From Agrypnia vestita (Eukaryota; Arthropoda; Insecta; Trichoptera; Phryganeidae): a DNA stretch of 64,000 nt. This document shows, piece after piece, positions 1-64,000 of this stretch. Each line of letters begins with the position of its first letter. Position 1 is the first letter of the stretch. The notes below the pieces were generated by a model. It was given only the letters and a program-made list of their open reading frames with translations, was not told the origin of the DNA and searched no databases. The DNA lies in assembly GCA_016648135.1 (NCBI GenBank), contig JADDOH010000328.1, positions 248,001-312,000 on the forward strand. The letters are read 5' to 3'. The translations under genes and the position numbers were made by a program.

Positions 1-3000
1 TATCTTACAGTTTCCTGGATGTTTTACTTTCTTAAATGAATCAACTATTTTGCATGTCCAACGTAGGTTATTTAATTTCATTCTATTCTAGAAAGTTATG
101 AATCATCAAATAGGTATTATGTTTGAAAAATAAGATTTATTCATTTTTAATTACTAAATTTCACCCAGTAATAATATTAATTACCATAATAATTAGTCAA
201 AATATAATATTTTGTGAATTAGTTGTCTGAATAAACCGTTTGAATTGAAATTTGAGGTAACAAATATAAACATGAATGCATATTTATGATGGTCAGAACT
301 GCTATTTAATACAATAACGTTATATTATACTTTTATTTTAGTGTACCGATGATTTTTAACTTAGGTTTAATTGTTGTCAGACATATGGAAATAAAAACAC
401 TTGTTTTTTATGTTCTATCTTTTTAGTTTTCTGAGACATGTTTTAATAGGACATAATGCCCACAATAATTATGATGATTATGGAGTTCTCCTGACATGCT
501 CCTGAATTATTAGTCATAATCTAATATACAATTATACATATTTATTAACAGAAGTTAATAAATATCCTATTGGAAGACGTATTTTTAATTCGAATCTGAA
601 TGAAAATACCCCATAATAATAATTCCGTTGTCCAGTAACATCTTAGAATCTAATAGCTGATCTCATTCCGTTTTCACAATTAGTATGATTCAAAATTGTT
701 ACTAAATGCAATGAAAATATTGAATTTGTGCTTTTTTAATAAAATACTTTGAATTAGATTTTTAAAAAAATATTTAGATTTTTATGTAATATTTCAATTT
801 ACTGAAACTTAAAACTAACAAGTGCATCCCTTACTATATCGCATACTTATGTCATTCGTTTTAATCATTAATCAAAATATACAATTCTCTATGTTATCAA
901 TGTTATCAAGACGCTACGCTAACCGTTCTCTTTCATCCTTAATTGGGGGCTGAATAATATATATTAAAGGTACTTCATTTTTGACGGGTCATAGCTAGCA
1001 TTAGACTAAAATATTTTTGAAATCACACAAAGCGATCTGTGAGTCAATAAAGGTTGAAACAATAGAAAGTGAAGGTACGCGTCGGCGGTATTGAAAAAAA
1101 TAAATAAAAGTGTCGCAACTAAATATGAGGCCGTATCAATCTGTCGGCGTAGCACCGGCGCGGCGCGCTGCAGGCCCGGCGCGGCTAGGAGCACAGCGCG
1201 ACGCGCACAGTTGTCAATAATAAATAACCGGTCGTTACTCCTAACAAACCCGCGCCCCACATCGGCAACACCCAAAGCTCGCTTCGGTTAACCCTGTCTG
1301 CTCCGCCAAACCAGACCCGACCCTAAATTTACAAGAAAGGGGGACCTTCCTATTCAAAACTAGAGGGTTAAAACTACATCCTCCCGCCGTCCTAAATACA
1401 GACCGCTCTCCGTACCCGAATAAAACTCGCCGGAGTACTTAGAAAGCTTTATAAATACCCACGTCGGGGAACCATAATCAATTACGGACTAGATTTGGTT
1501 TAGCCGGGTATATTTGGCACAAAAATGGCTCACACGACCGAAGCAGGAGGTTTTGGGTAGCCTCTATGGCCAGAATTTCACCGCACCGAGTGTGGCGACA
1601 GGGACGGAACGCGCTAAATGATCTTCCGTCTCCTTCCTCCGCTAGGGCACCGAATATTCATTTGTTAATGACGTAATTGATACTTTTGAAGAGTACGCAC
1701 TTTTATGTCGGGACCCGCTTAAAGGCCGTATTCATTTGCCAGATATAAGGTCACCTGTAGCAGGGTGACTCTGGGGGGGAGGGGAGCCCCTGCTCCATTC
1801 TCACTCGCAAACATTCAACTCTCGGCTACTTAGACAATTTATTTTATTTTATTTATTGATTTATTTATTAAGAAATCTTAACAGTTTTTTAATATAAAAG
1901 CATAGCGTTCGTTTCATAAACCAATTGAAAAGATTCACAGATGTTAAGAACAAAGTTACATAAGTTATTTTTAAGTTAATTATTTTAAATTAAATTAATG
2001 AATAGTGGTAAGCAACAAACAATATTAAGACTAAATAATGGTGAGTGACTGAATGTGAAAAAAAATTATATGAAGAATGAGTAAATTAATGGGAGAAAAA
2101 GGATGAGGAGGTAGAAGTCAGGCTAGAGGTGGAGGAAGAGATTAGATATAGTGAGTGATTGATCAATGACGATTTAGTAGGTAGGTACATGTAATCTAAA
2201 GCATTCTTTTAAATTCGGTAAGATCAATGTTGAAGAGGTCAATATCGATGCAATTTAGCTTAGTCACATTATATAATAATATATTATGAACAATTCCAAT
2301 ATTTTTCTAGAATTCTTGAGTGGTAATATTTAAGATGCGTCGTTGCGTATATTCAATAAACAGTATAGTTGTGTATTTATCAGGTTTCCCAGCATAACCA
2401 ATCGATGAGGATTTATATAATAATGACTTTCATTAATTGATTAATTATCCATAAACGTTAACAGTTAAACACACAAATTATCTAGGAAGAATTTATTTGC
2501 AGGTTAATTTTTTTCTATAATTTTTTTATTTTTATTTATTAAGAAAGTAAATTTAAATTTTTTCAAATTAAATATACGAGTATGTTTTTACATTTTTTGG
2601 AATTACCACTAAACTAGCCCTTGGGTATTTTTCTGAGTATCGGTTGTTACATATAACATAATATTTCAAACATAAAAACAGAGGAAACATGAAAAAAATA
2701 AAAAAACAGAAAGAGAATAAAGTAAAAATAATAAATAAAAAAAAACAAATAAATGAACATAATAAACATAATATACATACGTTAGTATTTTTATATATTT
2801 ATTTTAGGGAAATTGAAATATTATTGTGTAAAATAAGTATTACATCAATATTCACAAAAGTGTATCGATATTTTGATAACTGTTGTACACATATTATAGT
2901 GCCTACTTTATCGACAACAAGATTTAATTATTTTTCAAAATTTAAATTAGCTAAATGCGTATATAATAAGTAATAACATTATCGTAGCTGTGTTTGATAT

Positions 3001-4230
3001 TTTCACAGTATTTGGAGAGCAATAACTTTGTACTTGTTGTCTTTGTGACTGATAACAGACCACATTCTTGCATGCATATTCTTCTTTCTTTGAATCCTTA
3101 TACCTTCTAACCTTTTCTTTCCTTCCCCAAACAACATAATTAAAGCATTTACTGTTTTGGAGGTAAGTTTATAGAATAATACATATGATTGGGATTGATA
3201 ATGCCATCATAAAAATATAAAATTAAATAAGTAGAACAAAATAGGCCGGTGAGGCCGGCAACAAATACTTACTAGTATCACTATTTTCAAACTAAGTAGT
3301 ACTACATTTTTTATCTAACTAAATTAGCTTGTGCTAGAAAATAGGACCACAAGGTGGTCTCCTGGAACGAGGCTCAACGAAGAATGGTGAGGCAAATCTC
3401 CAATCATTAGGCTAAGTATCTTATACTAGAGCAACAGGAATGCTAAATGCATGTATAATAATGTAAAGCTTTATGAGTGCAAAAGCCAACTGCGAGGCGT
3501 GCTATGGCCAACGTATGGTCGCGCAATGACCAAGAAATAGTCTTCCACAGGTCTTAGCAACAGCACCGAACGATAGCCGACAGAATTCTGCTAGTCAAAA
3601 ATAATTTATTGTTTTAAGAAAACACCACATTCGTGTTACTTTTTTTAAATGAATCATTTGAATCAGTTGGTGAGATTCGAAATTTCGTCGTCAAAGCTAT
3701 GGTTAAATCAGGTATAAAATTTTTTGATATATAGAATATAAATTGCGCAGTTTTTTCTCGATCAATCGAAAGCTCGAACGTTAGAAGTACGCAAAGGCAA
3801 ACCAATAAATATAGTAATATTTTTTAAAAATCAGTAATAAGTTACGGATAGTTTTGACTAGTTCTTGCGTCGTCATAAGGCGCGTTGACACATTCAATAA
3901 AATATATTATAAATGATGTCACAGCGCCGTCGCATCCCCTTCCGACAATTTCCATTGTTAGGGGAGGCTGGGCCGAGTGTGTGAAATGCGTTCCGAAAAA
4001 ATTAAACACCGAGGGGTTCTACCCCTTGTAATAACTTTTGAGGGGATATCGGATTTATTGATTTTTGCAGTGTGCGTAATTCCAGATAACGCCTAAGCAC
4101 CACTAAAGATCAGATACCGTCTAGATACACAAATAAGATTTTCCTTTTAGAATACTTTGTATCGAAATAGTCAGATAGTTGCACGAGTTCTACAGGATCT
4201 ACTTACTACAGGGTGAGCTGTGCCAAATAA
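1..4230. other. AT-rich intergenic stretch with one GC-richer block
   Basis: No gene is supported here. About 1085-1790 is markedly GC-richer than its flanks, has stops in every frame over any useful length, and may be a conserved non-coding island. At 965-1005 there is a short segment with GACGGGT followed by ATAGCTAG; similar motifs recur near 20080, 31870 and 37910 and look like the end of a dispersed repeat. A Lys/Asn-rich open frame at 2689-2973 is what poly-A-rich DNA gives by chance. The rest (1-960, 1800-4230) is AT-rich with short homopolymer runs, and I recognise nothing in it. Confidence 0.5.
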
Positions 4231-4235
4231 AATTA

Positions 4236-4420
4236 TAGAAAATGATCCAGCGGCGTGGCATTGTCATTTCATACCGGGTGTTCTGGGTTTGATCTCTTGT
4301 GAGGTCACAATACATCTATGCGTATGATTTTGTCCAAGATATGATTTTCTGGATGTGATCGCAAATTGCGTACGCACAAGTGCACAATTTACTGTATAGG
4401 CCACGTGGCCTATGGTAGAA
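4236..4420 (+). repeat. Probable tRNA-derived SINE relic
   Basis: The block has a B-box-like GGGTTTGATCTC followed by GTGAGGTCACAAT. The same GTGAGGTCACAAT string follows the B-box of the SINE at 50030-50195 on the opposite strand. The A-box half is poorly kept. The 3' part is unique in this window, so the boundary is a guess. Confidence 0.35.
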
Positions 4421-5450
4421 TTGAAATTAAAATAGTGATCTCTCGAGACTACTTTCACCTGTCATCTGTTATACATACTTAAATGGCAATCTATTTACGT
4501 AGGTTCTTTACACTTACGCTGTTTTTCTTTCGCTATTTTTATGACTTCGCATTCTGCGGTCAATCGCAGCTATCAAACTAAGATTGAATCGACTACGCTG
4601 TCACAATATATTTTATAAGGATCCTATTTCCTCGATGTTTCTGGTATAATTTCGCGTATTTCAGATCATTCTAAAACCTTCTAAAATAAACCGTTTGTGT
4701 TCCCCTTATTTCTAGAATCTCGTGGAAATATTGTTCGATACTTTATCGATCCTGGTAATCCGAAAAAATAATACATTTTTTCAATAAAACAGATTTAGTA
4801 TACTTGAATATGCTATAAACACGAGATTACATGCTGTTATCAAAGACACAAGGTCCTGATTGATGGTAAGAGTTTAAATGTTGAACTTCGAATGTAATGT
4901 ACGGTAGGCACACCCAAAAACAAATAAAAAATGTAGTTGTTTAAACCAAGTGAATTTGTGTTTAATTTAATTTGCAATGAATAACCACAAAAAATAGCTC
5001 ATTACAATAGTTAATTTATATATTTGACAGCGCAACGAATTCGCAATTTCATTCTGATATCGAAGGTGGATAAATCCTAAAGTAGTATTTTATTTAATTA
5101 TACAAGTGTTTCTGGTAATTTATTTAAATACGTAATATAATATAAAAGTTAATGATTTCGTTAAAAATGTTACAAATACACAAAACACTTTACATGAAAG
5201 CCCTGAACCGGAATAAATGGAGACGGATCATTTACGCCATCATCCACAATATAACCATCACGACTACCACATTTAGAATAAAACGAAGATGACAATTTTA
5301 TTCAAACATTCTTTGTCGATGTTAGATATATAAGATATAAGATAGATATATAAGATACGAAAGATAAATAACTAGTAAATAAGACACACTTAATTTGGAT
5401 AATATACCAAAGGAATTATTCAGGCTTGGTAACTTTTCGAGCAATGTAGT
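4421..5450. other. Unannotated AT-rich spacer
   Basis: No open frame, repeat copy or RNA gene is recognisable. A small purine-rich run of GATATATAAGATA words lies at about 5320-5370. Confidence 0.5.
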
Positions 5451-5454
5451 AAGA

Positions 5455-5580
5455 GAGTCGAACAGGCGTATGTGTGGAAAGTCTATGAAGAATATAGTGA
5501 AGAATGAACAAATTAGGAGAGTGAATGTAGATCTGTTCGTAGCATAGTCAGTAGAATCAAGGATCGCTTAAATGGTTTGG
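5455..5580 (+). repeat. Decayed family P non-LTR retrotransposon fragment
   Basis: Forward translation of the start gives RRMCGKSMKNIVKNEQI, matching the RRMCAKSMYDRVKNKDI part of the better copy at 38613-39121. A few bases on, SRIKDRLNGL parallels the HRIKIGSLRWFG stretch. The match then breaks up through stops and frameshifts. It is an old 5'- and 3'-truncated relic with no coding ability. Confidence 0.55.
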
Positions 5581-5599
5581 ATAGGAACAGAAGAAATCT

Positions 5600-6420
5600 G
5601 CGGAAACCTGGTACACTAGACTAGATATCGGAGATCATCCCTGTTAGAATTTTCAATAACTGACGAAGATGCTGAGAAGATGCAAATACAAAAATAAGGT
5701 ACAAGTAGTATACAAGTAGCAGGACAGGAGATGACAGGAAACAGAATGATAGTAAAGTTAGCCAATTACTGAGATAATACGACAAGACCTTGAAACCGAT
5801 GGTAGTGAAGAATGGTGAGTGCTGATATAAGAAATGTCGCGTGCCCACGCAGACAATGCAATGAGCCTGTTTATTTGGTTTCCTAGGAAAGAGAAAGAGA
5901 GCAAAGAAGAGAACTGTCACTCTCCGTCTCTTGCTGCTTAACGACAAGAAATATTTATGGCAGCCTGTACCGTATCACCAGTGCAGAGAGACAGTTACGC
6001 AGAGGGAACGGTGAAATGGCCACTGCCCCGCACACTGAAGATGTCGAGGGCCTTCTGGAAAGTAGGTTAATTGCTGCTTTGAAAAATTTCGTTTTCCTTG
6101 GTTATCCAGGCACGGATTGGGGATCGCATCGAGTTTTTTTGCTAAATTATTAGCTTACCTCAGGACAAATAAAAACAAATGTTTAAGGCAATAAAATTAT
6201 AATAGTAATATTCCTTAAACATGCTTGCAACTCAATTGTAGATTATACTGTTAGAATAAATTAACGATATTCATAAAGAAGCACGCACAAATACAAATCA
6301 CACGAAATCTGGCAATCATTTTTCTATTAATATGTATTTATTTATTTAGTTAAAAATGAAATTTATCATTATGCCTATTTTAAATTTTACATAAAAGTTC
6401 TTTTTTATTTTGTGATGCGA
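5600..6420. other. Unannotated stretch
   Basis: No gene or recognised repeat. The region around 5880-6060 is less AT-rich than its flanks but has no long open frame in a plausible context. Confidence 0.4.
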
Positions 6421-6427
6421 CGACTGT

Positions 6428-6540
6428 ATTCCTTCTTGAACATGATAATATTTTTCTGCTTTTTTTTACATTATCTGGTAGATTACTGTACTTTATTTTA
6501 GTCCTTTGTAGTACGCACAATCGGCTTATTTGATTTTTTT
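6428..6540 (-). repeat. Dispersed repeat, copy 1 (pair with 36516-36612)
   Basis: The two segments share GTATTCCTTCTTGA or GCATTCCTTCTTGA, then ACATTATCTG and a TTTAGTC block in the same order. The reverse strand of the 36.5 kb copy can be read as LADNVRKQRKINTLKKEC, a basic peptide that could be the 3' end of a retrotransposon ORF. The family is not identified. Confidence 0.4.
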
Positions 6541-6742
6541 TCTATTTGGAATTCTTATTTCGTTTGAATTTCTCGTATCATGTCCAACAATTTCAGTATT
6601 ATTTTATTTTTGAAGTATTTTGACATTGTATTATTTAAGATCTTATAGGTATACGAAATAGTGTTAGGTGTTTAGTCCTTGTTTAAAATTGAGCCAATGT
6701 AAATAATCACTTAACATGTTTTGAATTGTAATGAGTATCTAT

Positions 6743-7129
6743 TTCTCAAGATATATTATAGATGTCTCACAGAGACGTAGCTATTTATATGGGAAAGTAG
6801 GTATGCAAATCTTTGGGTGTTTATAGGGCCTACGATCTGCTGGCTTAAGTGATCACTTTATACAAGATATATTTATATACTGGTTCATGGGGATGACAAA
6901 TTTCTATTATAGGCGATATATAAATAACGTATATTCAACATTAAAAAAATTTGATAGATGTAGTGTTCAATCATGGACGAAAGTGGTGAATGTTACATTG
7001 TGTAAAGCGACCACTTAGGGCAGCCATGTGATAGGTCGTAAGTCCTATATAAACACCCAAATACTTCCACACCTATTTTTCCAAATAAATAGCTTCGTCT
7101 CTGTGAGGCATCTATAATATCTCTTGATT
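6743..7129. mobile_element. Foldback MITE, family A, complete copy
   Basis: The two ends are long imperfect inverted repeats. The left begins CAAGATATATTATAGATG and TCTCACAGAGACG; the right, reverse-complemented, begins CAAGAGATATTATAGATG and CCTCACAGAGACG. The match continues inward through GGAAA.TAGGTATG/GTG, TTTGGGTGTTTATA and a CACTTTA.ACAA block. It encodes nothing, so it would depend on an autonomous relative for movement. Partial copies lie at 20990-21080, 42250-42496, 43811-43976 and 44351-44516. No clear target-site duplication is seen. Confidence 0.75.
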
Positions 7130-7630
7130 AATGACGATTCTCCTGGGGACAAAAATCCAGCAATTGTAGAATGATTCTCACTGATGTGTTTTGCTGATTT
7201 TCCAAATTTTAAATCCTTTATATTTACTTTTTGTATTAGCGCCGGTCTTGATTTCTTGCGGAAAATTCTTGGAAGTGAAAATTAACACAATTCCCGTCAT
7301 CCAACCGAGCTGAACCATTCTTTGCGTCGACTTGACATCGATGACAATACATCTTACATGCATTTCAAGTCACACAGACGAATACGCAGAAAAAAATGCA
7401 AATTTATCTCAGATGTTCGGGCAAGTACCTACCTATTTTCTGTACTATTTGAAAATTATTTAAATCATGGAATCTTTAGAATTTATCTCTTTATTTAAAT
7501 TGTTACAAAATAATAGCTGGTTGTTATTCTTAAAATAGTTTATATTGTAATAATTTTTATTTTATAAAAAAATTATAATGAAAACAATGTTTTTATGGGT
7601 TAATTTTTTTTTATTTCTCCTACGTTACTC
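7130..7630. other. Unannotated AT-rich spacer
   Basis: No recognised feature. The last 40 bases (about 7590-7630) are strongly pyrimidine-rich on the plus strand and could serve as the polypyrimidine tract of the candidate exon that follows. Confidence 0.4.
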
Positions 7631-7633
7631 AAG

Positions 7634-8091
7634 TACAAAATAGTAGTGCAGTATTAAAATGCGGCGTAATGCAACTCTGTCAAAAATTCTCAAAACATCT
7701 TTGTTCCCTGATAATGAAAGAGCAGGACAAAGAAGTGGGCACACTTCTAGAACAATCGGGAATGGAAGAACTCGGGATGGCACGACGCGAGGGCGAGAGA
7801 ACGGTTTTCCCGGTAAGTCCTGGTCCCGAGGGTTTTATGGGCGCTGGGAGCCGCCGGCTACCGGAGTGGCTGACCGATATTTTACAAGGAGGCATGATTT
7901 ACGACGCAAGAATGAACCATAAAATAAATGTCCCTACATTATTTTACTGCACTTGCCCCGCCGTATGCAACCAGCCGGGCCCGCAGGAATATAATATATG
8001 GAGGAAATCACAGTTTATAGTCGAAGCAGATGGCAGCTGCTTCGTTTATCGAAACGTTTCAGTGTACACGGAGCCCAGACCTAAACTATAG
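7634..8091 (+). CDS. Candidate terminal exon, unknown protein
   Basis: A frame is open from about 7582 to a TAG at 8089-8091. It is clearly GC-richer than its surroundings and does not match any repeat seen elsewhere in the window. The first in-frame ATG is at 7669, giving 140 residues; alternatively the frame starts at a splice acceptor (CAAG at 7630-7633 or GCAG at 7648-7651) after a T-rich tract. The protein has a Lys/Glu-rich N-terminal third, a Gly/Pro-rich middle (SPGPEGFMGAGSRRLPEW), and a Cys-bearing C-terminal part (FYCTCPAVCNQPGP). I do not recognise a family. A strong donor-like GGTAAGT at about 7810 lies inside the frame and could mark alternative splicing or argue against a continuous exon. 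A shorter overlapping frame from 7659 is probably noise. The call rests on composition and openness only. Confidence 0.4.
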
Positions 8092-8186
8092 TATATTTTA
8101 TGAGGTTGTATATTATTAAAAATATTGAGATTTATATAATCACAATATTTCTTATGACCTTCAAAATGGATGGATAAAAAACAATT

Positions 8187-8849
8187 GGCCGTATTCTGAA
8201 CTAAGCAATATTGCTATTTCTGTAAGCAATGTTGACAGTTATTGTATGACATTGCAATTCCGCCAATTTCGACGTTTTAAATTTTACTGGTTTGAAATTA
8301 ATGAATTCCATCAATCAAAAAGTTTAATTAAGTAATTCACAATTGTGAATAATGAGCTTTTTAATTGACTGAACTCATTAATTTCAAACATTTAAAACTT
8401 AAAACGTCAAAATTGGCGTCATTTTAATTTTATACAATAAATGTCAAGATACATACTTACTTACTTACCATCACGCCGTTTCCCCGCGGGGGTAGGCAGA
8501 GAGGATAGAGCGCCACACTCATCTGTCCTGACATACAACTTTCGCTTCGTCTACGTTCATACACTTCGCATGCAAGCTCGACGGTTGTTCAGGCTTCTAA
8601 CAGGACCATCTTCCAGTATCTGGTTAATCTGGTCATGCCACGTCTTACGTGGTCGCCCTCTCTTTCTGGCGCCGTCAACACTTGCATCATATATCTTTCT
8701 TACCATTCTTTCCTCATTCATTCGCTCAACATGCCCAAACCACCTGAACGACCCCATTTTTATTCTCTGTATTATGCTACGATCAGCTTTACATTCATTC
8801 CTAACATCTTCATTCTTTACTCTATCATACATTAGTTCAAAATACGGCC
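8187..8849. mobile_element. Foldback MITE, family E, interrupted by a family P insertion
   Basis: The left end is GGCCGTATTCTGAACTAA; the right end reads TTAGTTCAAAATACGGCC, its near reverse complement. Inner arms also pair: CCAATTTCGACGTTTTAA (about 8261) with TTAAAACGTCAAAATTGG (about 8398). A second copy at 23703-23955 shows what the uninterrupted right arm looks like. Here the right arm is split by a family P fragment at about 8454-8835. Confidence 0.7.
8454..8835 (-). repeat. Family P non-LTR retrotransposon 3' end
   Basis: The minus strand encodes the C-terminal end of a non-LTR ORF2-type protein: MYDRVKNEDVRNECKADRS, then RWFGHVERMNEERMVRKIY, GARKRGRPRKTWHDQI and NNRRACMR. The reading frame then breaks before the expected end (VWRS...HGETA in better copies). 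The 3' tail on the minus strand is GATGGTAAGTAAGTAAGT, a simple-repeat tail of the kind left by target-primed reverse transcription. It is heavily 5'-truncated and sits inside the family E MITE. The clade is not assigned. Confidence 0.7.
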
Positions 8850-8959
8850 GAATATTAATTATGCTTCAGCTTAATTATGATAATATGAACATATGATTTT
8901 AAAATGAAATAAAACGAAAACAGTTTATGATACAGTAACTTTATTTATTTATTTTGAAG

Positions 8960-9790
8960 CACAAACCATTACATTACGCTTCAAATAAAACTTCGTTTAA
9001 ATGGGCACCTCGAAATCGTTGACAGGAGCGAATTTTTTGAACCCAATATTCGAGGACTATCTCAAATATATAAAGCCTAATGTCGTGAATGCAACATTCG
9101 ATATTCATTTTTAAATCATTAAGTGTTTGTGGTTTGTATAATTTAACCACACATAAATTAGTCCAAAAGAGTTTAATCGTAATTTCTTGAAGGTTATTTA
9201 ACTGCTGAATTTCTTGAAATTATTGATTCATCAAATTTTTCTAGCAATAATTTGATAGTGAAATTAACAAAGTGATTTGTGACATCGTCTCTTTTAGAAA
9301 AACATGTCATTTAAATCAAATTATTCAGTTTTGGCAACAAAAATTCTACTAAGCTGTCACTCTGCATTCCCTGAAACTGTACATTATGAAAAATTATGGT
9401 CCCACTATGGAAATTATGGACCATTACGGATGCAAAGGCTTCTCTTGAATCTCATTTCACACTAAAAACGTCAATTTTGCTTATTGTCACAGACATGTGA
9501 CCAAAATTTTTCTTCATCCTAAAAAATGATTTTTTCAGCAAAATTACGACCAATTTCAAGACGCTCTAGAGCCCAACCAGCAAACTAACGACGGATACCA
9601 TGGTATTGGCATCAGTCCTTGGTCAACGCAATCTACCTAATATGAGTGTAAACACAAGTCTTCGCAAAATAGATCAAGTTCAGTTATTCACAAACGAAGG
9701 CTTATTTTCATAAATTTTTTGGGTAATTTCCAAACGTTGTGCAAGCATGTATATAATCATGGTGGATTTTTAGAGTATACTTAAGTAAAT
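8960..9790 (-). pseudogene. Decayed Tc1/mariner-superfamily transposase
   Basis: Read on the minus strand, the last 160 bases (9127 to 8968) give a C-terminus starting PQTLNDLKMNIECCIHDI and ending RFRGAHLNEVLFEA before a stop. That resembles the ends of insect IS630/Tc1/mariner-type transposases, with a PRNL.DLK helix and a GGHLND-like tail. Further upstream, ALERLEIGRNFAEKIIF, then a stop and DEEKF, recalls the block holding the first catalytic Asp, but stops and shifts are frequent. No terminal repeats were located. This is a dead relic; the family call is from pattern memory only. Confidence 0.45.
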
Positions 9791-9925
9791 GTATATAATA
9801 CTAGAGTAAATATATAGGGTCGCTATGACATTTTGAAATAATATCATTTCTATTGAAAAACCATTTGTATTAATTACTCTAGTTTCGAGAGTGACAGAAC
9901 CTCTTATCGATAGGTGAAATTTTGT

Positions 9926-10093
9926 CATTCTCGATACTCGAGTAAAGGAGATCTGGGTTTGGGTCCAGGTAGCAGCCAAAATATTTTATCGTTGATTTGA
10001 TTTTTCTGCATGTCTTTCTAATTGATTAATTAATTTGGTTTTAAAATTTCACAGAACTTCTTTGTTCTAAAAAAATTGCAACTTTACAATAAT
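9926..10093 (+). repeat. SINE-like repeat, family F, copy 1
   Basis: A B-box-like GGTTTGGGTCCAGG (about 9956-9969) is followed by a tail shared with 29834-29968: GTTGATTTGATTTTTCTG, TGTCTTTCTAATTGATTAAT, CACAGAACTT, TTGTTCT and AATTGCAACTTTACAATAA. The head 5' of the B-box is not well defined. A looser relative may lie at 54400-54530. Confidence 0.5.
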
Positions 10094-10106
10094 AATGCGT
10101 TCTTAA

Positions 10107-10400
10107 ACCAACTAACTAACCATCGTGCCGTTTCCCCGCAGGGGTAGACAGAGAGGATAGAACGCCATATTCTGATACACCACTTTTGCTTCAGCAACAT
10201 TCATACATGTTCTACGGTTGTTGAAGCTTTTAACAGAGCCATCCTCCATTACATGACCATGCCAGATTTATCGCGGACGCACTCTATTCCTTTTGCCTTC
10301 AACAAATATTTTCTTCACTATCCTTTTCTCACTTATACGTTCTGCATGACCAAATCATCTCAGAACTTCTTTCTTTATTCTATCTCTTTTATCTGTGTTC
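10107..10400 (-). repeat. Family P 3' end, diverged copy
   Basis: It starts on the plus strand with ACTAACTAACCATCGTGCCG, the inverted tail, then GTTTCCCCGCAGGGGTAGACAGAGAGGATAGAACGCC, matched in broken form by the other family P tails. The coding match (GHVER, GRPR-like region) is still traceable on the minus strand but carries indels. It is 5'-truncated near 10400. Confidence 0.6.
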
Positions 10401-10531
10401 TTTAATATAATATATATATCATATTTACAGGAACCACGATTTTTTTGTTTTTATTAAATTCTAAAATGTCTCATTCAAATCAAAAGTGTACTTCTGGACA
10501 ATTTGGATGTCAAAATACCGAAAGTCATAAA

Positions 10532-10960
10532 TCATCGGATAGTTGTCGATGGCCGCATTGACTTCAAACAATGCAGATTCAGGAATAGAAAGTTGGCGAG
10601 CTCCGGCTGCCGAGAGGGGCTCCGCTGCATTTTATAATTATTGCACCCAATAAACGCCATTGTTGGCTGCAGCCAGCATTCTACAAATACGTAAAAAAAC
10701 AAAGGTGTTGTCTGGGTCGGTATTTGAGGAAGCTCCGAATCCGCAAATTGTGGAAACAAGCATCGGTCTTTTCATCAGTCAAAACGATTCTTCGCATCGC
10801 ACTGAAATGTATGAAGTGAATACAGGTTTTATGGGAGCTGATGATGTAGCATGCGGCGAGGATAATGAATATTTCAAGGAAGACAAAGCGTTCCTGGAAG
10901 ACACGGCGCGTTCCAGGAGTGATCACCATTGTTTGGGATACCCTCTGTAGACAAGCCACG
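10532..10960 (+). other. GC-richer stretch with a 96-codon open frame, unidentified
   Basis: An open frame runs 10660-10950 on the plus strand (MLAAASILQIRKKTK at the start, FMGADDVACGEDNEYF inside, HHCLGYPL at the end). The opposite strand is open over nearly the same bases, so the openness carries little weight. No domain is recognised. It could be a relic of a mobile element gene or chance. Confidence 0.2.
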
Positions 10961-11074
10961 CGATGTTACAATGGTTAAAATGGGATAATTGAGTCAGCTA
11001 ACATCGCAATAGCGACGGTTGTTTTCTTGGCAGAGCACTTATCAGGGATGTTCATATTACTTTACTATCAATAC

Positions 11075-11460
11075 TATCGATTCACGTAAGAGATGTAGGC
11101 AGAGTGGAAATAATGCCACACTCTTCTGTCTTGACAATCTACTTTTGCCTCATCCTCATCCCCATCTCATACATCTTCTCATGCTCGCTTTTCGAATATT
11201 GAAGCTTTTTACAGGTCATCCTCCAATATTTGGTTTATTTTTTCATGCCAGGTTCTCCGCGGACGCCCTTTGTTTCCATTGCCTTCAACGGTCGCCTTAT
11301 AAATTTTCTTTACTAGCCTCTACTCGCTCGTCCGTTCATTTATTCTATCCAGTACGCTACAACCAGCATTGCATTCGCTTTTATTTCGTTCATTCTCCTC
11401 TCTGTCTACAAATATTTTCCACACATCCGGCTACGTGACCACATTTCTACCGCACTCAGA
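11075..11460 (-). repeat. Family P 3' end, diverged copy
   Basis: The plus strand shows GTAGGCAGAGTGGAAATAATGCC and then the same order of blocks as the 38.6 kb copy: CATACATCTTC, TTGAAGC, CATCCTCCA, CATGCCAGGTT and CGCGGACGCCCTTTG. Frameshifts and substitutions are many. Confidence 0.55.
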
Positions 11461-11527
11461 CTACTTTCGTTCTACTAACTTAATGTAGTAATTCAACCTT
11501 CTACATGTTGCTTCCCTTTTCAAAGTC

Positions 11528-11645
11528 AATAAATAATAATAATATTGGAGTATTTATACAGAACTTTTTTTTTTAAATTTTCACTTCAAGGGCGCTTTAT
11601 ACACTCACTCCACAGCCGTAATACACTGCAATTTAAAATCACAAT
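11528..11645 (-). repeat. CR1/L2-type retrotransposon 3' UTR fragment
   Basis: An AATAATAATAATATTGG tail, then TATTTATACAGAAC and CACTTCAAGGGCGCTTTATACAC, correspond to the 3' UTR of the copies at 22202, 24473 and 53950. On the minus strand this is the element's 3' end. No coding part is kept. Confidence 0.65.
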
Positions 11646-12985
11646 TTTTGAACCTTCTACAGCAAACGTTTCTTAACTGAACTGGCTACGGCTAATCAGC
11701 TCTAGAAATCTTCCTGCGCAGTTAATCTCCTCTCTAAAATCTACATAGGATTTGTTAATTTTTTTAAGAGGCGTTCTAGTTTATCTGTTAAGATATTGTG
11801 TAGGAGAAAAGGAAGGGAATTATAACTTGCTTTGCATTAAGTCGAGTTTTTAAATTTTCATTACCGTCACCGTAGGCTACCCTCGTCCTTGGCGCACTTA
11901 CCTCATTTCGCTGACATTCATTATTGTTTTTGTTTATTTTTCCGTTACATAAATAAAAACAAGATCCATTCTTTTTAAAACACATGAAAAATGAAGACAT
12001 CTTCTTGTTGAGTTTTTGTTAATGTAACTCAAACATTCCAGGGAATTTCAAAAACTAGAGATAGCGCGTTAAAAATGAAATGACATTATGCAATCTACAG
12101 GTTCTTCATTATTTATTATCTTTAGCGTTCTTCAAAGTTGCTTTGCATGAAAAATTATTTTTCGATTATTCGAGTATTTTCATAATTTTCACGTTGTGTT
12201 GAGGTTTTACAAAAAACATTTCAAAACTTTCTATGATGACGATGATCATGCGATATTTTCTCTAATTTTTGCAATGAAATCACCAAATTCATAGGTGTAT
12301 TATAATATAAATTATCGCAATTAAAAAGCAGTCAACTTCATCGATTGCTTCTACTGGGTTGATAGTAGTATTCCTCGACCAGTAAGTATTTCAGTAAAAC
12401 GAATTTTTCATTGCTGAAAAACATTTAAATGTGTAACGTGCCGTGACTCACAACCGGAGGTAGATTAAGTGGTTTGTGTCTTGGTTAGCTAATTTTTTAA
12501 AATCTGCCGGTCAGAAATTTGAATCTGGGGTGCTTCCAGGTTAATTGAGATTTCTGTGTCAACATTACACTAATACCTATGTGTATGTAACAAATATAAA
12601 AATGTACAACATCGTAAGGGTTAATCGCATTTTCTAAACAATACATAGATACCTATAGTACGTAGATAGGCACCACTTATTTAGCGAAGAAAGATACAAA
12701 ATTTAAATATAAAGACAATTTCTCAAATTTTTAAAATTATTTCTTTAAATTTTGTACACACATTTTTATTCCGTAGACTAAAAATTGTACGATTTTAAGA
12801 CTTTCTCCAGGGTACACCTGGCTACAATATTTTAGAAGAAGTAATGTGTAGAAAGAATGTGTATTTGATTACGCATTTTTATAGATTGTTGCGCGGTGCG
12901 ATCGATAATCCTGAAATTATGCGGAGCATTGGTTTGTATGTTCCTGGTAGTTACTAATAACAGCATCTGCATAAATTGTTGCACA
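11646..12985. other. Unannotated stretch
   Basis: No gene supported. Around 12440-12560 a segment with AAGTGGTTTGTGTC, GGTTAGCTAA and TTTGAATCTGGGG has a faint tRNA-like A-box/B-box spacing and may be an old SINE, but the match is too weak to annotate separately. Confidence 0.35.
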
Positions 12986-12989
12986 TGAG

Positions 12990-13195
12990 TAGCTTGCTGG
13001 TCATGCATGTCGCATCAATATTCTTACTATTTTCAAATTATGCTCTGTGCAAACAAAAATTGTGTGCTATTAAAATAGGACTAACTTACTAGCTAGGAGA
13101 CTAGTTTAGGCAAGTTAGTCCTACTTTAATAGCGTTTAGCTCACTTTGGAAATAGTATGAATGTCGATATAACACGTATTCCGTGTCCATTTTTA
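12990..13195. repeat. Inverted pair of SINE 3' halves
   Basis: The right half (about 13111-13195) reads AAGTTAGTCCTA, TAGCGTTTAGCTCA, TTTGGAAATAGTA and CACGTATTCCGTGTCC. The same blocks make the 3' half of the SINE at 60409-60595. The left half (12990-13078) is the reverse complement of the same sequence (CATCAATATTCTTACTATTTTCAAATTATG in pieces). The two halves meet near 13094. The tRNA-like heads are missing. Confidence 0.6.
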
Positions 13196-14030
13196 AATAT
13201 TTTTTTTCAATATACAGGACCAACCTGCAGATGATTATACCTCTTGGAAAAGCTACTACTGTGCAAAACAATATCTCTTTTAATATTTCTCTGTTCCATG
13301 TCTCTGGAGGGATTTTTCGAAGCAAGATTTTCCTGTTCTTACATATATAATTAATTCTTATAGGTGTTCTTACATATATTGACAAGAGTTCTTACATATA
13401 TTATTAATTTTTATAGGTGGTGTTCTCTCTGTATATTTCTGTAGATTAAATAAATAGAAAGAGTATACTTGAGGATTAATTAAATTTAATAATATGTACA
13501 TTAAATATAAGTTTGTAATGTATACATTATTTAGACTAAATATTTAAAAGCACATCGTCATTCTTAGGGTTTTTTTTTGTGCAAACATTTGTTGTTCTCT
13601 AGATTTATGCGTGTACATGTAAAACACAACGCGAACAGAATTCCTTTCAGCAGCAAAATATCACGCTGGGAGGTGGTGCATTTACAACATTTCATGGTCG
13701 TTAAAGACTAACTCGGCGAGACAATACGATCACGGTTCTAAGAATACCCCAGTTAGCCACATGCTAAATAATTTTTTATCCGTAATGTGGGGACTAACAC
13801 TGGCAGGCAGTCAGTTAGTCAGTCAGTGGGTCAAACTGACAACAATTGTTTTGTATTTTTTTAACACTTCTGTTGTTCCTCAGATTCAGGCCTCAGGCCT
13901 CATACCTGATGAAGAGATTTCGAGGAATATTAATGTACTATTCATATTATGTATCTTATTTGCCTATGAAATATTTTATGTTGTTCCTGCAGTAAGCGAT
14001 GACGTATAAACCTAAAAAATGTGTTTTTAC
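13196..14030. other. Unannotated AT-rich stretch
   Basis: No recognised gene or repeat. There is a duplicated phrase TTCTTACATATAT at 13336, 13369 and 13390. Confidence 0.4.
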
Positions 14031-14033
14031 AGA

Positions 14034-14172
14034 CTCTATTTTTATTCTCTGTATTATGTTACGATCAGCTTTGCATTCATTCCTAATATCTTCATTCTTT
14101 ACTCTATCATACATGGATTTATCACACATACGTCTAAGGGACCATATTTTCCATGCAATCTATTATACTTTC
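14034..14172 (-). repeat. Family P internal fragment
   Basis: This is the block that in the long copy (38613-39121) lies immediately 5' in the coding direction of the WFGHVERMNEE module. On the plus strand it starts at TATTTTTATTCTCTGTATTATG and covers ACGATCAGCTTTGCATTCAT, TCTTTACTCTATCATACATGG and CATACGTCTAAGGGACC. It begins almost exactly where the fragment at 14546-14850 stops, so the two are complementary halves of one element in swapped order. Confidence 0.65.
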
Positions 14173-14329
14173 AAATTTATTTACAAATCTTTTCTCTGCA
14201 TTTTTATTTATAGTGTTTGTGTTGAGTTTGTAGAACTCTATGTATATTTTTACTGAAATTTAAAATAGATTTAGTTTTAATAAATATTATTATTAAGTTC
14301 TGCATGTTAATGTTATTAATAATCTGACT

Positions 14330-14357
14330 AACTAACCATCACGCCGTTTCCCCGCAG
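14330..14357 (-). repeat. Family P tail stub
   Basis: Only the 3' terminal bases remain (plus strand: ACTAACTAACCATCACG, CCGTTTCCCCGCAG) before the foldback at 14358 begins. The foldback may have inserted into, or recombined with, this element. Confidence 0.55.
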
Positions 14358-14545
14358 TGTGTTTAAATTATACAATAATTTATCTATAAAATCGTTTTTT
14401 TTTTTTTTAATATTTAAAAGTTATGTTACATTCATTACCTGTGTTCGATCTTTATGAACAGAATATGACTGAACACATAACTACCCTCTCCCACACTTTG
14501 CCATAGTGCACGTTCTACTAAAATATTGTATTGACTGACAAACTT

Positions 14546-14850
14546 ACTTACTTACTTACCATCACGCCGTTTCCCCGTGGGAGTAGGCAGAGCGGATTGA
14601 ACGCCACACTATTCTATCCTGGCGTACAACTCTCGCCTCATCCACATTCATACATCTTCGCATGCAAGCTCGCCGGTTGTTGAGGCTCCTAACGTGCCCA
14701 TCTTCCAGTATCTGGTTAATCTGGTCATGCCACGTCTTCCGCGGTCGCCCTCTCTTTCTGGCGCCATCAACACTTGCATTATATATTTTTCTTACCATTC
14801 TTTCTCCATTCATTCGCTCAACATGCCCAAACCATCTGAGCGACCCTTTG
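14546..14850 (-). repeat. Family P non-LTR retrotransposon 3' end
   Basis: The minus strand encodes the terminal module intact from ERMNGERMVRKIY through GARKRGRPRKTWHDQINQI, NNRRACMRRCMNVDEAR and VWRSIRSAYSHGETA to a stop. The tail is GGTAAGTAAGTAAGT. It is truncated 5' just upstream of the GHVER motif. It shows what the family's intact C-terminus looks like, and it sits inside the foldback at 14358-15185. Confidence 0.75.
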
Positions 14851-15036
14851 ATATTGGAACATTGAGTATGTAAGTTGTGTCAAAGTCACAGATACAATAT
14901 TTTAGTAGAACGTGCACAATGGAAAGGTGTGGGAGAAGATAGTTATGTGTTCAGTTATATTCTGTTCATAAAGATCACACACAGGTAACATGAAACATAA
15001 CTTTTAAATAAATTTATTATTTATTATTTATTTTAT

Positions 15037-15068
15037 TAGATGAAGAAGCCATTGGCTTTGAAACATGT
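15037..15068 (+). ncRNA. Hammerhead-like core, 15.0 kb
   Basis: A degraded box TAGATGA (15037-15043; consensus CTGATGA) is followed by a 5-bp stem II, AAGCC/GGCTT around an ATT loop, then GAAAC at 15060-15064 and ATGTTGA. Stem II and GAAAC match the copy at 28.2 kb exactly, but the first box has two changes. Activity is unlikely from this copy. Confidence 0.35.
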
Positions 15069-15185
15069 TGATTTTTTTCAATAAATAAGTGGTTTAAACA
15101 AAGTTAATTTATATTAATTATATTAATTAAAAAAATTCAATTTTATTATCCACTAAATATATAAATTATTGTATAATTTAAACAT

Positions 15186-17185
15186 TATTATGTATAGACA
15201 ACGCTTATATGACGCGATATTACAATAAAATTCATATGGCGCGTTATAACGAGAAGTTCGTAAAGCACGTTATAAATACACTATTATAGTGTATAGTGTA
15301 TACTAATATAGTGCGTTCATCTGGCGCCTTGCACTTGATATTGCTCTTATATTATTATTGAATCCCTACATACCTACATAATGATAAATGTGAACATAAA
15401 TAAACACGACGAGAAACGACCACCAAGTGACTGAAGTACCATAATGATGAGAAAGGACGCAATAAACAAAATAAAATAATATAATTCGCTCTTCAAAGCA
15501 GAGTAATGGCGAATGTTGTAATCCTTGTTTACCGCGGTGTCATTTTCCCTCGATTTCCCCACTTTTCTTGTCCCCTCCACATCTTCCTGCTAAATTAGCC
15601 AAAGGGAAACCCGACAAAGCGTGCCCCGGTCACCATCCGTTTTATAAAAAATGCTGAAACCGGGCGTTTTGAAAAAAAATATAATTGGATTTAATTTCTT
15701 TTGAATGCTTATTGGTGTATCGAGATACTGCATTCATGTTGTTAAAATAAAATCATCGCTGTTGATAGAAGTAGAAAAATATTTTTTTTTATTAGCCGGT
15801 TTTAGTGATTTTTTAATACAAAAAATAAGCCTTATAAAATAGTTAGTAACAATATGAAGTGAAGTATCAAAGATGATACTTAATAAATCAAATAGTTTAT
15901 ATTTCATCTTAAATTATGTATTTATTTGTTAATCACAATAAAGTTATAGCATTTCATATTTTTAATTGCAAAATAATGTTTTTGTTAGAGTACTTAAAAA
16001 AGAAAGCGTATATAAATTTAAGTTATCTCAGAATTAAAAAAATTAATTAATTTTAGAATTTATTATCTCAGAAATGGCGGACCATACAAGAACCGAAGGT
16101 CGTCATTTCGATAGTGATAGATATCTTATAAAATCTAGCGATTAATTGTAATTTATATTTAAACAACTTCAATTACTTCCAATCTTCTGCGTTTAGTGAC
16201 CACGTCTCTACACCCACCCGACTCTTATCCTTAAGTCGCAAGTTAAGCTTTAGTAATATTACTGAAGAAGAATAATTATAATTATTGCAAATAAGAAATA
16301 GTGAAAATAAAATATTTTTTTTTATAATTTAAAATGGCCTTTCACAAAGTTGCCCACAAAAATTTCGAAAATTTTAATAATGTATATAAATAAATTTCAT
16401 ATATTATATACTATATTTACCACATTACCTAGTTCAAAACATGTGGCACATATTTGTGTATTGAATTCAGTTCATTAGTTTGATTTCGCGTTTGCAGGTG
16501 ATGCATCGATAGATAAAATCAATTCTTTCTGATGTAACTGTATATATGGAGTCGATTTGAAAAAAACCCTGAAAATTGGTCACCCGAGGAATCAGTTTGT
16601 AAGAAGAGGGGAAGGAGAATAAAGTCTCAAGAAAGGGTGGGTCTTGTTAACCGGTACCACATCCTCAAGGGTGCAGCCAAGAATAAAATGTATAAGAATA
16701 AATAAATAATATTTTTATATAAATATGACGATTAATCAAGTAGATATTTAATTTTGTGCTGTTTACAAATTTTCATTATAACTCGCGTGGTACGCGATTA
16801 AGAAGACGTTTTGAAAAAGAACATATGTACAATTATTAATTGTATCCATGCCGGTTAAATTAAAATGCCGGATGCACCGAAGAAGCACTCAATACATTTC
16901 TTTGAAGTTTAAGAAAATGTCACAAATATATTCAAATACTCGTTCATTAATTAGGCCTAATCAAGTTGTAAATATTTATATTTGATACATTTTTTTATAT
17001 TGTATATTCTATTCCAATATATTCTATCTTTATAAAATGTATTTTAATGCGAACCCCTTTTAATAATGTTGGTAATTTTGTACTGTTTCTTGTATTATTA
17101 TATTGTATTGTTGAATTTTATTTGAGTTTTTAAGATTTACTTATTTAATTCATATGTATATATTCTGGTGCTTATAATTTACAAT
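15186..17185. other. Unannotated AT-rich stretch
   Basis: No gene or clear repeat. A GC-richer block lies at about 15590-15670. The remainder is AT-rich with many short A and T runs. Confidence 0.45.
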
Positions 17186-17188
17186 TTA

Positions 17189-17248
17189 TATATATGTATA
17201 TATATATAATATATATATATATATATCTATATATATATATATATATTT
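17189..17248. repeat. (AT)n microsatellite
   Basis: Nearly pure alternating TA with a few interruptions (for example at the CTATATATAT break near 17228). Confidence 0.9.
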
Positions 17249-17520
17249 CAAGGATATTGATGTTAGTAAGCTAGCAATTTTTTAATATCAGCTCTCAGCG
17301 TACAATTGCAAAACCAACCGATACTATACACAACACTCTGGACAAGATTAATAATACTGTAGGGAAAGGCATCCATGAATAAGCACATATTTAAAAAATG
17401 AAATAAAAGATATATCGGGACAACAATTATTAGATATCGTATTATTCACATTTTAATTCACGTTTAAGATTTACGGAATAAAATGTGTGAATCATTTTAC
17501 CTTAAATTTTTTAAAAGATT

Positions 17521-17660
17521 CAACAACCGAATAGCATATATGGGAAGATGTATGTAAGTGGATGAGGCAAGAGTAGTGTGCCATGTGCCATGCAAGAGAG
17601 TGTGGCGTTCTATCCTCTCTGTATAATAATGCGGGGATGCGGCTTAAGGATTAGTTAAAT
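17521..17660 (+). repeat. Family P 3' end, plus-strand relic
   Basis: GAAGATGTATGTAAGTGGATGAGGC, GAGAGTGTGGCGTTCTATCC and TCTCTGTATAATAATGCGGGGATGCGG follow the order of the family P terminus (RRCMNVDEA... VWRS...). It is strongly decayed and has no tail repeat beyond GGATTAGTTA. Confidence 0.55.
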
Positions 17661-18430
17661 ATTTTGGCACGGTGTCGTGGATAATCTGCTGCACAATTAA
17701 TCCGTACCAAAGAATCTAATGTATGTGCATTTTCCTAATTTTGTATATTTGCTTAAATATTTTTTTCTTGTCACCATGGTATGATTAAGGAACATCTCTG
17801 AAGAACTGCAACAAAGCAATTGCGCTATGTTAAGATTTATAAATTTTTCAGACTCGTTGTTATAAGTAGGTAGTCATTCGCAAATGATACAACTATTATT
17901 CTATTTTCAAAAAGGCTATCATCTCTATAATGAATCCCGGCATTTTTTCATTAAAAATTAATATATTATATAAGAATTAATTCTTCCAGCTACACCCCTG
18001 ACGTTCTTAAGAAGTAACGGAAGCACGAAGTCGGAACAGACCTTTCCTCAAGGCGGCGTGATTTTAATAAGCTTTAACACCCACTTAACGGGAAGGACGG
18101 AGCAGGGGAGGACTGATTAACGGAATTATTGTCGGCACTTAACGGTCTCGGCCACGGCTTTAGCGCTACGCGGATTTTTGTATAACATGTGACTTATTTT
18201 GTATACATTCCGTGGACTTAACTTAAATGTTAACATCAAATAATCGTTAGATGAGTAAATAAAATGTGAAAACTTTAAACATTAAATTTATCATTAATAA
18301 AATACTGAATTGTGAGTGTTGTTTTTATTACTACGTATTGATGTTGCGACGATGGGTTTAATTATGTGTAAATATATTTGTAATAAATAGCTATTGTAAA
18401 AAAATATGAGTATGTAATTTAATTTTTTAT
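17661..18430. other. Unannotated, with GC-rich island at about 18000-18180
   Basis: The island contains AACGGGAAGGACGG, CAGGGGAGGACTG and CACTTAACGGTCTCGG. No frame is open over it. It resembles the other isolated GC-rich blocks of this window and may be a conserved non-coding element. Nothing else is seen. Confidence 0.35.
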
Positions 18431-18439
18431 TGGGTTCAT

Positions 18440-18610
18440 GGGACTCGAATGTTCATAACCCAGTCCCCATATAGCGCCATCCATCTTCTGATATCGCCAC
18501 TGTGATGCAGTCTGCTGGGCATTTCCTTACCTCTTGCAGATCGATGTCTTAATTGATCTTGTTCTTCCCTTTGATCTCAATCCTGTTGGCTAGAATATGA
18601 CGGCTTTGTG
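18440..18610 (-). repeat. Unassigned retroelement-like fragment, pair with 39218-39430
   Basis: Both segments share in order the phrases CCAGTC, CCTTACCTCTTGCAG or CCCTATCTCTTGCAG, TGTT(T)TAAT, CTTCCCTTTGATCTCAATCC or CCCTTGGTCTCGATCC, GTTGG, and GGCTTTGTGCATG or GGCTCTGTGCATG. They are copies of one element, probably the 3' coding end of a non-LTR retrotransposon on the minus strand. Confidence 0.45.
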
Positions 18611-18689
18611 CATGTGCATTCGTTCCAGAAAAAACTTGGTTGCCCCAATTTTTCGAAAATTATATTTTAATGCAGAAACGTGCATCGTA

Positions 18690-19200
18690 AAATAACAGAC
18701 ACAACGAAGTCCAATTTTATATATTCCTACATAACTTTTTCGGTCAATTTTGAATAGAAAATATTATTTACACTTTCGCCGACGAAATGCCGACGGTTAC
18801 GCAATATGCGACATCAAAGTTTGGATTTTTTTCAAATTCTTTCTGTAAAATGTTTGGCTATAATTCCAGGACGTAACCTATATAGAATATTAAAAATTCA
18901 TTTTTTATACAACTAAAATAAAATGACAAAAACCCAAAAAAAAATCAATTTACTGCAAGTTTTCGGTAATTTTATTTGAATTGTTTCAGTGAATGAATTT
19001 TAATTTTCCGATTTAAATTACTTTCATAATCTAGCGTTTTACAATAGATAACCTATAAATATTTAAAAATGCGAAAATTTTGATGTTGCTTAACTCCGTA
19101 ACTGCCGAGATTTCATCCAATATGTAAATAATATTTTCTATTCAAAATTGAATGAAGAAGATTCCCTCGCAGTTTTTGCTACTAGCTACGAGACATCCTG
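18690..19200. mobile_element. Possible foldback element with decayed arms
   Basis: A 29-bp inverted repeat (CAATTTTGAATAGAAAATATTATTTACA at about 18743 and its reverse complement at about 19124) encloses further weakly paired blocks: GACATCAAAGTTT at 18810 with AATTTTGATGTTGC at 19075. Arms have diverged by indels and the ends are not defined. Confidence 0.45.
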
Positions 19201-19493
19201 TTTAACTTATTGTATTGTCCTTTACTTAATTTAACAATGTATGGTCAGCGTGACGCAACAAGTTTATAGGTAACTTTACCTATTTTTTGACTGGTAATCG
19301 CTGGTGTATTTTAAAATAAATCTTACAGTTTAACAATAATTATTGTTACAATAGAATACCAATTACAATATCACAACAAAAATTCAGCTCATCACAAATA
19401 GATACCTAAGAATTCTTCAGTATGCCTAAAATATTATTTATATAATTAACCAGAAATTACTTTGTATGTATATACCATTATTTTGTTAAATTA

Positions 19494-19528
19494 TCAACGT
19501 GTTTCGAGGGTAATTGCCCCTTCACCAG
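19494..19528 (-). ncRNA. Hammerhead-like core, 19.5 kb
   Basis: On the minus strand: CTGGTGA (one change from CTGATGA), stem II GGGG/CCCTC around CAATTA, then GAAAC (19505-19501) and ACGTTGA. The A-to-G change in the conserved box would be expected to impair catalysis in a true hammerhead. Confidence 0.4.
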
Positions 19529-19765
19529 GATACAACGAATACTAAAAATTAAAAATCTATGTATAACTATGTGGCTATGCATAATCTATGGCCCGAATAC
19601 AGAGTCAATACTTAATAATGTAAAGGATTAAAGGTTTTTTAAATTTTTTATTTATTTACGCGATTAAAAAGTAATTTGCAGTACAAATTTACACTTTTAA
19701 GGCGTACTTTAACCTTTAAATCATTTAAATATTGACTCTGTATTCGGACCTCTGTATTATGGTCC

Positions 19766-19800
19766 CTGATAAAGGGACCATTGGCCCCGAAACATGGTGA
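19766..19800 (+). ncRNA. Hammerhead-like core, 19.8 kb
   Basis: CTGATAA (19766-19772, one change), stem II GGG.CC/GG.CCC around ATT, and GAAAC at 19789-19793, then ATGGTGA. It is the right partner of the core at 19494-19528. Confidence 0.4.
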
Positions 19801-19870
19801 TATTGGAACAAAATTAATTGTTAATATAAAGCATATTCATGTAAATTATGTTAATAATGTAACCACAAAG

Positions 19871-20985
19871 AAGTTAAATGTTTATTTTTCTTTTATTGTT
19901 TTCTTTGAAGCCATAAAGTAGACTTACTGGTTATAATTTTTTAATTTAATTTCAATGTATACTTCATTCGGGAACAACTGTCTATTTCGAAAAAATTTCA
20001 AATTATAATAATTTCGTTATCTCTCCGTAAGTCTGTAACTTGTAAATAAATACTATAAAAAATTTAATAATGCTGTCACTTTTAACGGGTTACAGCTTGT
20101 AAATAAATTAATGTAAGAATGGAAAATCATTTCGATTTTTATTTAAAAAATATTTTAAGGGTAATGCTACGGTGAATATAACACTTTATATTAATGGGAG
20201 GACTTGAATTTTGTTTTAAAGAAACATGATTATTTATTCCGTTCGCGAGCCGCGGCGTGCGGCGGAGCCAGCGCGGACAGCAGCCACCTCAGGGAAAATT
20301 ACATCCAATGTCTGTGCCCCGCAGAGGGGCCCGCGCGCCCCCGAGCCGCCCGCCGAGGAAATGCAAAGTATTGGGAATTCACGGCACAGCTCGGCCTGAG
20401 TGGTTTGTCGGAGGAATATTTCAATGCTCGTCATAAATATTAATGGAGGAAATAAAATAAATCAACCGGGTCCGTAAGGTGGCTCCTGGCGAGCAGGAAT
20501 TTGCGTCTCGGCGATTTTCAAGCGAACTTGATGCGTGGCGTTTTGAAAATATACGCTGCACGTATATCATCTTGTAGCATAGATGTAACGTATCTGACTG
20601 ATGAATGAGAGTGATAGACGGCATGGAAGAAAGAGAGAGCAAATGTTACAAAGCAAGAGGCGCCATTTTGCGGACTCTCGTTACATAGTCACCGCGACAT
20701 GAACATTAATCCTATTGTACTATAACCGAACTATTGTCACTTGTCAATAAAACAACGATTTTATGTAATTTTGCAGCAAAGTACTATATAAGGATATGTT
20801 CTGAAAACTATAATATCTGTGTTCACGATAAAAAAATAGAAATAAAAATAACTTGGCACAGTATATGCGAATACGAATAATACCAACAACAGAAAACAAT
20901 GCAATATTTTCTTGAAATAAGTAAACGATGAACCTGATAGTTTCTTTTATTGCATTATAAGAAGGGATGTTTTTGGATTAAAGAC
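19871..20985. other. Unannotated, with GC-rich island at about 20230-20400
   Basis: The island is very GC-rich (GAGCCGCGGCGTGCGG, GGGGCCCGCGCGCCCC) in a region that is otherwise AT-rich. It has a short open frame on each strand, so coding is not supported. It is a candidate conserved regulatory element or CpG-rich block. The rest holds nothing recognised. Confidence 0.35.
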
Positions 20986-20989
20986 GGGC

Positions 20990-21080
20990 GTAAGTTCCGC
21001 GGTCACCCAATTAATACTTTTATACAGGCTTTCCCACATAAATAGATTAGTCTCTGTGTCTCTGACATTTATAATAATTT
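20990..21080. repeat. MITE family A, right-end fragment
   Basis: CACCCAATTAATACTTTTATACAGG, CCACATAAATAGATTAG, TCTCTGTGTCTCTGACATTTATAATAATT matches the right end of 6743-7129 block by block. Confidence 0.6.
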
Positions 21081-21139
21081 ATCTTTATTAAATAATGTTT
21101 TCTTCAAAAAGAGCAAAACGATTTTATGGTGAAATTATT

Positions 21140-21225
21140 AATATAATTAATAAAAATGTTCTTTGTTTTCACCACTTATATATATTAAAAATATCAACAT
21201 GTTTCAGGGCTAACGGGAATAGTAA
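21140..21225 (-). repeat. Tail of a hammerhead-type repeat, minus strand
   Basis: The minus strand reads CCCTGAAACATGTTGATATT followed by ATATAAGTGGTGAAAACAAAG, the same layout as the repeats at 28.2 and 50.8 kb (GAAACATGTTGA, then AATAA.GTGGT, then CAAAG). The CTGATGA box is not preserved. Confidence 0.45.
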
Positions 21226-21885
21226 TAGTGTAGACACCAAAAATATAAAAAAAATAACATACGGGAAATGAATAATAATTTTGTACTAACATGAAATTTT
21301 TTTAATGATTAATGAACTATTTTTAAAAAGGACCTGGTTATTTATAATTTCAATTTATTATTGACACTTTTTCTTATTTCCAAGATTTCTAAGTTATCAA
21401 ACTGTAATCCTGTATAATTTGTTTGCAAAAATTTTAAACCCTTATAATACCAAAGGAATGGTCCATAACTAGAAGCTGATTCGCAAATTCAGAATAATTA
21501 TTGCAACTTAAGTGTTTCTTAACTCTAACATCAAAATTTCTACACATTTTTCAAAAATAAAATAATTACAATCATTACAAATGAATTTATAAACACCCGA
21601 TTTTTTTAAAGAATCATCCTTCTCCTTATTTTTTTATACGTTTTTTAAAATTTATTATTATTATAGAAAACCGGTTGAATAGATTTGGAATTTTTTTAAC
21701 TATTGAATTTAAATTTGATTTTTTATAAATACGATTTTTCTCCAATGCTTTTCAATTGTAAAAAAAGATTTTATAAACTTCTTATACCTACTTTTTATTT
21801 AACATGTTATCTATTAATTTTGTATCAAAACCTTATTTTGTATTAAAAATTATTTGTAATTTGAAAGACTATTATTTACCTTCAA

Positions 21886-21955
21886 TCCTCTCTGCCTACC
21901 CCCGCGGGGAAACGGCCTGATGGTTAGATAGTTAGTTAGTTAGTTAGAAATGTGA
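21886..21955 (+). repeat. Family P 3' tail with (TTAG)n
   Basis: TCCTCTCTGCCTACCCCCG, CGGGGAAACGGCCTGATGG and then GTTAGTTAGTTAGTTAG. It gives the clearest view of the tail repeat of this family on the plus strand. Confidence 0.7.
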
Positions 21956-22049
21956 ATAATCTTTGACCAAAGGTAGATTTCATTCATGAAACTATTATAA
22001 TATTTTTTGTATTTGTTAATTGTCTATAGGTACTTCGATTTTTAATTGT

Positions 22050-22170
22050 AAGTATATATTATGATGTATCCTGATGATTATTGGCCCTGAAATATGTTGA
22101 TAATTCAATAAATTATTGTTTTATATAAAGCGTTTTATTGTTAATTACATATTTATTTACTTATACTGAA
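22050..22170 (+). repeat. Hammerhead-type repeat, 22.1 kb
   Basis: An exact CTGATGA (22071-22077) is followed after a collapsed stem II by GAAAT (22089-22093) and ATGTTGATAATTC, then AATAAATTATTG. The box is perfect but stem II has been shortened and GAAAC has become GAAAT, so it is a relic. Confidence 0.4.
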
Positions 22171-22201
22171 CTTAAATACACTTATGAAAGGAAAAAATCC
22201 A

Positions 22202-22970
22202 CGCATTAATAATAATATTATAATAATAATATTGGATTATTTATATAGCGCCATTTTTGTGAAAATTTCACCTCAAGGGCGCTTTACACACAAAAAACTC
22301 TTACATACTAAAATCATAGAATCACAAAATGAAAAAGAAAAGAGAAAGAAAAACAGTTCAAAACATAAAATAGTAAAAAAAAAAAAAAACAACGTTAAAA
22401 ACAACAATATTAAAAAGGTTCTGGGAAAGATTTTGTAAACAAGTGCGTTTTAAGTCTTTTCTTAAATAAAGTCTCTGAATCCGTGTTTCTTATCAGGGAG
22501 GGCAAAGAGTTCCACGCTTTGGGACCCGCCACCGCAAATGCCCGTTCGCTGAACCTAGTTTTCTGGAACTGACTTGCCGGTTCCACAATCCTTCCCACCG
22601 CTGAAGTAGACGCTGACCTAAGAGTTTGACGTCTCCCATTTATGTTGTCTGGAATACAGAGCTCCTGAAGATACAGAGGCGCCATGTTATGAGTTGCCTT
22701 GTACATCAACCAACACAGTTTGAACTCTACTCTTTCAGGAAAACGAAGCCAGTGCAATTCTCGCAGAAGGGATGTTATGTGCGAGAATTTTGACGTTCCA
22801 TATATGATCCGTGCTGCAGCGTTTAGAACAGATTGTAGTCTATCGAGCTGAAACATCGGTAGGCCAGCGTAGATACCATTGCAGTAGTCCACACGTGATA
22901 CAACAAATGCATTAATGAGTAAGTATAAACCTGTGATGAGATGAGTAGCTTTACAACAAAATGAGGACAA
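22202..22970 (-). pseudogene. CR1/L2-type non-LTR retrotransposon 3' end, copy 1
   Basis: The minus strand encodes the post-catalytic C-terminal part of a reverse transcriptase ORF: SRVDYCNGIYAGLP, LQSVLNAAARIIYG, LHWLRFPERVEFKLC, MAPLYLQELC and RFSERAFAVAGPKAWNSLP to a stop at about 22438. The 3' UTR has GTAAAGCGCCCTTGAGG and ends in ATT/AAT repeats. The catalytic domain is missing (5' truncation near 22930-22970), so it is a dead insertion. It is almost identical to the copy at 24473-25026 and related to that at 53105-53950. This motif set is typical of CR1/L2-group elements; the clade is from pattern memory. Confidence 0.75.
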
Positions 22971-23193
22971 ATTTATTATTTTTTTAGATATTGTAGATAT
23001 AGGTAGAATAATAAGTAAATATTATTGATTACAATAGTATATATAGAAACGAATGTAATAAAAAGATGTGTATGTTCGTATATATGATAAAATATAGTTC
23101 AATGAGGACATAAATCAACTAAAAATCTGTTTTCTGAAGTTGGATGCCTGTGCAAATGCAGTTGACAATACATACTATCAATTATGTCTTCAT

Positions 23194-23606
23194 GGAATAA
23201 TTTTGTGTCAGTAAAAATAAAAGTTGGGTGGGTATCCACACTGACTATCAAAGACATTTCAATATCATTATTATAACTCAGCGTAATAATAACACCCTTA
23301 ATTTTTTTCAAAAGAAGTAATGTAGGTACTTGCAATCTAAATGTTTTCGGATGAAACATCAAACAACAAAGGATCCTTGTAAAAAAAATTGTAACGGAAT
23401 AATTTTGTGTCAGTAAAAATAAATGTAGGGTATCCACACTGACTGTGATAAAATGGATACCAAAGAAATTTCAATATCACTATTATCACTCAGCGTAATA
23501 ATAACAGACTTTTTTTAAAAATGGTAATGTAGGTACTTGCAATCTTAATGTTTTCGGGAGAAACATTAATTAAACAACAAAGGAGCCTTATAAAAAACTT
23601 ATCTGT
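23194..23606. repeat. Tandem duplication, unit about 202 bp
   Basis: GGAATAATTTTGTGTCAG opens both units (23194 and 23396). Shared blocks follow in order: TATCCACACTGACT, ATTTCAATATCA, CTCAGCGTAATAATAACA, TAATGTAGGTACTTGCAATC, ATGTTTTCGG and AAACAACAAAGGA. The units differ by small indels. No coding capacity is seen. Confidence 0.75.
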
Positions 23607-23634
23607 CTAAATTATTGCACAATATTGTAATGTG

Positions 23635-23700
23635 TGGAATACGGAAGAGGCCTATATCCAGCACTGGAGAGATGAAGGCTGAAGAATAAGGAGAAGTAAG
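23635..23700 (+). repeat. RTE-type retrotransposon 3' stub
   Basis: GGAAGAGGCCTATATCCAGC, ACTGGAGAGATGAAGGCTGAAGAA matches the 3' ends at 61430-61556 and 35847-35930 (opposite strand). It abuts the family E MITE at 23703. Confidence 0.6.
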
Positions 23701-23702
23701 AA

Positions 23703-23955
23703 TAAGATTGTAATGTCGCCAATTTTGACGTTTTAAGTTTGACAGGTTTGAAATTAATGTTTCAAACAATCATAAAGCGCTAAAACGTGAACAAACGTTA
23801 AGTTATTCACAATTATGAATAGTGAGCTTTCTAATTGATTGAATTAATTAATTCCAAACATGTCAAACATATAACTTCAAAATTGGCTGCATCACCATGT
23901 TATAGAATAACTGTCGAGATATAGAAATAGCAATATTACTTATTTCAGAATACCG
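23703..23955. mobile_element. Foldback MITE, family E, copy 2
   Basis: Inner arms CGCCAATTTTGACGTT and TTCAAAATTGG pair; the right end reads AATAGCAATATTACTTATTT then CAGAATACC, the reverse complement of the family E left terminus at 8187. Its own left terminus is missing, replaced by the RTE stub. Confidence 0.6.
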
Positions 23956-24049
23956 ATGATTATATTCCCTTGTGAGAAAGTTGAACAGTCACTTCTCGCA
24001 CGTCTTAAGAAGAAAAATCGATTTTGGAGTACTGATAGGTATGCGAATG

Positions 24050-24330
24050 TAAAAATGAAAAGCCAGTATGTGTCGAATGTGGAGCAGGATGGCGGTGTCC
24101 AGGGCCAGGATAAACCCGTGATTTTCCATTTTGCAGTGATTTCCGCCGACTCATCAGTCTCCTCCCTGAGCTCTCTCATCAACTCGCGGAAGCTGCCCCT
24201 GCAGACCAATTTCCCTCGGCCCGTGGCAATTAGTCGCCGGCGGCGGGCGGGGCGCGCCGCCACCCCCGCGTCCTTTGACGCCCTCCCAGCAAATCAGCGT
24301 GTCCACGGCTCTTATTTTGATATCTAGCAT
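24050..24330. other. GC-rich island
   Basis: Strong GC enrichment (GTCGCCGGCGGCGGGCGGGG, CGCGCCGCCACCCCCGCG) with open frames on both strands. No domain is recognisable in either. It is a candidate conserved regulatory element; a hidden exon cannot be excluded. Confidence 0.3.
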
Positions 24331-24472
24331 TCATCATTTTGACCATCACACAAGTATTTTACCAAACTCATTCTGCTAATGAAGAAAATCTAAAAATCAC
24401 AAAGAATGCTTTTTTGGTCGACAGGAATCTGTCACAGGAAGGGAGACCAGCGGTACATACAGTAAAACCTCG

Positions 24473-25026
24473 ATAATAATAATAATAATAATAATATTGG
24501 ATTATTTATATAGCGCCATTTTTGTGAAAATTTCACCTCAAGGGCGCTTTACACACAAAAAACTCTTACATACTAAAATCATAGAATCACAAAATGAAAA
24601 AGAAAAGAGAAAGAAAAACAGTTCAAAACATAAAATAGTAAAAAAAAAAAAACAACGTTAAAAACAACAATATTAAAAAGGTTCTGGGAAAGATTTTGTA
24701 AACAAGTGCGTTTTAAGTCTTTTCTTAAATAAAGTCTCTGAATCCGTGTATCTTATCAGGGAGGGCAAAGAGTTCCACGCTTTGGGGCCCGCCACCGCAA
24801 ATGCCCGTTCGCTGAATCTAGTTTTCTGGAACTGACTTGCCGGTTCCACAATCCTTCCCACCGCTGAAGTAGACGCTGACCTAAGAGTTTGACGTCTCCC
24901 ATTTATGTTGTCTGGAATACAGAGCTCCTGAAGATACAGAGGCGCCATGTTATGAGTTGCCTTGTACATCAACCAACACAGTTTGAACTCTACTCTTTCA
25001 GGAAAACGAAGCCAGTGCAATTCTCG
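24473..25026 (-). pseudogene. CR1/L2-type 3' end, copy 2
   Basis: Nearly identical to 22202-22755, including UTR and coding part from HWLRFPERVEF to the stop. It ends abruptly at the bases for the LHW motif (AGTGCAATTCTCG), so it is more 5'-truncated than copy 1. A run of AAT units precedes it on the plus strand. Near identity over about 550 bp at 2.3 kb distance, same orientation, indicates either two young insertions or a local duplication. Confidence 0.75.
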
Positions 25027-25070
25027 ATCATTTAAGCTTTCTTTTTAGTTTGTTAGATTAACTACCTAAC

Positions 25071-25480
25071 TTACCATCACGTTGTTTCTAGCATCACACA
25101 AGCTCGTCGACAAGGCTCCTAATAAAAAGACCAATTTCCAGTAATTAGTAAACCTTGCCAAGCTAAGTCATCGGTGGCCTCTCTTTCATTCTGAAACAGG
25201 CAATACTTCCGTTATATAATACTTCGTGCCATTTTTATCTCATTCATTCGCTTAATTTGAATTTGAATTCTGTTCATTATGTTTAGATCACATTTACTAA
25301 TTCTTTTTAAATTTGTACATAATTCACTCTACTACCTTTTCTCACATAAACGTCACAGCGATTTCATTATCAATGCTTTCACTTTACTTTTGTTCCCCTT
25401 CTGCCAGCTCCAGGCTTCATTTGAAAACATCAATGTTGGTACAAGAATTCCGTTGTGTGCCGCCAGTCTCGCCTTGGTAC
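25071..25480 (-). repeat. Family P, longer diverged 3' fragment
   Basis: It starts (plus strand) with ACTTACCATCACGTTGTTTC. Reverse translation reaches further 5' than most copies: ILVPTLMFSNEAW, the segment just upstream of the RRMC motif, can be read near 25425-25460. Many indels and lost blocks. A second tail lies at 25535-25600. Confidence 0.5.
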
Positions 25481-25534
25481 ATGTTCTCATTATAGATTAT
25501 CACATTCAGTACTGTTCACCCTATTACCTGCAAA

Positions 25535-25600
25535 TACTAACTAACCATCACGCAAAAATAGGCAGAGAGGATAGAACGCAATAACCCACCTCTTATATCT
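25535..25600 (-). repeat. Family P tail stub
   Basis: ACTAACTAACCATCACG then AAAAATAGGCAGAGAGGATAGAACGC (in pieces), with the G-rich core lost. Only the terminal bases are present. Confidence 0.5.
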
Positions 25601-26890
25601 TTGTTAGCCTTCCCTCTTCTATCGAACATATTTTCAAAATACACATACTCATCTAATTGTTACAAACATTCATTATATGCTAGCACTTCGCACGTTGTTT
25701 TACTTCTTCTTTCTTAAATACCATTAATTTTGATTTGTTATTTTGTTAATATTTTTAATGTCACTTTCCTTGCATACATCAAATATCCTGTTTTCTAGAC
25801 TCTGTACAGTACACAGCAAATAATCAAATCGCTTATTTTCGCTCCAATATTTTTCATACAATTATCCATACACAAGTTGAACAGTCATGGAGACAACTCC
25901 GTTTGACACATTTTGTAATAACAAGTAATATTACATTTTAAATAAATGATAAAATTACGCCATGGGTTGATGTTGTGTTGTGATAGATAGCCTTTGATCT
26001 GATGTACGACCTTTTCGGCTTTCGCGCGAAGCCAATTTCATCCCCAATTGAGTAAAATTACGTCGCGGCACCCTTTGCCACTGTCACTCAGCTCTGCCAG
26101 GCTCGCTGCGCTGCAAAGTAGTGCACCCTTAATATTTTCCCTCTTCTCGGAACAGGGTGCAGTGACGTCTTCTCGGGAGGATGTTCATCAATGATCGTCA
26201 GCGATTTGGCGCGATTTCTCATTGGGGAGAAATGTGATCTACAACCACGTTCCTACCATTTCAAGCTGCTACTAGCAAGATATTACAATCTATTTTGAAA
26301 AAAACATTACTGCTATTTTGGTGATGTTACTCCGACTCTTAAACATAGACAAAACGTTTGATTTACCACAGTCCGCCTTATTCGCTAATTGTCAACCCGA
26401 CCCTCAGAACTATTTTTTTTTATGTATGGGATGTATTTATTTATGCCCGTGTTATTACTTAATTAATTAATATTCATGAGTACTGAATTTTTAGATGAGA
26501 CCTTTGGAAAGTAGCCGTAAACTACACGGTCTAATTTAATTTAATTTTATTTCCGATAAACGGCGTTTATTGGACAAAAATATACATTTGATTGCTTGAT
26601 ACATACACATCATACAAATAAATTAGGATAACATGTAACAAGCTTCTCGGCCACTATCTACCTCGCTAGATATATAGAAATACCTGTTTTGAAGTAGGTA
26701 AATTTTTTTTTTTAAATTATCGCTTTAGATCGACATCTAATATTTATTTTGAAAGAAAGTACATACAGTCAAAATCAAAAACAACAAATATTAAAGTATC
26801 ATGCGAGATGCAGGAAGAAATGGAAAAAAATTCAAACGATAGTTTTGCATTTTTAATCAAAACAGCGTCCTTCAATTAATATAACATATT
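25601..26890. other. Unannotated, with GC-richer island at about 25990-26240
   Basis: The island has GACCTTTTCGGCTTTCGCG, GCTCGCTGCGCTGC and TCTTCTCGGGAGGATG and no useful open frame. Around 26500-26800 is AT-rich with no recognised repeat. Confidence 0.35.
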
Positions 26891-26894
26891 CGGC

Positions 26895-27565
26895 CCGATT
26901 CTGAAAATAACAATGTCTGGATCTTTAAGATCTTTATCCCAACACTTAATAGACGATAATAAAAATTAAAAATGTCCAGAGCGGATTTTGTAATTCTACG
27001 GCTCAAATATACTGTATTAAAAGATGATACAAGAAAGATTGTTTCTTACAATCGTATTAATTTCTTCATCCACAGCGTCCAGATGAAATATCATGGCTAA
27101 ACTTGTAATGACCGCGTTCGGCGTTACCGCGTATTCAAATCTTCCCACCTTGACATTTTTTGACAGATATGTCTGGATCTTTAAGATCTTTATCCCAACA
27201 CTTAATAGACGATAATAAAAATTAAAAATAAACGAGACATAGCTTTACGTCGGTGTTTGTTTCTATGAGGGAGGGAGAAAGATGTAAATTGTTATCTGTC
27301 AAATGTCAAGATGGGAAGATTTGAATACGCGGTAACGCCGAACGTGGTCATGACAAGTTTAGCCATGATATTTCATCTGGACGCCGTGCATGAAGAAATT
27401 AATACGATTGTAAGAAACAATCTTTCTTATATCATCTTTTAATACAGTGTATTTGAGCCGTAGAATTACAAAATCCGCTCTGGACATTTTTAATTTTTAT
27501 TATCGTCTATTAAGTGTTGGGATAAAGATCTTAAAGATCCAGACATTGTTATTTTCAGAATACGG
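26895..27565. mobile_element. Long-arm foldback MITE, family D, copy 1
   Basis: Arms of about 264 bp (26895-27158 and 27300-27565) are nearly perfect inverted repeats. The terminus is CCGTATTCTGAAAATAACAA on the right (reverse strand) and CCCGATTCTGAAAATAACAA on the left. The 140-bp loop contains a third, direct copy of the subterminal block (27170-27229, TGTCTGGATCTTTAAGATC and on). Nothing is encoded. A relative with shorter conserved arms is at 50249-51106. The shared GTATTCTGAA terminus links families D and E. Confidence 0.8.
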
Positions 27566-28075
27566 ATGATTGAATGACAGGAATGTGGAGTGTAAGGGAT
27601 TTACAAAACCAAAAACGGGAAGCAGAAATTGGATCCTGTGTTTCCTTGTCTACACAAACAATGATGCAATATCACGTTTCAACACCCAACAGTTGTACAG
27701 TATTGGCATACAAATAATTTCAAATCAACAATGGAACATCGATATTTTGTAACACATACATGGATTCTAGCGTACGACCTCCACGATGTACGGGTGTTCT
27801 TAAAAAAACCCATTTATTTGATGTCGAAGCGATATTGATGTCAAACGGATTTCTATCATCACGCAGACCAGTCATTAGAATCGAGTGTTTTATAATGATT
27901 AATATTATGCGAAATAAGTACTAATATTATTTTAAAAGTTGGTAGAAATCAGTTTGTTTCACACACATCCACTAATTTCTTCATCCAGAGTTCAAATTAC
28001 ATTAAAGCCAATATTTCATAAGGATGATAGAAATTTCTTCTTCAAATGTAGCAAATTTATTTTGTGGTAACATAA
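27566..28075. other. Unannotated spacer
   Basis: No recognised feature; a 60-codon open frame near 27570 starts inside the MITE end and is chance. Confidence 0.4.
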
Positions 28076-28077
28076 TT

Positions 28078-28264
28078 ATAATTAATATAAATTAACTTTG
28101 TTTAAACCACTTATTTATTGAAAAAAATCAACATGTTGATATGTCTATTATATTAAATATTGATATATCTATCATATTCCTGATAAAGAAGCCATTGGCT
28201 TTGAAACATGTTGATTTTTTTCAATAAATAAGTGGTTTAAACAAAGTTAATTTATATTAATTAT
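28078..28264. repeat. Perfect 60-bp inverted repeat with hammerhead-like core
   Basis: Arms 28078-28137 and 28205-28264 are exact reverse complements. The core (28180-28207) lies in the loop directly before the right arm. The left arm begins just after the position of GAA of the GAAAC box, so only the right side has the full core. The same 60 bases occur once more at 15062-15121. Confidence 0.85.
28180..28212 (+). ncRNA. Hammerhead-like core, 28.2 kb
   Basis: CTGATAA (28180-28186; one change from CTGATGA), stem II AAGCC (28189-28193) with GGCTT (28197-28201) around ATT, GAAAC (28203-28207), then ATGTTGA. A one-pair stem III (C with G across AT) followed by TT would fit the minimal stem III seen in some retroelement hammerheads. 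Stem I is not evident. Confidence 0.45.
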
Positions 28265-28886
28265 GATAGAAATTGCTTATTTATTAATATTTTAATAATT
28301 ATTTCGTCACAATATTGATATTTTACGGATGTATTGATGTTTTTCTATTGTCTATATGTTGAAATGTTCGCCAACATGATCGCTAATGTTCGATAACCGG
28401 ACAAGCAATAGAATAAGATTGGGAAGAATGTTTCCGAAGTTTAGTTTTCCTCAGTTTGAAAGTTATAAGTTCTCTTGAACTATCCTTTTGATAGTGGCTT
28501 ATTTTTTTTCCAAACATATGAATTATGTAATTAGCATCTTCAAATAACCATTTTATCAACATTAATTTTCATTGTAACCATCGCACTTGCAGTGTCACTT
28601 TTTTATTTACACGTTTTTATTTAGCTTCACTTGTCTGTCTGTCAGGGATAGGGATAAATATTATAATCAATATTTGATCCACTTCCTGACCAATTGTTTG
28701 ATAATTGGTAGTGAGACGTATTCCGGAAGACAATACAATAATCATTCATTATTTTACAAAATCATATTATTAATGTTATTGTTTTATTTGTGATAATTTA
28801 CATATTTCGTTTGTATGGGACTTGGTTAGAGAGAGCTCAATCCCGTTTTGATGTAACTACTGTCTCGGGTCTTTAATCTACATAAG

Positions 28887-28942
28887 TTGATCTATCATAG
28901 CACTAGGTGGTGGATTGAGTGCGTTGTCAGCTACTTAGGTCA
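28887..28942 (+). repeat. 55-bp dispersed repeat, copy 1
   Basis: AGTTGATCTATCATAG, then CTAGGTGGTGGATTGA and GTCAGCTACTTAGGT recur at 38553-38608 with a few changes. The element they belong to is not known. Confidence 0.6.
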
Positions 28943-29034
28943 TAATTTAAAATCTTCTTTTTGTCTTGCCTGCAACAAGAAAAGAGACGGTGTCCTGATG
29001 TTTTATGTGGTGGCTGATGTTTTTTCTTCAGCAT

Positions 29035-29611
29035 GTTATTGAATAAGGATTCTCAGTGCGCGAATAAGTCATTGAATCAGGATTTTCAGTGCGCTAATAA
29101 GTCATTGAATAAGAATTTTCAGTGCGCGAATAAATCATTGAATAAGGATTCTCAGTTCGCGAATAAGTCATTGAATAAGGATTCTCAGTGCGTGAATAAG
29201 TCATTGAATAAGGATTCTCAGTGCGTGAATAAGTCATTGAATAAGGATTCTCAGTTCGCGAATAAGTCATTGAATAAGGATTCTCAGTGCGTGAATAAGT
29301 CATTGAATAAGGATTCTCAGTTCGCGAATAAGTCATTGAATAAGGATTCTCAGTGCGTGAATAAGTCATTGAATAAGGATTCTCAGTTCGCGAATAAGTC
29401 ATTGAATAAGGATTCTCAGTGCGTGAATAAGTCATTGAATAAGGATTCTCAGTTCGCGAATAAGTCATTGAATAAGGATTCTCAGTGCGTGAATAAGTCA
29501 TTGAATAAGGATTCTCAGTGCGTGAATAAGTCATTGAATAAGGATTCTCAGTTCGCGAATAAGTCATTGAATAAGGATTCTCAGTGCGTGAATAAGTTAT
29601 TGTATAAGGAG
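29035..29611 (+). repeat. 33-bp minisatellite, about 17 units
   Basis: The unit reads LNKDSQ[CF][VA]NKS when translated forward (11 codons). Units alternate between a CVNK type (GTGCGTG) and a FANK type (TTCGCG), giving a 66-bp higher-order period over most of the array; the first three units are the most divergent. Because 33 is a multiple of three, several frames stay open on both strands: forward 29033-29656 as about 200 codons and reverse 29094-29567 as repeats of MTYSRTENPYS. There is no sign of a promoter, signal or splice structure, so I call a minisatellite and not a gene. Confidence 0.9.
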
Positions 29612-29833
29612 GATCCGATGATTAGCAGGAAACCCGCTTATACAGCGCGGGTGTAAACTGTGCACCTCGAGTTTAAGCTTAGACTTAATGTTCTATGTGT
29701 AATCGTGTGTTTTTGAAAACACTCTCCCCAATTCATGATTGATTCTATTATCCGTCTATTACTATGGAGTTAGTAATGCAATAGCAAATGATTTGTTTTT
29801 ATTGAATAAAAAAGAAATATTTTTTTTCTGAGT

Positions 29834-29968
29834 AGTGTAGTGGTGGCAGTTAAAATATTTTTTCATTAATTTGATTTTTTCTGTATGTCTTTTCTAATTG
29901 ATTAATAAAAATAGTTTAATAATTCACAGAACTTTGTTCTGAAATTGCAACTTCACAATAAGAATGTG
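29834..29968 (+). repeat. SINE-like repeat, family F, copy 2
   Basis: GTGGTGGCAGTTAAAATATTTTTTCATT followed (in pieces) by TTGATTTTTTCTGTATGTC, TTCTAATTGATTAATAAA, CACAGAACTTTGTTCTG and AAATTGCAACTTCACAATAA. Same tail as 9926-10093; the tRNA-like head is lost. Confidence 0.5.
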
Positions 29969-30526
29969 TTTCCTTTAATATCTAATTATGTGTTGTATGT
30001 ATATCATTATCTCAATTACATTTCTAAGGTATGCGTTGTATCTATAATGTATATTGGATCTCTTCGATTCTAGATATCTATGGTGGATTCTTTCTTGCAA
30101 CTTACTCAGTGTCCCCTAAATAAATTCAATACAGACTATTTGTTAAAGATGACCACGACAGAGTACCATGGTGAAAATTAACTTGACGTTTGAAACATAA
30201 ACCAAAAATAAAAAATTAATTTATTATCACTTATTGAAATAATTTTACATATTAAAATATCTATAAAATATAAAGATACAAAAGGTAATAATATGTTTTG
30301 AGTACTGGATTACTAACGCGTTTTATTTTTGAAAACGATCTCTTCCGTAATGCGAAGTTACGTGCATGTAAATTTATTTTCAAAAGTTTTAATGGTGCCG
30401 TTAAGTGGTGTAATTGTAGAGATCCATTTAAAATGCTGAAAATATACATTTTTAAATTGGCAAATAAAATATTCATTAGGAATAATGTATAACTAAATAA
30501 GCTGTGAGGTCAGAGACGTTGATTTT

Positions 30527-30805
30527 TCCGATCGGAATTTCAAATTCAATCAAAATTTGGAATCTTATTCTTTAGAACCCGGCGGGTAACATATTCGACA
30601 TTTCTCCCCTATTCTTTCAACCCTACCCCTCCTCTGATATATTTTTGATGCAAATCTATAGGGATTCCACCGATCGGACTCAAAATTTGGAAACTTATTC
30701 GTTAGGACCCGGCGGGTAAGATAGGCAACATTTCCTCCCTCCCCTTTTACCTTTTACCCTCCCCCTGATATATTTTCGATGCAAATCTATACCGTTCGAA
30801 TCAAA
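30527..30805. repeat. Tandem duplication, unit about 140 bp
   Basis: Both units carry GATCGGA, CAAAATTTGGAA, CTTATTC, TTAG.ACCCGGCGGGTAA, a pyrimidine-rich CCCTACCCC-type block, then CTGATATATTTT and GATGCAAATCTATA. The two units have diverged about evenly. It directly precedes the Penelope/Jockey composite. Confidence 0.65.
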
Positions 30806-30964
30806 CCTTTGTTTACCCCCACAAATTTATTTTCAACTTAATTCTTAACCCGTGCAACGCCAAGTACGAACAACTAGTAACATATAAGAATGTTCTTAGG
30901 TTTTACGGCCACTCAGAATCTTCAAGTTTGTGTTTAATGGGGTATTATGCCGTGTTGTTACGAC

Positions 30965-31009
30965 CTTTCGGGCCAACGTTTCGGATCCCATTGCAGGGTC
31001 CATCATCAG
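30965..31009 (-). ncRNA. Hammerhead-like core in left Penelope arm
   Basis: Minus strand: CTGATGA (31009-31003), stem II GGACCC / GGG(A)TCC around TGCAAT, GAAAC (30982-30978), then a GTTGGCCCGAAAGGTC segment that can form a short stem III and a GTA at the expected cleavage position. All three core blocks are canonical. Bases flanking the core do not pair in an obvious stem I. Confidence 0.55.
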
Positions 31010-31021
31010 GGCTGATGTTAC

Positions 31022-31675
31022 AACGCGTCATAAGTACGAAGTCTGTTCGCCCTGAAAAACATACAGAACCTGAGTGCAAAGGCATCGCCTTTCTGCCTTT
31101 TGTCCAAAGCGTTACAGACAGAATTGCCAGAGCTCTCAAGAAAAGAGACATTAAGACAGTTTTTGGTACCAACTTCAAAATTAAGGATATGTTGAGATCA
31201 GCGAAGGACCGAGATCGCTTAGAAACAGACGGTGTTGTATAGACTCGATTGTCAACACTGTGATAAAGTATACGTGGGTCAAACGGCGCGTACCATTTCC
31301 AAAAGGGTCAACGAGAACAAACGGGCATGCAAACTCGGTCATCCAGAAAAATCAGCACTGGCTGAGCATTTTCTGGATACCGGCCATCATTTTGCATTCG
31401 AACCGAAAATCCTTGGAAAGCCTAAGAGTCACCATGCGCGTCCTATCAAGGAAGCACTAGAAATCTACAAGCATCCGATAAACATTACTATTAATGTTAT
31501 TAATGTAATCTCTAGAGATGATGGTCTCAAATTAAAAACACCTTGGTATCCGGCGCTTCAAAGTCATTCTCGACGCAGACTCCGCAGAGATAGTGATCAG
31601 ACAACAGATGAATCATACACACAACACAATACAACACATCATGACTTCGGCACGGTATTGCAAGCCGATACTTAA
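31022..31675 (+). pseudogene. Penelope-like reverse transcriptase/GIY-YIG C-terminus, frameshifted
   Basis: The first part reads PFVQSVTDRIARALKKRDIK, TVFGTNFKIKDMLR and DRLETDGVV, the linker before the nuclease. One base is missing near 31238, after which the frame continues as LYRLDCQHCDKVYVGQTART, SKRVNENKRACKLGH and SALAEHFLDTGHHF to a stop at 31673-31675. The VVY...YVGQT pair is the GIY-YIG signature of Penelope-like endonucleases, which nick DNA to prime reverse transcription. The reverse transcriptase domain itself is absent. With the frameshift and truncation the copy cannot function. Confidence 0.8.
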
Positions 31676-31709
31676 CCACAACACCAACATTCAAGACAAC
31701 ACATCAGCC

Positions 31710-31761
31710 CTGATGATGGACCCTGCAATGGGATCCGAAACGTGGGCCCGAAAGGTCGTAA
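31710..31761 (+). ncRNA. Hammerhead-like core in right Penelope arm
   Basis: CTGATGA (31710-31716), stem II 31718-31723 with 31730-31736 (one bulged A), GAAAC (31737-31741), then GTGGGCCCGAAAGGTC and GTA. The same core as in the left arm with one change in the stem III region. The CTGATGA and GAAA boxes are exact. Confidence 0.6.
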
Positions 31762-31854
31762 CAACACGGCATAATACCCCAGTAAACACAAACTTGAAGA
31801 TTCTGAGTGGCCGTGAAAACCTAAGAACATATAATATGTGATTACTAGCTACAA

Positions 31855-32268
31855 TATAAACCGTCGAAAATGACGGACTTTTTATGTTTAAACTAGCTGT
31901 AACCCATCAAAAATGATTATACTTTTACATGCCGGTTCCTAAAGAACAAGTATTTACTTATTTATAGCCGACACCCATGAAATAATAATAACGACATTTA
32001 TCAAAATATATGGACTTTTTTATATTTCCCCTACCGGCAGTCAAATGTACTATTATAGCCAGGGCTTAGGCTATTGTGCTGGGTGAAACATGGAATGGTT
32101 CGCGTCTTTGCTAAGCCCTATATGTACTGTATTTTTGACATGTAACGAAGGCTCAGCGGTTATCGCTATCGTTGTCGCCTTCGCGTTTGCTGGTCCAGGG
32201 TTCAGGCAATACCATCTGATTGGTATTGGTTCAAGCCCCATCTCCGGCCGTTTAATTTCGTTTTTTTA
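31855..32268. repeat. Interval between Penelope and Jockey pieces, with SINE-like head
   Basis: At 32150-32260 there is a tRNA-like head: A-box-like GGCTCAGCGGTTATCGCT and B-box-like GGTTCAAGCCCC. Near 31865-31910 short motifs (AATGACGGAC, AACTAGCTGTAACCC) resemble the repeat-end motifs at 970 and 37910. The rest is unrecognised. Confidence 0.35.
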
Positions 32269-32269
32269 A

Positions 32270-32914
32270 CCGTGAATTCCAAAACATCACTGAAGCTGCG
32301 ACACGAGCACTTCACGCCATTTACCCACTTATGAGCCGGCGTAGCGCACTGGCCACAGATAACAAGCTCCTACTTTACAAGGCCATAATACGGCCTATCA
32401 TGACATATGCAGCCCCCACCTGGGGTCACGCTGCACGCACACACACAAACAGACTACAGATCCTCCAAAACAAGGCCATTCGGCTAGCCCTGAATGCGCC
32501 GCGTTGGATAAGGATCACACAACTGCACCATGATTCAGGCATCCCGCCTATACAAGACTTCATCCGAGACATGGCCAAGCGTTTTTATGCAGGCATCTCC
32601 TCCCACCCTAACCCAACAATCAACACTCTGTCGCTCTACGACGAGAATACTCCAGCAAGAATTAGGAGACCCAAGATGGTCCTCCTGGGGGCTCCCCCCC
32701 CCCGTGCCCCCCCCCCTGCGTCACCACAGCAGCAACCCTGAGCCATGACATCAGTAACCCCCCCCCCCCCCTTTTTTCTATTTTTTCTCTATCACCTTCT
32801 TTCTAAAGTGAAGTAAAGAAACCCCTTCACTATTACATCAGATGGAAGAGCAAGGGGTCCATTAGTGACCCGGTACTCTGGTTTGCCATCATACAAGGAC
32901 AAGGTCAAGACAAC
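32270..32914 (+). pseudogene. Jockey-type non-LTR retrotransposon 3' end
   Basis: Forward translation from about 32277 gives FQNITEAATRALHAIYPL, RRSALATDNKLLLYKAIIRP, MTYAAPTWGHAARTH, LQILQNKAIRLALNAPRW and a stop at 32739-32741. The LYK..IRP.MTYAAP.W block is characteristic of the region just after the reverse transcriptase in Jockey-clade elements. The catalytic domain is missing. Poly-C runs (32694-32716, 32757-32770) interrupt the terminal region, and no poly-A tail is visible at 32914. Confidence 0.7.
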
Positions 32915-33263
32915 ACAACTAGTAACATATAAGTTTGAAAATTCTTTCAAAAATGTTGTAGGTCCTTTATATTATTTTTAATTTTATGTTTATGTTTATT
33001 TAGCTTTTCCATGTCAGTAAGACGATAGATACATCGCAGAAATATACCTACACACTATAACACCTTATTCTTATGATCATAATTCATATATTCACACCAT
33101 TGGTACTTAAACTTGAAAACCCACCGTAATGTGGGATGTCAAATTTTCTTGATAATTTATATGTACGTCGTTGAACCATTTGTTTTTTTAAACGTGCTTT
33201 ATTTAAAATTCTAATTACCTGAACCTCAATACACGTTCTCACGAAATTTAGAGATAGAAAACC

Positions 33264-33615
33264 TAATTAACCATCACGCCGTTTCCTCGGAAGGGTAGGC
33301 AGATAGGAGAGAATCCCACATTCTTCTATCCTGGCACACCGGATTTGCATTATAGAATTTCAGACACATTTTCATGCACGCTCTTCGGTTGTTAAAGTTT
33401 TAAACATGGCTATTCTCAAATATTTGATTTATCTGGTCATGCCAGATCTTCCCCGAACACCCTCTGTTTCTGCTGCCTACAATACCAATAAATTTTCTTT
33501 ACCATTCATTCCTTGCTCATTCATTCCACTTGACAAAATCTTTAACAAAACAAAATTCATAACACGTATATTATTCATGCACAGAGCTAATTCTAATTCC
33601 ACGTATGTCAATCTT
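33264..33615 (-). repeat. Family P 3' end, diverged copy
   Basis: Plus strand: CTAATTAACCATCACGCCG, GTTTCCTCGGAAGGGTAGGCAG, then TGGTCATGCCAGATCTTCC and CACCCTCTGTTTCTG in the order of the family. The coding match on the minus strand is broken. Confidence 0.55.
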
Positions 33616-33731
33616 GCTGGTCACTTCTCATGTTGTTATTTCAAGAGCAGTTATCAAATATGAATTAACTTCATCGATGAACAGAGAATCTGCTACAATG
33701 TGCAAATAAATAAATAAGATAAATATTTAGT

Positions 33732-34093
33732 GTGATGTACCCATGAATGTGCGAACCCTGCGGGCGAGCCAAGCACTTGTTCACCATCCACCTTGCCGTG
33801 TATTTGGGTTCACTTATTTCTATAAAGAAGTTTTCTATATTGTGACGAATGTGCGGACGCTTGGATGGGTGAGAGGCAAGCGTGCGAGCGAGACGCGTGG
33901 ATGGCGCCCGTGCTGATGCGCCGCACCGGGCAGAACGAGATTCACCGGGGTCCGAATCAGTTGTACATATTGTATTATAAGGTAGTGTCTCCAATAAATG
34001 TTATTACCTACGTAACGCGTATTACTAGAAGAACTCGATTATTCCCAAGTGCGTAGGCCGAGTTATATTGCCTACGCACGCAAGAACATCACA
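33732..34093. mobile_element. Candidate solo LTR
   Basis: The block begins TGTGATGT and ends ACATCACA, an 8-bp inverted terminal repeat of the TG...CA type. Inside are a GC-rich first half, a TATTATAAGG box at about 33971, and an AATAAA at about 33992 (CTCCAATAAATG), in the order promoter then polyadenylation signal expected for an LTR on the plus strand. Length (362 bp) fits. I do not see a matching target-site duplication and there is no internal coding region in the window. Confidence 0.45.
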
Positions 34094-35845
34094 TATATCA
34101 AGAAATGTTATCATTTAATTTTATCCCTCCCCTGACAAATTTGCCTTACGCGAATAGGCTGACGATATATTTTTCTGTACCTAAAATTTTGCTCAAATAG
34201 TTAATGCTCTTTAAAAATACATACCTAATGCTTTACGTATGTACAAGGTTGGTCAACCTTTCACGGTGAAAGGTACAATAAATATTTTAGAAAGCTGGAA
34301 AGATTTAGGGAAGCGTCGGTAAATTGTACGCACAAACGCGGTTATATAAAATTGTAGCGGTCGGCTCGGTGTAAAGATCGTTCCTTGTGACTGCAATAAA
34401 CCAAAAGGGCCCAAACAATGCTATGGGATTTTTTGGTACACACAATTTATTTGACCGCATAAATACTTTTATAATACAGCTGTATACTTTTAGGGCGTTG
34501 TTTCATGTGTACGGCGGAATGCGAAAGACAAATTATGTTCCATAAAAAGTCCTTTTTAAATGTAACCAACTTGGCGACATACAAACTATGTAGCTTTGAA
34601 ACGACGTCATTATTTGGAAAAGAATATCAGTTTAGATTCAGGAAATTCGTGGTCTATTTTTATTGAGTTGCGCTATCATAAAAATCATGTCTTGATAATA
34701 TGCTAGACCTTTTTTTTAATGATTATTTTGACGATTATTAATTACTATAATATTTTGTTTATTATTTGATTAATCCCAATTATAATTCGTTGTCTGTCCG
34801 TTCGTCCGTCTGTCCATCGTAACTTCGTGTAACGTAATAAATAAATTTTTAAAATTATTTTAACAGCGAGTTGGGATGGTGCAAGGGAAGGTGTGATGAG
34901 AGGAGAAAGGAAAATAAATTGTATGAATTAGTTTGCGTGCGGTTGTGTAAATATTGTTTGTTTTATGTCCCTTATCGTTGAGTTAAAGATGTCAATGTAG
35001 TGATAGCTGGTGTTAAAAGAATTTGAGGATCTGTGTCTCTATATATTTAAGTGTATTTTTAATAGTGCGAAAAATATTAATAAGAGTGTGTGTGTGTGTG
35101 TGATTATTAAAAGTAAAAAGAGAGCATTTGCGTCGCAGTACATTAGATATTTTAATAACAGAGTTGATGCGTGAAGGTATACCTTTACTTTTATTAACAC
35201 TAAACTGAGCAAATATACGAATACATATACGAATATAAATATACAAGAATCAGTTGGTTTCATTTTACTTTTTTGATTTTTGATCAGTTAGTTTTTCTAC
35301 GAAACCTGTTGGGTCAAGCTTAACCATGTTCTTACGCGTCCGTTACGCGCTTTAAGACGAATCCCCTAGTGAAATTTAATTCGCGTACGCGTGCCTTCAA
35401 ACCAAGCAGAGATGTTTAATTCCGCGCAGCAAGTAAAAAACGATAGGGAATATCAGACACCACCTACAACATCCAAAATTGTTCACCTCAGGGGACATCT
35501 TGCTAGTCGCTGCTCGTTAAGAAATAAATAAGAAGCGACCTGAACCCATAATTGACCCTTGAGATATGTTTTCCTCAAGCCTCTTCAACAATCCAGAGGT
35601 ACCCATTAAGCTACTTTAAATAATCCCCCATTCATATAATATGAAGGGGAGATCGCTGCACTTCTCTTACACTCATACACACAAAGTAAAGTACTCGTAG
35701 ACATGGAATAGGGACTAAACATAAATAAATTATGCGTTTTGAAATGATTGATAGAGAGGTCGCATTTGTAGTGTCGGGTGCAAAATACAGAATTATTAAC
35801 GAAATATATGTAATTAACTTATTAATGCACCTAAATTTAACACAC
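34094..35845. other. Unannotated stretch
   Basis: No gene supported. A (GT)n microsatellite lies at about 35085-35103. At 34790-34815 there is a CTGTCCGTTCGTCCGTCTGTCC run like those at 37790 and 61860. Open frames on the minus strand around 35013-35263 come from low-complexity AT-rich DNA. Confidence 0.45.
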
Positions 35846-35846
35846 A

Positions 35847-36415
35847 ATCTTCTTCTTCTTCTTCATCAGCCTTCGTCTTTCCACTGCTGGATGTAGGTCT
35901 CTTCCTTATTTTTACATTCTTCCCTGTTGTTGGCTAATTGTAGCCATTTCTTTCCCTCCACAGCGATATCATCGGCCCATCTCTTTTGAGGTCTTCCGAT
36001 GCCTTTTTAATTTTCCCAAGGTCTCCATTTCAGAACTCGGGGAGGCCATCTTGTAGTATCCTGTCTTGCAACGTGTCCTGCCCATTGCCATTTTGCTTCG
36101 CTACACGATCCATGATATCCACTACTCTAGTTCTGTGCCTAATTTAGTCGTTTCTAATTCTATCTCTTAGGCTTACTCCAAGCATGGGTCTCTTCATGGA
36201 TCGTTGCGTGCATTTGAGCTTTTCTACACTTTTCTTTATAAGGGCCATAGTCTTCAATCCATTCGTCATCACTGGCAGTATACATGATTCAAAGGCTTTT
36301 CTTTTTAGGCTAATTGGGATCTCTTTGTTCTCGAAGATATGTTTGAGTTTGCCAAAAGCAGCCCAGCTCAATCCTATTCGTCTTGGCAATTCTGCTGTTT
36401 GGTTATCTTTGTTTA
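35847..36415 (-). pseudogene. RTE-type non-LTR retrotransposon 3' end
   Basis: The minus strand encodes PRRIGLSWAAFGKLKHIF, SLKRKAFESCILPVMTNGL, KCTQRSMKRPMLGVSLRD and RIRND, then a stop and IRHRTRVVDIMDR. This is the widely recognised RTE-type segment after the reverse transcriptase (R.IG..WAAF.KL, LPVMTYG-type, QRAMER.MLGVSLRD). A stop and frameshifts follow. The 3' end is GACGAAGGCTGATGAAGAAG repeats (plus: CTTCTTCTTCTTC at about 35849). The catalytic part is absent. Confidence 0.75.
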
Positions 36416-36515
36416 TATAATATACTCATAACACATAATATAATCATACATTAATATTAACCATTCATTATTCAGTTATTATAAAATAATTATTTTTGTT
36501 CTTTTCAGATGTCTG

Positions 36516-36612
36516 CATTCCTTCTTGAGCGTGTTGATTTTTCTCTGCTTCCTTACATTATCTGCTAGATTTTTGTATTTCTTTAGTCTTTTGCAATATA
36601 TACAGTTTAGTG
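36516..36612 (-). repeat. Dispersed repeat, copy 2 (pair with 6428-6540)
   Basis: Shares GCATTCCTTCTTGAGC, TTTCTCTGCTTCC, TTACATTATCTGCTAGAT and TCTTTAGTC with the 6.4 kb copy. Confidence 0.4.
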
Positions 36613-37320
36613 TTATTTGTATTTTTCGGTTCGTATCTCGGTGGTGAACAAATATTTTTTAGATTGTCAGATTTTTTCTCTATATCTAAATGATTTGTCT
36701 AATTAGTTTTTATAAATAATAGCTTTTTTGTTACTGTTATACCAATTCACTGATATTTTTAAAAGACGGCTTTTTTAGAATATTTTTCCCTTATAAGATA
36801 ATCCTTGTTAGTTTATTTATTCATTACATATTATTTGCTGTTAAAAATTTCTTAAAAAGGTGAAAAGTAGGTTGAAATTTATACTTTGTTTAATTTTCCC
36901 TGAACGATTGGCAAAATGCTAATTAAAATATATAATGTAATTCTTAATTTTTAAAGTATTACACTGCATAACTCAATTCAACCATACCAACACAAAACTA
37001 GGTATACATGCATTGGATGGTTACTTAACCAATCCGTAACTATAAACCGTTACCGTAACCATCCAAAACTGACACAAATGTTTTGTCAGTTTTTTTTCCA
37101 AATGAAGTGGATAAGAGGATACAATAACAAAAAAATTACAAATAATTGATCGATAGTAATATATTCTCCCTTATTATTTACAATTTTTAGCAAACGTTCT
37201 ACAATTTGTTCGATATCAAGCTTTAAAAATCATCCACTCTTAACTAGAATTCGTTTTTCGAACAAAAGGATAGAGAGGAGAAAAAAGCACTCTCTTTTGG
37301 TTACTTGATTATCATTTTGA
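36613..37320. other. Unannotated AT-rich stretch
   Basis: Nothing recognised apart from a local duplication of ACCATCC and AACCGTTACCGTAACC words at about 37015-37070. Confidence 0.4.
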
Positions 37321-37410
37321 ACTAACTAACCATCACCACAGTACTGAACTACTTTACTATATTGTGCCATCACGCCATTTCCCCGCAGGGGTAGGCAGAG
37401 AGGATTACAG
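37321..37410 (-). repeat. Family P tail, interrupted
   Basis: AACTAACTAACCATCACCACAG breaks off and a second start, GTGCCATCACGCCATTTCC, follows 40 bases later, then GGGGTAGGCAGAGAGGAT. Either two stubs or one with a small insertion. Confidence 0.5.
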
Positions 37411-37589
37411 CATATAATAAATGTAACATAAACGCAAACAGTATCCTGTAGAGCAGATATTTTTATTTCGAATGAAATGTAACTTTTACCAATTTATTTT
37501 ACTTTCGGCAAGTATGAGAAAAATTTCATTGTCTGTCCGTAACTTGAAAAAAATCTTTTAATTTTTTTTTTCGTTTTTAAAAAACGACT

Positions 37590-37770
37590 AAACGTCTACG
37601 GACATTTGGTTCAACGACAAAAGGTCCATGGACATTTGACCCAATGACAAAAGGTCCACGGACATTTGGTCCAACTATAAATGGTCCAACGACAAAAGGT
37701 CGATGGATATTAGATCCTACGATAAAAGATCACGGGAATTTGGTCCAAATACAAAATGTCCACTACGAAA
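37590..37770. repeat. Degenerate word-like tandem repeat, unit about 30 bp
   Basis: Variants of GGACATTTGGTCCAACGACA followed by AAAGGTCCA repeat about five to six times with decay toward the 3' side. The internal GGACC/GGTCC words are inversions of each other. Confidence 0.6.
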
Positions 37771-37879
37771 ATCCCAATAATACTAATTTGTTCTGTCTGT
37801 CCGACTGTCTGTAATGTCCATAACATTTTTTTTTTAAACTTTTCCTTATTTGTTGTTTTTTTTAGTAAATATATATTTA

Positions 37880-38550
37880 TTCTTTAGCGATGTGTAAACC
37901 TACGTCATTTTTGACGGGTAACAGCTAGTTTTGAAATAAAATAAATAGGAAACTAGTAACGTTAGCAACACCCAACACATAATTGTGAATTGAATGTTTC
38001 ATTAACTTTACAATTTGCTACTATTCTATAAATCGAGGTTCGTAAAGCGAGAAGCGGATTTTCAATTGCCTTTTTGAATATATTTCATATTCAGTTGCAG
38101 GGCTCGTACGGTCCTGCCGGTCAGATCGGGGGCCGGAGAACGTCCCCCGTATTGGTGAATGGTTAAGCCCGTTGTCTGCGCAAGTTGAAAGGCTTTCACA
38201 ATCAACTAACCGAATCATTTTTAATCCAACAATGGTCGACAGCCACCGCGCGCCGATTGGTCCCGGCAGACGAAAAAATACTTGGCTTGGACTGGATTTT
38301 CCCTGAATTCCACCCTACCGGACCCAGCTGTGTTCAGGAACAATTTTATGTTCGCGATTTTAATTTTAATGATAAAAGTTATTAAAAAACATAGCGGAGT
38401 CATCCTATCTTAAGCACCTATTCCATGATAACTACACAATCTCCTTTGGCAGCTTCATAGGACTCGAAAGTAGGTATGTACGTAACCGCTGTTACAACAA
38501 AGCGAATCTATCCCTTTGCACCAAAGAGATTATAACTAACTAAAAAAATT
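37880..38550. other. Unannotated, with GC-richer island at about 38090-38330
   Basis: At 37905-37935 the CATTTTTGACGGGTAACAGC motif resembles repeat ends at 970 and 20080. The island (TCGTACGGTCCTGCCGG, CGGGGGCCGGAGAACG) has no convincing open frame. Candidate conserved non-coding block. Confidence 0.3.
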
Positions 38551-38552
38551 AA

Positions 38553-38608
38553 AAAGTTGATCTATCATAGGTCTAGGTGGTGGATTGATTGCATTGTCAG
38601 CTACTTAG
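38553..38608 (+). repeat. 55-bp dispersed repeat, copy 2
   Basis: Matches 28887-28942; here it abuts the tail of the long family P copy. Confidence 0.6.
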
Positions 38609-38609
38609 G

Positions 38610-39121
38610 TAACTAACTTACCATCACGCCGTTTCCCCGTGGGGGTAGGCAGAGAGGATAGAGCGCCATACTCTTCTGTCCTGAAATACAACTTTCGCTT
38701 CGTCTACATTCATACATCTTCGCATGCACACTTGACGGTTGTTCGGGGTTCTAACAGGACTATCTTCCAGTATCTGGTTAATCTGGTCATGCCACGTCTT
38801 CCGTGGTCGCCCTCTCTTTCTGGCGCCGTCAACACTTGCATCACATATCTTTCTTACCATTCTTTCCTCATTCATTCGCTCAACATGCCCAAACCACCTG
38901 AGCGACCCTATTTTTATTCTATGTATTATGGTACGATCAGCTTTACATTCATTCTTAATATCTTTATTCTTTACTCTATCATACATGGATTTGGCGCACA
39001 TACGTCTAAGGGACCTCATCTCCAATGCATTCAATCTACTCTCATTCCTCTTCTTATAATAACTTCTAAAAACGGGCTGCCATGCGGCAGAGACGATACG
39101 CCATAGACGACTGTATGGCAA
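38610..39121 (-). pseudogene. Family P non-LTR retrotransposon, longest 3' end
   Basis: The minus strand is open for 165 codons with the family's fullest C-terminus: MPYSRLWRIVSAAWQPVF, YYKKRNESRLNALEMRSLRR, MCAKSMYDRVKNKDIKNE, RWFGHVERMNEERMVRKI, GARKRGRPRKTWHDQINQI, CMNVDEAKVV and VWRSILSAYPHGETA. The stop is followed by the conserved G-rich tail and AAGTTAG-type repeat. The region is what lies after the polymerase in many insect non-LTR elements; no catalytic motif is present. 5' truncation is near 39121. It is relatively young compared with the other copies because the frame is intact. Confidence 0.75.
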
Positions 39122-39217
39122 AAGTCAAAAGACCATTGGCCACGTCATTCTAAAGGTTTCGTATCACCGTCAGGATTTCTTCTTTATTGTATTATAACAT
39201 CTTTGCTTTACACCTTT

Positions 39218-39430
39218 GTAGTCCAGTCTAATGGGGACTTCCCTATCTCTTGCAGGGCTGTTTTAATGTTATATGGTCATCTTCGTCTAGATCTGTCCCT
39301 TGGTCTCGATCCAGTTGGTGTGTTTAAGAAGGCTCTGTGCATGTTGCATACACACTCAAAGTTCCTCTTTGTTCAGCGCGAACTACTGCCACCAGGTCTT
39401 CTTCTGACGCTGTCGCTCTTTTAAGAAGCA
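39218..39430 (-). repeat. Unassigned retroelement-like fragment, pair with 18440-18610
   Basis: See the partner copy. This one is longer and extends through GTTCCTCTTTGTTCAGCG and CTTCTTCTGACGC. The minus strand does not give a long open frame. Confidence 0.4.
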
Positions 39431-42245
39431 TTGTGGTTAAAATTACTGAAAATAAAGTCCAACTTATTTTTTATTCTTTTATTAGGTTTTATTCAGATTC
39501 AATTTAACATATTTAATATAATAGTATGTATGTATAGTGTTATTGTTGATATTTGGTTCCTGTGCTGAAGCGGACATTTGCCCAATAATCATTCATAAAA
39601 TCGTAATAGAAACATAATACCTAGATCAATAAATAGTAATAAGAAGAAAAACTTTTATGAGTGTGAAAACTCTAAAATGTGAGAAGGGAAATAAGGCATA
39701 TTGCTCATTTTCACGCGCCTTAATACCCGCTGGTCTGAAAATAAAAAAATCTTAAATATTTATATTATATAATTTTGATTGTATTGTTGATTGAAAAAAA
39801 TATGAAAAGGTCAATCTGAATAGGTACTTTTGAAATGTATGTCTTAGTAAATAAATCACGCTTTATTACAAAAAGTCGTCTGGCTTCGAAACGAAATTTA
39901 AAAATAATTTATAACAACATTTTTTTACTAGGATATTTAACTATGCAAGATAAATACAGTAACTGCATTATAAATGTGTCTTAAATATACGTGAGGGAGT
40001 ATATACTTCCATGGTGACGTTATCTTTAAATCTTTAGTTCATATCTGTACAATTTTATATTTTGCGGATGATTTCTCATACTTCGGTTCTATCGAAATTA
40101 TTCCAAACATATGTGAAATTGTGTAAGTACTCGATTATATCCAGTTTCTCTAGATTTCAGAATCTCTTTACTATTATTTTTTTATTATTTTTAAAATCAA
40201 CCTCTGCTTCGTTGATTTTTGAGCCCAGCCTCCGACTTTAATTCTTTCATGTAATATTCCACCTGTAGGTGTGAATAGCCCCAGCTTGGTACCTTCCGTG
40301 ACGTCGAACCCTGATGTGGGTTTTGCGTCAGTTTCACTCACGCAGCCGCCCTCAATGGCACAGCGTGGGGCTGTTCCACACATGCCTACGTGTTACGGCC
40401 GATGACCAAAACATCATGTCAGTGTCAATTCTGCCCGATCATTGGTGTCTATTTACATTTTCGTATCTTGGGTATTTTAAGATTAATAACACAAAATTGT
40501 ACGTAGTTATGCAGAAAGCGACCAACCCAAAAAACATGGAATTGAGAAAATGGCTTCTGCAAATTTGATTCTACAAAAATCTAATAAGTCGATTTAATCA
40601 AATACGTTCGTTGTAAATATATTTTTTATGATTTTTTTAATGTAATTATAAGAAAAAACTTTTATTTACGAAGATATGACGCGCATTTACAGGTTGTATT
40701 CTTTCTATAAAATGTCTGATTCTTATGCGAGGCGTAAAAAACGTTCAACCTACTTAGATGTCTTCTACAAAATTATCATCGTGGGGTAACAGTAGAATTA
40801 AAAAGGTGCATAATGCATCCATACCACATGGATGTTTTCAATTAATATTTTTGTTTGCCAATGATTTATAAATTTGAAGCCGCAGAAAACAGTCAAACCA
40901 CTTGGACATTTTATAAGTTGATTTAACGGTGATGGCCATGATTTGGGTTATAAAATTACTATATTTACAAAAAAACTATATCACTTAGAACTTGGACGAT
41001 TTCAGCACATAAAGATATCGTATTGAGTTGTCCAAAATCGTATATAACTCATTTTTAGCACTTTGTACGGTGGCTAGAGAATAAAAAAAAAAGAAACAGA
41101 CTTTACGAAGTAAAAGAGAATTTCGCCTCCCGACCCGCCTAGGTTAAGGGGATGGAATTTGTGACGATGGTCCCTTTATATGTAAAACTCACTAAGTGTC
41201 ATTGGAGTAGTTTTAAAATAATGAAGTTTAAACAGTCGACACTTGATATTAAAATTAATAAAAATGTTCAAATTATGAGTTTCACTACTAAATAACTATA
41301 AATAGATACGGAATATTCACGTATTGATTTTTACCTGGAATAGAGATGGAAAAAATTAATGTTGGTATTCATAACTGATTTTATTGCGGTTAAAGAGTTT
41401 TACCTCTAAAGGAAATACATATTTCGCTTACTAACGCCTGCGTACAAGAGATTAACTTGCTGCCAAAAATCCCGCTGGACGACGTAGGAATCCATCATCC
41501 CCGAACTGATAGAAAACCACAATGATAATGCCGAAGTTCCAGAAGGCTAAAAGGAGGTATCTGACTACAAATACAGAAAAGGTAAACTGCCTAAAAGTCT
41601 GTCAAAATAAATATTAAAAAAACATTTGTAAGCACGCAGGTGAGCTCATTCACCTTTAACATTGTAAATTTTCGACAAATAAATAATTTGTACGCTTAAG
41701 GTAAGCTTAAGCTCCCAGTCTATTTTGACAACTTTACATCACAATATTTTATTGTCGCTTTATTTCGTAAACACTTATATTTCGTAATTTTTTTAAATTG
41801 AAACGGTAAAATTTATAGTACCTACCATTCGATTGGCAGGTACCATTTAAAGATTTCACTGCACATAATAAGACAATCTAATCTAACCCAACCTAACCTA
41901 ATTTTTTTAAGCTTTTTTAGTAGATTTTTAGCTCTCTTTACAAAGTTGTACCAAAGTGGACGGCCAATAACATAAATAACCGATCAATGTTGTTATATAA
42001 ATGTATTATTCATTGTTTGTTATATATATTAGAACACACGTTCTTAATTGTTAGACCCACAAAGTTTCTTAAGATATTTTCTTGTTTTTGACCCAATTTA
42101 AGGAAGATTATACTAAAATAATATTTTTGTATGTAGGTTTGTTCTGAGAACATAGTTACTGAATTTTGTCTCCGGAGGGATGTAATAATTAAGGTATTAT
42201 TTCCAGCTGCGAAATCTATGTACACTAACTAGTTCATGAGAAAAG
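39431..42245. other. Mostly unannotated stretch
   Basis: At 40180-40400 the minus strand is open for 69 codons (MCGTAPRCAIEGGCVSE at the start, FDVTEGTKLGLFTPTGG inside). It is GC-richer than its flanks, but the plus strand is open too and no domain is recognised; I leave it as a possible exon or relic. The rest (39431-40170, 40400-42245) holds nothing recognised. Two CCTAA words at 41890-41900 are too few to call telomeric repeat. Confidence 0.35.
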
Positions 42246-42249
42246 ACTA

Positions 42250-42496
42250 TAGAAGTCTCTAGCATAGTCCATTCAAATAAACGAAAAATTCTTACATTTA
42301 GAACATAGGTATATAGAACTTTAAAAAAATTGATAGTGTGTGGATATTTTTACGATGGAATTGGTGAACGTTGCATTGTGCAGAGTGCACAACTTAAGCT
42401 ATCACTTAAGTGCATCACTTAAGCCAGCCCGTACAGATTGTAAGCCCTGTGCCATCGTATAAAATAAGACTTCTATACACGTTTCTTATGGAAATA
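42250..42496. mobile_element. MITE family A, truncated right portion
   Basis: TTAAAAAAATTGATAGTGTG, GTGAACGTTGCATTGTGCAG, CACTTAAGCCAGCC, GTAAGCCCTG and AAGACTTCTATACAC follow the right half of 6743-7129. It ends where the mariner copy begins (about 42497), so one of the two interrupts the other or they were joined by deletion. Confidence 0.55.
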
Positions 42497-43124
42497 GAAT
42501 CGTCTGGCCAGATTTAAGAAAGCTGTAGTGAACGACACCACCACTAGTCCACCAAACGCTCACAAGTAACTTTTTTGGAGTCAATTTTCGTTTGGGGTAT
42601 GGTTTGGCTGGTTCGGCAGGGTTCAGCCATTGCGATGAGCGCTTCCGATTATCGTACAGGATCCACTTTTCATCACAGGTAATGATTCGATTTAAAATCC
42701 CTTCCTTATTGTGCCGGTTGAGTAATGCAACGCAGCAGTCAACACGCGTTTGTTGATTTGCTTCACTCAATTCGTGAGGTACCCACCTTTCAAGCTTTTT
42801 CACCTTACCAATTTGCTTCAAGTGGATTAAAACAGTTTTATCACTAACACCGCAGCCTGCAGCTAACTCGGATGTGGTTTGCGATGGATCCGCTTCCACA
42901 ATAGCCTTCAATTCTTCATTATCAACTTTGGTCTCCGGCCGTCCACGGGGCTTGTTCTGCAGGTCGAAATTTCCAGAACGAAAACGTTGGAACCGAAAAC
43001 GCACTGTGTTTTCTTTTGCGGCACCGTCGCCATACTCATCATTAATCCTTCGAGCCGTTTCTGTAGCACTGGTGCCACGGTGGAACTCGTACTCGTAAAT
43101 AACGCGATATTTCAAGTTTTTCAT
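42497..43124 (-). pseudogene. Mariner transposase, C-terminal third missing
   Basis: From ATG at 43124 the frame is open for about 209 residues. The N-terminal half has paired helix-turn-helix DNA-binding domains (MKNLKYRVIYEYEFHRG, then NKPRGRPETKVDNEE and SELAAGCGVSDKTV). WVPHEL is intact and the first catalytic Asp is present in ITCDEKWILYDN. YDNRKRSSQWL and KKLLVSVWW are of the cecropia/Hsmar1 type. The chain is cut after SFLKSGQT, before the second and third catalytic Asp of the DD34D triad, so it cannot catalyse transposition; a DNA-binding fragment is conceivable but not evidenced. Confidence 0.85.
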
Positions 43125-43312
43125 TTTGTAAACTGAGTGACGCAAAGAAAAAAACAATTGAGGAAAAAACAAATGAATTATAATTTTCAAAACACAAATA
43201 CATGAGTAAATAGCTATATAAATTTGGATTTGGAATTCCTAACCAAAGAGAAGATATTTGAGATCAAATTTGCCAGTACGGCAAAACGCCAATTTCATAT
43301 GTAAGGACCTAA
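42497..43312 (-). mobile_element. Mariner element, cecropia-type, 3'-truncated
   Basis: The right end (5' end of the transposase strand) is intact: terminal inverted repeat TTAGGTCCTTACATATGAAA read inward from 43312, followed by a TA dinucleotide at 43313-43314. The left end is missing: similarity to the full copy at 62704-63992 stops at about 42497, within the transposase gene. It is about 0.8 kb of the original 1.29 kb. Confidence 0.85.
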
Positions 43313-43800
43313 TATTCACATATGTTGTATTCATATTACATCCCCAAAATATACAAAACTACAATACAAAGGTACCTACTGAATTAAAATATTTAATCCT
43401 GTAATAATATTACAATTAAAACAACTGGAACTTCTAAACTACAATATGGGTTAAAAATATATCGTCTAAAAATATTTGATTTGGGTCTCACAGGGTTAAA
43501 TAAAAGTTTTTTCAAATATTTAAACAGGTTTATTTCATTTAAAAATCCGTGAATACACTGAGGGCATTCATCATGGATTGTAAATATACAAAATCTGAAG
43601 TGCCCGTCTGCCCACTAGCCATGTAGGTGCACGTCCCTACACACAGGCACAGTGGTCGGGGTAGGCACCCAATACTTTGTGTGGAGGTGTAAACCCGGAC
43701 TTCATAACACGGCCTTTTTAGGGAATATTACAAAATGTCTGCACGTACCCATGTCCAACGCTAATAATAAAGTGTGAATCGGACAGATACATTTCAATGG
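43313..43800. other. Unannotated stretch
   Basis: A GC-richer segment at 43580-43740 (CATGTAGGTGCACGTCCC, GGGGTAGGCACCC) is not matched elsewhere in the window. No gene supported. Confidence 0.35.
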
Positions 43801-44552
43801 AATCAAATTCCAATTAGTGTATATTATAGATATCTCACAGAGACGAAACTGTATTAATTATGGGAAAGTAGGTATAGAAGTCATTTGGGTGTAACAGGAC
43901 TTATGACCTGTCTTTTTATGGTTGGCTTAAGTGATCACTTTACACAATTGTAACATTCGCCATTTCCACCCATGATAGAATATACCATGCTTATTCATTT
44001 TTTGGAAGTTGTATATATGTTCAAATTGCGTGAAAAGCTTTCATATATGAGTTGTAAGCGCCTTTTCCATGCGGCCTGTACAAAGCCATTTTCATTCCCC
44101 TAAATCCCCACAGATGTCGCTAATGAGAAAATCTACATTGATTTTTTACGGAATTTTTGGGGAGCAATATACTTTATTGTGTGTAATGAAATTCATCCGA
44201 ATACTTGCATTACACTAGGATACGCCAGGAAATATTATTTCCAATTTTTGTTAAATTCCTTTTTTACCAGTATTTACAATTCAGAATATTTTGAGTTTGT
44301 TCAAATCTTTCAGAACAGTGCTGGATTTATGTCACAGAGACATTATTAATCAATTAGTGTATATTATAGATATCTCACAGAGACGAAACTGTATTAATTA
44401 TGGGAAAGTAGGTATATAAGTCATTTGGGTGTAACAGGACTTATGACCTGTCTTTTTATGGTTGGCTTAAGTGATCACTTTACACAATTGTAACATTCGC
44501 CATTTCCACCCATGATTTGAACAAACTCAAAATATTCTGAATCAAATTCCAT
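43799..44552. mobile_element. Composite insertion with duplicated MITE A halves
   Basis: Two copies of the same 166-bp MITE family A left half (43811-43976 and 44351-44516) lie in direct orientation with one or two differences. GAATCAAATTCCA occurs at both outer edges (43800-43812 and 44539-44551). Within it a 29-bp perfect inverted repeat flanks the second half: 44279-44307 and 44514-44542. Nothing is encoded. Confidence 0.65.
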
Positions 44553-44639
44553 TTGTGTTATCGTAGCATTATGCATTGCTAGTACAATTGCCATGCTTAT
44601 TATTATAAAGTATTGTAATGAGATGCTAAAAAGAATTTA

Positions 44640-45070
44640 CGCACTGTTCTAATTCCTCGTAATATGTCATAACACTATCGAAGGAGCGAGAACGGCCTAT
44701 AACAATCTAGAGTGATCTACAACCTTCGGAAAAGGTCTGCAAACGTGTAGAAATGCCTGGCACAACCGAGAAGCGACGAGGGCCTTCTCCTAAACGCTGG
44801 AATTATCTAGAAAGTACGAAAATATCAGTATTTAGGTGTAAACACCGAAAGGCGAAATTTCAGTGCGAAATCAGCCGCGAAGTACATGCAAGACGACGCC
44901 CAGTGTAGCCAGTCGTGAATTGCGCAGCTATAAATAAAGCAAATAATCGAGCGAAGTACCTAATTGGCGTTGAAAATAAATGAGATAAATACTATGAGCG
45001 AGAATTGGGCGGAATGTTTTAGTTAATGTTAAATACGTATAAACCAACGATAATAAAGTTCATTTAGAGT
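44640..45070 (+). other. Unassigned segment with LTR-like order of signals
   Basis: Moderately GC-rich 5' part (CTTCGGAAAAGGTCTGC, CGAGAAGCGACGAGGGCC), then CTATAAATAAAGC at about 44929 and AATAAA/AATAAAG signals at 44935, 44978 and 45051. This is the promoter-then-polyadenylation order of an LTR, but no inverted TG...CA ends or partner were found. The segment at 52290-52740 has a similar look on the other strand, without clear sequence identity. Confidence 0.25.
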
Positions 45071-46225
45071 AATATGCAGCGAAATAGTGTAATTTAAAGA
45101 AAACCGTTAAGTTTAATTACTAAATTCTAGATTTTATGTATCTATCCTTTCCAAAATCATGTTTTCTTTAAATTTATAGTCTATATTTCCTATAAAAATT
45201 CGAATTCAGTACATTCTATATTATTAATCCTCGATGACTGCATTCAATTTATTTTTTTGATATTGCTGCCTTTCCTTTAATAGCCCCTCAAATTTAAAAA
45301 AATCATTATTCTGTAATTGATTTGCGTAAGTAATTTATTTTTAGCATTAATTGGATTCTTCTGGATAAAGGGCATTCTTCTGGAAAAAAATACATATTGA
45401 AATACTGGACTAATTTTATTATTCAAAAGATATTCTAAGAAAAAATAATTAACAATCGTAAATAAAAAATAAAAAAATTATCGCAACTAGCCAAATATAA
45501 AATGAACAAAAATGACTTATTATGATTTTCATTAGGTAGTAACTTGGTACTAGATATACGAATACATCCAGAATAGTTTTAAAATTCTCTACCCTTCTAG
45601 TTTAATAATAAAAGTTACATCGGTGTACCATTCTGAAATTCGATTCAATAAATCGAAAATTGATATGCCTGCCATGGAAACGCCATGAAAAACTACCCCT
45701 TCCCAACAGCCGAAAGGGTGGAAATCAAAGTCCAGTTGTCGTCGAGACCTCCGCTACCCTTTATCCGTAATCATATAACCCCCCATAACCTGGCTTTATA
45801 GCCATCGGACGGAAATTTGCGCCCCTTATGTCCCGGCCTTAATAACGTGTGTAAGGTGGCGTGTTGGGCCGAGCCCACCCGGGGGGGAGAGTTGGGGGTG
45901 CAACTGTCGATTTCCTTTCCGATATATTATTGTGTTATATCTGACGCTTAACCCATAACTAGATCATTTTAATTAGGTGATTCTGTTAACATCGGCATAA
46001 GAGAAAATATTATTTATAAGAATTTTCCACTGCTTATCCTACCAAAAACAATAATCGTGTTTTGGAAAATTTCCTTAATAATAAAAAAAAGTGTCTTCTA
46101 TCTATTTATTTAACCTTTTTTGAAAATATAAATTTCATTGAACACCAGATTAAATAAAATATAAACATAAATGAAATGTAGGAAATATAGTCTCGTGTTT
46201 TCACAGCTGTTTTATTTCTTTAAAT
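45071..46225. other. Unannotated, with GC-rich island at about 45660-45930
   Basis: The island has CCTTCCCAACAGCCGAAAGG and GGCCGAGCCCACCCGGGGGG with no long open frame. Possible conserved non-coding block. The rest is AT-rich. Confidence 0.35.
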
Positions 46226-46231
46226 AAATAT

Positions 46232-46276
46232 ATGGGTGCCTGTACGTAATTTATTAAATTACGTACAGGCACCCAT
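46232..46276. repeat. Perfect 22-bp-arm palindrome
   Basis: ATGGGTGCCTGTACGTAATT plus TA, one spacer base (46254), then the exact reverse complement. At 45 bp it would extrude as a near-loopless hairpin. No terminal features of a transposon are seen. Confidence 0.95.
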
Positions 46277-46344
46277 TAAATTCTTACTGATTTCAGACTA
46301 AGGTAAACGATTGTTCTATATAAATAGGACTAACTTGTAACTGG

Positions 46345-46600
46345 TAATCTTCAGGGAGCGTGCGTCAATTTTCCGACAGCCATTTTGCCCGACAGCCGTT
46401 TACCTGACACGCCGACTGTCCAATAAGCCAACATCCTGAAAGTCAACTTCCCAACAGCCGTTTGCCCGACACGCCGACTGTCCGACAAGCCAACATCCTG
46501 AAAGTCAACTTCCCGACAGCCGTTTGCCCGACAGCTGTTTATCCGACACGCTGACTGTTCGACAAGCCAACATCCCGAATGTCAGAAAATTCCTGACAGA
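46345..46600. repeat. Word-like tandem repeat, unit about 60-75 bp
   Basis: Recurring words CCGACAGCCGTTTGCCCGAC, ACGCCGACTGTCCGACAAGC, CAACATCCTGAAAGTCAACTT in fixed order, three times with internal gains and losses. Similar words (TTTGTCGGGAAGTTGTCC) return at 46985-47010 on the other strand. GC content is far above the flanks. Confidence 0.75.
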
Positions 46601-47489
46601 AAATTACTTTATTTTTACAGTTTGTATTGGTATATTTTTGCGAAAATATACATAAATTCTACACTTGTTAAATCTGACTAAACTACTTATCATTTTAAAA
46701 CTGTATTTGAAGAAAATATTATTCCATATGTCAATGCACAGCATTCCTAGTAATTATTTTTTGATTTTAATTTTGTTTTACATTTTTAACTCCTTGTGTA
46801 AACAATAGTTTCAATAAAACACATCGGAATATTTAAAATAATTTTGAGGTAAGTAACGTAAGTAAAATTAACTAGGAAATAGTTATATTCAATGTTTTTT
46901 AAATAATATATTTATCTTTTCGTAAGCGTTCGTAAAAGCATATCTTATAATTTTTTTTCTGAGAGTTGTCTATTTGGGCATTCGTTTGTCGGGAAGTTGT
47001 CCGGAACCCGTCTTTTGGACGGCCTCTAACACCCAATTTACCTCTTACCTAGTGCACTCAAATAGATCACTAGGCGAGTATCTTAACCACTTAATAAACA
47101 AGCTATTCAGATCAAAATCATGCGAAGATCATGAGTATCCATAATTAAACCCAGTGTCCATTGTCGTTGATTCCGGATTCCGAAATGTCGGTTATAGAGG
47201 TATGTTAGAATATTATTTTGTACAGAATTTTTTAATGAAATTCTGTGTTTGTCTGTTTATTATGAAATGGCAATGCGACCACTTCATTTCTGTTTTAACG
47301 TTTAGATCAATTAAGTTACAACCACAATTAAATATATGATTTAATATAGGTACAGAGAATTCATTAAAAATTTTTTTTTGCTCTATTTAATAAATTTGAA
47401 AGCGAATTTGGCCCTGTCCAGGTTAAGCTTATTAACGCGTTAAATTTTTCTATGTTATTTAAAAATTAAAGCAAATTTTTCATATTCGA
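46601..47489. other. Unannotated AT-rich stretch
   Basis: A stray inverted piece of the preceding word repeat occurs at 46985-47010. Otherwise nothing recognised. Confidence 0.4.
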
Positions 47490-47765
47490 AAGGGTGTGCG
47501 GAGGGTGGGCGTAATTAACTGGGGCACATTTTTGTGACAATTCGTCCGGGGGTGGGCGCCTGTGGGGTGGGGTGGAATAACTCGAGGGCCGGGCGGTGGG
47601 CGCGGGGGAGAGTGTCCGTACAAAGCGTTCGGCCATCCGAAAAATTCGGTGATACGCGATACTTCAAGAGCCCCCCTACGGCCGCGCCACTGACGTCTAT
47701 CGGCTCGGAGGATTGTGTTCCCTTAAGCGGGAATTACAAATCTGCCAAAGGGAGAAGAATATTAT
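47490..47765. other. GC-rich island
   Basis: GGTGTGCGGAGGGTGGGCG, GGGCCGGGCGGTGGGCGCGG and CTACGGCCGCGCCACTGACG, in strongly AT-rich surroundings. The plus strand is open for 77 codons with a Gly/Arg-rich peptide typical of GC-rich chance frames. Candidate regulatory island. Confidence 0.3.
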
Positions 47766-48419
47766 AACATTAGGAAGAAAGAACAATGTTTTGAGGAATA
47801 TCATAATCGTATTAGCGTGACGATCACAACGTACCGGTATATTGTTTAGTTCGACAAATCACATTTTTTGGATGGCTTAAAAGTTTAAAATATCATTTGA
47901 ATAAATGCATCGAGTTTAAAGGAGACTATGCGAATGAAAAATAATTTAAAGACACGGGAACTCATTATACATCTCGTATATGTTACTGATAAGTTTATGT
48001 CTATTATCTTCACGCAGTAGGGTTTCTGGGATACATTGCAATATAAAGTCGATAGCTATTTTAAAATTAATCAAAAACGTAAAATTTATACAAGACTGCA
48101 TAAATAGATAAGATATATAAATTAAAAAAATATCGTAATCCTAAATGTTTCCCGTTCTTCAGAGGCGAAAAATTCTGGATTCGATTTGTGATGGGAGCCA
48201 AATATTTTTTTCAGTGCATCTTTCAATTTGTCTCGTCTAATTTATTTTAAAATTCATTTAATATCCTGTTACATTTATAACTCTGAAAACTCTTCCCTGC
48301 ATATCCGTCATTATTGTCTACGTGTGTAGTTTGTGTTAAAGTGAAAATTTTCATATTTTGACAAGACTGGGAGGATATAATAAAATAAGACCGTTTCCAA
48401 ACGCGTTTAGCCGTTAAAA

Positions 48420-48580
48420 ATAATTGGATAATTGGTTCAAACAGTGCAGTCGCCGTGGACACTGCTCGTCAGCCCGTAATGACGCGGGGCCCGGCCCGCC
48501 CGCGCCGGCCCTGTCGCCCGGCACGCGGAGCGCTCCTGCAGAGCTGGACCTGCGACTTCCGGGCCCTTCCTTAAAAATCA
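48420..48580. other. GC-rich island
   Basis: GGGGCCCGGCCCGCCCGCGC and CTGTCGCCCGGCACGCGGAG followed at once by TATATACAA repeats (48590-48655). Too short for a gene call. Confidence 0.3.
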
Positions 48581-50025
48581 CTCTTATTATATATACAATA
48601 TATTATATATACAATATACACTGTTATTATATATACAAAAACAATATATACAATATAATAATAAGGATTATTGATTCCACAGCTTAATGATTTCCATAGC
48701 CTTTTGAGTAGTTTTCAGAGATTGAGAGATCAAAAGCACTCGGCTAGATAAGGTCGGGAACCTCAAATTTGACGCACCACTCTATTGATATTTTAACCGT
48801 TATCTGATTTGAATCTGATTGTGTCGATGATTGGTAACTGATTTTTCAATAGTTATATCAATGTTACCAGTTACCTATATAATCAGATACAAATCACAAA
48901 TTACTGCACCACGTGTAATCGGTTGAACCACCAATAATCTACTACCTGTCATGGGTACTCGCGAAAGCCGTGATGATAATGATCAACGTGTCTCAACTCA
49001 GAGTAATTTAAATATGTGATTCTCTATGTAACAATGACCGTTGCTAACGCTTCCAAGACTCTACGCTACGCTAGATGGCGCTGTTCTCACAGCCTTTTTA
49101 AAATCGCGGCCAAAATATATAAAATTATCTATTAAAATACTCTGTATCAAAATTCATTTTTCGAGAACACTTAAACATTCACCAAAATTGTCATTATTAA
49201 AGAATTATTTAATAATATTAATTTAAAGAAAAACATTTTATTTGTAAAAATATGTTATTACATGAAAACTTATTTTATTATTGTTATTTAATATAAATAA
49301 ACTTTATAGAACAGAATTTGGTGTGTGTTTTGGCCAGAATATTAAAACTACTGTCTAATGGAAAACAGAAATTCAAAAATATAAAAGTACATAATTTCGA
49401 AGGGATATGGTTAGTAATAATAGTAGTTGCGTTGGATAAATAAAATACCAAAATTTTCATACATCGAATGAAACTTGTCAGAAATGCTCATTACATGTTA
49501 TAAGAACTCACAAACGATGAGACAACACTTATTTTATTTCAAAGACATCGAATAATTTAAAAATTCTTAAAATTTACACCACAAGAGCTCTTTAAACAAC
49601 AACTATTTAGTCCCATAAAAAATCCTATTTAAAATTAAAATATGATTTTGTGGACATGATTTTAGAAAATATTTTTAGTCCTTAGACATGAAAGATCCGT
49701 GTCGAGGGTTTCGATAGGTATACGGAGAACATGTATAACTGAATATGTGCCGAATCGAATTTCAAGACGTAGGACACTGGGTGGAAAAGCTGAAGGGGAA
49801 TTTAATGAGAGAACAGAAAGCAGTTGGGCGAAAATGGTGCCTGAGTGGTCCTTGGATTGACGATATACAGGCGGAGCGGACAGGTTGTGGGACAATTATA
49901 ACAGAATCTAGAGGAGCTAGGTTAGGTACATTAGGTGGGCACTAATCTATCTAACCAAAATGATCCCAGTCATCAATTTCAATATTTTCGTGCCCAGTAT
50001 AGGATGTACATATTTTTTTAAAATA
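48581..50025. other. Unannotated AT-rich stretch
   Basis: TATATACAATATA low-complexity runs at 48590-48655. No gene or mobile element recognised otherwise. Confidence 0.4.
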
Positions 50026-50029
50026 TTTT

Positions 50030-50195
50030 TTTACGCTTCAACAGGCCAGGAGGCCCAATTACAGAAGCGAAATATATCACAAAATACCCAGGCTTGAGTA
50101 AATCACATAGATTAAAATTGTGACCTCACCGGGAATCTAACCCACAAACCCTCGGTGTGGGAAGCCAGTGTCATACCCACTGCTACGAGGGCCGC
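50030..50195 (-). repeat. tRNA-derived SINE
   Basis: On the minus strand the head reads GGCGGCCCTCGTAGCAGTGG with an A-box-like GTAGCAGTGGGTATGA and a B-box GGGTTAGATTCCCGG, spaced as in a tRNA promoter for RNA polymerase III. The body (GTGAGGTCACAATTTT, CCTGGGTATTTTGTGA) ends in an A-rich tail (GCGTAAAAAAATATTT). It cannot fold as a working tRNA because the acceptor ends do not pair. Confidence 0.65.
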
Positions 50196-50763
50196 CATTG
50201 TCCTGCACTGGATGTGAACATGTTGAAGTTGATGATGTTAAATAATGTGTTATTCTGAAAATAGAAATATTGAAATGTCAGATCTTTATCCCAACACCAT
50301 ATATATATATATACATAGACGAAAATTAAAAAAAAATAAACGAGACGTAGGTATACGTTAGTATTCGGTATTCGTCGTACTTAAATTAGAAGATTTGTAT
50401 ATTTTCACGTATCTCTCTCAAAAACCTTTCGATATCTCGGGTCTGGTCTGACAGCTGCCCTCCGTCGCAAACGTAACCTCACAATTCTCATGTTTCGACT
50501 AAATTACATGAAATAAATATTAATTCTACATTAAAAGCTTATAAAAAAAGTTTATTTCATATGCACTTATTAATTTCTTCTCCCATAGCGTCCTGATGTA
50601 AAATTACGGTGAAATTGTCAGTGTCACGTTGGACCATAGAGAAATATTAACTGTTCGAAGAATATTTTTTCTTCTTCTGTAAGGCTTGAACTTTGTGGTG
50701 ACATTATTATTAAAATAAAACACAAATCACTTTGTTTTCACCACTTTATTAGATTAAAAAATC

Positions 50764-50796
50764 TACATGTTTCGAGAACAATATTCTCTTTTTCAG
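50764..50796 (-). ncRNA. Hammerhead-like core, 50.8 kb, left arm
   Basis: Minus strand: CTGAAAA (50796-50790), stem II GAGAATATTGTTCTC with one mismatch, GAAAC (50773-50769), ATGTAGA. Partner of the right-arm core, with one more change in the first box. Confidence 0.35.
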
Positions 50797-50841
50797 GATT
50801 ATTGTGTACTCACATTAGTATGTATTTAGTACACAATAATC

Positions 50842-50874
50842 CTGAAGAAGAGAACATTGTTCTCGAAACATGTA
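50842..50874 (+). ncRNA. Hammerhead-like core, 50.85 kb, right arm
   Basis: CTGAAGA (50842-50848, one change), a perfect 6-bp stem II GAGAAC/GTTCTC around ATT (50850-50864), GAAAC (50865-50869), then ATGTAGA. The T-to-A change in the first box is at a conserved core position, so catalysis is doubtful. Confidence 0.4.
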
Positions 50875-51106
50875 GATTTTTTAATCTAATAAAGTGGTGA
50901 AAACAAAGTGATTTGTGTTTTATTTTAACAGAAATATTGTTGGACTCTATTTATATTTGACGTTTGACGGATAATTGTCATCTTCTTCTTTTTCTCTCTG
51001 AGCACACCATCAACGTATACCTACGTCTCGTTATTTTTATTTTTTATTTTCGTCTATTAAGTGTTGGGATAATCTGACATCCCGATATTGCTATTTTCAG
51101 AATAGC

Positions 51107-52080
51107 ACAGAATGTCTACCATGCATAGACTAGTTTTTAGAAAAGTTTCTGGGAGAATTTTCCTGTAAGGTGGAACTGTAAATCTTGTTAAATACGCCTT
51201 CGCTAGCCTACGATCAATCATATTTTAAAGTTTTATGTTTCTTTTCAGAAAATAATATGTGGAGCCCAGATTTTTTATTGTTTGCTGGACATTTTTACCT
51301 TTTCATATTTTATTTTGTACTTGCTGCACACAGAAGAATAAATAAATCTTTTTCAATTTGGGCTGTCCGAAGTTCTTAAGCCGGCTCTGCGTTTAGGTGA
51401 TACTTGGAAATGCGCATATATATATCCTAAGGATTGACGAAAATAGTTCACTTGGCAGGTGTAATTGCCTTTCTGGGGTATAAATTTACGGTGTAGCATT
51501 TAGTAACTGCTTATAATTTGCAGTTACTAAATGCTGCACCGTAAATCTATTACAAATATTCTTCTTGCACAAATATAACTCTTTATGAGCCTTACATTTC
51601 TCGATGTCCCCATATGCGACATTTTTAAAACAAACGACATACACACCTATCATTACACAGGCAGGATAGATTGAGTCTAATTTTGGACATGGTTAGTCAA
51701 AACTTGACATCTTTTAAGAGATAACTGCAGTCAGTTTGAGATGGGCCTGTTAATTACCCTTTTTTTAGTTACTTAAAAAATTCCAATTTTTTATATTTAT
51801 ATTCGTATCTATTATCTATAATTTATGATTATATGCATTAATAATCAGTAAGTCTCGTAAATTCTGCAAAAAAATTATTGAGCGTAATTTTATATTATAA
51901 AGTCAACGAGTATCTGTCTACCGAGTGAATTATATTTTTAATTATGATACACCTTCATTCGAACAGATCATACTTTAAATGTATGGATATTCCGAAATTA
52001 TATATTTATACTATGATCTATGGCCTCCCCATTTCAAGGACGAGCCATCGTTCATTCTACTTATAGGAGTAAATGCATTA
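51107..52080. repeat. Unannotated stretch with a 27-bp-arm palindrome
   Basis: The palindrome is at 51484-51510 and 51520-51546 (ATTTACGGTG.AGCATTTAGT and on), one mismatch, 9-base loop. Otherwise AT-rich with no gene recognised. Confidence 0.6.
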
Positions 52081-52084
52081 ATTA

Positions 52085-52180
52085 ACTATTAAATAAAATC
52101 GAAATTACTTTGTTTACACCAATTTATTAGATACAATATGTGTAGCATCTTCAACGCATCATTAGGAATGGGGAATAAAT
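52085..52180 (-). repeat. Tail of a hammerhead-type repeat, decayed
   Basis: Minus strand: CTAATGATGCGTTGAAGATG, TATCTAATAAATTGGTGTAA, ACAAAGTAATTTCG. The layout of the family is kept but the GAAAC box is lost. Confidence 0.4.
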
Positions 52181-52289
52181 ATTAATTTCACGTCAAATAT
52201 CACACCTACATAAATCTTGTTGATATAAATTATTTAAATTATTACGATATTAAAAAAAACATGGAAATGGGTTCACGGCGGAAAGAGAC

Positions 52290-52740
52290 AAATGAAAGAC
52301 TTGAAATTATTATAGTTTTTATTTATTACCAGTCAGTGGACACGAATTTAATTGGTGCACTATTATTAAATTCACAATAATTTCGCGTTAATTAGTATTC
52401 ATTGAAACACTTTATATTCGTCTTTATAGAATTTTCACCATCTGTGGTCACACTTATTCAATATTGAATGCTCGGTAAGTAATCTTTTACTGTCGAGGAT
52501 CACTCTCCGCTGGTTTCTATGGGATCGCTTCAACGTAATACCTGAAAATGTACAAAAAACTTTTCTGTGCAGCGGCCATGTCACCCCTTAACGTTTTTGG
52601 GTTTCCAGAGTTTCGCGAATCTAGTAGTTTATTCTAGACCTTTCGAGAGATTTCTAATTTCCCGTAAAACGTGCTGCAAAATCTTCGATTACGTGTAATT
52701 CTTCCCGTTTCTACAGTCTTGTGACAATAATATTATTAAA
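52290..52740 (-). other. Unassigned segment with LTR-like signals
   Basis: On the minus strand: a GC-richer first half (GGTCTAGAATAAACTAC, AACCCAAAAACGTTAAGG), CTATAAAG at about 52430, then AATAAATAAAAAC near 52324. No inverted ends or duplicate were found, so this is speculative. Confidence 0.2.
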
Positions 52741-53104
52741 TCAATTTGACGCTGTGGCGCTCAATTTTTGACCCACTGATTCCTGGAATTACTGTCTCAT
52801 AAAAATACCTACTTAATATCTGCGCGGCAACTGCAGACTCGATAATGGCAGATGTTATAAATTTAATGGGCGACAACCGACATTATTCCGTTTCCCAGGC
52901 TTTATTAACAATTACGAAAATCCCTAAATAGCAGCACTTAGTGCACTGTTAGTAGAGTAGTACACCTTTTATAATTATTCTATTTCCGGCCATTATGCTC
53001 CATTGTTTTGTCTGGAGCTCCGGAGGGGATATGTCATGTGGTACTCGGTATACGGTCTCTGTATCGGTATGTAAGTTGACACTCTATGACCAAAAGTTTC
53101 AAAA

Positions 53105-53950
53105 CATGCGGTGAAAAGTAAATTCAGAAAAACACTACTTCTACACAACAGAAGCAACAAAATCACTAATAAATGCATACGTTATCTCTCGCTTAGACTA
53201 CTGTAATGGTATCTACGCTCATCTCCCGAAACAGGAAATAAACAAATTACAATCTGTATTTAATGCCGCCGCAAGACTTATTACCGGCGTTTCAAAGTTT
53301 GCGCACATCTCAAACCATCTTCAAAACCTTCACTGGCTTAGATGTCCAGAGAGGATTGAATATAAGCTTTGCCTTACAATATTTAAGGCTATTCACAACA
53401 TGGCCCCTCAATACATAACCGACTTCTGCATTCCATTCTCCGCAAATAATAGACAACTAACACTTCGCTCAGCATCAACATCTAATACAAATAGGTTAGC
53501 TGAAGTAAATCGCGTCCACAAAACTAATTTTGGTGATCGTGCTTTCGCGGTGGCTGGACCAAAGTTATGGAACAAACTACCTAACAAACTGAGACAAACT
53601 GACAGCTTACCACTGTTCAAAAAACAACTTAAGACGCATTTATTTAGACAATCCTATAAAAACCTATAAAATCTAACCACAACAACGCTAGCTAATGTTT
53701 TCCACTCATATTATGCACTCCGCGAAAACACATAATTCTTTCAGGGACTCACAAACTATTATAGTACTCAATTTTAATTCCACTTCTTGTATGCCACCTA
53801 GTGAAGAAGTAATATTAAATAAGTTTTTTCTTTTCTAGCAGTAAGTTGTCTTGTAAGATAATAATTTCTCTGTGTAAAGCGCCCTTGAGGTGAGTATTTC
53901 GCGAAAACGGCGCTATACAAATTATCCAATTATTATTATTATTATTCTTG
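53105..53950 (+). pseudogene. CR1/L2-type retrotransposon 3' end, copy 3
   Basis: The forward frame is open from about 53110 to a stop at 53667-53669: EATKSLINAYVISRLDYCNG, LQSVFNAAARLITGVSKF, LHWLRCPERIEYKLC, MAPQYITDFC and FGDRAFAVAGPKLWNKLP. The 3' UTR has TGTAAAGCGCCCTTGAGGTG and ends with GGCGCTATACAAATTATCC then ATT repeats at about 53930-53945. The protein is about half identical to copies 1 and 2, so it is a different subfamily. The catalytic domain is absent. Confidence 0.75.
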
Positions 53951-54575
53951 TTTTTTTCCCAGTACTTTTATTTGAAAAATTTACATTTAAAAAAGGGAAA
54001 TACTCCAGACCTCTAGACCGGCGGTAGCCAAACTTAAAGAACTCACGGACCACTTATATGACTTTTTAGTGTTAAATATTTTAGAAAAAAGTAATCAAAG
54101 AAAACATAAAATGCACCTGGTTACTAAAATAAAACTATTTATTGCAACCAAATTATAAGAGGTTTTTTTTATTTTTGATTGAGATGATTCCATGCATCTT
54201 GCATTGTTCATCGGTGCAAGTCACTTATTTTTCTGGGTTGGTTTGCTGTGGATTAAAAATGCAGATAATGTCCACATTTCTCTGCGGACCAGCGAAATTT
54301 TCTCGCGGACCACCACTTTGGCGAACACTGCTCTAGGAGATAAGTCTAAAATTTTACAAAAATGCAAATGGCTCACATCGCATAATGGAAACGCATTTTC
54401 CCGATAAAAGAATTTTCCGGGTTCGCATTCCGGTTCCAAAATTTATAATTGATTAATCTTATTTATTTTAAATATCATAGAAGTGTGATCTAAAGTTGCG
54501 ACTTCATAATAAAATTATATTTAAGCTATTTATAATGTTGGGCAATCCTTAACATTATTTAACAGAAAATACATC
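53951..54575. other. Unannotated, possible SINE relic at about 54390-54530
   Basis: GGCTCACATCGCATAATGG and CCGGGTTCGCATTCCGG have A-box/B-box-like spacing, followed by AATTGATTAATCTT and GTTGCGACTTCATAATAA that recall SINE family F. Weak evidence. Confidence 0.3.
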
Positions 54576-54580
54576 TCTTA

Positions 54581-54742
54581 ATTTAAGAAAGGCAATCGAA
54601 TTAGTGTGTAGGCAAGCCGTACTTACGAGGTAAATTGTTTCGTTGGGTTGGTGTTAACACCCGTAAACACCAACATAACGAAGCAATGTACCTATGTCGT
54701 ACGCACGGCTTGCACATACTAATTCGATTGTATTTCTTAAAT
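54581..54742. mobile_element. Foldback MITE, family G, copy 1
   Basis: An almost continuous hairpin: ATTTAAGAAA..CAATCGAATT at both ends, then GCAAGCCGT, TACGA, ATTG.TTCGTT and TTGGTGTT toward the centre at about 54660. The copy at 55352-55458 shares the left half and the terminal bases. Confidence 0.75.
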
Positions 54743-55257
54743 GGAAAGAGATCTACTTAGTATGCAGTTAGGACAGTAGGGAGAGGGATAAAAAAAACAT
54801 ATTTTTTATGAACTTTTTATTTTATCATAATTTATATTTTAATATCAATCGGCTCTTTAAAATATCTATAACTTTACAACGAAATAATTATCACTGTACA
54901 TATTACACGAATCAATTAAAAATAGTACTTAAATATTTAGATGTTCATTTAACTAGTTCTTAATTATTTAAAGACCTTTTTCTATTCACAAATAAAATAC
55001 ATTTAATATATCTTTAGCTAGTACTATATTTATAATTCATATTTACATATCATTTTATTTTCATCGCGCGATTTTTAGACGGTTACTTTGTGACATCTGA
55101 AATGTATTGATAATTTTTTTTCATTCAATGGAATAATTAAATGTTTATGTAATTGATTAAACGTAACTGTTTTCTGTAGACTATTCCAGATCAGAACTAG
55201 GTGTTCAGTATGAAAATGAAATTCAAAAAGGTATTGCTTCTACCCGTGATACAACGA

Positions 55258-55298
55258 AGGAATTGCATTAATAATTTGTAATTATTAATGCAATTCGA
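55258..55298. repeat. 17-bp-arm palindrome
   Basis: GAATTGCATTAATAATT (55260-55276), loop TGT, exact reverse complement (55280-55296). Confidence 0.9.
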
Positions 55299-55351
55299 GG
55301 TAGGAACATTAATAATTTGGTCAATTTAATAAAAAAATGTATAGATCTTTA

Positions 55352-55458
55352 CATTTAAAAATGACAATCGAATTAATATGTGAAAGCCATGCGTACGACG
55401 CACATTGTTTCATTGTGTTGGTGTTTACCACACAACGAATTTTTGTCTTTCTTAAATG
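55352..55458. mobile_element. Foldback MITE, family G, internally deleted copy
   Basis: ATTTAAAAATGACAATCGAA, GCGTACGACGCACATTG, TTGTGTTGGTGTTTACC, then a jump to ACACAACGAATTTTTGTC and TTTCTTAAAT. Most of the right arm is missing. Confidence 0.6.
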
Positions 55459-55531
55459 GAAACACCTATAACATAATACAGATTAAAGAGGTGGCACAGA
55501 AAAGTTTTTCAATTGATTTCGAATGTCTAAG

Positions 55532-55675
55532 GCCCGGTTGTTTCAAGTTGGATTAATGTAAGCGTTCAAATAAAGCATAGATTTTTACGAAAACGGATCG
55601 TCTGATTGGTGGAGAACGTAAAAATCTATGCTTTAAAAGGACGCTTACTTTAATCCAACTTGAAACAACCGACCC
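55532..55675. mobile_element. PIF/Harbinger-like MITE
   Basis: Ends GGCCCGGTTGTTTCAAGTTG and, reversed, GGGTCGGTTGTTTCAAGTTG; arms of about 58 bp to CATAGATTTTTACG. Flanked on both sides by TAA (55529-55531 and 55676-55678). A 3-bp TAA target duplication with GG(G/C)C-type termini fits PIF/Harbinger MITEs. It is non-coding. Confidence 0.75.
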
Positions 55676-55679
55676 TAAG

Positions 55680-58635
55680 CGAATATTTAATAATTAATCA
55701 AGATAAATTATATCTTTCTAATTTAGAAAGTTGTATATTTATTACTTGTGTACCTCATTTACATTATTTGATACAATTAAGTTATCTCTGTCTATAATTT
55801 ATCTTAATTAATGATTACCTCTCGGTGGACAAAACCCAGTAATTATGTTCTCAGAATATATGAAATAAATATTGTAAATATTTAAAATAAAGGAAGATTT
55901 CTTACGAGTCTGCCATCACCGCCGACAAGGAAAATTCGCTCTAGTGAATTGTGCCACGTGAGTCGCGGCAATAGAATTGTCAACATGCCCGCCGTCAAGT
56001 CAAACAAGCGACTGTCGCTCAAAAAGAGTTGTTCGTATGAGTGTTTATATGTTTCTTCCTGCCTAAGCAATTCAGTCCAAAATATTCACGTAGCAATGTC
56101 CCAATATAAATAGTTATGGAAATAAGCGACGTCAAAGATTAACATACATAATAACATACGACGTCATACAGAAAATAAGTCAAACATATTAGAGAAAAAA
56201 TGCAAATTTTGAAGTAGCATATCTCGATAACTATTGATGTTAGGACATTGTTGTTTAAAAATTTTGGACTCCATGTTAGGAGTCTGCCTGTTAAGTATTG
56301 TGGACTAGCTCTGGTATAACCGTTGACACGTAGAGAGCAATCGTGATACCGAAAAGTCGTTTGGGTCAGTTAATTGATTAGTTAGGTTGAAAAAAACGTA
56401 CTTTCATATTGTGTATTTAAATATATATTTTTTAAATTGTACCTACGGATTATGAAAAGGGTAAAATATATTTATAAGCCTCTGTAAACAGTCCGGATTG
56501 GTCCGGATCGGCACACAACGAATGAAGCCAATTTGGATGAGTCCCTTTGTCATGTACAAAAGTGTACATTTAAAATGAAACCTCCAGCCGTAATCGCGGC
56601 TGAACTGAATTGTGATTGATAAAAAGCGCGCCGTCCCTTTCACACGTCAGCTTCGATGATGTATGAATGTGCGGAACACATTCCCAACTTTGTTCAGCTT
56701 TGCGTAACGCGAGTTAAGTGGGGATTGAATGGCAGACCCTGATTGGTCGATACGCCTACGGTGGCGTCATAAAACTCGACACGAATGCTAAAAAGTTTCA
56801 TTCGAAATTAAGCTATTTTAATGATGGTGTTAGTTGCTACGCAGAAAAGGTAAACTGATCGGTTGCATAGCTAGGTGTGCGCTTCTCTCTGGCTATCCGG
56901 TGCAGCCTTACCATGCGCGTGTCATGGTCCGCACGGTAACGCCACGTTATAAACATGTAACTTGCCACTTCACAATTTTTTTTCATACTGGCTGGGGTAA
57001 TAGCCGGTGAAATGTGATCCGAAACGTTGGTTTTTATAAAAACTGACCCAAATAGTGGGATAATAGACGATTATTAAAAATATGCTCGGCTTTTTGAGAT
57101 CGCAAATGTTGAAAAAAAACTAATGTGTTAGGTGTTAACATAAGTAATGTCCATTTTTTGTTAAATTTTTAAAATGCGCGCTAAAAATAAAAAAAATTGG
57201 TAAAGCTTATAATATCCATTCGAAAGGAAATTTTCTGATTTTTCTTTTGCAATTTATTTAATTATAAGCCTTTAAATGGAATGTCAAGTAGGTACCCCAC
57301 ACAAAAAGGGACACTTTCAACACCTCCGTCTGTTTGCGTTCAATCCAGGGAACAAATGTTTTTTTATTGCAGAGGTATCAAAAAACTTGTAGAAAGTTGT
57401 AAATAATAAAGGAGAAAAATGCATTATTGACTAATTTGTTTTATTTTATTTTGTCGTGTCCTCTGGTCCCCTTCATATGGAAAAAACGGACACATCTTAG
57501 GATAACACCCAGTGTAATGAAAATTACGAAAATGGAATGCAGTCGAAAATATTTAATATGTCAAAATAAATAAACGAAAATAATATCCCGCCTTCAAAAT
57601 TGATTTGATTTAAAGTATCGGAAAAAGTAAGCTGGATTTTTTTTAATGCTGTAAGGGTAAATTTACATATTGCGGGTACAACTGGCACGTAAATTCAATG
57701 CGTAGTATATATATATATATATGTACATATTTTGAGAAATAAAATGAAATAAAATATTTTTCTGATGCAGACTTAGTAATATATAAATGGTACGCTAAAA
57801 ATTGAGTGGAATATTACCAGATTAATATTTAATTTCGATTTTTTCAGAAAATTCAAGATAGGTTAGGTATACAATTAATTAATGATAATTTTAGGGACAC
57901 AACTAAAACGTGATCTCTAATTGTTTGCTGTAAAAATGCAAAAAAGTGTTATCAGTAACTTTTAACTTTTAACAACAATCAAAAGAGGGGTTAAAAACTT
58001 ATCCCAATATGTAAATGGGTACTAGGAGATGAATTTGTTCATTACTTCAGTTTTGTTACTTTTCAGCAAAACATTTCTCCCAAAAAGGTTAAAAATAAAA
58101 TAATAAATTAGGTATACATGTTATCATAAGATATGAATTTAAAATAAAAATCCCAGACAATTGTGTCAGTACGAGTACATTGTATTAAATATTTGCATCA
58201 CCGTTCGCAATGAAATTTTAACGCGTAGAATATCGATATCGCGCGGGTTGGCGGTGAATGTAATATTTTAGCGTTGGTAATATTTGACGTCTGCCCGATT
58301 TATCTCCGATGTTCCAGCTCGGAACTCGTTGTTTATGCAATTCGCGAATGCATCGTTATGTCGGCTTAAATATGTATAAAAATCTCAATAAATAATAATT
58401 CATACTCGTAAACTATTTACACTTATCAAATAAATCGTGGAATTATCGGCTTCCCGGCTGGCGGCGGAAGTTTCGTCCGGGTCGGTATTTACACTAAATA
58501 TGCATCCACGTCAATTTATATCACTACTTTATAACATTAGCGTAGAATTTTTATTGATTCCGATAAATTATTAACATTATTACAGCCATTAACACACATT
58601 TTAGTTTAAATATTATGTACAAATTTATATAAGTT
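55680..58635. other. Unannotated stretch downstream of the Runt-like gene
   Basis: A moderately GC-rich block at about 56640-57000 (GCGTAACGCGAGTTAAGTGG, TACGGTGGCGTCATAAAA) and another at 58210-58330 may be conserved non-coding DNA. A (TA)n run lies at 57708-57722. At 57030 GATCCGAAACGTTGG recalls the GAAAC box of the hammerhead-type repeats, without the first box. No gene is supported. Confidence 0.35.
58550..58555 (-). terminator. Candidate polyadenylation signal of the Runt-like gene
   Basis: AATAAA on the minus strand, about 340 bases after the stop codon at 58898; it is the first exact one downstream. Inference from position only. Confidence 0.4.
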
Positions 58636-58637
58636 AT

Positions 58638-58775
58638 ATTTAAATACTAAATATTCGCCGTACACTTATTTCGAGTCTTTGTAAATACTGAATATGCATC
58701 GCGCGCACATTTATACAAGTCATTGTAAATACTGAATACGTATCGTGTATACATTTATGTAAGTCATTGTACAAT
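58638..58775. repeat. 44-bp tandem repeat in the presumed 3' UTR
   Basis: Two good units (58680-58723, 58724-58767: TGTAAATACTGAATA.G.ATC, then CACATTTAT..AAGTCAT-type ends) with a decayed unit on each side. Confidence 0.7.
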
Positions 58776-58897
58776 AAATTCTGAACACGAATCACGATCA
58801 CTTCGCAACATTTTGTTGACATGTTTTCAGTGTTTTTTAGAAATTAAATGAGTTCCTATGTAAAGTCTGTTATGTTAAAAGTACGCCAACACCACGA

Positions 58898-59559
58898 TTA
58901 ATACGGCCGCCATACTGACTTATGTGACGACACCGCGGCAGAGCTCAGTTTCGTGGTGGTCGGACTCGCCGAGCCGACCCTCGCTCGGACGACCGGGGCT
59001 TTCAGCTCGTTTCTCCCCACCTTGGGCCTGTCCTGGACCGTGGAGTCCGGGTGCTGGATCTCCCCCTCGACCTGTCTTCTCTTCAGCTCCCTCAGTTCTA
59101 GGCTCGCGGGTCTGGCGGGATGGAAGGCGGACTTCACCACTTCGATGGTTTCTTCTTCGGAGTCTTCGCCGTTCGAATGGAGTTCGTCGGTCGAGTTGAT
59201 TTCGGAGCAGTTGGTTTTGATTTCCTCCTTTTTCGAGATCGGCGAGGGGCTGACGCTCCGCCCGCTACTGGTGGGGGATAATCTCACGCTGAGGGCGTCG
59301 CCGGACGAAGCGTCGCTTTGAAAGCTTCTGCCCAGCGACGCGAAGTCGTAAGGGTTGAGGCCGTTCTTCAGCGCAAGGTCGGGGCGGAGGGCGTCTATGG
59401 TGAGGTCCGTGGGGTGCGGAGCGAAGGGTAGCAGGCCTGCAGGGGGGAGGAAAGCTCCAGGCGGGGGTAGGAGGGAGGCCGGGTTGATCCCCCCCGCCAG
59501 GGAGAAGAGATCTGGGCCGCTAACCGCGGGAGGTCTACCGCTCGGTGCGCCCGGAGAAC
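58898..59559 (-). CDS. Terminal exon of a Runt/RUNX-like transcription factor
   Basis: The exon starts after an acceptor with a long T tract (TTTTTTTTCATAG, AG at 59561-59560) and is open for 219 codons to a stop at 58898-58900. GC content is far above the surrounding DNA. The protein end is SSHKSVWRPY. A C-terminal VWRPY is the Groucho/TLE corepressor-binding tail that is diagnostic of Runt-domain proteins (WRPW is the Hairy version). Upstream the exon is low-complexity and Pro/Ser/Leu-rich (INPASLLPPPGAFLPP, RLSPTSSGRSVSPSP), an acidic patch (NGEDSEEETIEV) and a basic stretch (LELRELKRRQVEGE), as expected for a poorly conserved transactivation/repression region. The DNA-binding Runt domain must lie in exons outside the window to the right. 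The first two bases of the exon complete a split codon. Not certain: the family call depends on five residues. Confidence 0.65.
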
Positions 59560-60060
59560 CTATGAAAAAAAAAAGAGTTTAAGATGCAATCTACTTAGCT
59601 CTATACATCTAGAAAAAAAACCAACAAAAGATATAACAATTAAAACCACGTATTAATTCAGAAAACAACCGACAGAACGGTTAACAGGATTAGACAGATA
59701 GTAATTCTAATGTATTGTTAAAAATATACAATAAAATATATACAATATTTAATATTTCGCCAATTCTCAAGAAAAAAATTAAGAACAGTGGATTAATGAC
59801 AACGCTAAAAAAGAAAAAATGCAATGAAAAATAATTTAACAGAAATGTAGCTCGTATTGCCAAGAACGAAAGAAGCATTTTACAGAACAGGTTTTTCAGT
59901 ACCGAGAGTAATAAGAAGCGAAAATATATAATAACCGATCTCCTTTCCTTTTTAGTTAAACTTAACTTAACCTATTTTATGAAACTTAAAAATTAACTTA
60001 ACTTTATGCTCAAATTATAGGTATGTAAAATAATTATACACTTCAAGCGATATTAGTTAA
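59560..60060 (-). other. Intron start upstream of the Runt-like exon
   Basis: Presumed intron of the minus-strand gene; its branch and pyrimidine tract lie at 59561-59580. It is AT-rich with no recognised feature up to the foldback at 60066. Confidence 0.4.
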
Positions 60061-60065
60061 ATTAA

Positions 60066-60645
60066 ATATTGATTGTATTATTTGAATGTATCTACTTATA
60101 TTTTATTAATTACACCTACATGTTTCGGAAAAACCTTTGTAATTTTGATTAATATTTTATATTCATATTTTATAATTTTAATTCATATTTTGTTGTTGAT
60201 ATTTTGTTTTTTTATTCTTTTTAATTTTATATATATAAAATATATATCATTTTTTTATAAAAATATATAAAATAAAAAATAAGTAAAAAAATAATAAAAA
60301 AATGTATATAGAATATTAATATTATATTGTAATTTTAATTCATATTTTGATGATACATCTATAAAACACCCTAACGATAGAAAGGTTTTTCCGAAACATG
60401 TAGGTGTTGGCTTGTTGGTCTTGTGGTTAGGACTGTCGCCTCGTGATCCAAAGGTCGCGGGTTCGAATCTCACTCCAGACAAGCAAGTTAGTATTATTTT
60501 CATAGCACAAGCGTTTAGCTTAATTTGAAAATAGTAAGAATATTGATGTGACACGAATTCCGTGTTCGCATCTCTATTTTTTTAAAAAACAAAAAAAATG
60601 AATAAAATATAAGTAGATACACACAAATAATATAATCAATATTAT
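60066..60645. mobile_element. Foldback with hammerhead-like arms, right arm split by a SINE
   Basis: The left arm (60066-60137) pairs with two separated blocks on the right: 60384-60408 (AAAGGTTTTTCCGAAACATG, TAGGTG) and 60597-60645 (AATAAAATATAAGTAGATAC and on). The gap between the two blocks is exactly the SINE at 60409-60595. The cores are weak: GAAAC (60393-60397; left 60125-60121) is exact and a short stem GG/CC precedes it, but the first box reads CTAACGATA-like and no longer fits. Confidence 0.65.
60409..60595 (+). repeat. tRNA-derived SINE inside a foldback arm
   Basis: Head with A-box TTGTGGTTAGGACTG and B-box GGGTTCGAATCTCACTCC, typical RNA polymerase III promoter spacing. The body shares AAGTTAGTA, GCGTTTAGCTTAATTTG, AAATAGTAAGAATATTGATG and CACGAATTCCGTGTTCG with the half copies at 12990-13195. 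A-rich 3' tail at 60577-60596. The head would not fold as a tRNA since its ends do not pair. Confidence 0.75.
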
Positions 60646-61425
60646 GTCAGAAATCTACAACGTTGTTGAATCAATTTAAAAAAATAAATTAAATTGATTT
60701 ATTTTATAATTCGGCTTATTAAGAAACGCTATTATCACTTTATAAATAAGTGAGTCACTATTTATAACTAACACGTGATATAATAATTCAATCTTAAGAC
60801 ATAGGAGCATAAAATAATATTGATAAATTATTAGTAAGTTGCTTATGAGATTTTTCAATAAGCTACCATTTTTCATAATACATATATAAAATGCGGTGCA
60901 GGTAAAACCAATACAAAGTGTTTAATATCTAAAGAAAATATTGGATTTTTTATGCTCAACGATGATATTTTAAAATAAGAAATATTTTCAAAAAGGTGGG
61001 CGAGAGACCGACCGACAGAGAGGAATGGAACTGTTTCAAGGATATCAACTAGTGGGAGCTTAATTAAGCTAACGAGCTTATATTCGATTATGCTACTTCT
61101 GAATACTAATGAGCCGAGTCGGGATGTAACTACCAAAATGAAACATAGCTATTATTCCAAATGAAGGACGTGAGTTAAGCTTATGTGTCAAGAGTGGATA
61201 TTATGAAAAAATGTGACGACTAAATCATGTTTTGTGAATATGCCAAAATAAACGGCCGAAAACCGTTATAACGCAAACTGATTTATAAATACCGCCTCTA
61301 CGAGTATCAGTAACTTCGGGTTTATATCGGTAAGTAATTAAGGCTGTTAGTAAAATGCCGAGTGAAAAGATAATTTCGGTTTTACTTCAAGTTTTAGTCA
61401 AATCAGGTTCTTGCAACACTACTAT
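60646..61425. other. Unannotated AT-rich stretch
   Basis: No gene or repeat is recognised. Confidence 0.4.
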
Positions 61426-61429
61426 AAAT

Positions 61430-61556
61430 AAATGGTAGCAAATATCCAAAAAACAACAGGGAACAACATGGAAGAATGGAAAAAGAAGGAAGAGGCCTAT
61501 ATCCAGCAGTGGAAAGACGAAGGCTGATGAAGAAGAAGAAGAAGAAGAAGAAGAAT
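61430..61556 (+). repeat. RTE-type 3' end with (GAA)n tail
   Basis: AACAGGGAACAACATGGAAG, GGAAGAGGCCTATATCCAGC, AGTGGAAAGACGAAGGCTGA, then GAAGAAGAA repeats. It matches the reverse complement of 35847-35950. Only the terminal 100 bases are present. Confidence 0.65.
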
Positions 61557-62700
61557 ATCCGAAATGATTATAAATTTTGTTGTAAAAATAAAACACACCC
61601 CTTTTAAGAAAGAAAATTATTAGTTGGGTTTGGGTTAGGTTTGTTTATGTTAATCGAGAAACGTGACGATTTGGCGAGTGCCATGTTTCAATTCGTATAT
61701 TTAACATTGCAATTGTTATTATTGTGAAAAGTAGCTGTAAAACCGCTAAAGAATAAGTATTTATTTATTTATTAAAAAAAGAAGAAAAGATGAAAAAAAA
61801 TAACAAAATAATGTTTTTATACTATAAATAAGTGATGGACTTAACACGAATGTACGAAGGACGGAAGGACGGACAGACAACGAAATTATTATAATTGGTA
61901 TGGAATTTTAATAAAAATTGAGGTTTTGTAAATGGCCGATACTGTTTTTTGAATAGGTGTTTTACTAACAACTTAATTACTTATTGATCTTATTAGAAGT
62001 ACCCGAAGGTACTGATGCTGTTGCCTATCTCTTTTAGGATTAAGATTTATGTAGGCGATTTGGTTGTCAGGCAAAAAGATTGACGACCCGCGGTACAGAC
62101 TATAAAAATACAGATGTGCACTATGCTCATTCGTTATTAAAAGCATTATTATTATTCTACACGCTGTTAAATATTTATAAACTGCAGGAATGTACACTTT
62201 GCAAACGACTGCAGCATTTGGCACTAAACGAAAAATAGATGCCTATTTTAAGCCAAACAATATTAAAAGCTTTAATTTTTCTGTTTTGTGAGTGTTTACT
62301 GTATTTTTCTGTGTGTAGTTTACTGGGATATTCTGCAGTATCATTTTTTTCTGTATTTGGTAACGGATTAAACTTTATATTTTTGTGTGCAAAATAAATT
62401 ATTCATACGATGGGATTTTAACTGTTTTTGTATTAGAAGTACAAAGTATTTTGTGCACAGTTCAAAATACTATTGCTACAGATGGCGAAATACATTAAAT
62501 GCCACAAAATACATGAAAATCATCAACATTACACTGGAAGGGCTCAAAACTATCACATAACTCGAGCCAAAACAAAAAAGGACAATTACGACTAATTTGT
62601 AACGGATTAAAATTATACAACACCTCTACCACAACAGACCAAACAATTGAATACTAACAATTTCAAAATATAAGTGACAAAAATGCTAAATCTCGGCCAA
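61557..62700. other. Unannotated stretch
   Basis: A GAAGGACGGAAGGACGGACAG run lies at about 61857-61878. No gene or mobile element recognised. Confidence 0.4.
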
Positions 62701-62703
62701 ATA

Positions 62704-63992
62704 TTAGGTCCTTACATATGAAATTGGCGTTTAGTATGGTAGGAACATAAAGCCGATTTTTTTTTATTATAATATATTTATTTAATCAAAGTATGTACTA
62801 TTGCTATCTATGCACTTTTGCCATCTCATAGGTAGTTCATCGATCCCTTTACTAAAAAAACCATTCGGACGGGAATCAATAAAATCTTTGAAGGCGGTTT
62901 GGACTGCCCCATCGGAGTTGAATTTTTTCCTTTGCAAGAAGTTATCCCAATTTCGAAAAAAAATGGTAATCTGTTGGGGCAAGGTCCGGAGAGTACGGTG
63001 GATGTCTTAGACATTCCAATTGAAGCTCCTCTAATTTGGTAGCCGTCTGTTGTGCAGTGTGTGGTCTAGCGTTATCATGAAGCAGCAGTGGCCTAGAGCG
63101 ATTAACCAGCCTCGGTTGTTTAGCAGCTAGCTTTTCCATCATGGTTTGCAGTTGCTGACAATAGACATCTGCCGTAATCATCTGGCCAGATTTAAGAAAG
63201 CTGTAGTGAACGACACCAGCACTAGTCCACCAAAAGCCCACAAGTAACTTTTTTGGAGTCAATTTTCGCTTGGGGCATGGTTTGGCTGGTTCGGCAGGGT
63301 TCAGCCATTGCGATGAGCGCTTCCGATTATCGTACAGGATCCACTTTTCATTACAGGTTTTCACATTCGATTTAAAATCCCTTCATTATTGTGCCGGTTG
63401 AGTAATGCAACGCAGCAGTCAACGCGCGTTTGTTGATTTGCTTCACTCAATTCGTGAGGTACTCACCTTTCAAGCTTTTTCACCTTACCAATTTACTTCA
63501 AGTGGATTAAAACAGTTTTATCACTAACACCGCAGCCTGCAGCTAACTCGGATGTGGTTTTCGATGGATCCGCTTCCACAATAGCCTTAAATTCTTCATT
63601 ATCAACTTTGGTCTCCGGCCGTCCACGGGGCTTGTTCTGCAGGTCGAAATTTCCAGAACGAAAACGTTGGAACCAAAAACGCACTGTGTTTTCTTTTGCG
63701 GCACCGTCGCCATACATATCATTAATCCTTCGAGCCGTTTCTGCAGCACTGGTGCCACGGTGGAACTCGTACTCGTAAATAACGCGATATTTCAAGTTTT
63801 TCATTTTGTAAACTGAGTAACGCAAAGAAAAAAACAATTGAGGAAAAAACAAATGAATTATAATTTTGAAAACACAAATACATGAGTAAATAGCTGTATA
63901 AATTTGGATTTGGAATTCTTAACCAAAGAGAAGATATTTGAGATCAAATTTGCCAGTACGGCAAAACGCCAATTTCATATGTAAGGACCTAT
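62704..63992 (-). mobile_element. Full-length mariner element, cecropia-type, inactive
   Basis: Length 1289 bp with inverted ends TTAGGTCCTTACATATGAAA (left) and TAGGTCCTTACATATGAAAT preceded by AT (right, reverse strand; one change in the second base). A TA dinucleotide flanks each side (62702-62703 and 63993-63994), the hallmark target duplication. The terminal repeat extends about 28 bases. Insertion site and ends are intact, but the transposase inside is broken. Confidence 0.9.
62782..63804 (-). pseudogene. Mariner transposase, multiple disablements
   Basis: From ATG at 63804 the family protein can be followed to a stop near 62782, about the usual 340 residues. Breaks: the Trp codon of the WVPHEL motif is TGA; a frameshift follows the ILNR stretch; another follows DYHFFSKLG. 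The first catalytic residue is changed: the TCDEKW motif reads TCNEKW (Asp to Asn). The second (LLLHDNARPH) and third (SPDLAPTDYHFF) Asp are kept, at DD34D spacing. The N-terminal DNA-binding half (NKPRGRPETKVDNEE, SELAAGCGVSDKTV) is intact and shared with 42497-43124. The copy is dead as a transposase. Confidence 0.85.
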
Positions 63993-64000
63993 TATAACAA

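Follow-up and report, generated by a model that had tools for sequence, protein, structure and literature searches.

Hammerhead-type motifs in inverted repeats of Agrypnia vestita as probable ends of several Penelope-like element lineages

Minimal type I hammerheads are reportedly carried by Penelope-like elements (PLEs), as Cervera and de la Pena (in 2014) and Lunse, Weinberg and Breaker (in 2017) are said to have set out. In the available parts of two further accounts, these ribozymes have a weak or missing helix III, dimeric cleavage is proposed for them, and they are dispersed in thousands of copies through animal genomes, tied to the pseudo-LTRs of PLEs (PMC7761336, PMC6155905). The Penelope elements of a rotifer, as far as the available part of their description goes, combine head-to-head inverted pseudo-LTRs, one of them bearing a tail of ~31 bp, with a GIY-YIG endonuclease and direct target duplications of 8-10 bp (PMC3846280). 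The Poseidon PLE of Anolis, PAc, specifies a GIY-YIG + RT protein and has a hammerhead near the 3' end of the element; two internal start sites for the insertion ends explain its tail, and those ends show no sign of a ribozyme cut (PMC11167929). Animal retrozymes, again in the available part of the account, are direct tandem repeats of 150-450 bp (PMC7229834).

The DNA considered here (the window) is a 64-kb stretch of Agrypnia vestita, positions 248,001-312,000 of JADDOH010000328.1, forward strand; the coordinates below are window positions. An earlier note had seen in it a network of at least nine hammerhead-like sites with a single shared layout. All the named places do hold motif copies or tails, but the exact CTGATGA...GAAAC core is kept at only two of the nine, 30978 and 31710; at 22071 CTGATGA is intact and GAAAC is replaced by GAAAT. 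Nor is the layout common to all nine: 30978 and 31710 have a TGCAAT loop, ACGT where the others have ACATGT, and no GTGGT...CAAAG tail. Most window copies are decayed. A descriptor scan of the window returned 12 sites scoring at least 6, against a mean of 1.6 in 30 first-order Markov simulations, and five scoring at least 10, against a mean of 0.03 and a top simulated score of 10. (Among the 12 are several, such as 46686, 29785, 15759, 57268 and 17880, that do not resemble real copies.) ARAGORN found no tRNA in the window.

A decayed hammerhead (core TAGATGA) with its 3' tail, of the GAAGCC-ATT-GGCTTT family, stands at 15037..15127 (+; motif copy 15039-15127) with no partner seen. The decayed arm and tail at 19436..19528 (-) are the outward-facing partner of 19766..19858 (+), a decayed arm of the GGGACC-ATT-GGCCCC family with CTGATAA and an altered stem III; likewise, a decayed hammerhead 3' part with tail at 21089..21217 (-) faces outward relative to the decayed hammerhead (CTGATGA, GAAAT) with tail at 22071..22152 (+; motif copy 22076-22152). 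The 28-kb pair is enclosed by the two copies, 28024..28035 and 28263..28274, of a 12-bp direct target duplication: its left arm, 28036..28137 (-; motif copy 28072-28137), has the longer tail and is truncated within the hammerhead, and its right arm, 28180..28262 (+; motif copy 28180-28270), consists of a hammerhead (CTGATAA, stem II GAAGCC-ATT-GGCTTT, stem III ACATGT, T at position 17) and the shorter end. At 31 kb, the left inverted pseudo-LTR arm, 30875..31018 (-; motif copy 30909-31009), has an intact-core hammerhead at 30978-31009, and the right arm, 31701..31844 (+; motif copy 31710-31810), has one at 31710-31741 with G at position 17. Between them lies a Penelope-type GIY-YIG endonuclease fragment, 31223..31675 (+), under the Pfam cut-off (E 0.047) and with one relative in a large protein collection; the earlier note, which put one pair inside a Penelope-like element, is supported at this place. 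A further pair has its head-to-head arms at 50703..50810 (-; core CTGAAAA; motif copy 50703-50796) and 50828..50935 (+; core CTGAAGA; GAGAAC-ATT-GTTCTC family; motif copy 50842-50932), and a tail relic at 52083..52157 (-) is kin to this 50.8-kb family. Finally, a hammerhead 3' part with tail at 60063..60138 (-), of the GGAAA family, faces outward relative to a relic at 60371..60407 (+; CTAACGA, 6-bp stem I), whose tail is interrupted and resumes at 60596-60643.

Are these motifs hammerheads at all? In the whole A. vestita genome, CTGATGA with GAAAC 8-30 nt downstream is matched 46,918 times and the reversed control pattern 1,627 times, a 29-fold excess. The first 100 sites listed of this pattern form the detailed sample, in which the core is preset by the search itself. 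Stem II begins 1 nt after CTGATGA in these first 100 listed sites: at that offset at least 4 bp form in 21 of 75 distinct spacers (re-dealt control: mean 4.4 and, of 200, a maximum of 10), compared with none at offset 0 and one at offset 2. In 15 picked representatives, 93.3% of the stem II cells are paired (57.7% when shuffled), and the covariation measure is 0.968 against 0.243, a signal that vanishes after a one-column slide; the compensatory stem II changes claimed previously are in this respect borne out. Cruder, strict clustering gives a weaker result: 7 of 29, where shuffles average 2.2 and the best of them also reaches 7. Stem I, described before as not visible, measures 4 bp at 50842 and 3 bp at both 31009 and 31710, and among 15 intact relatives it spans 2-8 bp; of 18 cluster representatives, 12 have at least 3 bp (on shuffling, 5.3 on average and, of 500, at most 10). 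(The long distal stem I helix of one sampled locus, L032, is its inverted left arm paired with the tail, and no ribozyme helix.)

The remaining stem is the peculiar one. The words ATGTTGA and ATGTAGA can be parsed into three elements in order: the 3' half of stem III, which is palindromic (ACATGT), position 17, and the start of stem I. This loopless self-complementary stem III is present in 78 of the 100 sampled sites, compared with 46 of 250 GAAAC occurrences elsewhere; the 22 sites that lack the palindrome are decayed copies or chance matches. (Some sampled matches, L009, L039 and L045 for instance, resemble minisatellite rather than hammerhead.) A hammerhead does not cleave after G at position 17. 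Among the 78 palindromic sites that position is C in 39, T in 29, A in 10 and never G, so that the required cleavable nucleotide is present in every one. With the palindrome loopless in these 78 sites, a stem III closed within one molecule is not found; it could form only in a dimer, intermolecular or in tandem, and the motifs are therefore filed under the minimal PLE type rather than the canonical hammerhead. Against the fold counts the observation that, in 15 of 15 folded representatives, a single copy can adopt a structure energetically more favourable than stems I + II alone. The Rfam check that the earlier note had proposed also came out negative: with E values as high as 10 admitted, the models matched no hammerhead family in the whole window, or even in 20 loci whose cores are intact. 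(The best Rfam rows, MIR837 and similar, fall under gathering scores and are placed on palindromes.) What emerges is a ribozyme layout that those models did not report here.

Chance, or palindromes existing merely at the DNA level (as in foldback DNA transposons) and devoid of ribozyme function, would be consistent with the decay of the window copies, with the minisatellite-like matches and with insertion ends that bear no trace of cleavage, yet is scarcely credible in the face of the genome-wide excess, the stem II covariation, the exclusion of G from position 17 of the palindromic sites and the PLE reading frames that lie nearby. Judged by their sequence, the recurring motifs are genuine folds of the hammerhead ribozyme type. 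It is shown at that level that the CTGATGA/GAAA core is conserved, that stem II covaries at a 1-nt offset, that stem I is short, and that stem III is self-complementary and has no loop. The motifs resemble the minimal type I hammerheads of PLEs, as the available parts of those accounts present them, in type I layout, in the helix III feature, in the dimeric mode of cleavage proposed, in the large number of dispersed copies and in their association with the pseudo-LTRs of PLEs (PMC7761336, PMC6155905).

The evidence for that association is partly in coding sequence. Within 700 nt, the scope of the search, most sampled copies have none, but GIY-YIG endonuclease frames were found at 8 of 93 loci, six of them outside the GGACCC family, and in the three loci tested (L014, L051 and L050) the domain exceeds the Pfam cut-off. 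L014 is a relative of the 15.04/28.18-kb family and L051 of the 50.8-kb family, each with its GIY-YIG frame upstream of the ribozyme. For the L050 protein, 99 relatives were found, and RVT_1 is present in many of them, so that a reverse transcriptase frame is represented beside GIY-YIG; the protein itself has no sequence relative in the PDB and no NCBIfam match. The 19/22-kb and 60-kb families have no coding relative among the 93 loci, and their assignment to PLEs consequently rests on shared layout.

The other part of the evidence is the layout itself. A head-to-head partner accompanies 46 of 100 sampled sites, the opposite arrangement one. Direct duplications of at least 10 bp (10-15 bp) flank 14 of 48 head-to-head loci, as against 2 of 192 controls (among the 14, L074 has a word of low complexity that sits at the limit of the search), and in 14 of 14 duplication-bearing loci the extra tail is on one side only; 34 of the 48, including the window pairs at 19, 31, 50 and 60 kb, have no duplication of at least 10 bp. 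Inverted pseudo-LTRs, direct target duplications and a one-sided tail, hallmarks already described for PLEs, are thus all found, and ORF-less pairs, that at 28.18 kb among them, bear these Penelope insertion signatures. For this subset the sequences demonstrate that short ORF-less copies are head-to-head insertions, both outer ends being element 3' ends. With rotifer Penelope, in the available part of its description, they share inverted pseudo-LTRs, direct duplications, the one-sided tail and GIY-YIG; they differ in that most sampled copies have no coding sequence nearby, in the somewhat different duplication length (8-10 bp in the rotifer elements), and in possessing hammerheads, of which that part makes no mention (PMC3846280).

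For the pairs outside the 31-kb element, the earlier note had suggested a possible non-autonomous, retrozyme-like family not described before; on such a reading the inverted hammerhead pair would itself be the mobile unit, moving via small circular RNAs. The scarcity of coding sequence around most copies and the presence of hammerheads speak for it, and animal retrozymes, as the available part of the account has them, are likewise short non-coding repeats that carry type I hammerheads; unlike those, the Agrypnia copies stand singly or inverted within the flanks seen, and PLE frames lie next to some families (PMC7229834). Only 10 of the 100 sites have a direct copy within their ~700-nt flanks, and of these at least three are minisatellite-like, so direct tandem repeats of 150-450 bp are not the rule here. 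Across 48 loci the two arms lie anywhere between 2 and 1130 nt apart, with no common unit, and the inverted pair is accordingly not one propagated unit. With two of the ORF-less window families having relatives that adjoin GIY-YIG, this proposal is very unlikely to hold, and because those relatives (of the 15/28-kb and 50.8-kb families) carry the frame upstream, the most fitting reading of the ORF-less pairs is as fragments of PLEs. Very probably, then, the motifs are the ends (pseudo-LTR + tail) of several endonuclease-bearing PLE lineages with a minimal type I hammerhead motif near each 3' end, an assignment for which the tail and ORF evidence covers a minority of the families. The window elements belong to an already known kind, of which they are new members, and a dense set of odd inverted repeats is explained as its fragments; the earlier note is partly confirmed in its observation and partly supported in its interpretation.

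How might such pairs arise? One suggestion, made for rotifer Penelope in the available part of its description, is fold-back (self-priming) of a single cDNA (PMC3846280). It leaves the identity of the elements unchanged and equally predicts a head-to-head layout with arms of one family at each locus, but should yield matching outer ends and no direct duplications, at odds with the one-sided tail of the duplication-bearing loci; purified PLE protein, moreover, extends both target strands (PMC11167929). Fold-back is accordingly the less likely origin, if one deserving some weight. A different scheme goes with the main reading: 1) the enzyme would make a staggered cut in both target strands; 2) both DNA ends would prime reverse transcription on element RNA, each at one of two start sites; 3) the resulting cDNAs would be joined head-to-head. 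Also within the main reading, two RNA copies would have to pair via the loopless stem III to complete the active sites, so that a dimer would be required for cleavage, perhaps together with the PLE protein. We would claim a reasonable but less than even chance for the further proposal that PLE insertion normally primes from both cut target ends, each end using a different RNA start site. A single event would then produce head-to-head hammerhead arms and, obligatorily, a one-sided tail, and the thousands of short inverted pairs to be expected in the genome would be the fossil record of the reaction. On this proposal, stem III words that are lineage-specific and yet self-complementary would reflect selection for a dimeric ribozyme, even though the insertion ends are not set by cleavage.

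Cleavage does not appear to set the insertion ends: only 1 of 43 lies within 2 nt of the predicted ribozyme cut. (A cluster of 14 of the 43 ends in the 25 nt that precede the cut was considered and set aside as unenriched; 404 of 5000 uniform simulations equalled it.) The Agrypnia elements share this feature with PAc, along with GIY-YIG + RT, the 3'-end hammerhead and the tail; the activity of PAc has been measured, whereas the Agrypnia elements are known here from sequence alone (PMC11167929). The many insertions in one genome could serve to test PLE integration, both-end priming against self-priming, and selection on the dimeric hammerhead as well.

Further relics in the window, not listed in the earlier note, can be added, the clearest being one at 9839..9908 (-), nearest the GAGAGG/ACTATAGT family, and a tail relic of the GGACCC family at 62303..62348 (-). 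The weakest relic rows, with an E value of about 0.004, have AT-rich sequence and are probably due to chance.

The core pattern CTGATGA-N8-30-GAAAC occurs 46,918 times in the 1.32-Gb genome of Agrypnia vestita (23,091 forward, 23,827 reverse), compared with 1,627 matches for the reversed pattern. A sample of 100 listed sites of the 46,918, taken with flanks of ~700 nt and forming 93 loci, permits a closer look: at 78 of the 100 a self-complementary word, stem III, begins at the last A of GAAA (ACGT in 45, ACATGT in 19, ACTATAGT in 6, ACCGGT in 5, ACTAGT in 2, ACGCGT in 1), against 46 of 250 control GAAACs elsewhere in the same loci. Position 17, the nucleotide following this word and the predicted ribozyme cut site, is C in 39, T in 29 and A in 10 of these 78. 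Minimal type I hammerheads in Penelope-like elements (PLEs), present by the thousand in animal genomes, are already on record (PMC7761336, PMC6155905 and PMC7229834, each in extract); the window and genome copies belong to this known kind and are additional members of it. A search of an open-licence literature collection yielded no paper joining Penelope, hammerhead and Lepidoptera, and none among the matches listed for hammerhead ribozyme with butterflies or moths mentions the ribozyme.

Stem II (at least 4 contiguous pairs, flush with GAAAC) begins one nucleotide past CTGATGA in 21 of 75 distinct spacers from the listed sites, while offsets 0, 2, 3 and 4 account for 0, 1, 2 and 3; this is the reason for placing an extra nucleotide ahead of the stem. 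With the spacer halves re-dealt 200 times, the count averaged 4.4 and never exceeded 10. That stem II changes are compensatory, as the earlier note had proposed, is borne out in 15 hand-picked intact representatives scored at the five inner pairs: 93.3% of cells are standard (57.7% when shuffled), both sides have changed in 30 cells (9.6), and covariation scores 0.968 (0.243); 0 of 500 shuffles attained these values. Further pair types number 14 against 10.3 (6/500), and the 4 pairs with change on both sides do not exceed the shuffles (3.7; 340/500). Sliding the columns by one drops pairing to 56.0% or 33.3%. With cruder clustering stem II appears in 7 of 29 (shuffled mean 2.2, the best shuffle equalling 7); stem I of at least 3 bp is found in 12 of 18 cluster representatives (mean 5.3, maximum 10 in 500 shuffles).

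Stem III lacks a loop, and this implies that two hammerhead copies would pair through it to form a dimeric ribozyme, as has been proposed for PLE hammerheads (PMC7761336, in extract). In the 15 representatives the word as a two-copy duplex is predicted at -1.7 to -8.3 kcal/mol and the stem I plus II scaffold at -12.1 to +1.4 kcal/mol; in 15/15 the best single-copy fold outscores stems I and II alone. Scanning with Rfam, the check put forward in the earlier note, brought up no hammerhead family with E as high as 10, either in the window or in 20 genomic loci with intact cores drawn from a set of 80.

What carries these copies? The earlier note had suggested an undescribed non-autonomous, retrozyme-like family beside one PLE. 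The PLE stands; the separate family is not supported, since relatives of the copies at 15.04 and 28.18 kb (locus L014) and at 50.8 kb (L051) have a GIY-YIG endonuclease upstream. Queried with the endonuclease fragment of the window PLE (31223-31675, itself under the GIY-YIG Pfam cut-off, E 0.047), 8 of 93 loci match: two (L095, L040) inside the GGACCC family, the lineage of that PLE, and six beyond it. Five of the six (L014, L051, L033, L067, L089) have the frame upstream of the hammerhead, with stops interrupting some (L033, L067); in L050 the frame is enclosed by a head-to-head pair of hammerheads separated by 1130 nt. GIY-YIG exceeds the Pfam cut-off in all three tested (L014, L051, L050). 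For the protein of L050, 99 relatives appear at E up to 0.001; RVT_1 is present in many of them and GIY-YIG in some. For the 19/22-kb and 60-kb families no coding relative was seen among the 93 loci. The GGACCC family (L095; window 30909-31810) differs from the others in its missing GTGGT tail and bulged stem II; the hammerhead layout thus occurs with 3' ends that are clearly distinct. Its alignment ends cluster ~43-62 and ~77-97 nt past GAAAC, which fits an optional tail.

An inverted copy lies upstream within the flanks, ribozymes pointing outward, at 46 of 100 listed sites, and downstream at 1; direct copies accompany 10, at least 3 of them minisatellite-like. Relaxing the core in a second search gave 48 head-to-head loci, including five window slices. 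The gap between their arms runs from 2 to 1130 nt, so the copies do not share a junction. Exact direct duplications of 10-15 bp border the outer ends in 14 of the 48, compared with 2 of 192 pairings between flanks taken from different loci; in L074, one of the 14, the duplicated word is of low complexity and sits at the limit of the search. All 14 carry an extra 21-45 nt on one side, the other side lying no more than 13 nt from where the arm ends. In the window, 28024-28035 and 28263-28274 flank the element 28036-28262 in this way; for the pairs at 19, 31, 50 and 60 kb, none of at least 9 bp was found.

Rotifer Penelope elements are described (PMC3846280, in extract) with inverted head-to-head pseudo-LTRs (the end arms), 8-10 bp direct duplications and a 31-bp tail on one pseudo-LTR, and self-priming on an antisense template has been suggested there. 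With purified PLE protein from Anolis, both target strands are cut and extended, and reverse transcription begins at internal sites matching tail ends (PMC11167929). Joining these data with the one-sided tails seen here, we favor a step in which priming would occur from both cut target ends, at two start sites. The Anolis hammerhead showed no cleavage in the absence of protein and is dispensable for insertion in vitro (PMC11167929). Among 43 left-arm inner ends, only 1 falls within 2 nt of the predicted cut; the densest 25-nt cluster, beginning 13 nt before it, holds 14, a number equalled in 404 of 5000 uniform simulations. These ends accordingly provide no evidence of cleavage shaping the DNA copies.

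As to the window itself, the earlier note had listed nine or more cores resembling hammerheads, set in inverted repeats from 15 to 60 kb. Each named place does have a motif copy or tail; the single layout ascribed to the nine is not uniform. Exact CTGATGA...GAAAC is kept at two of nine, 30978-31009(-) and 31710-31741(+), and these are the deviants, with a different loop, ACGT in place of ACATGT, and no GTGGT...CAAAG tail. In a descriptor scan 12 sites score 6 or more and 5 score 10 or more, where 30 Markov simulations average 1.6 and 0.03, respectively; several among the 12 appear to be fortuitous. Of the relics found beyond those in the note, 9839-9908(-) and 62303-62348(-) are the clearest.

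Some minor observations can be appended. ARAGORN called no tRNA in the window; a tRNA-like, SINE-type insert with a GGTTCGAATC box (60408-60595) splits the tail belonging to the hammerhead copy that starts at 60371(+), and this tail continues at 60596-60643. Rfam microRNA rows (MIR837, mir-5856) at 50755-50883 and 51476-51554, under gathering scores, reflect DNA palindromes, the latter being a separate inverted repeat. Another, at 26898-27561, has two 261-nt arms, 97% complementary and spaced by 142 nt, and 29000-29600 is, by eye, a minisatellite of AATAAGGATTCTCAGTGCGTGAATAAGTCATTG-like units of roughly 33-36 bp.
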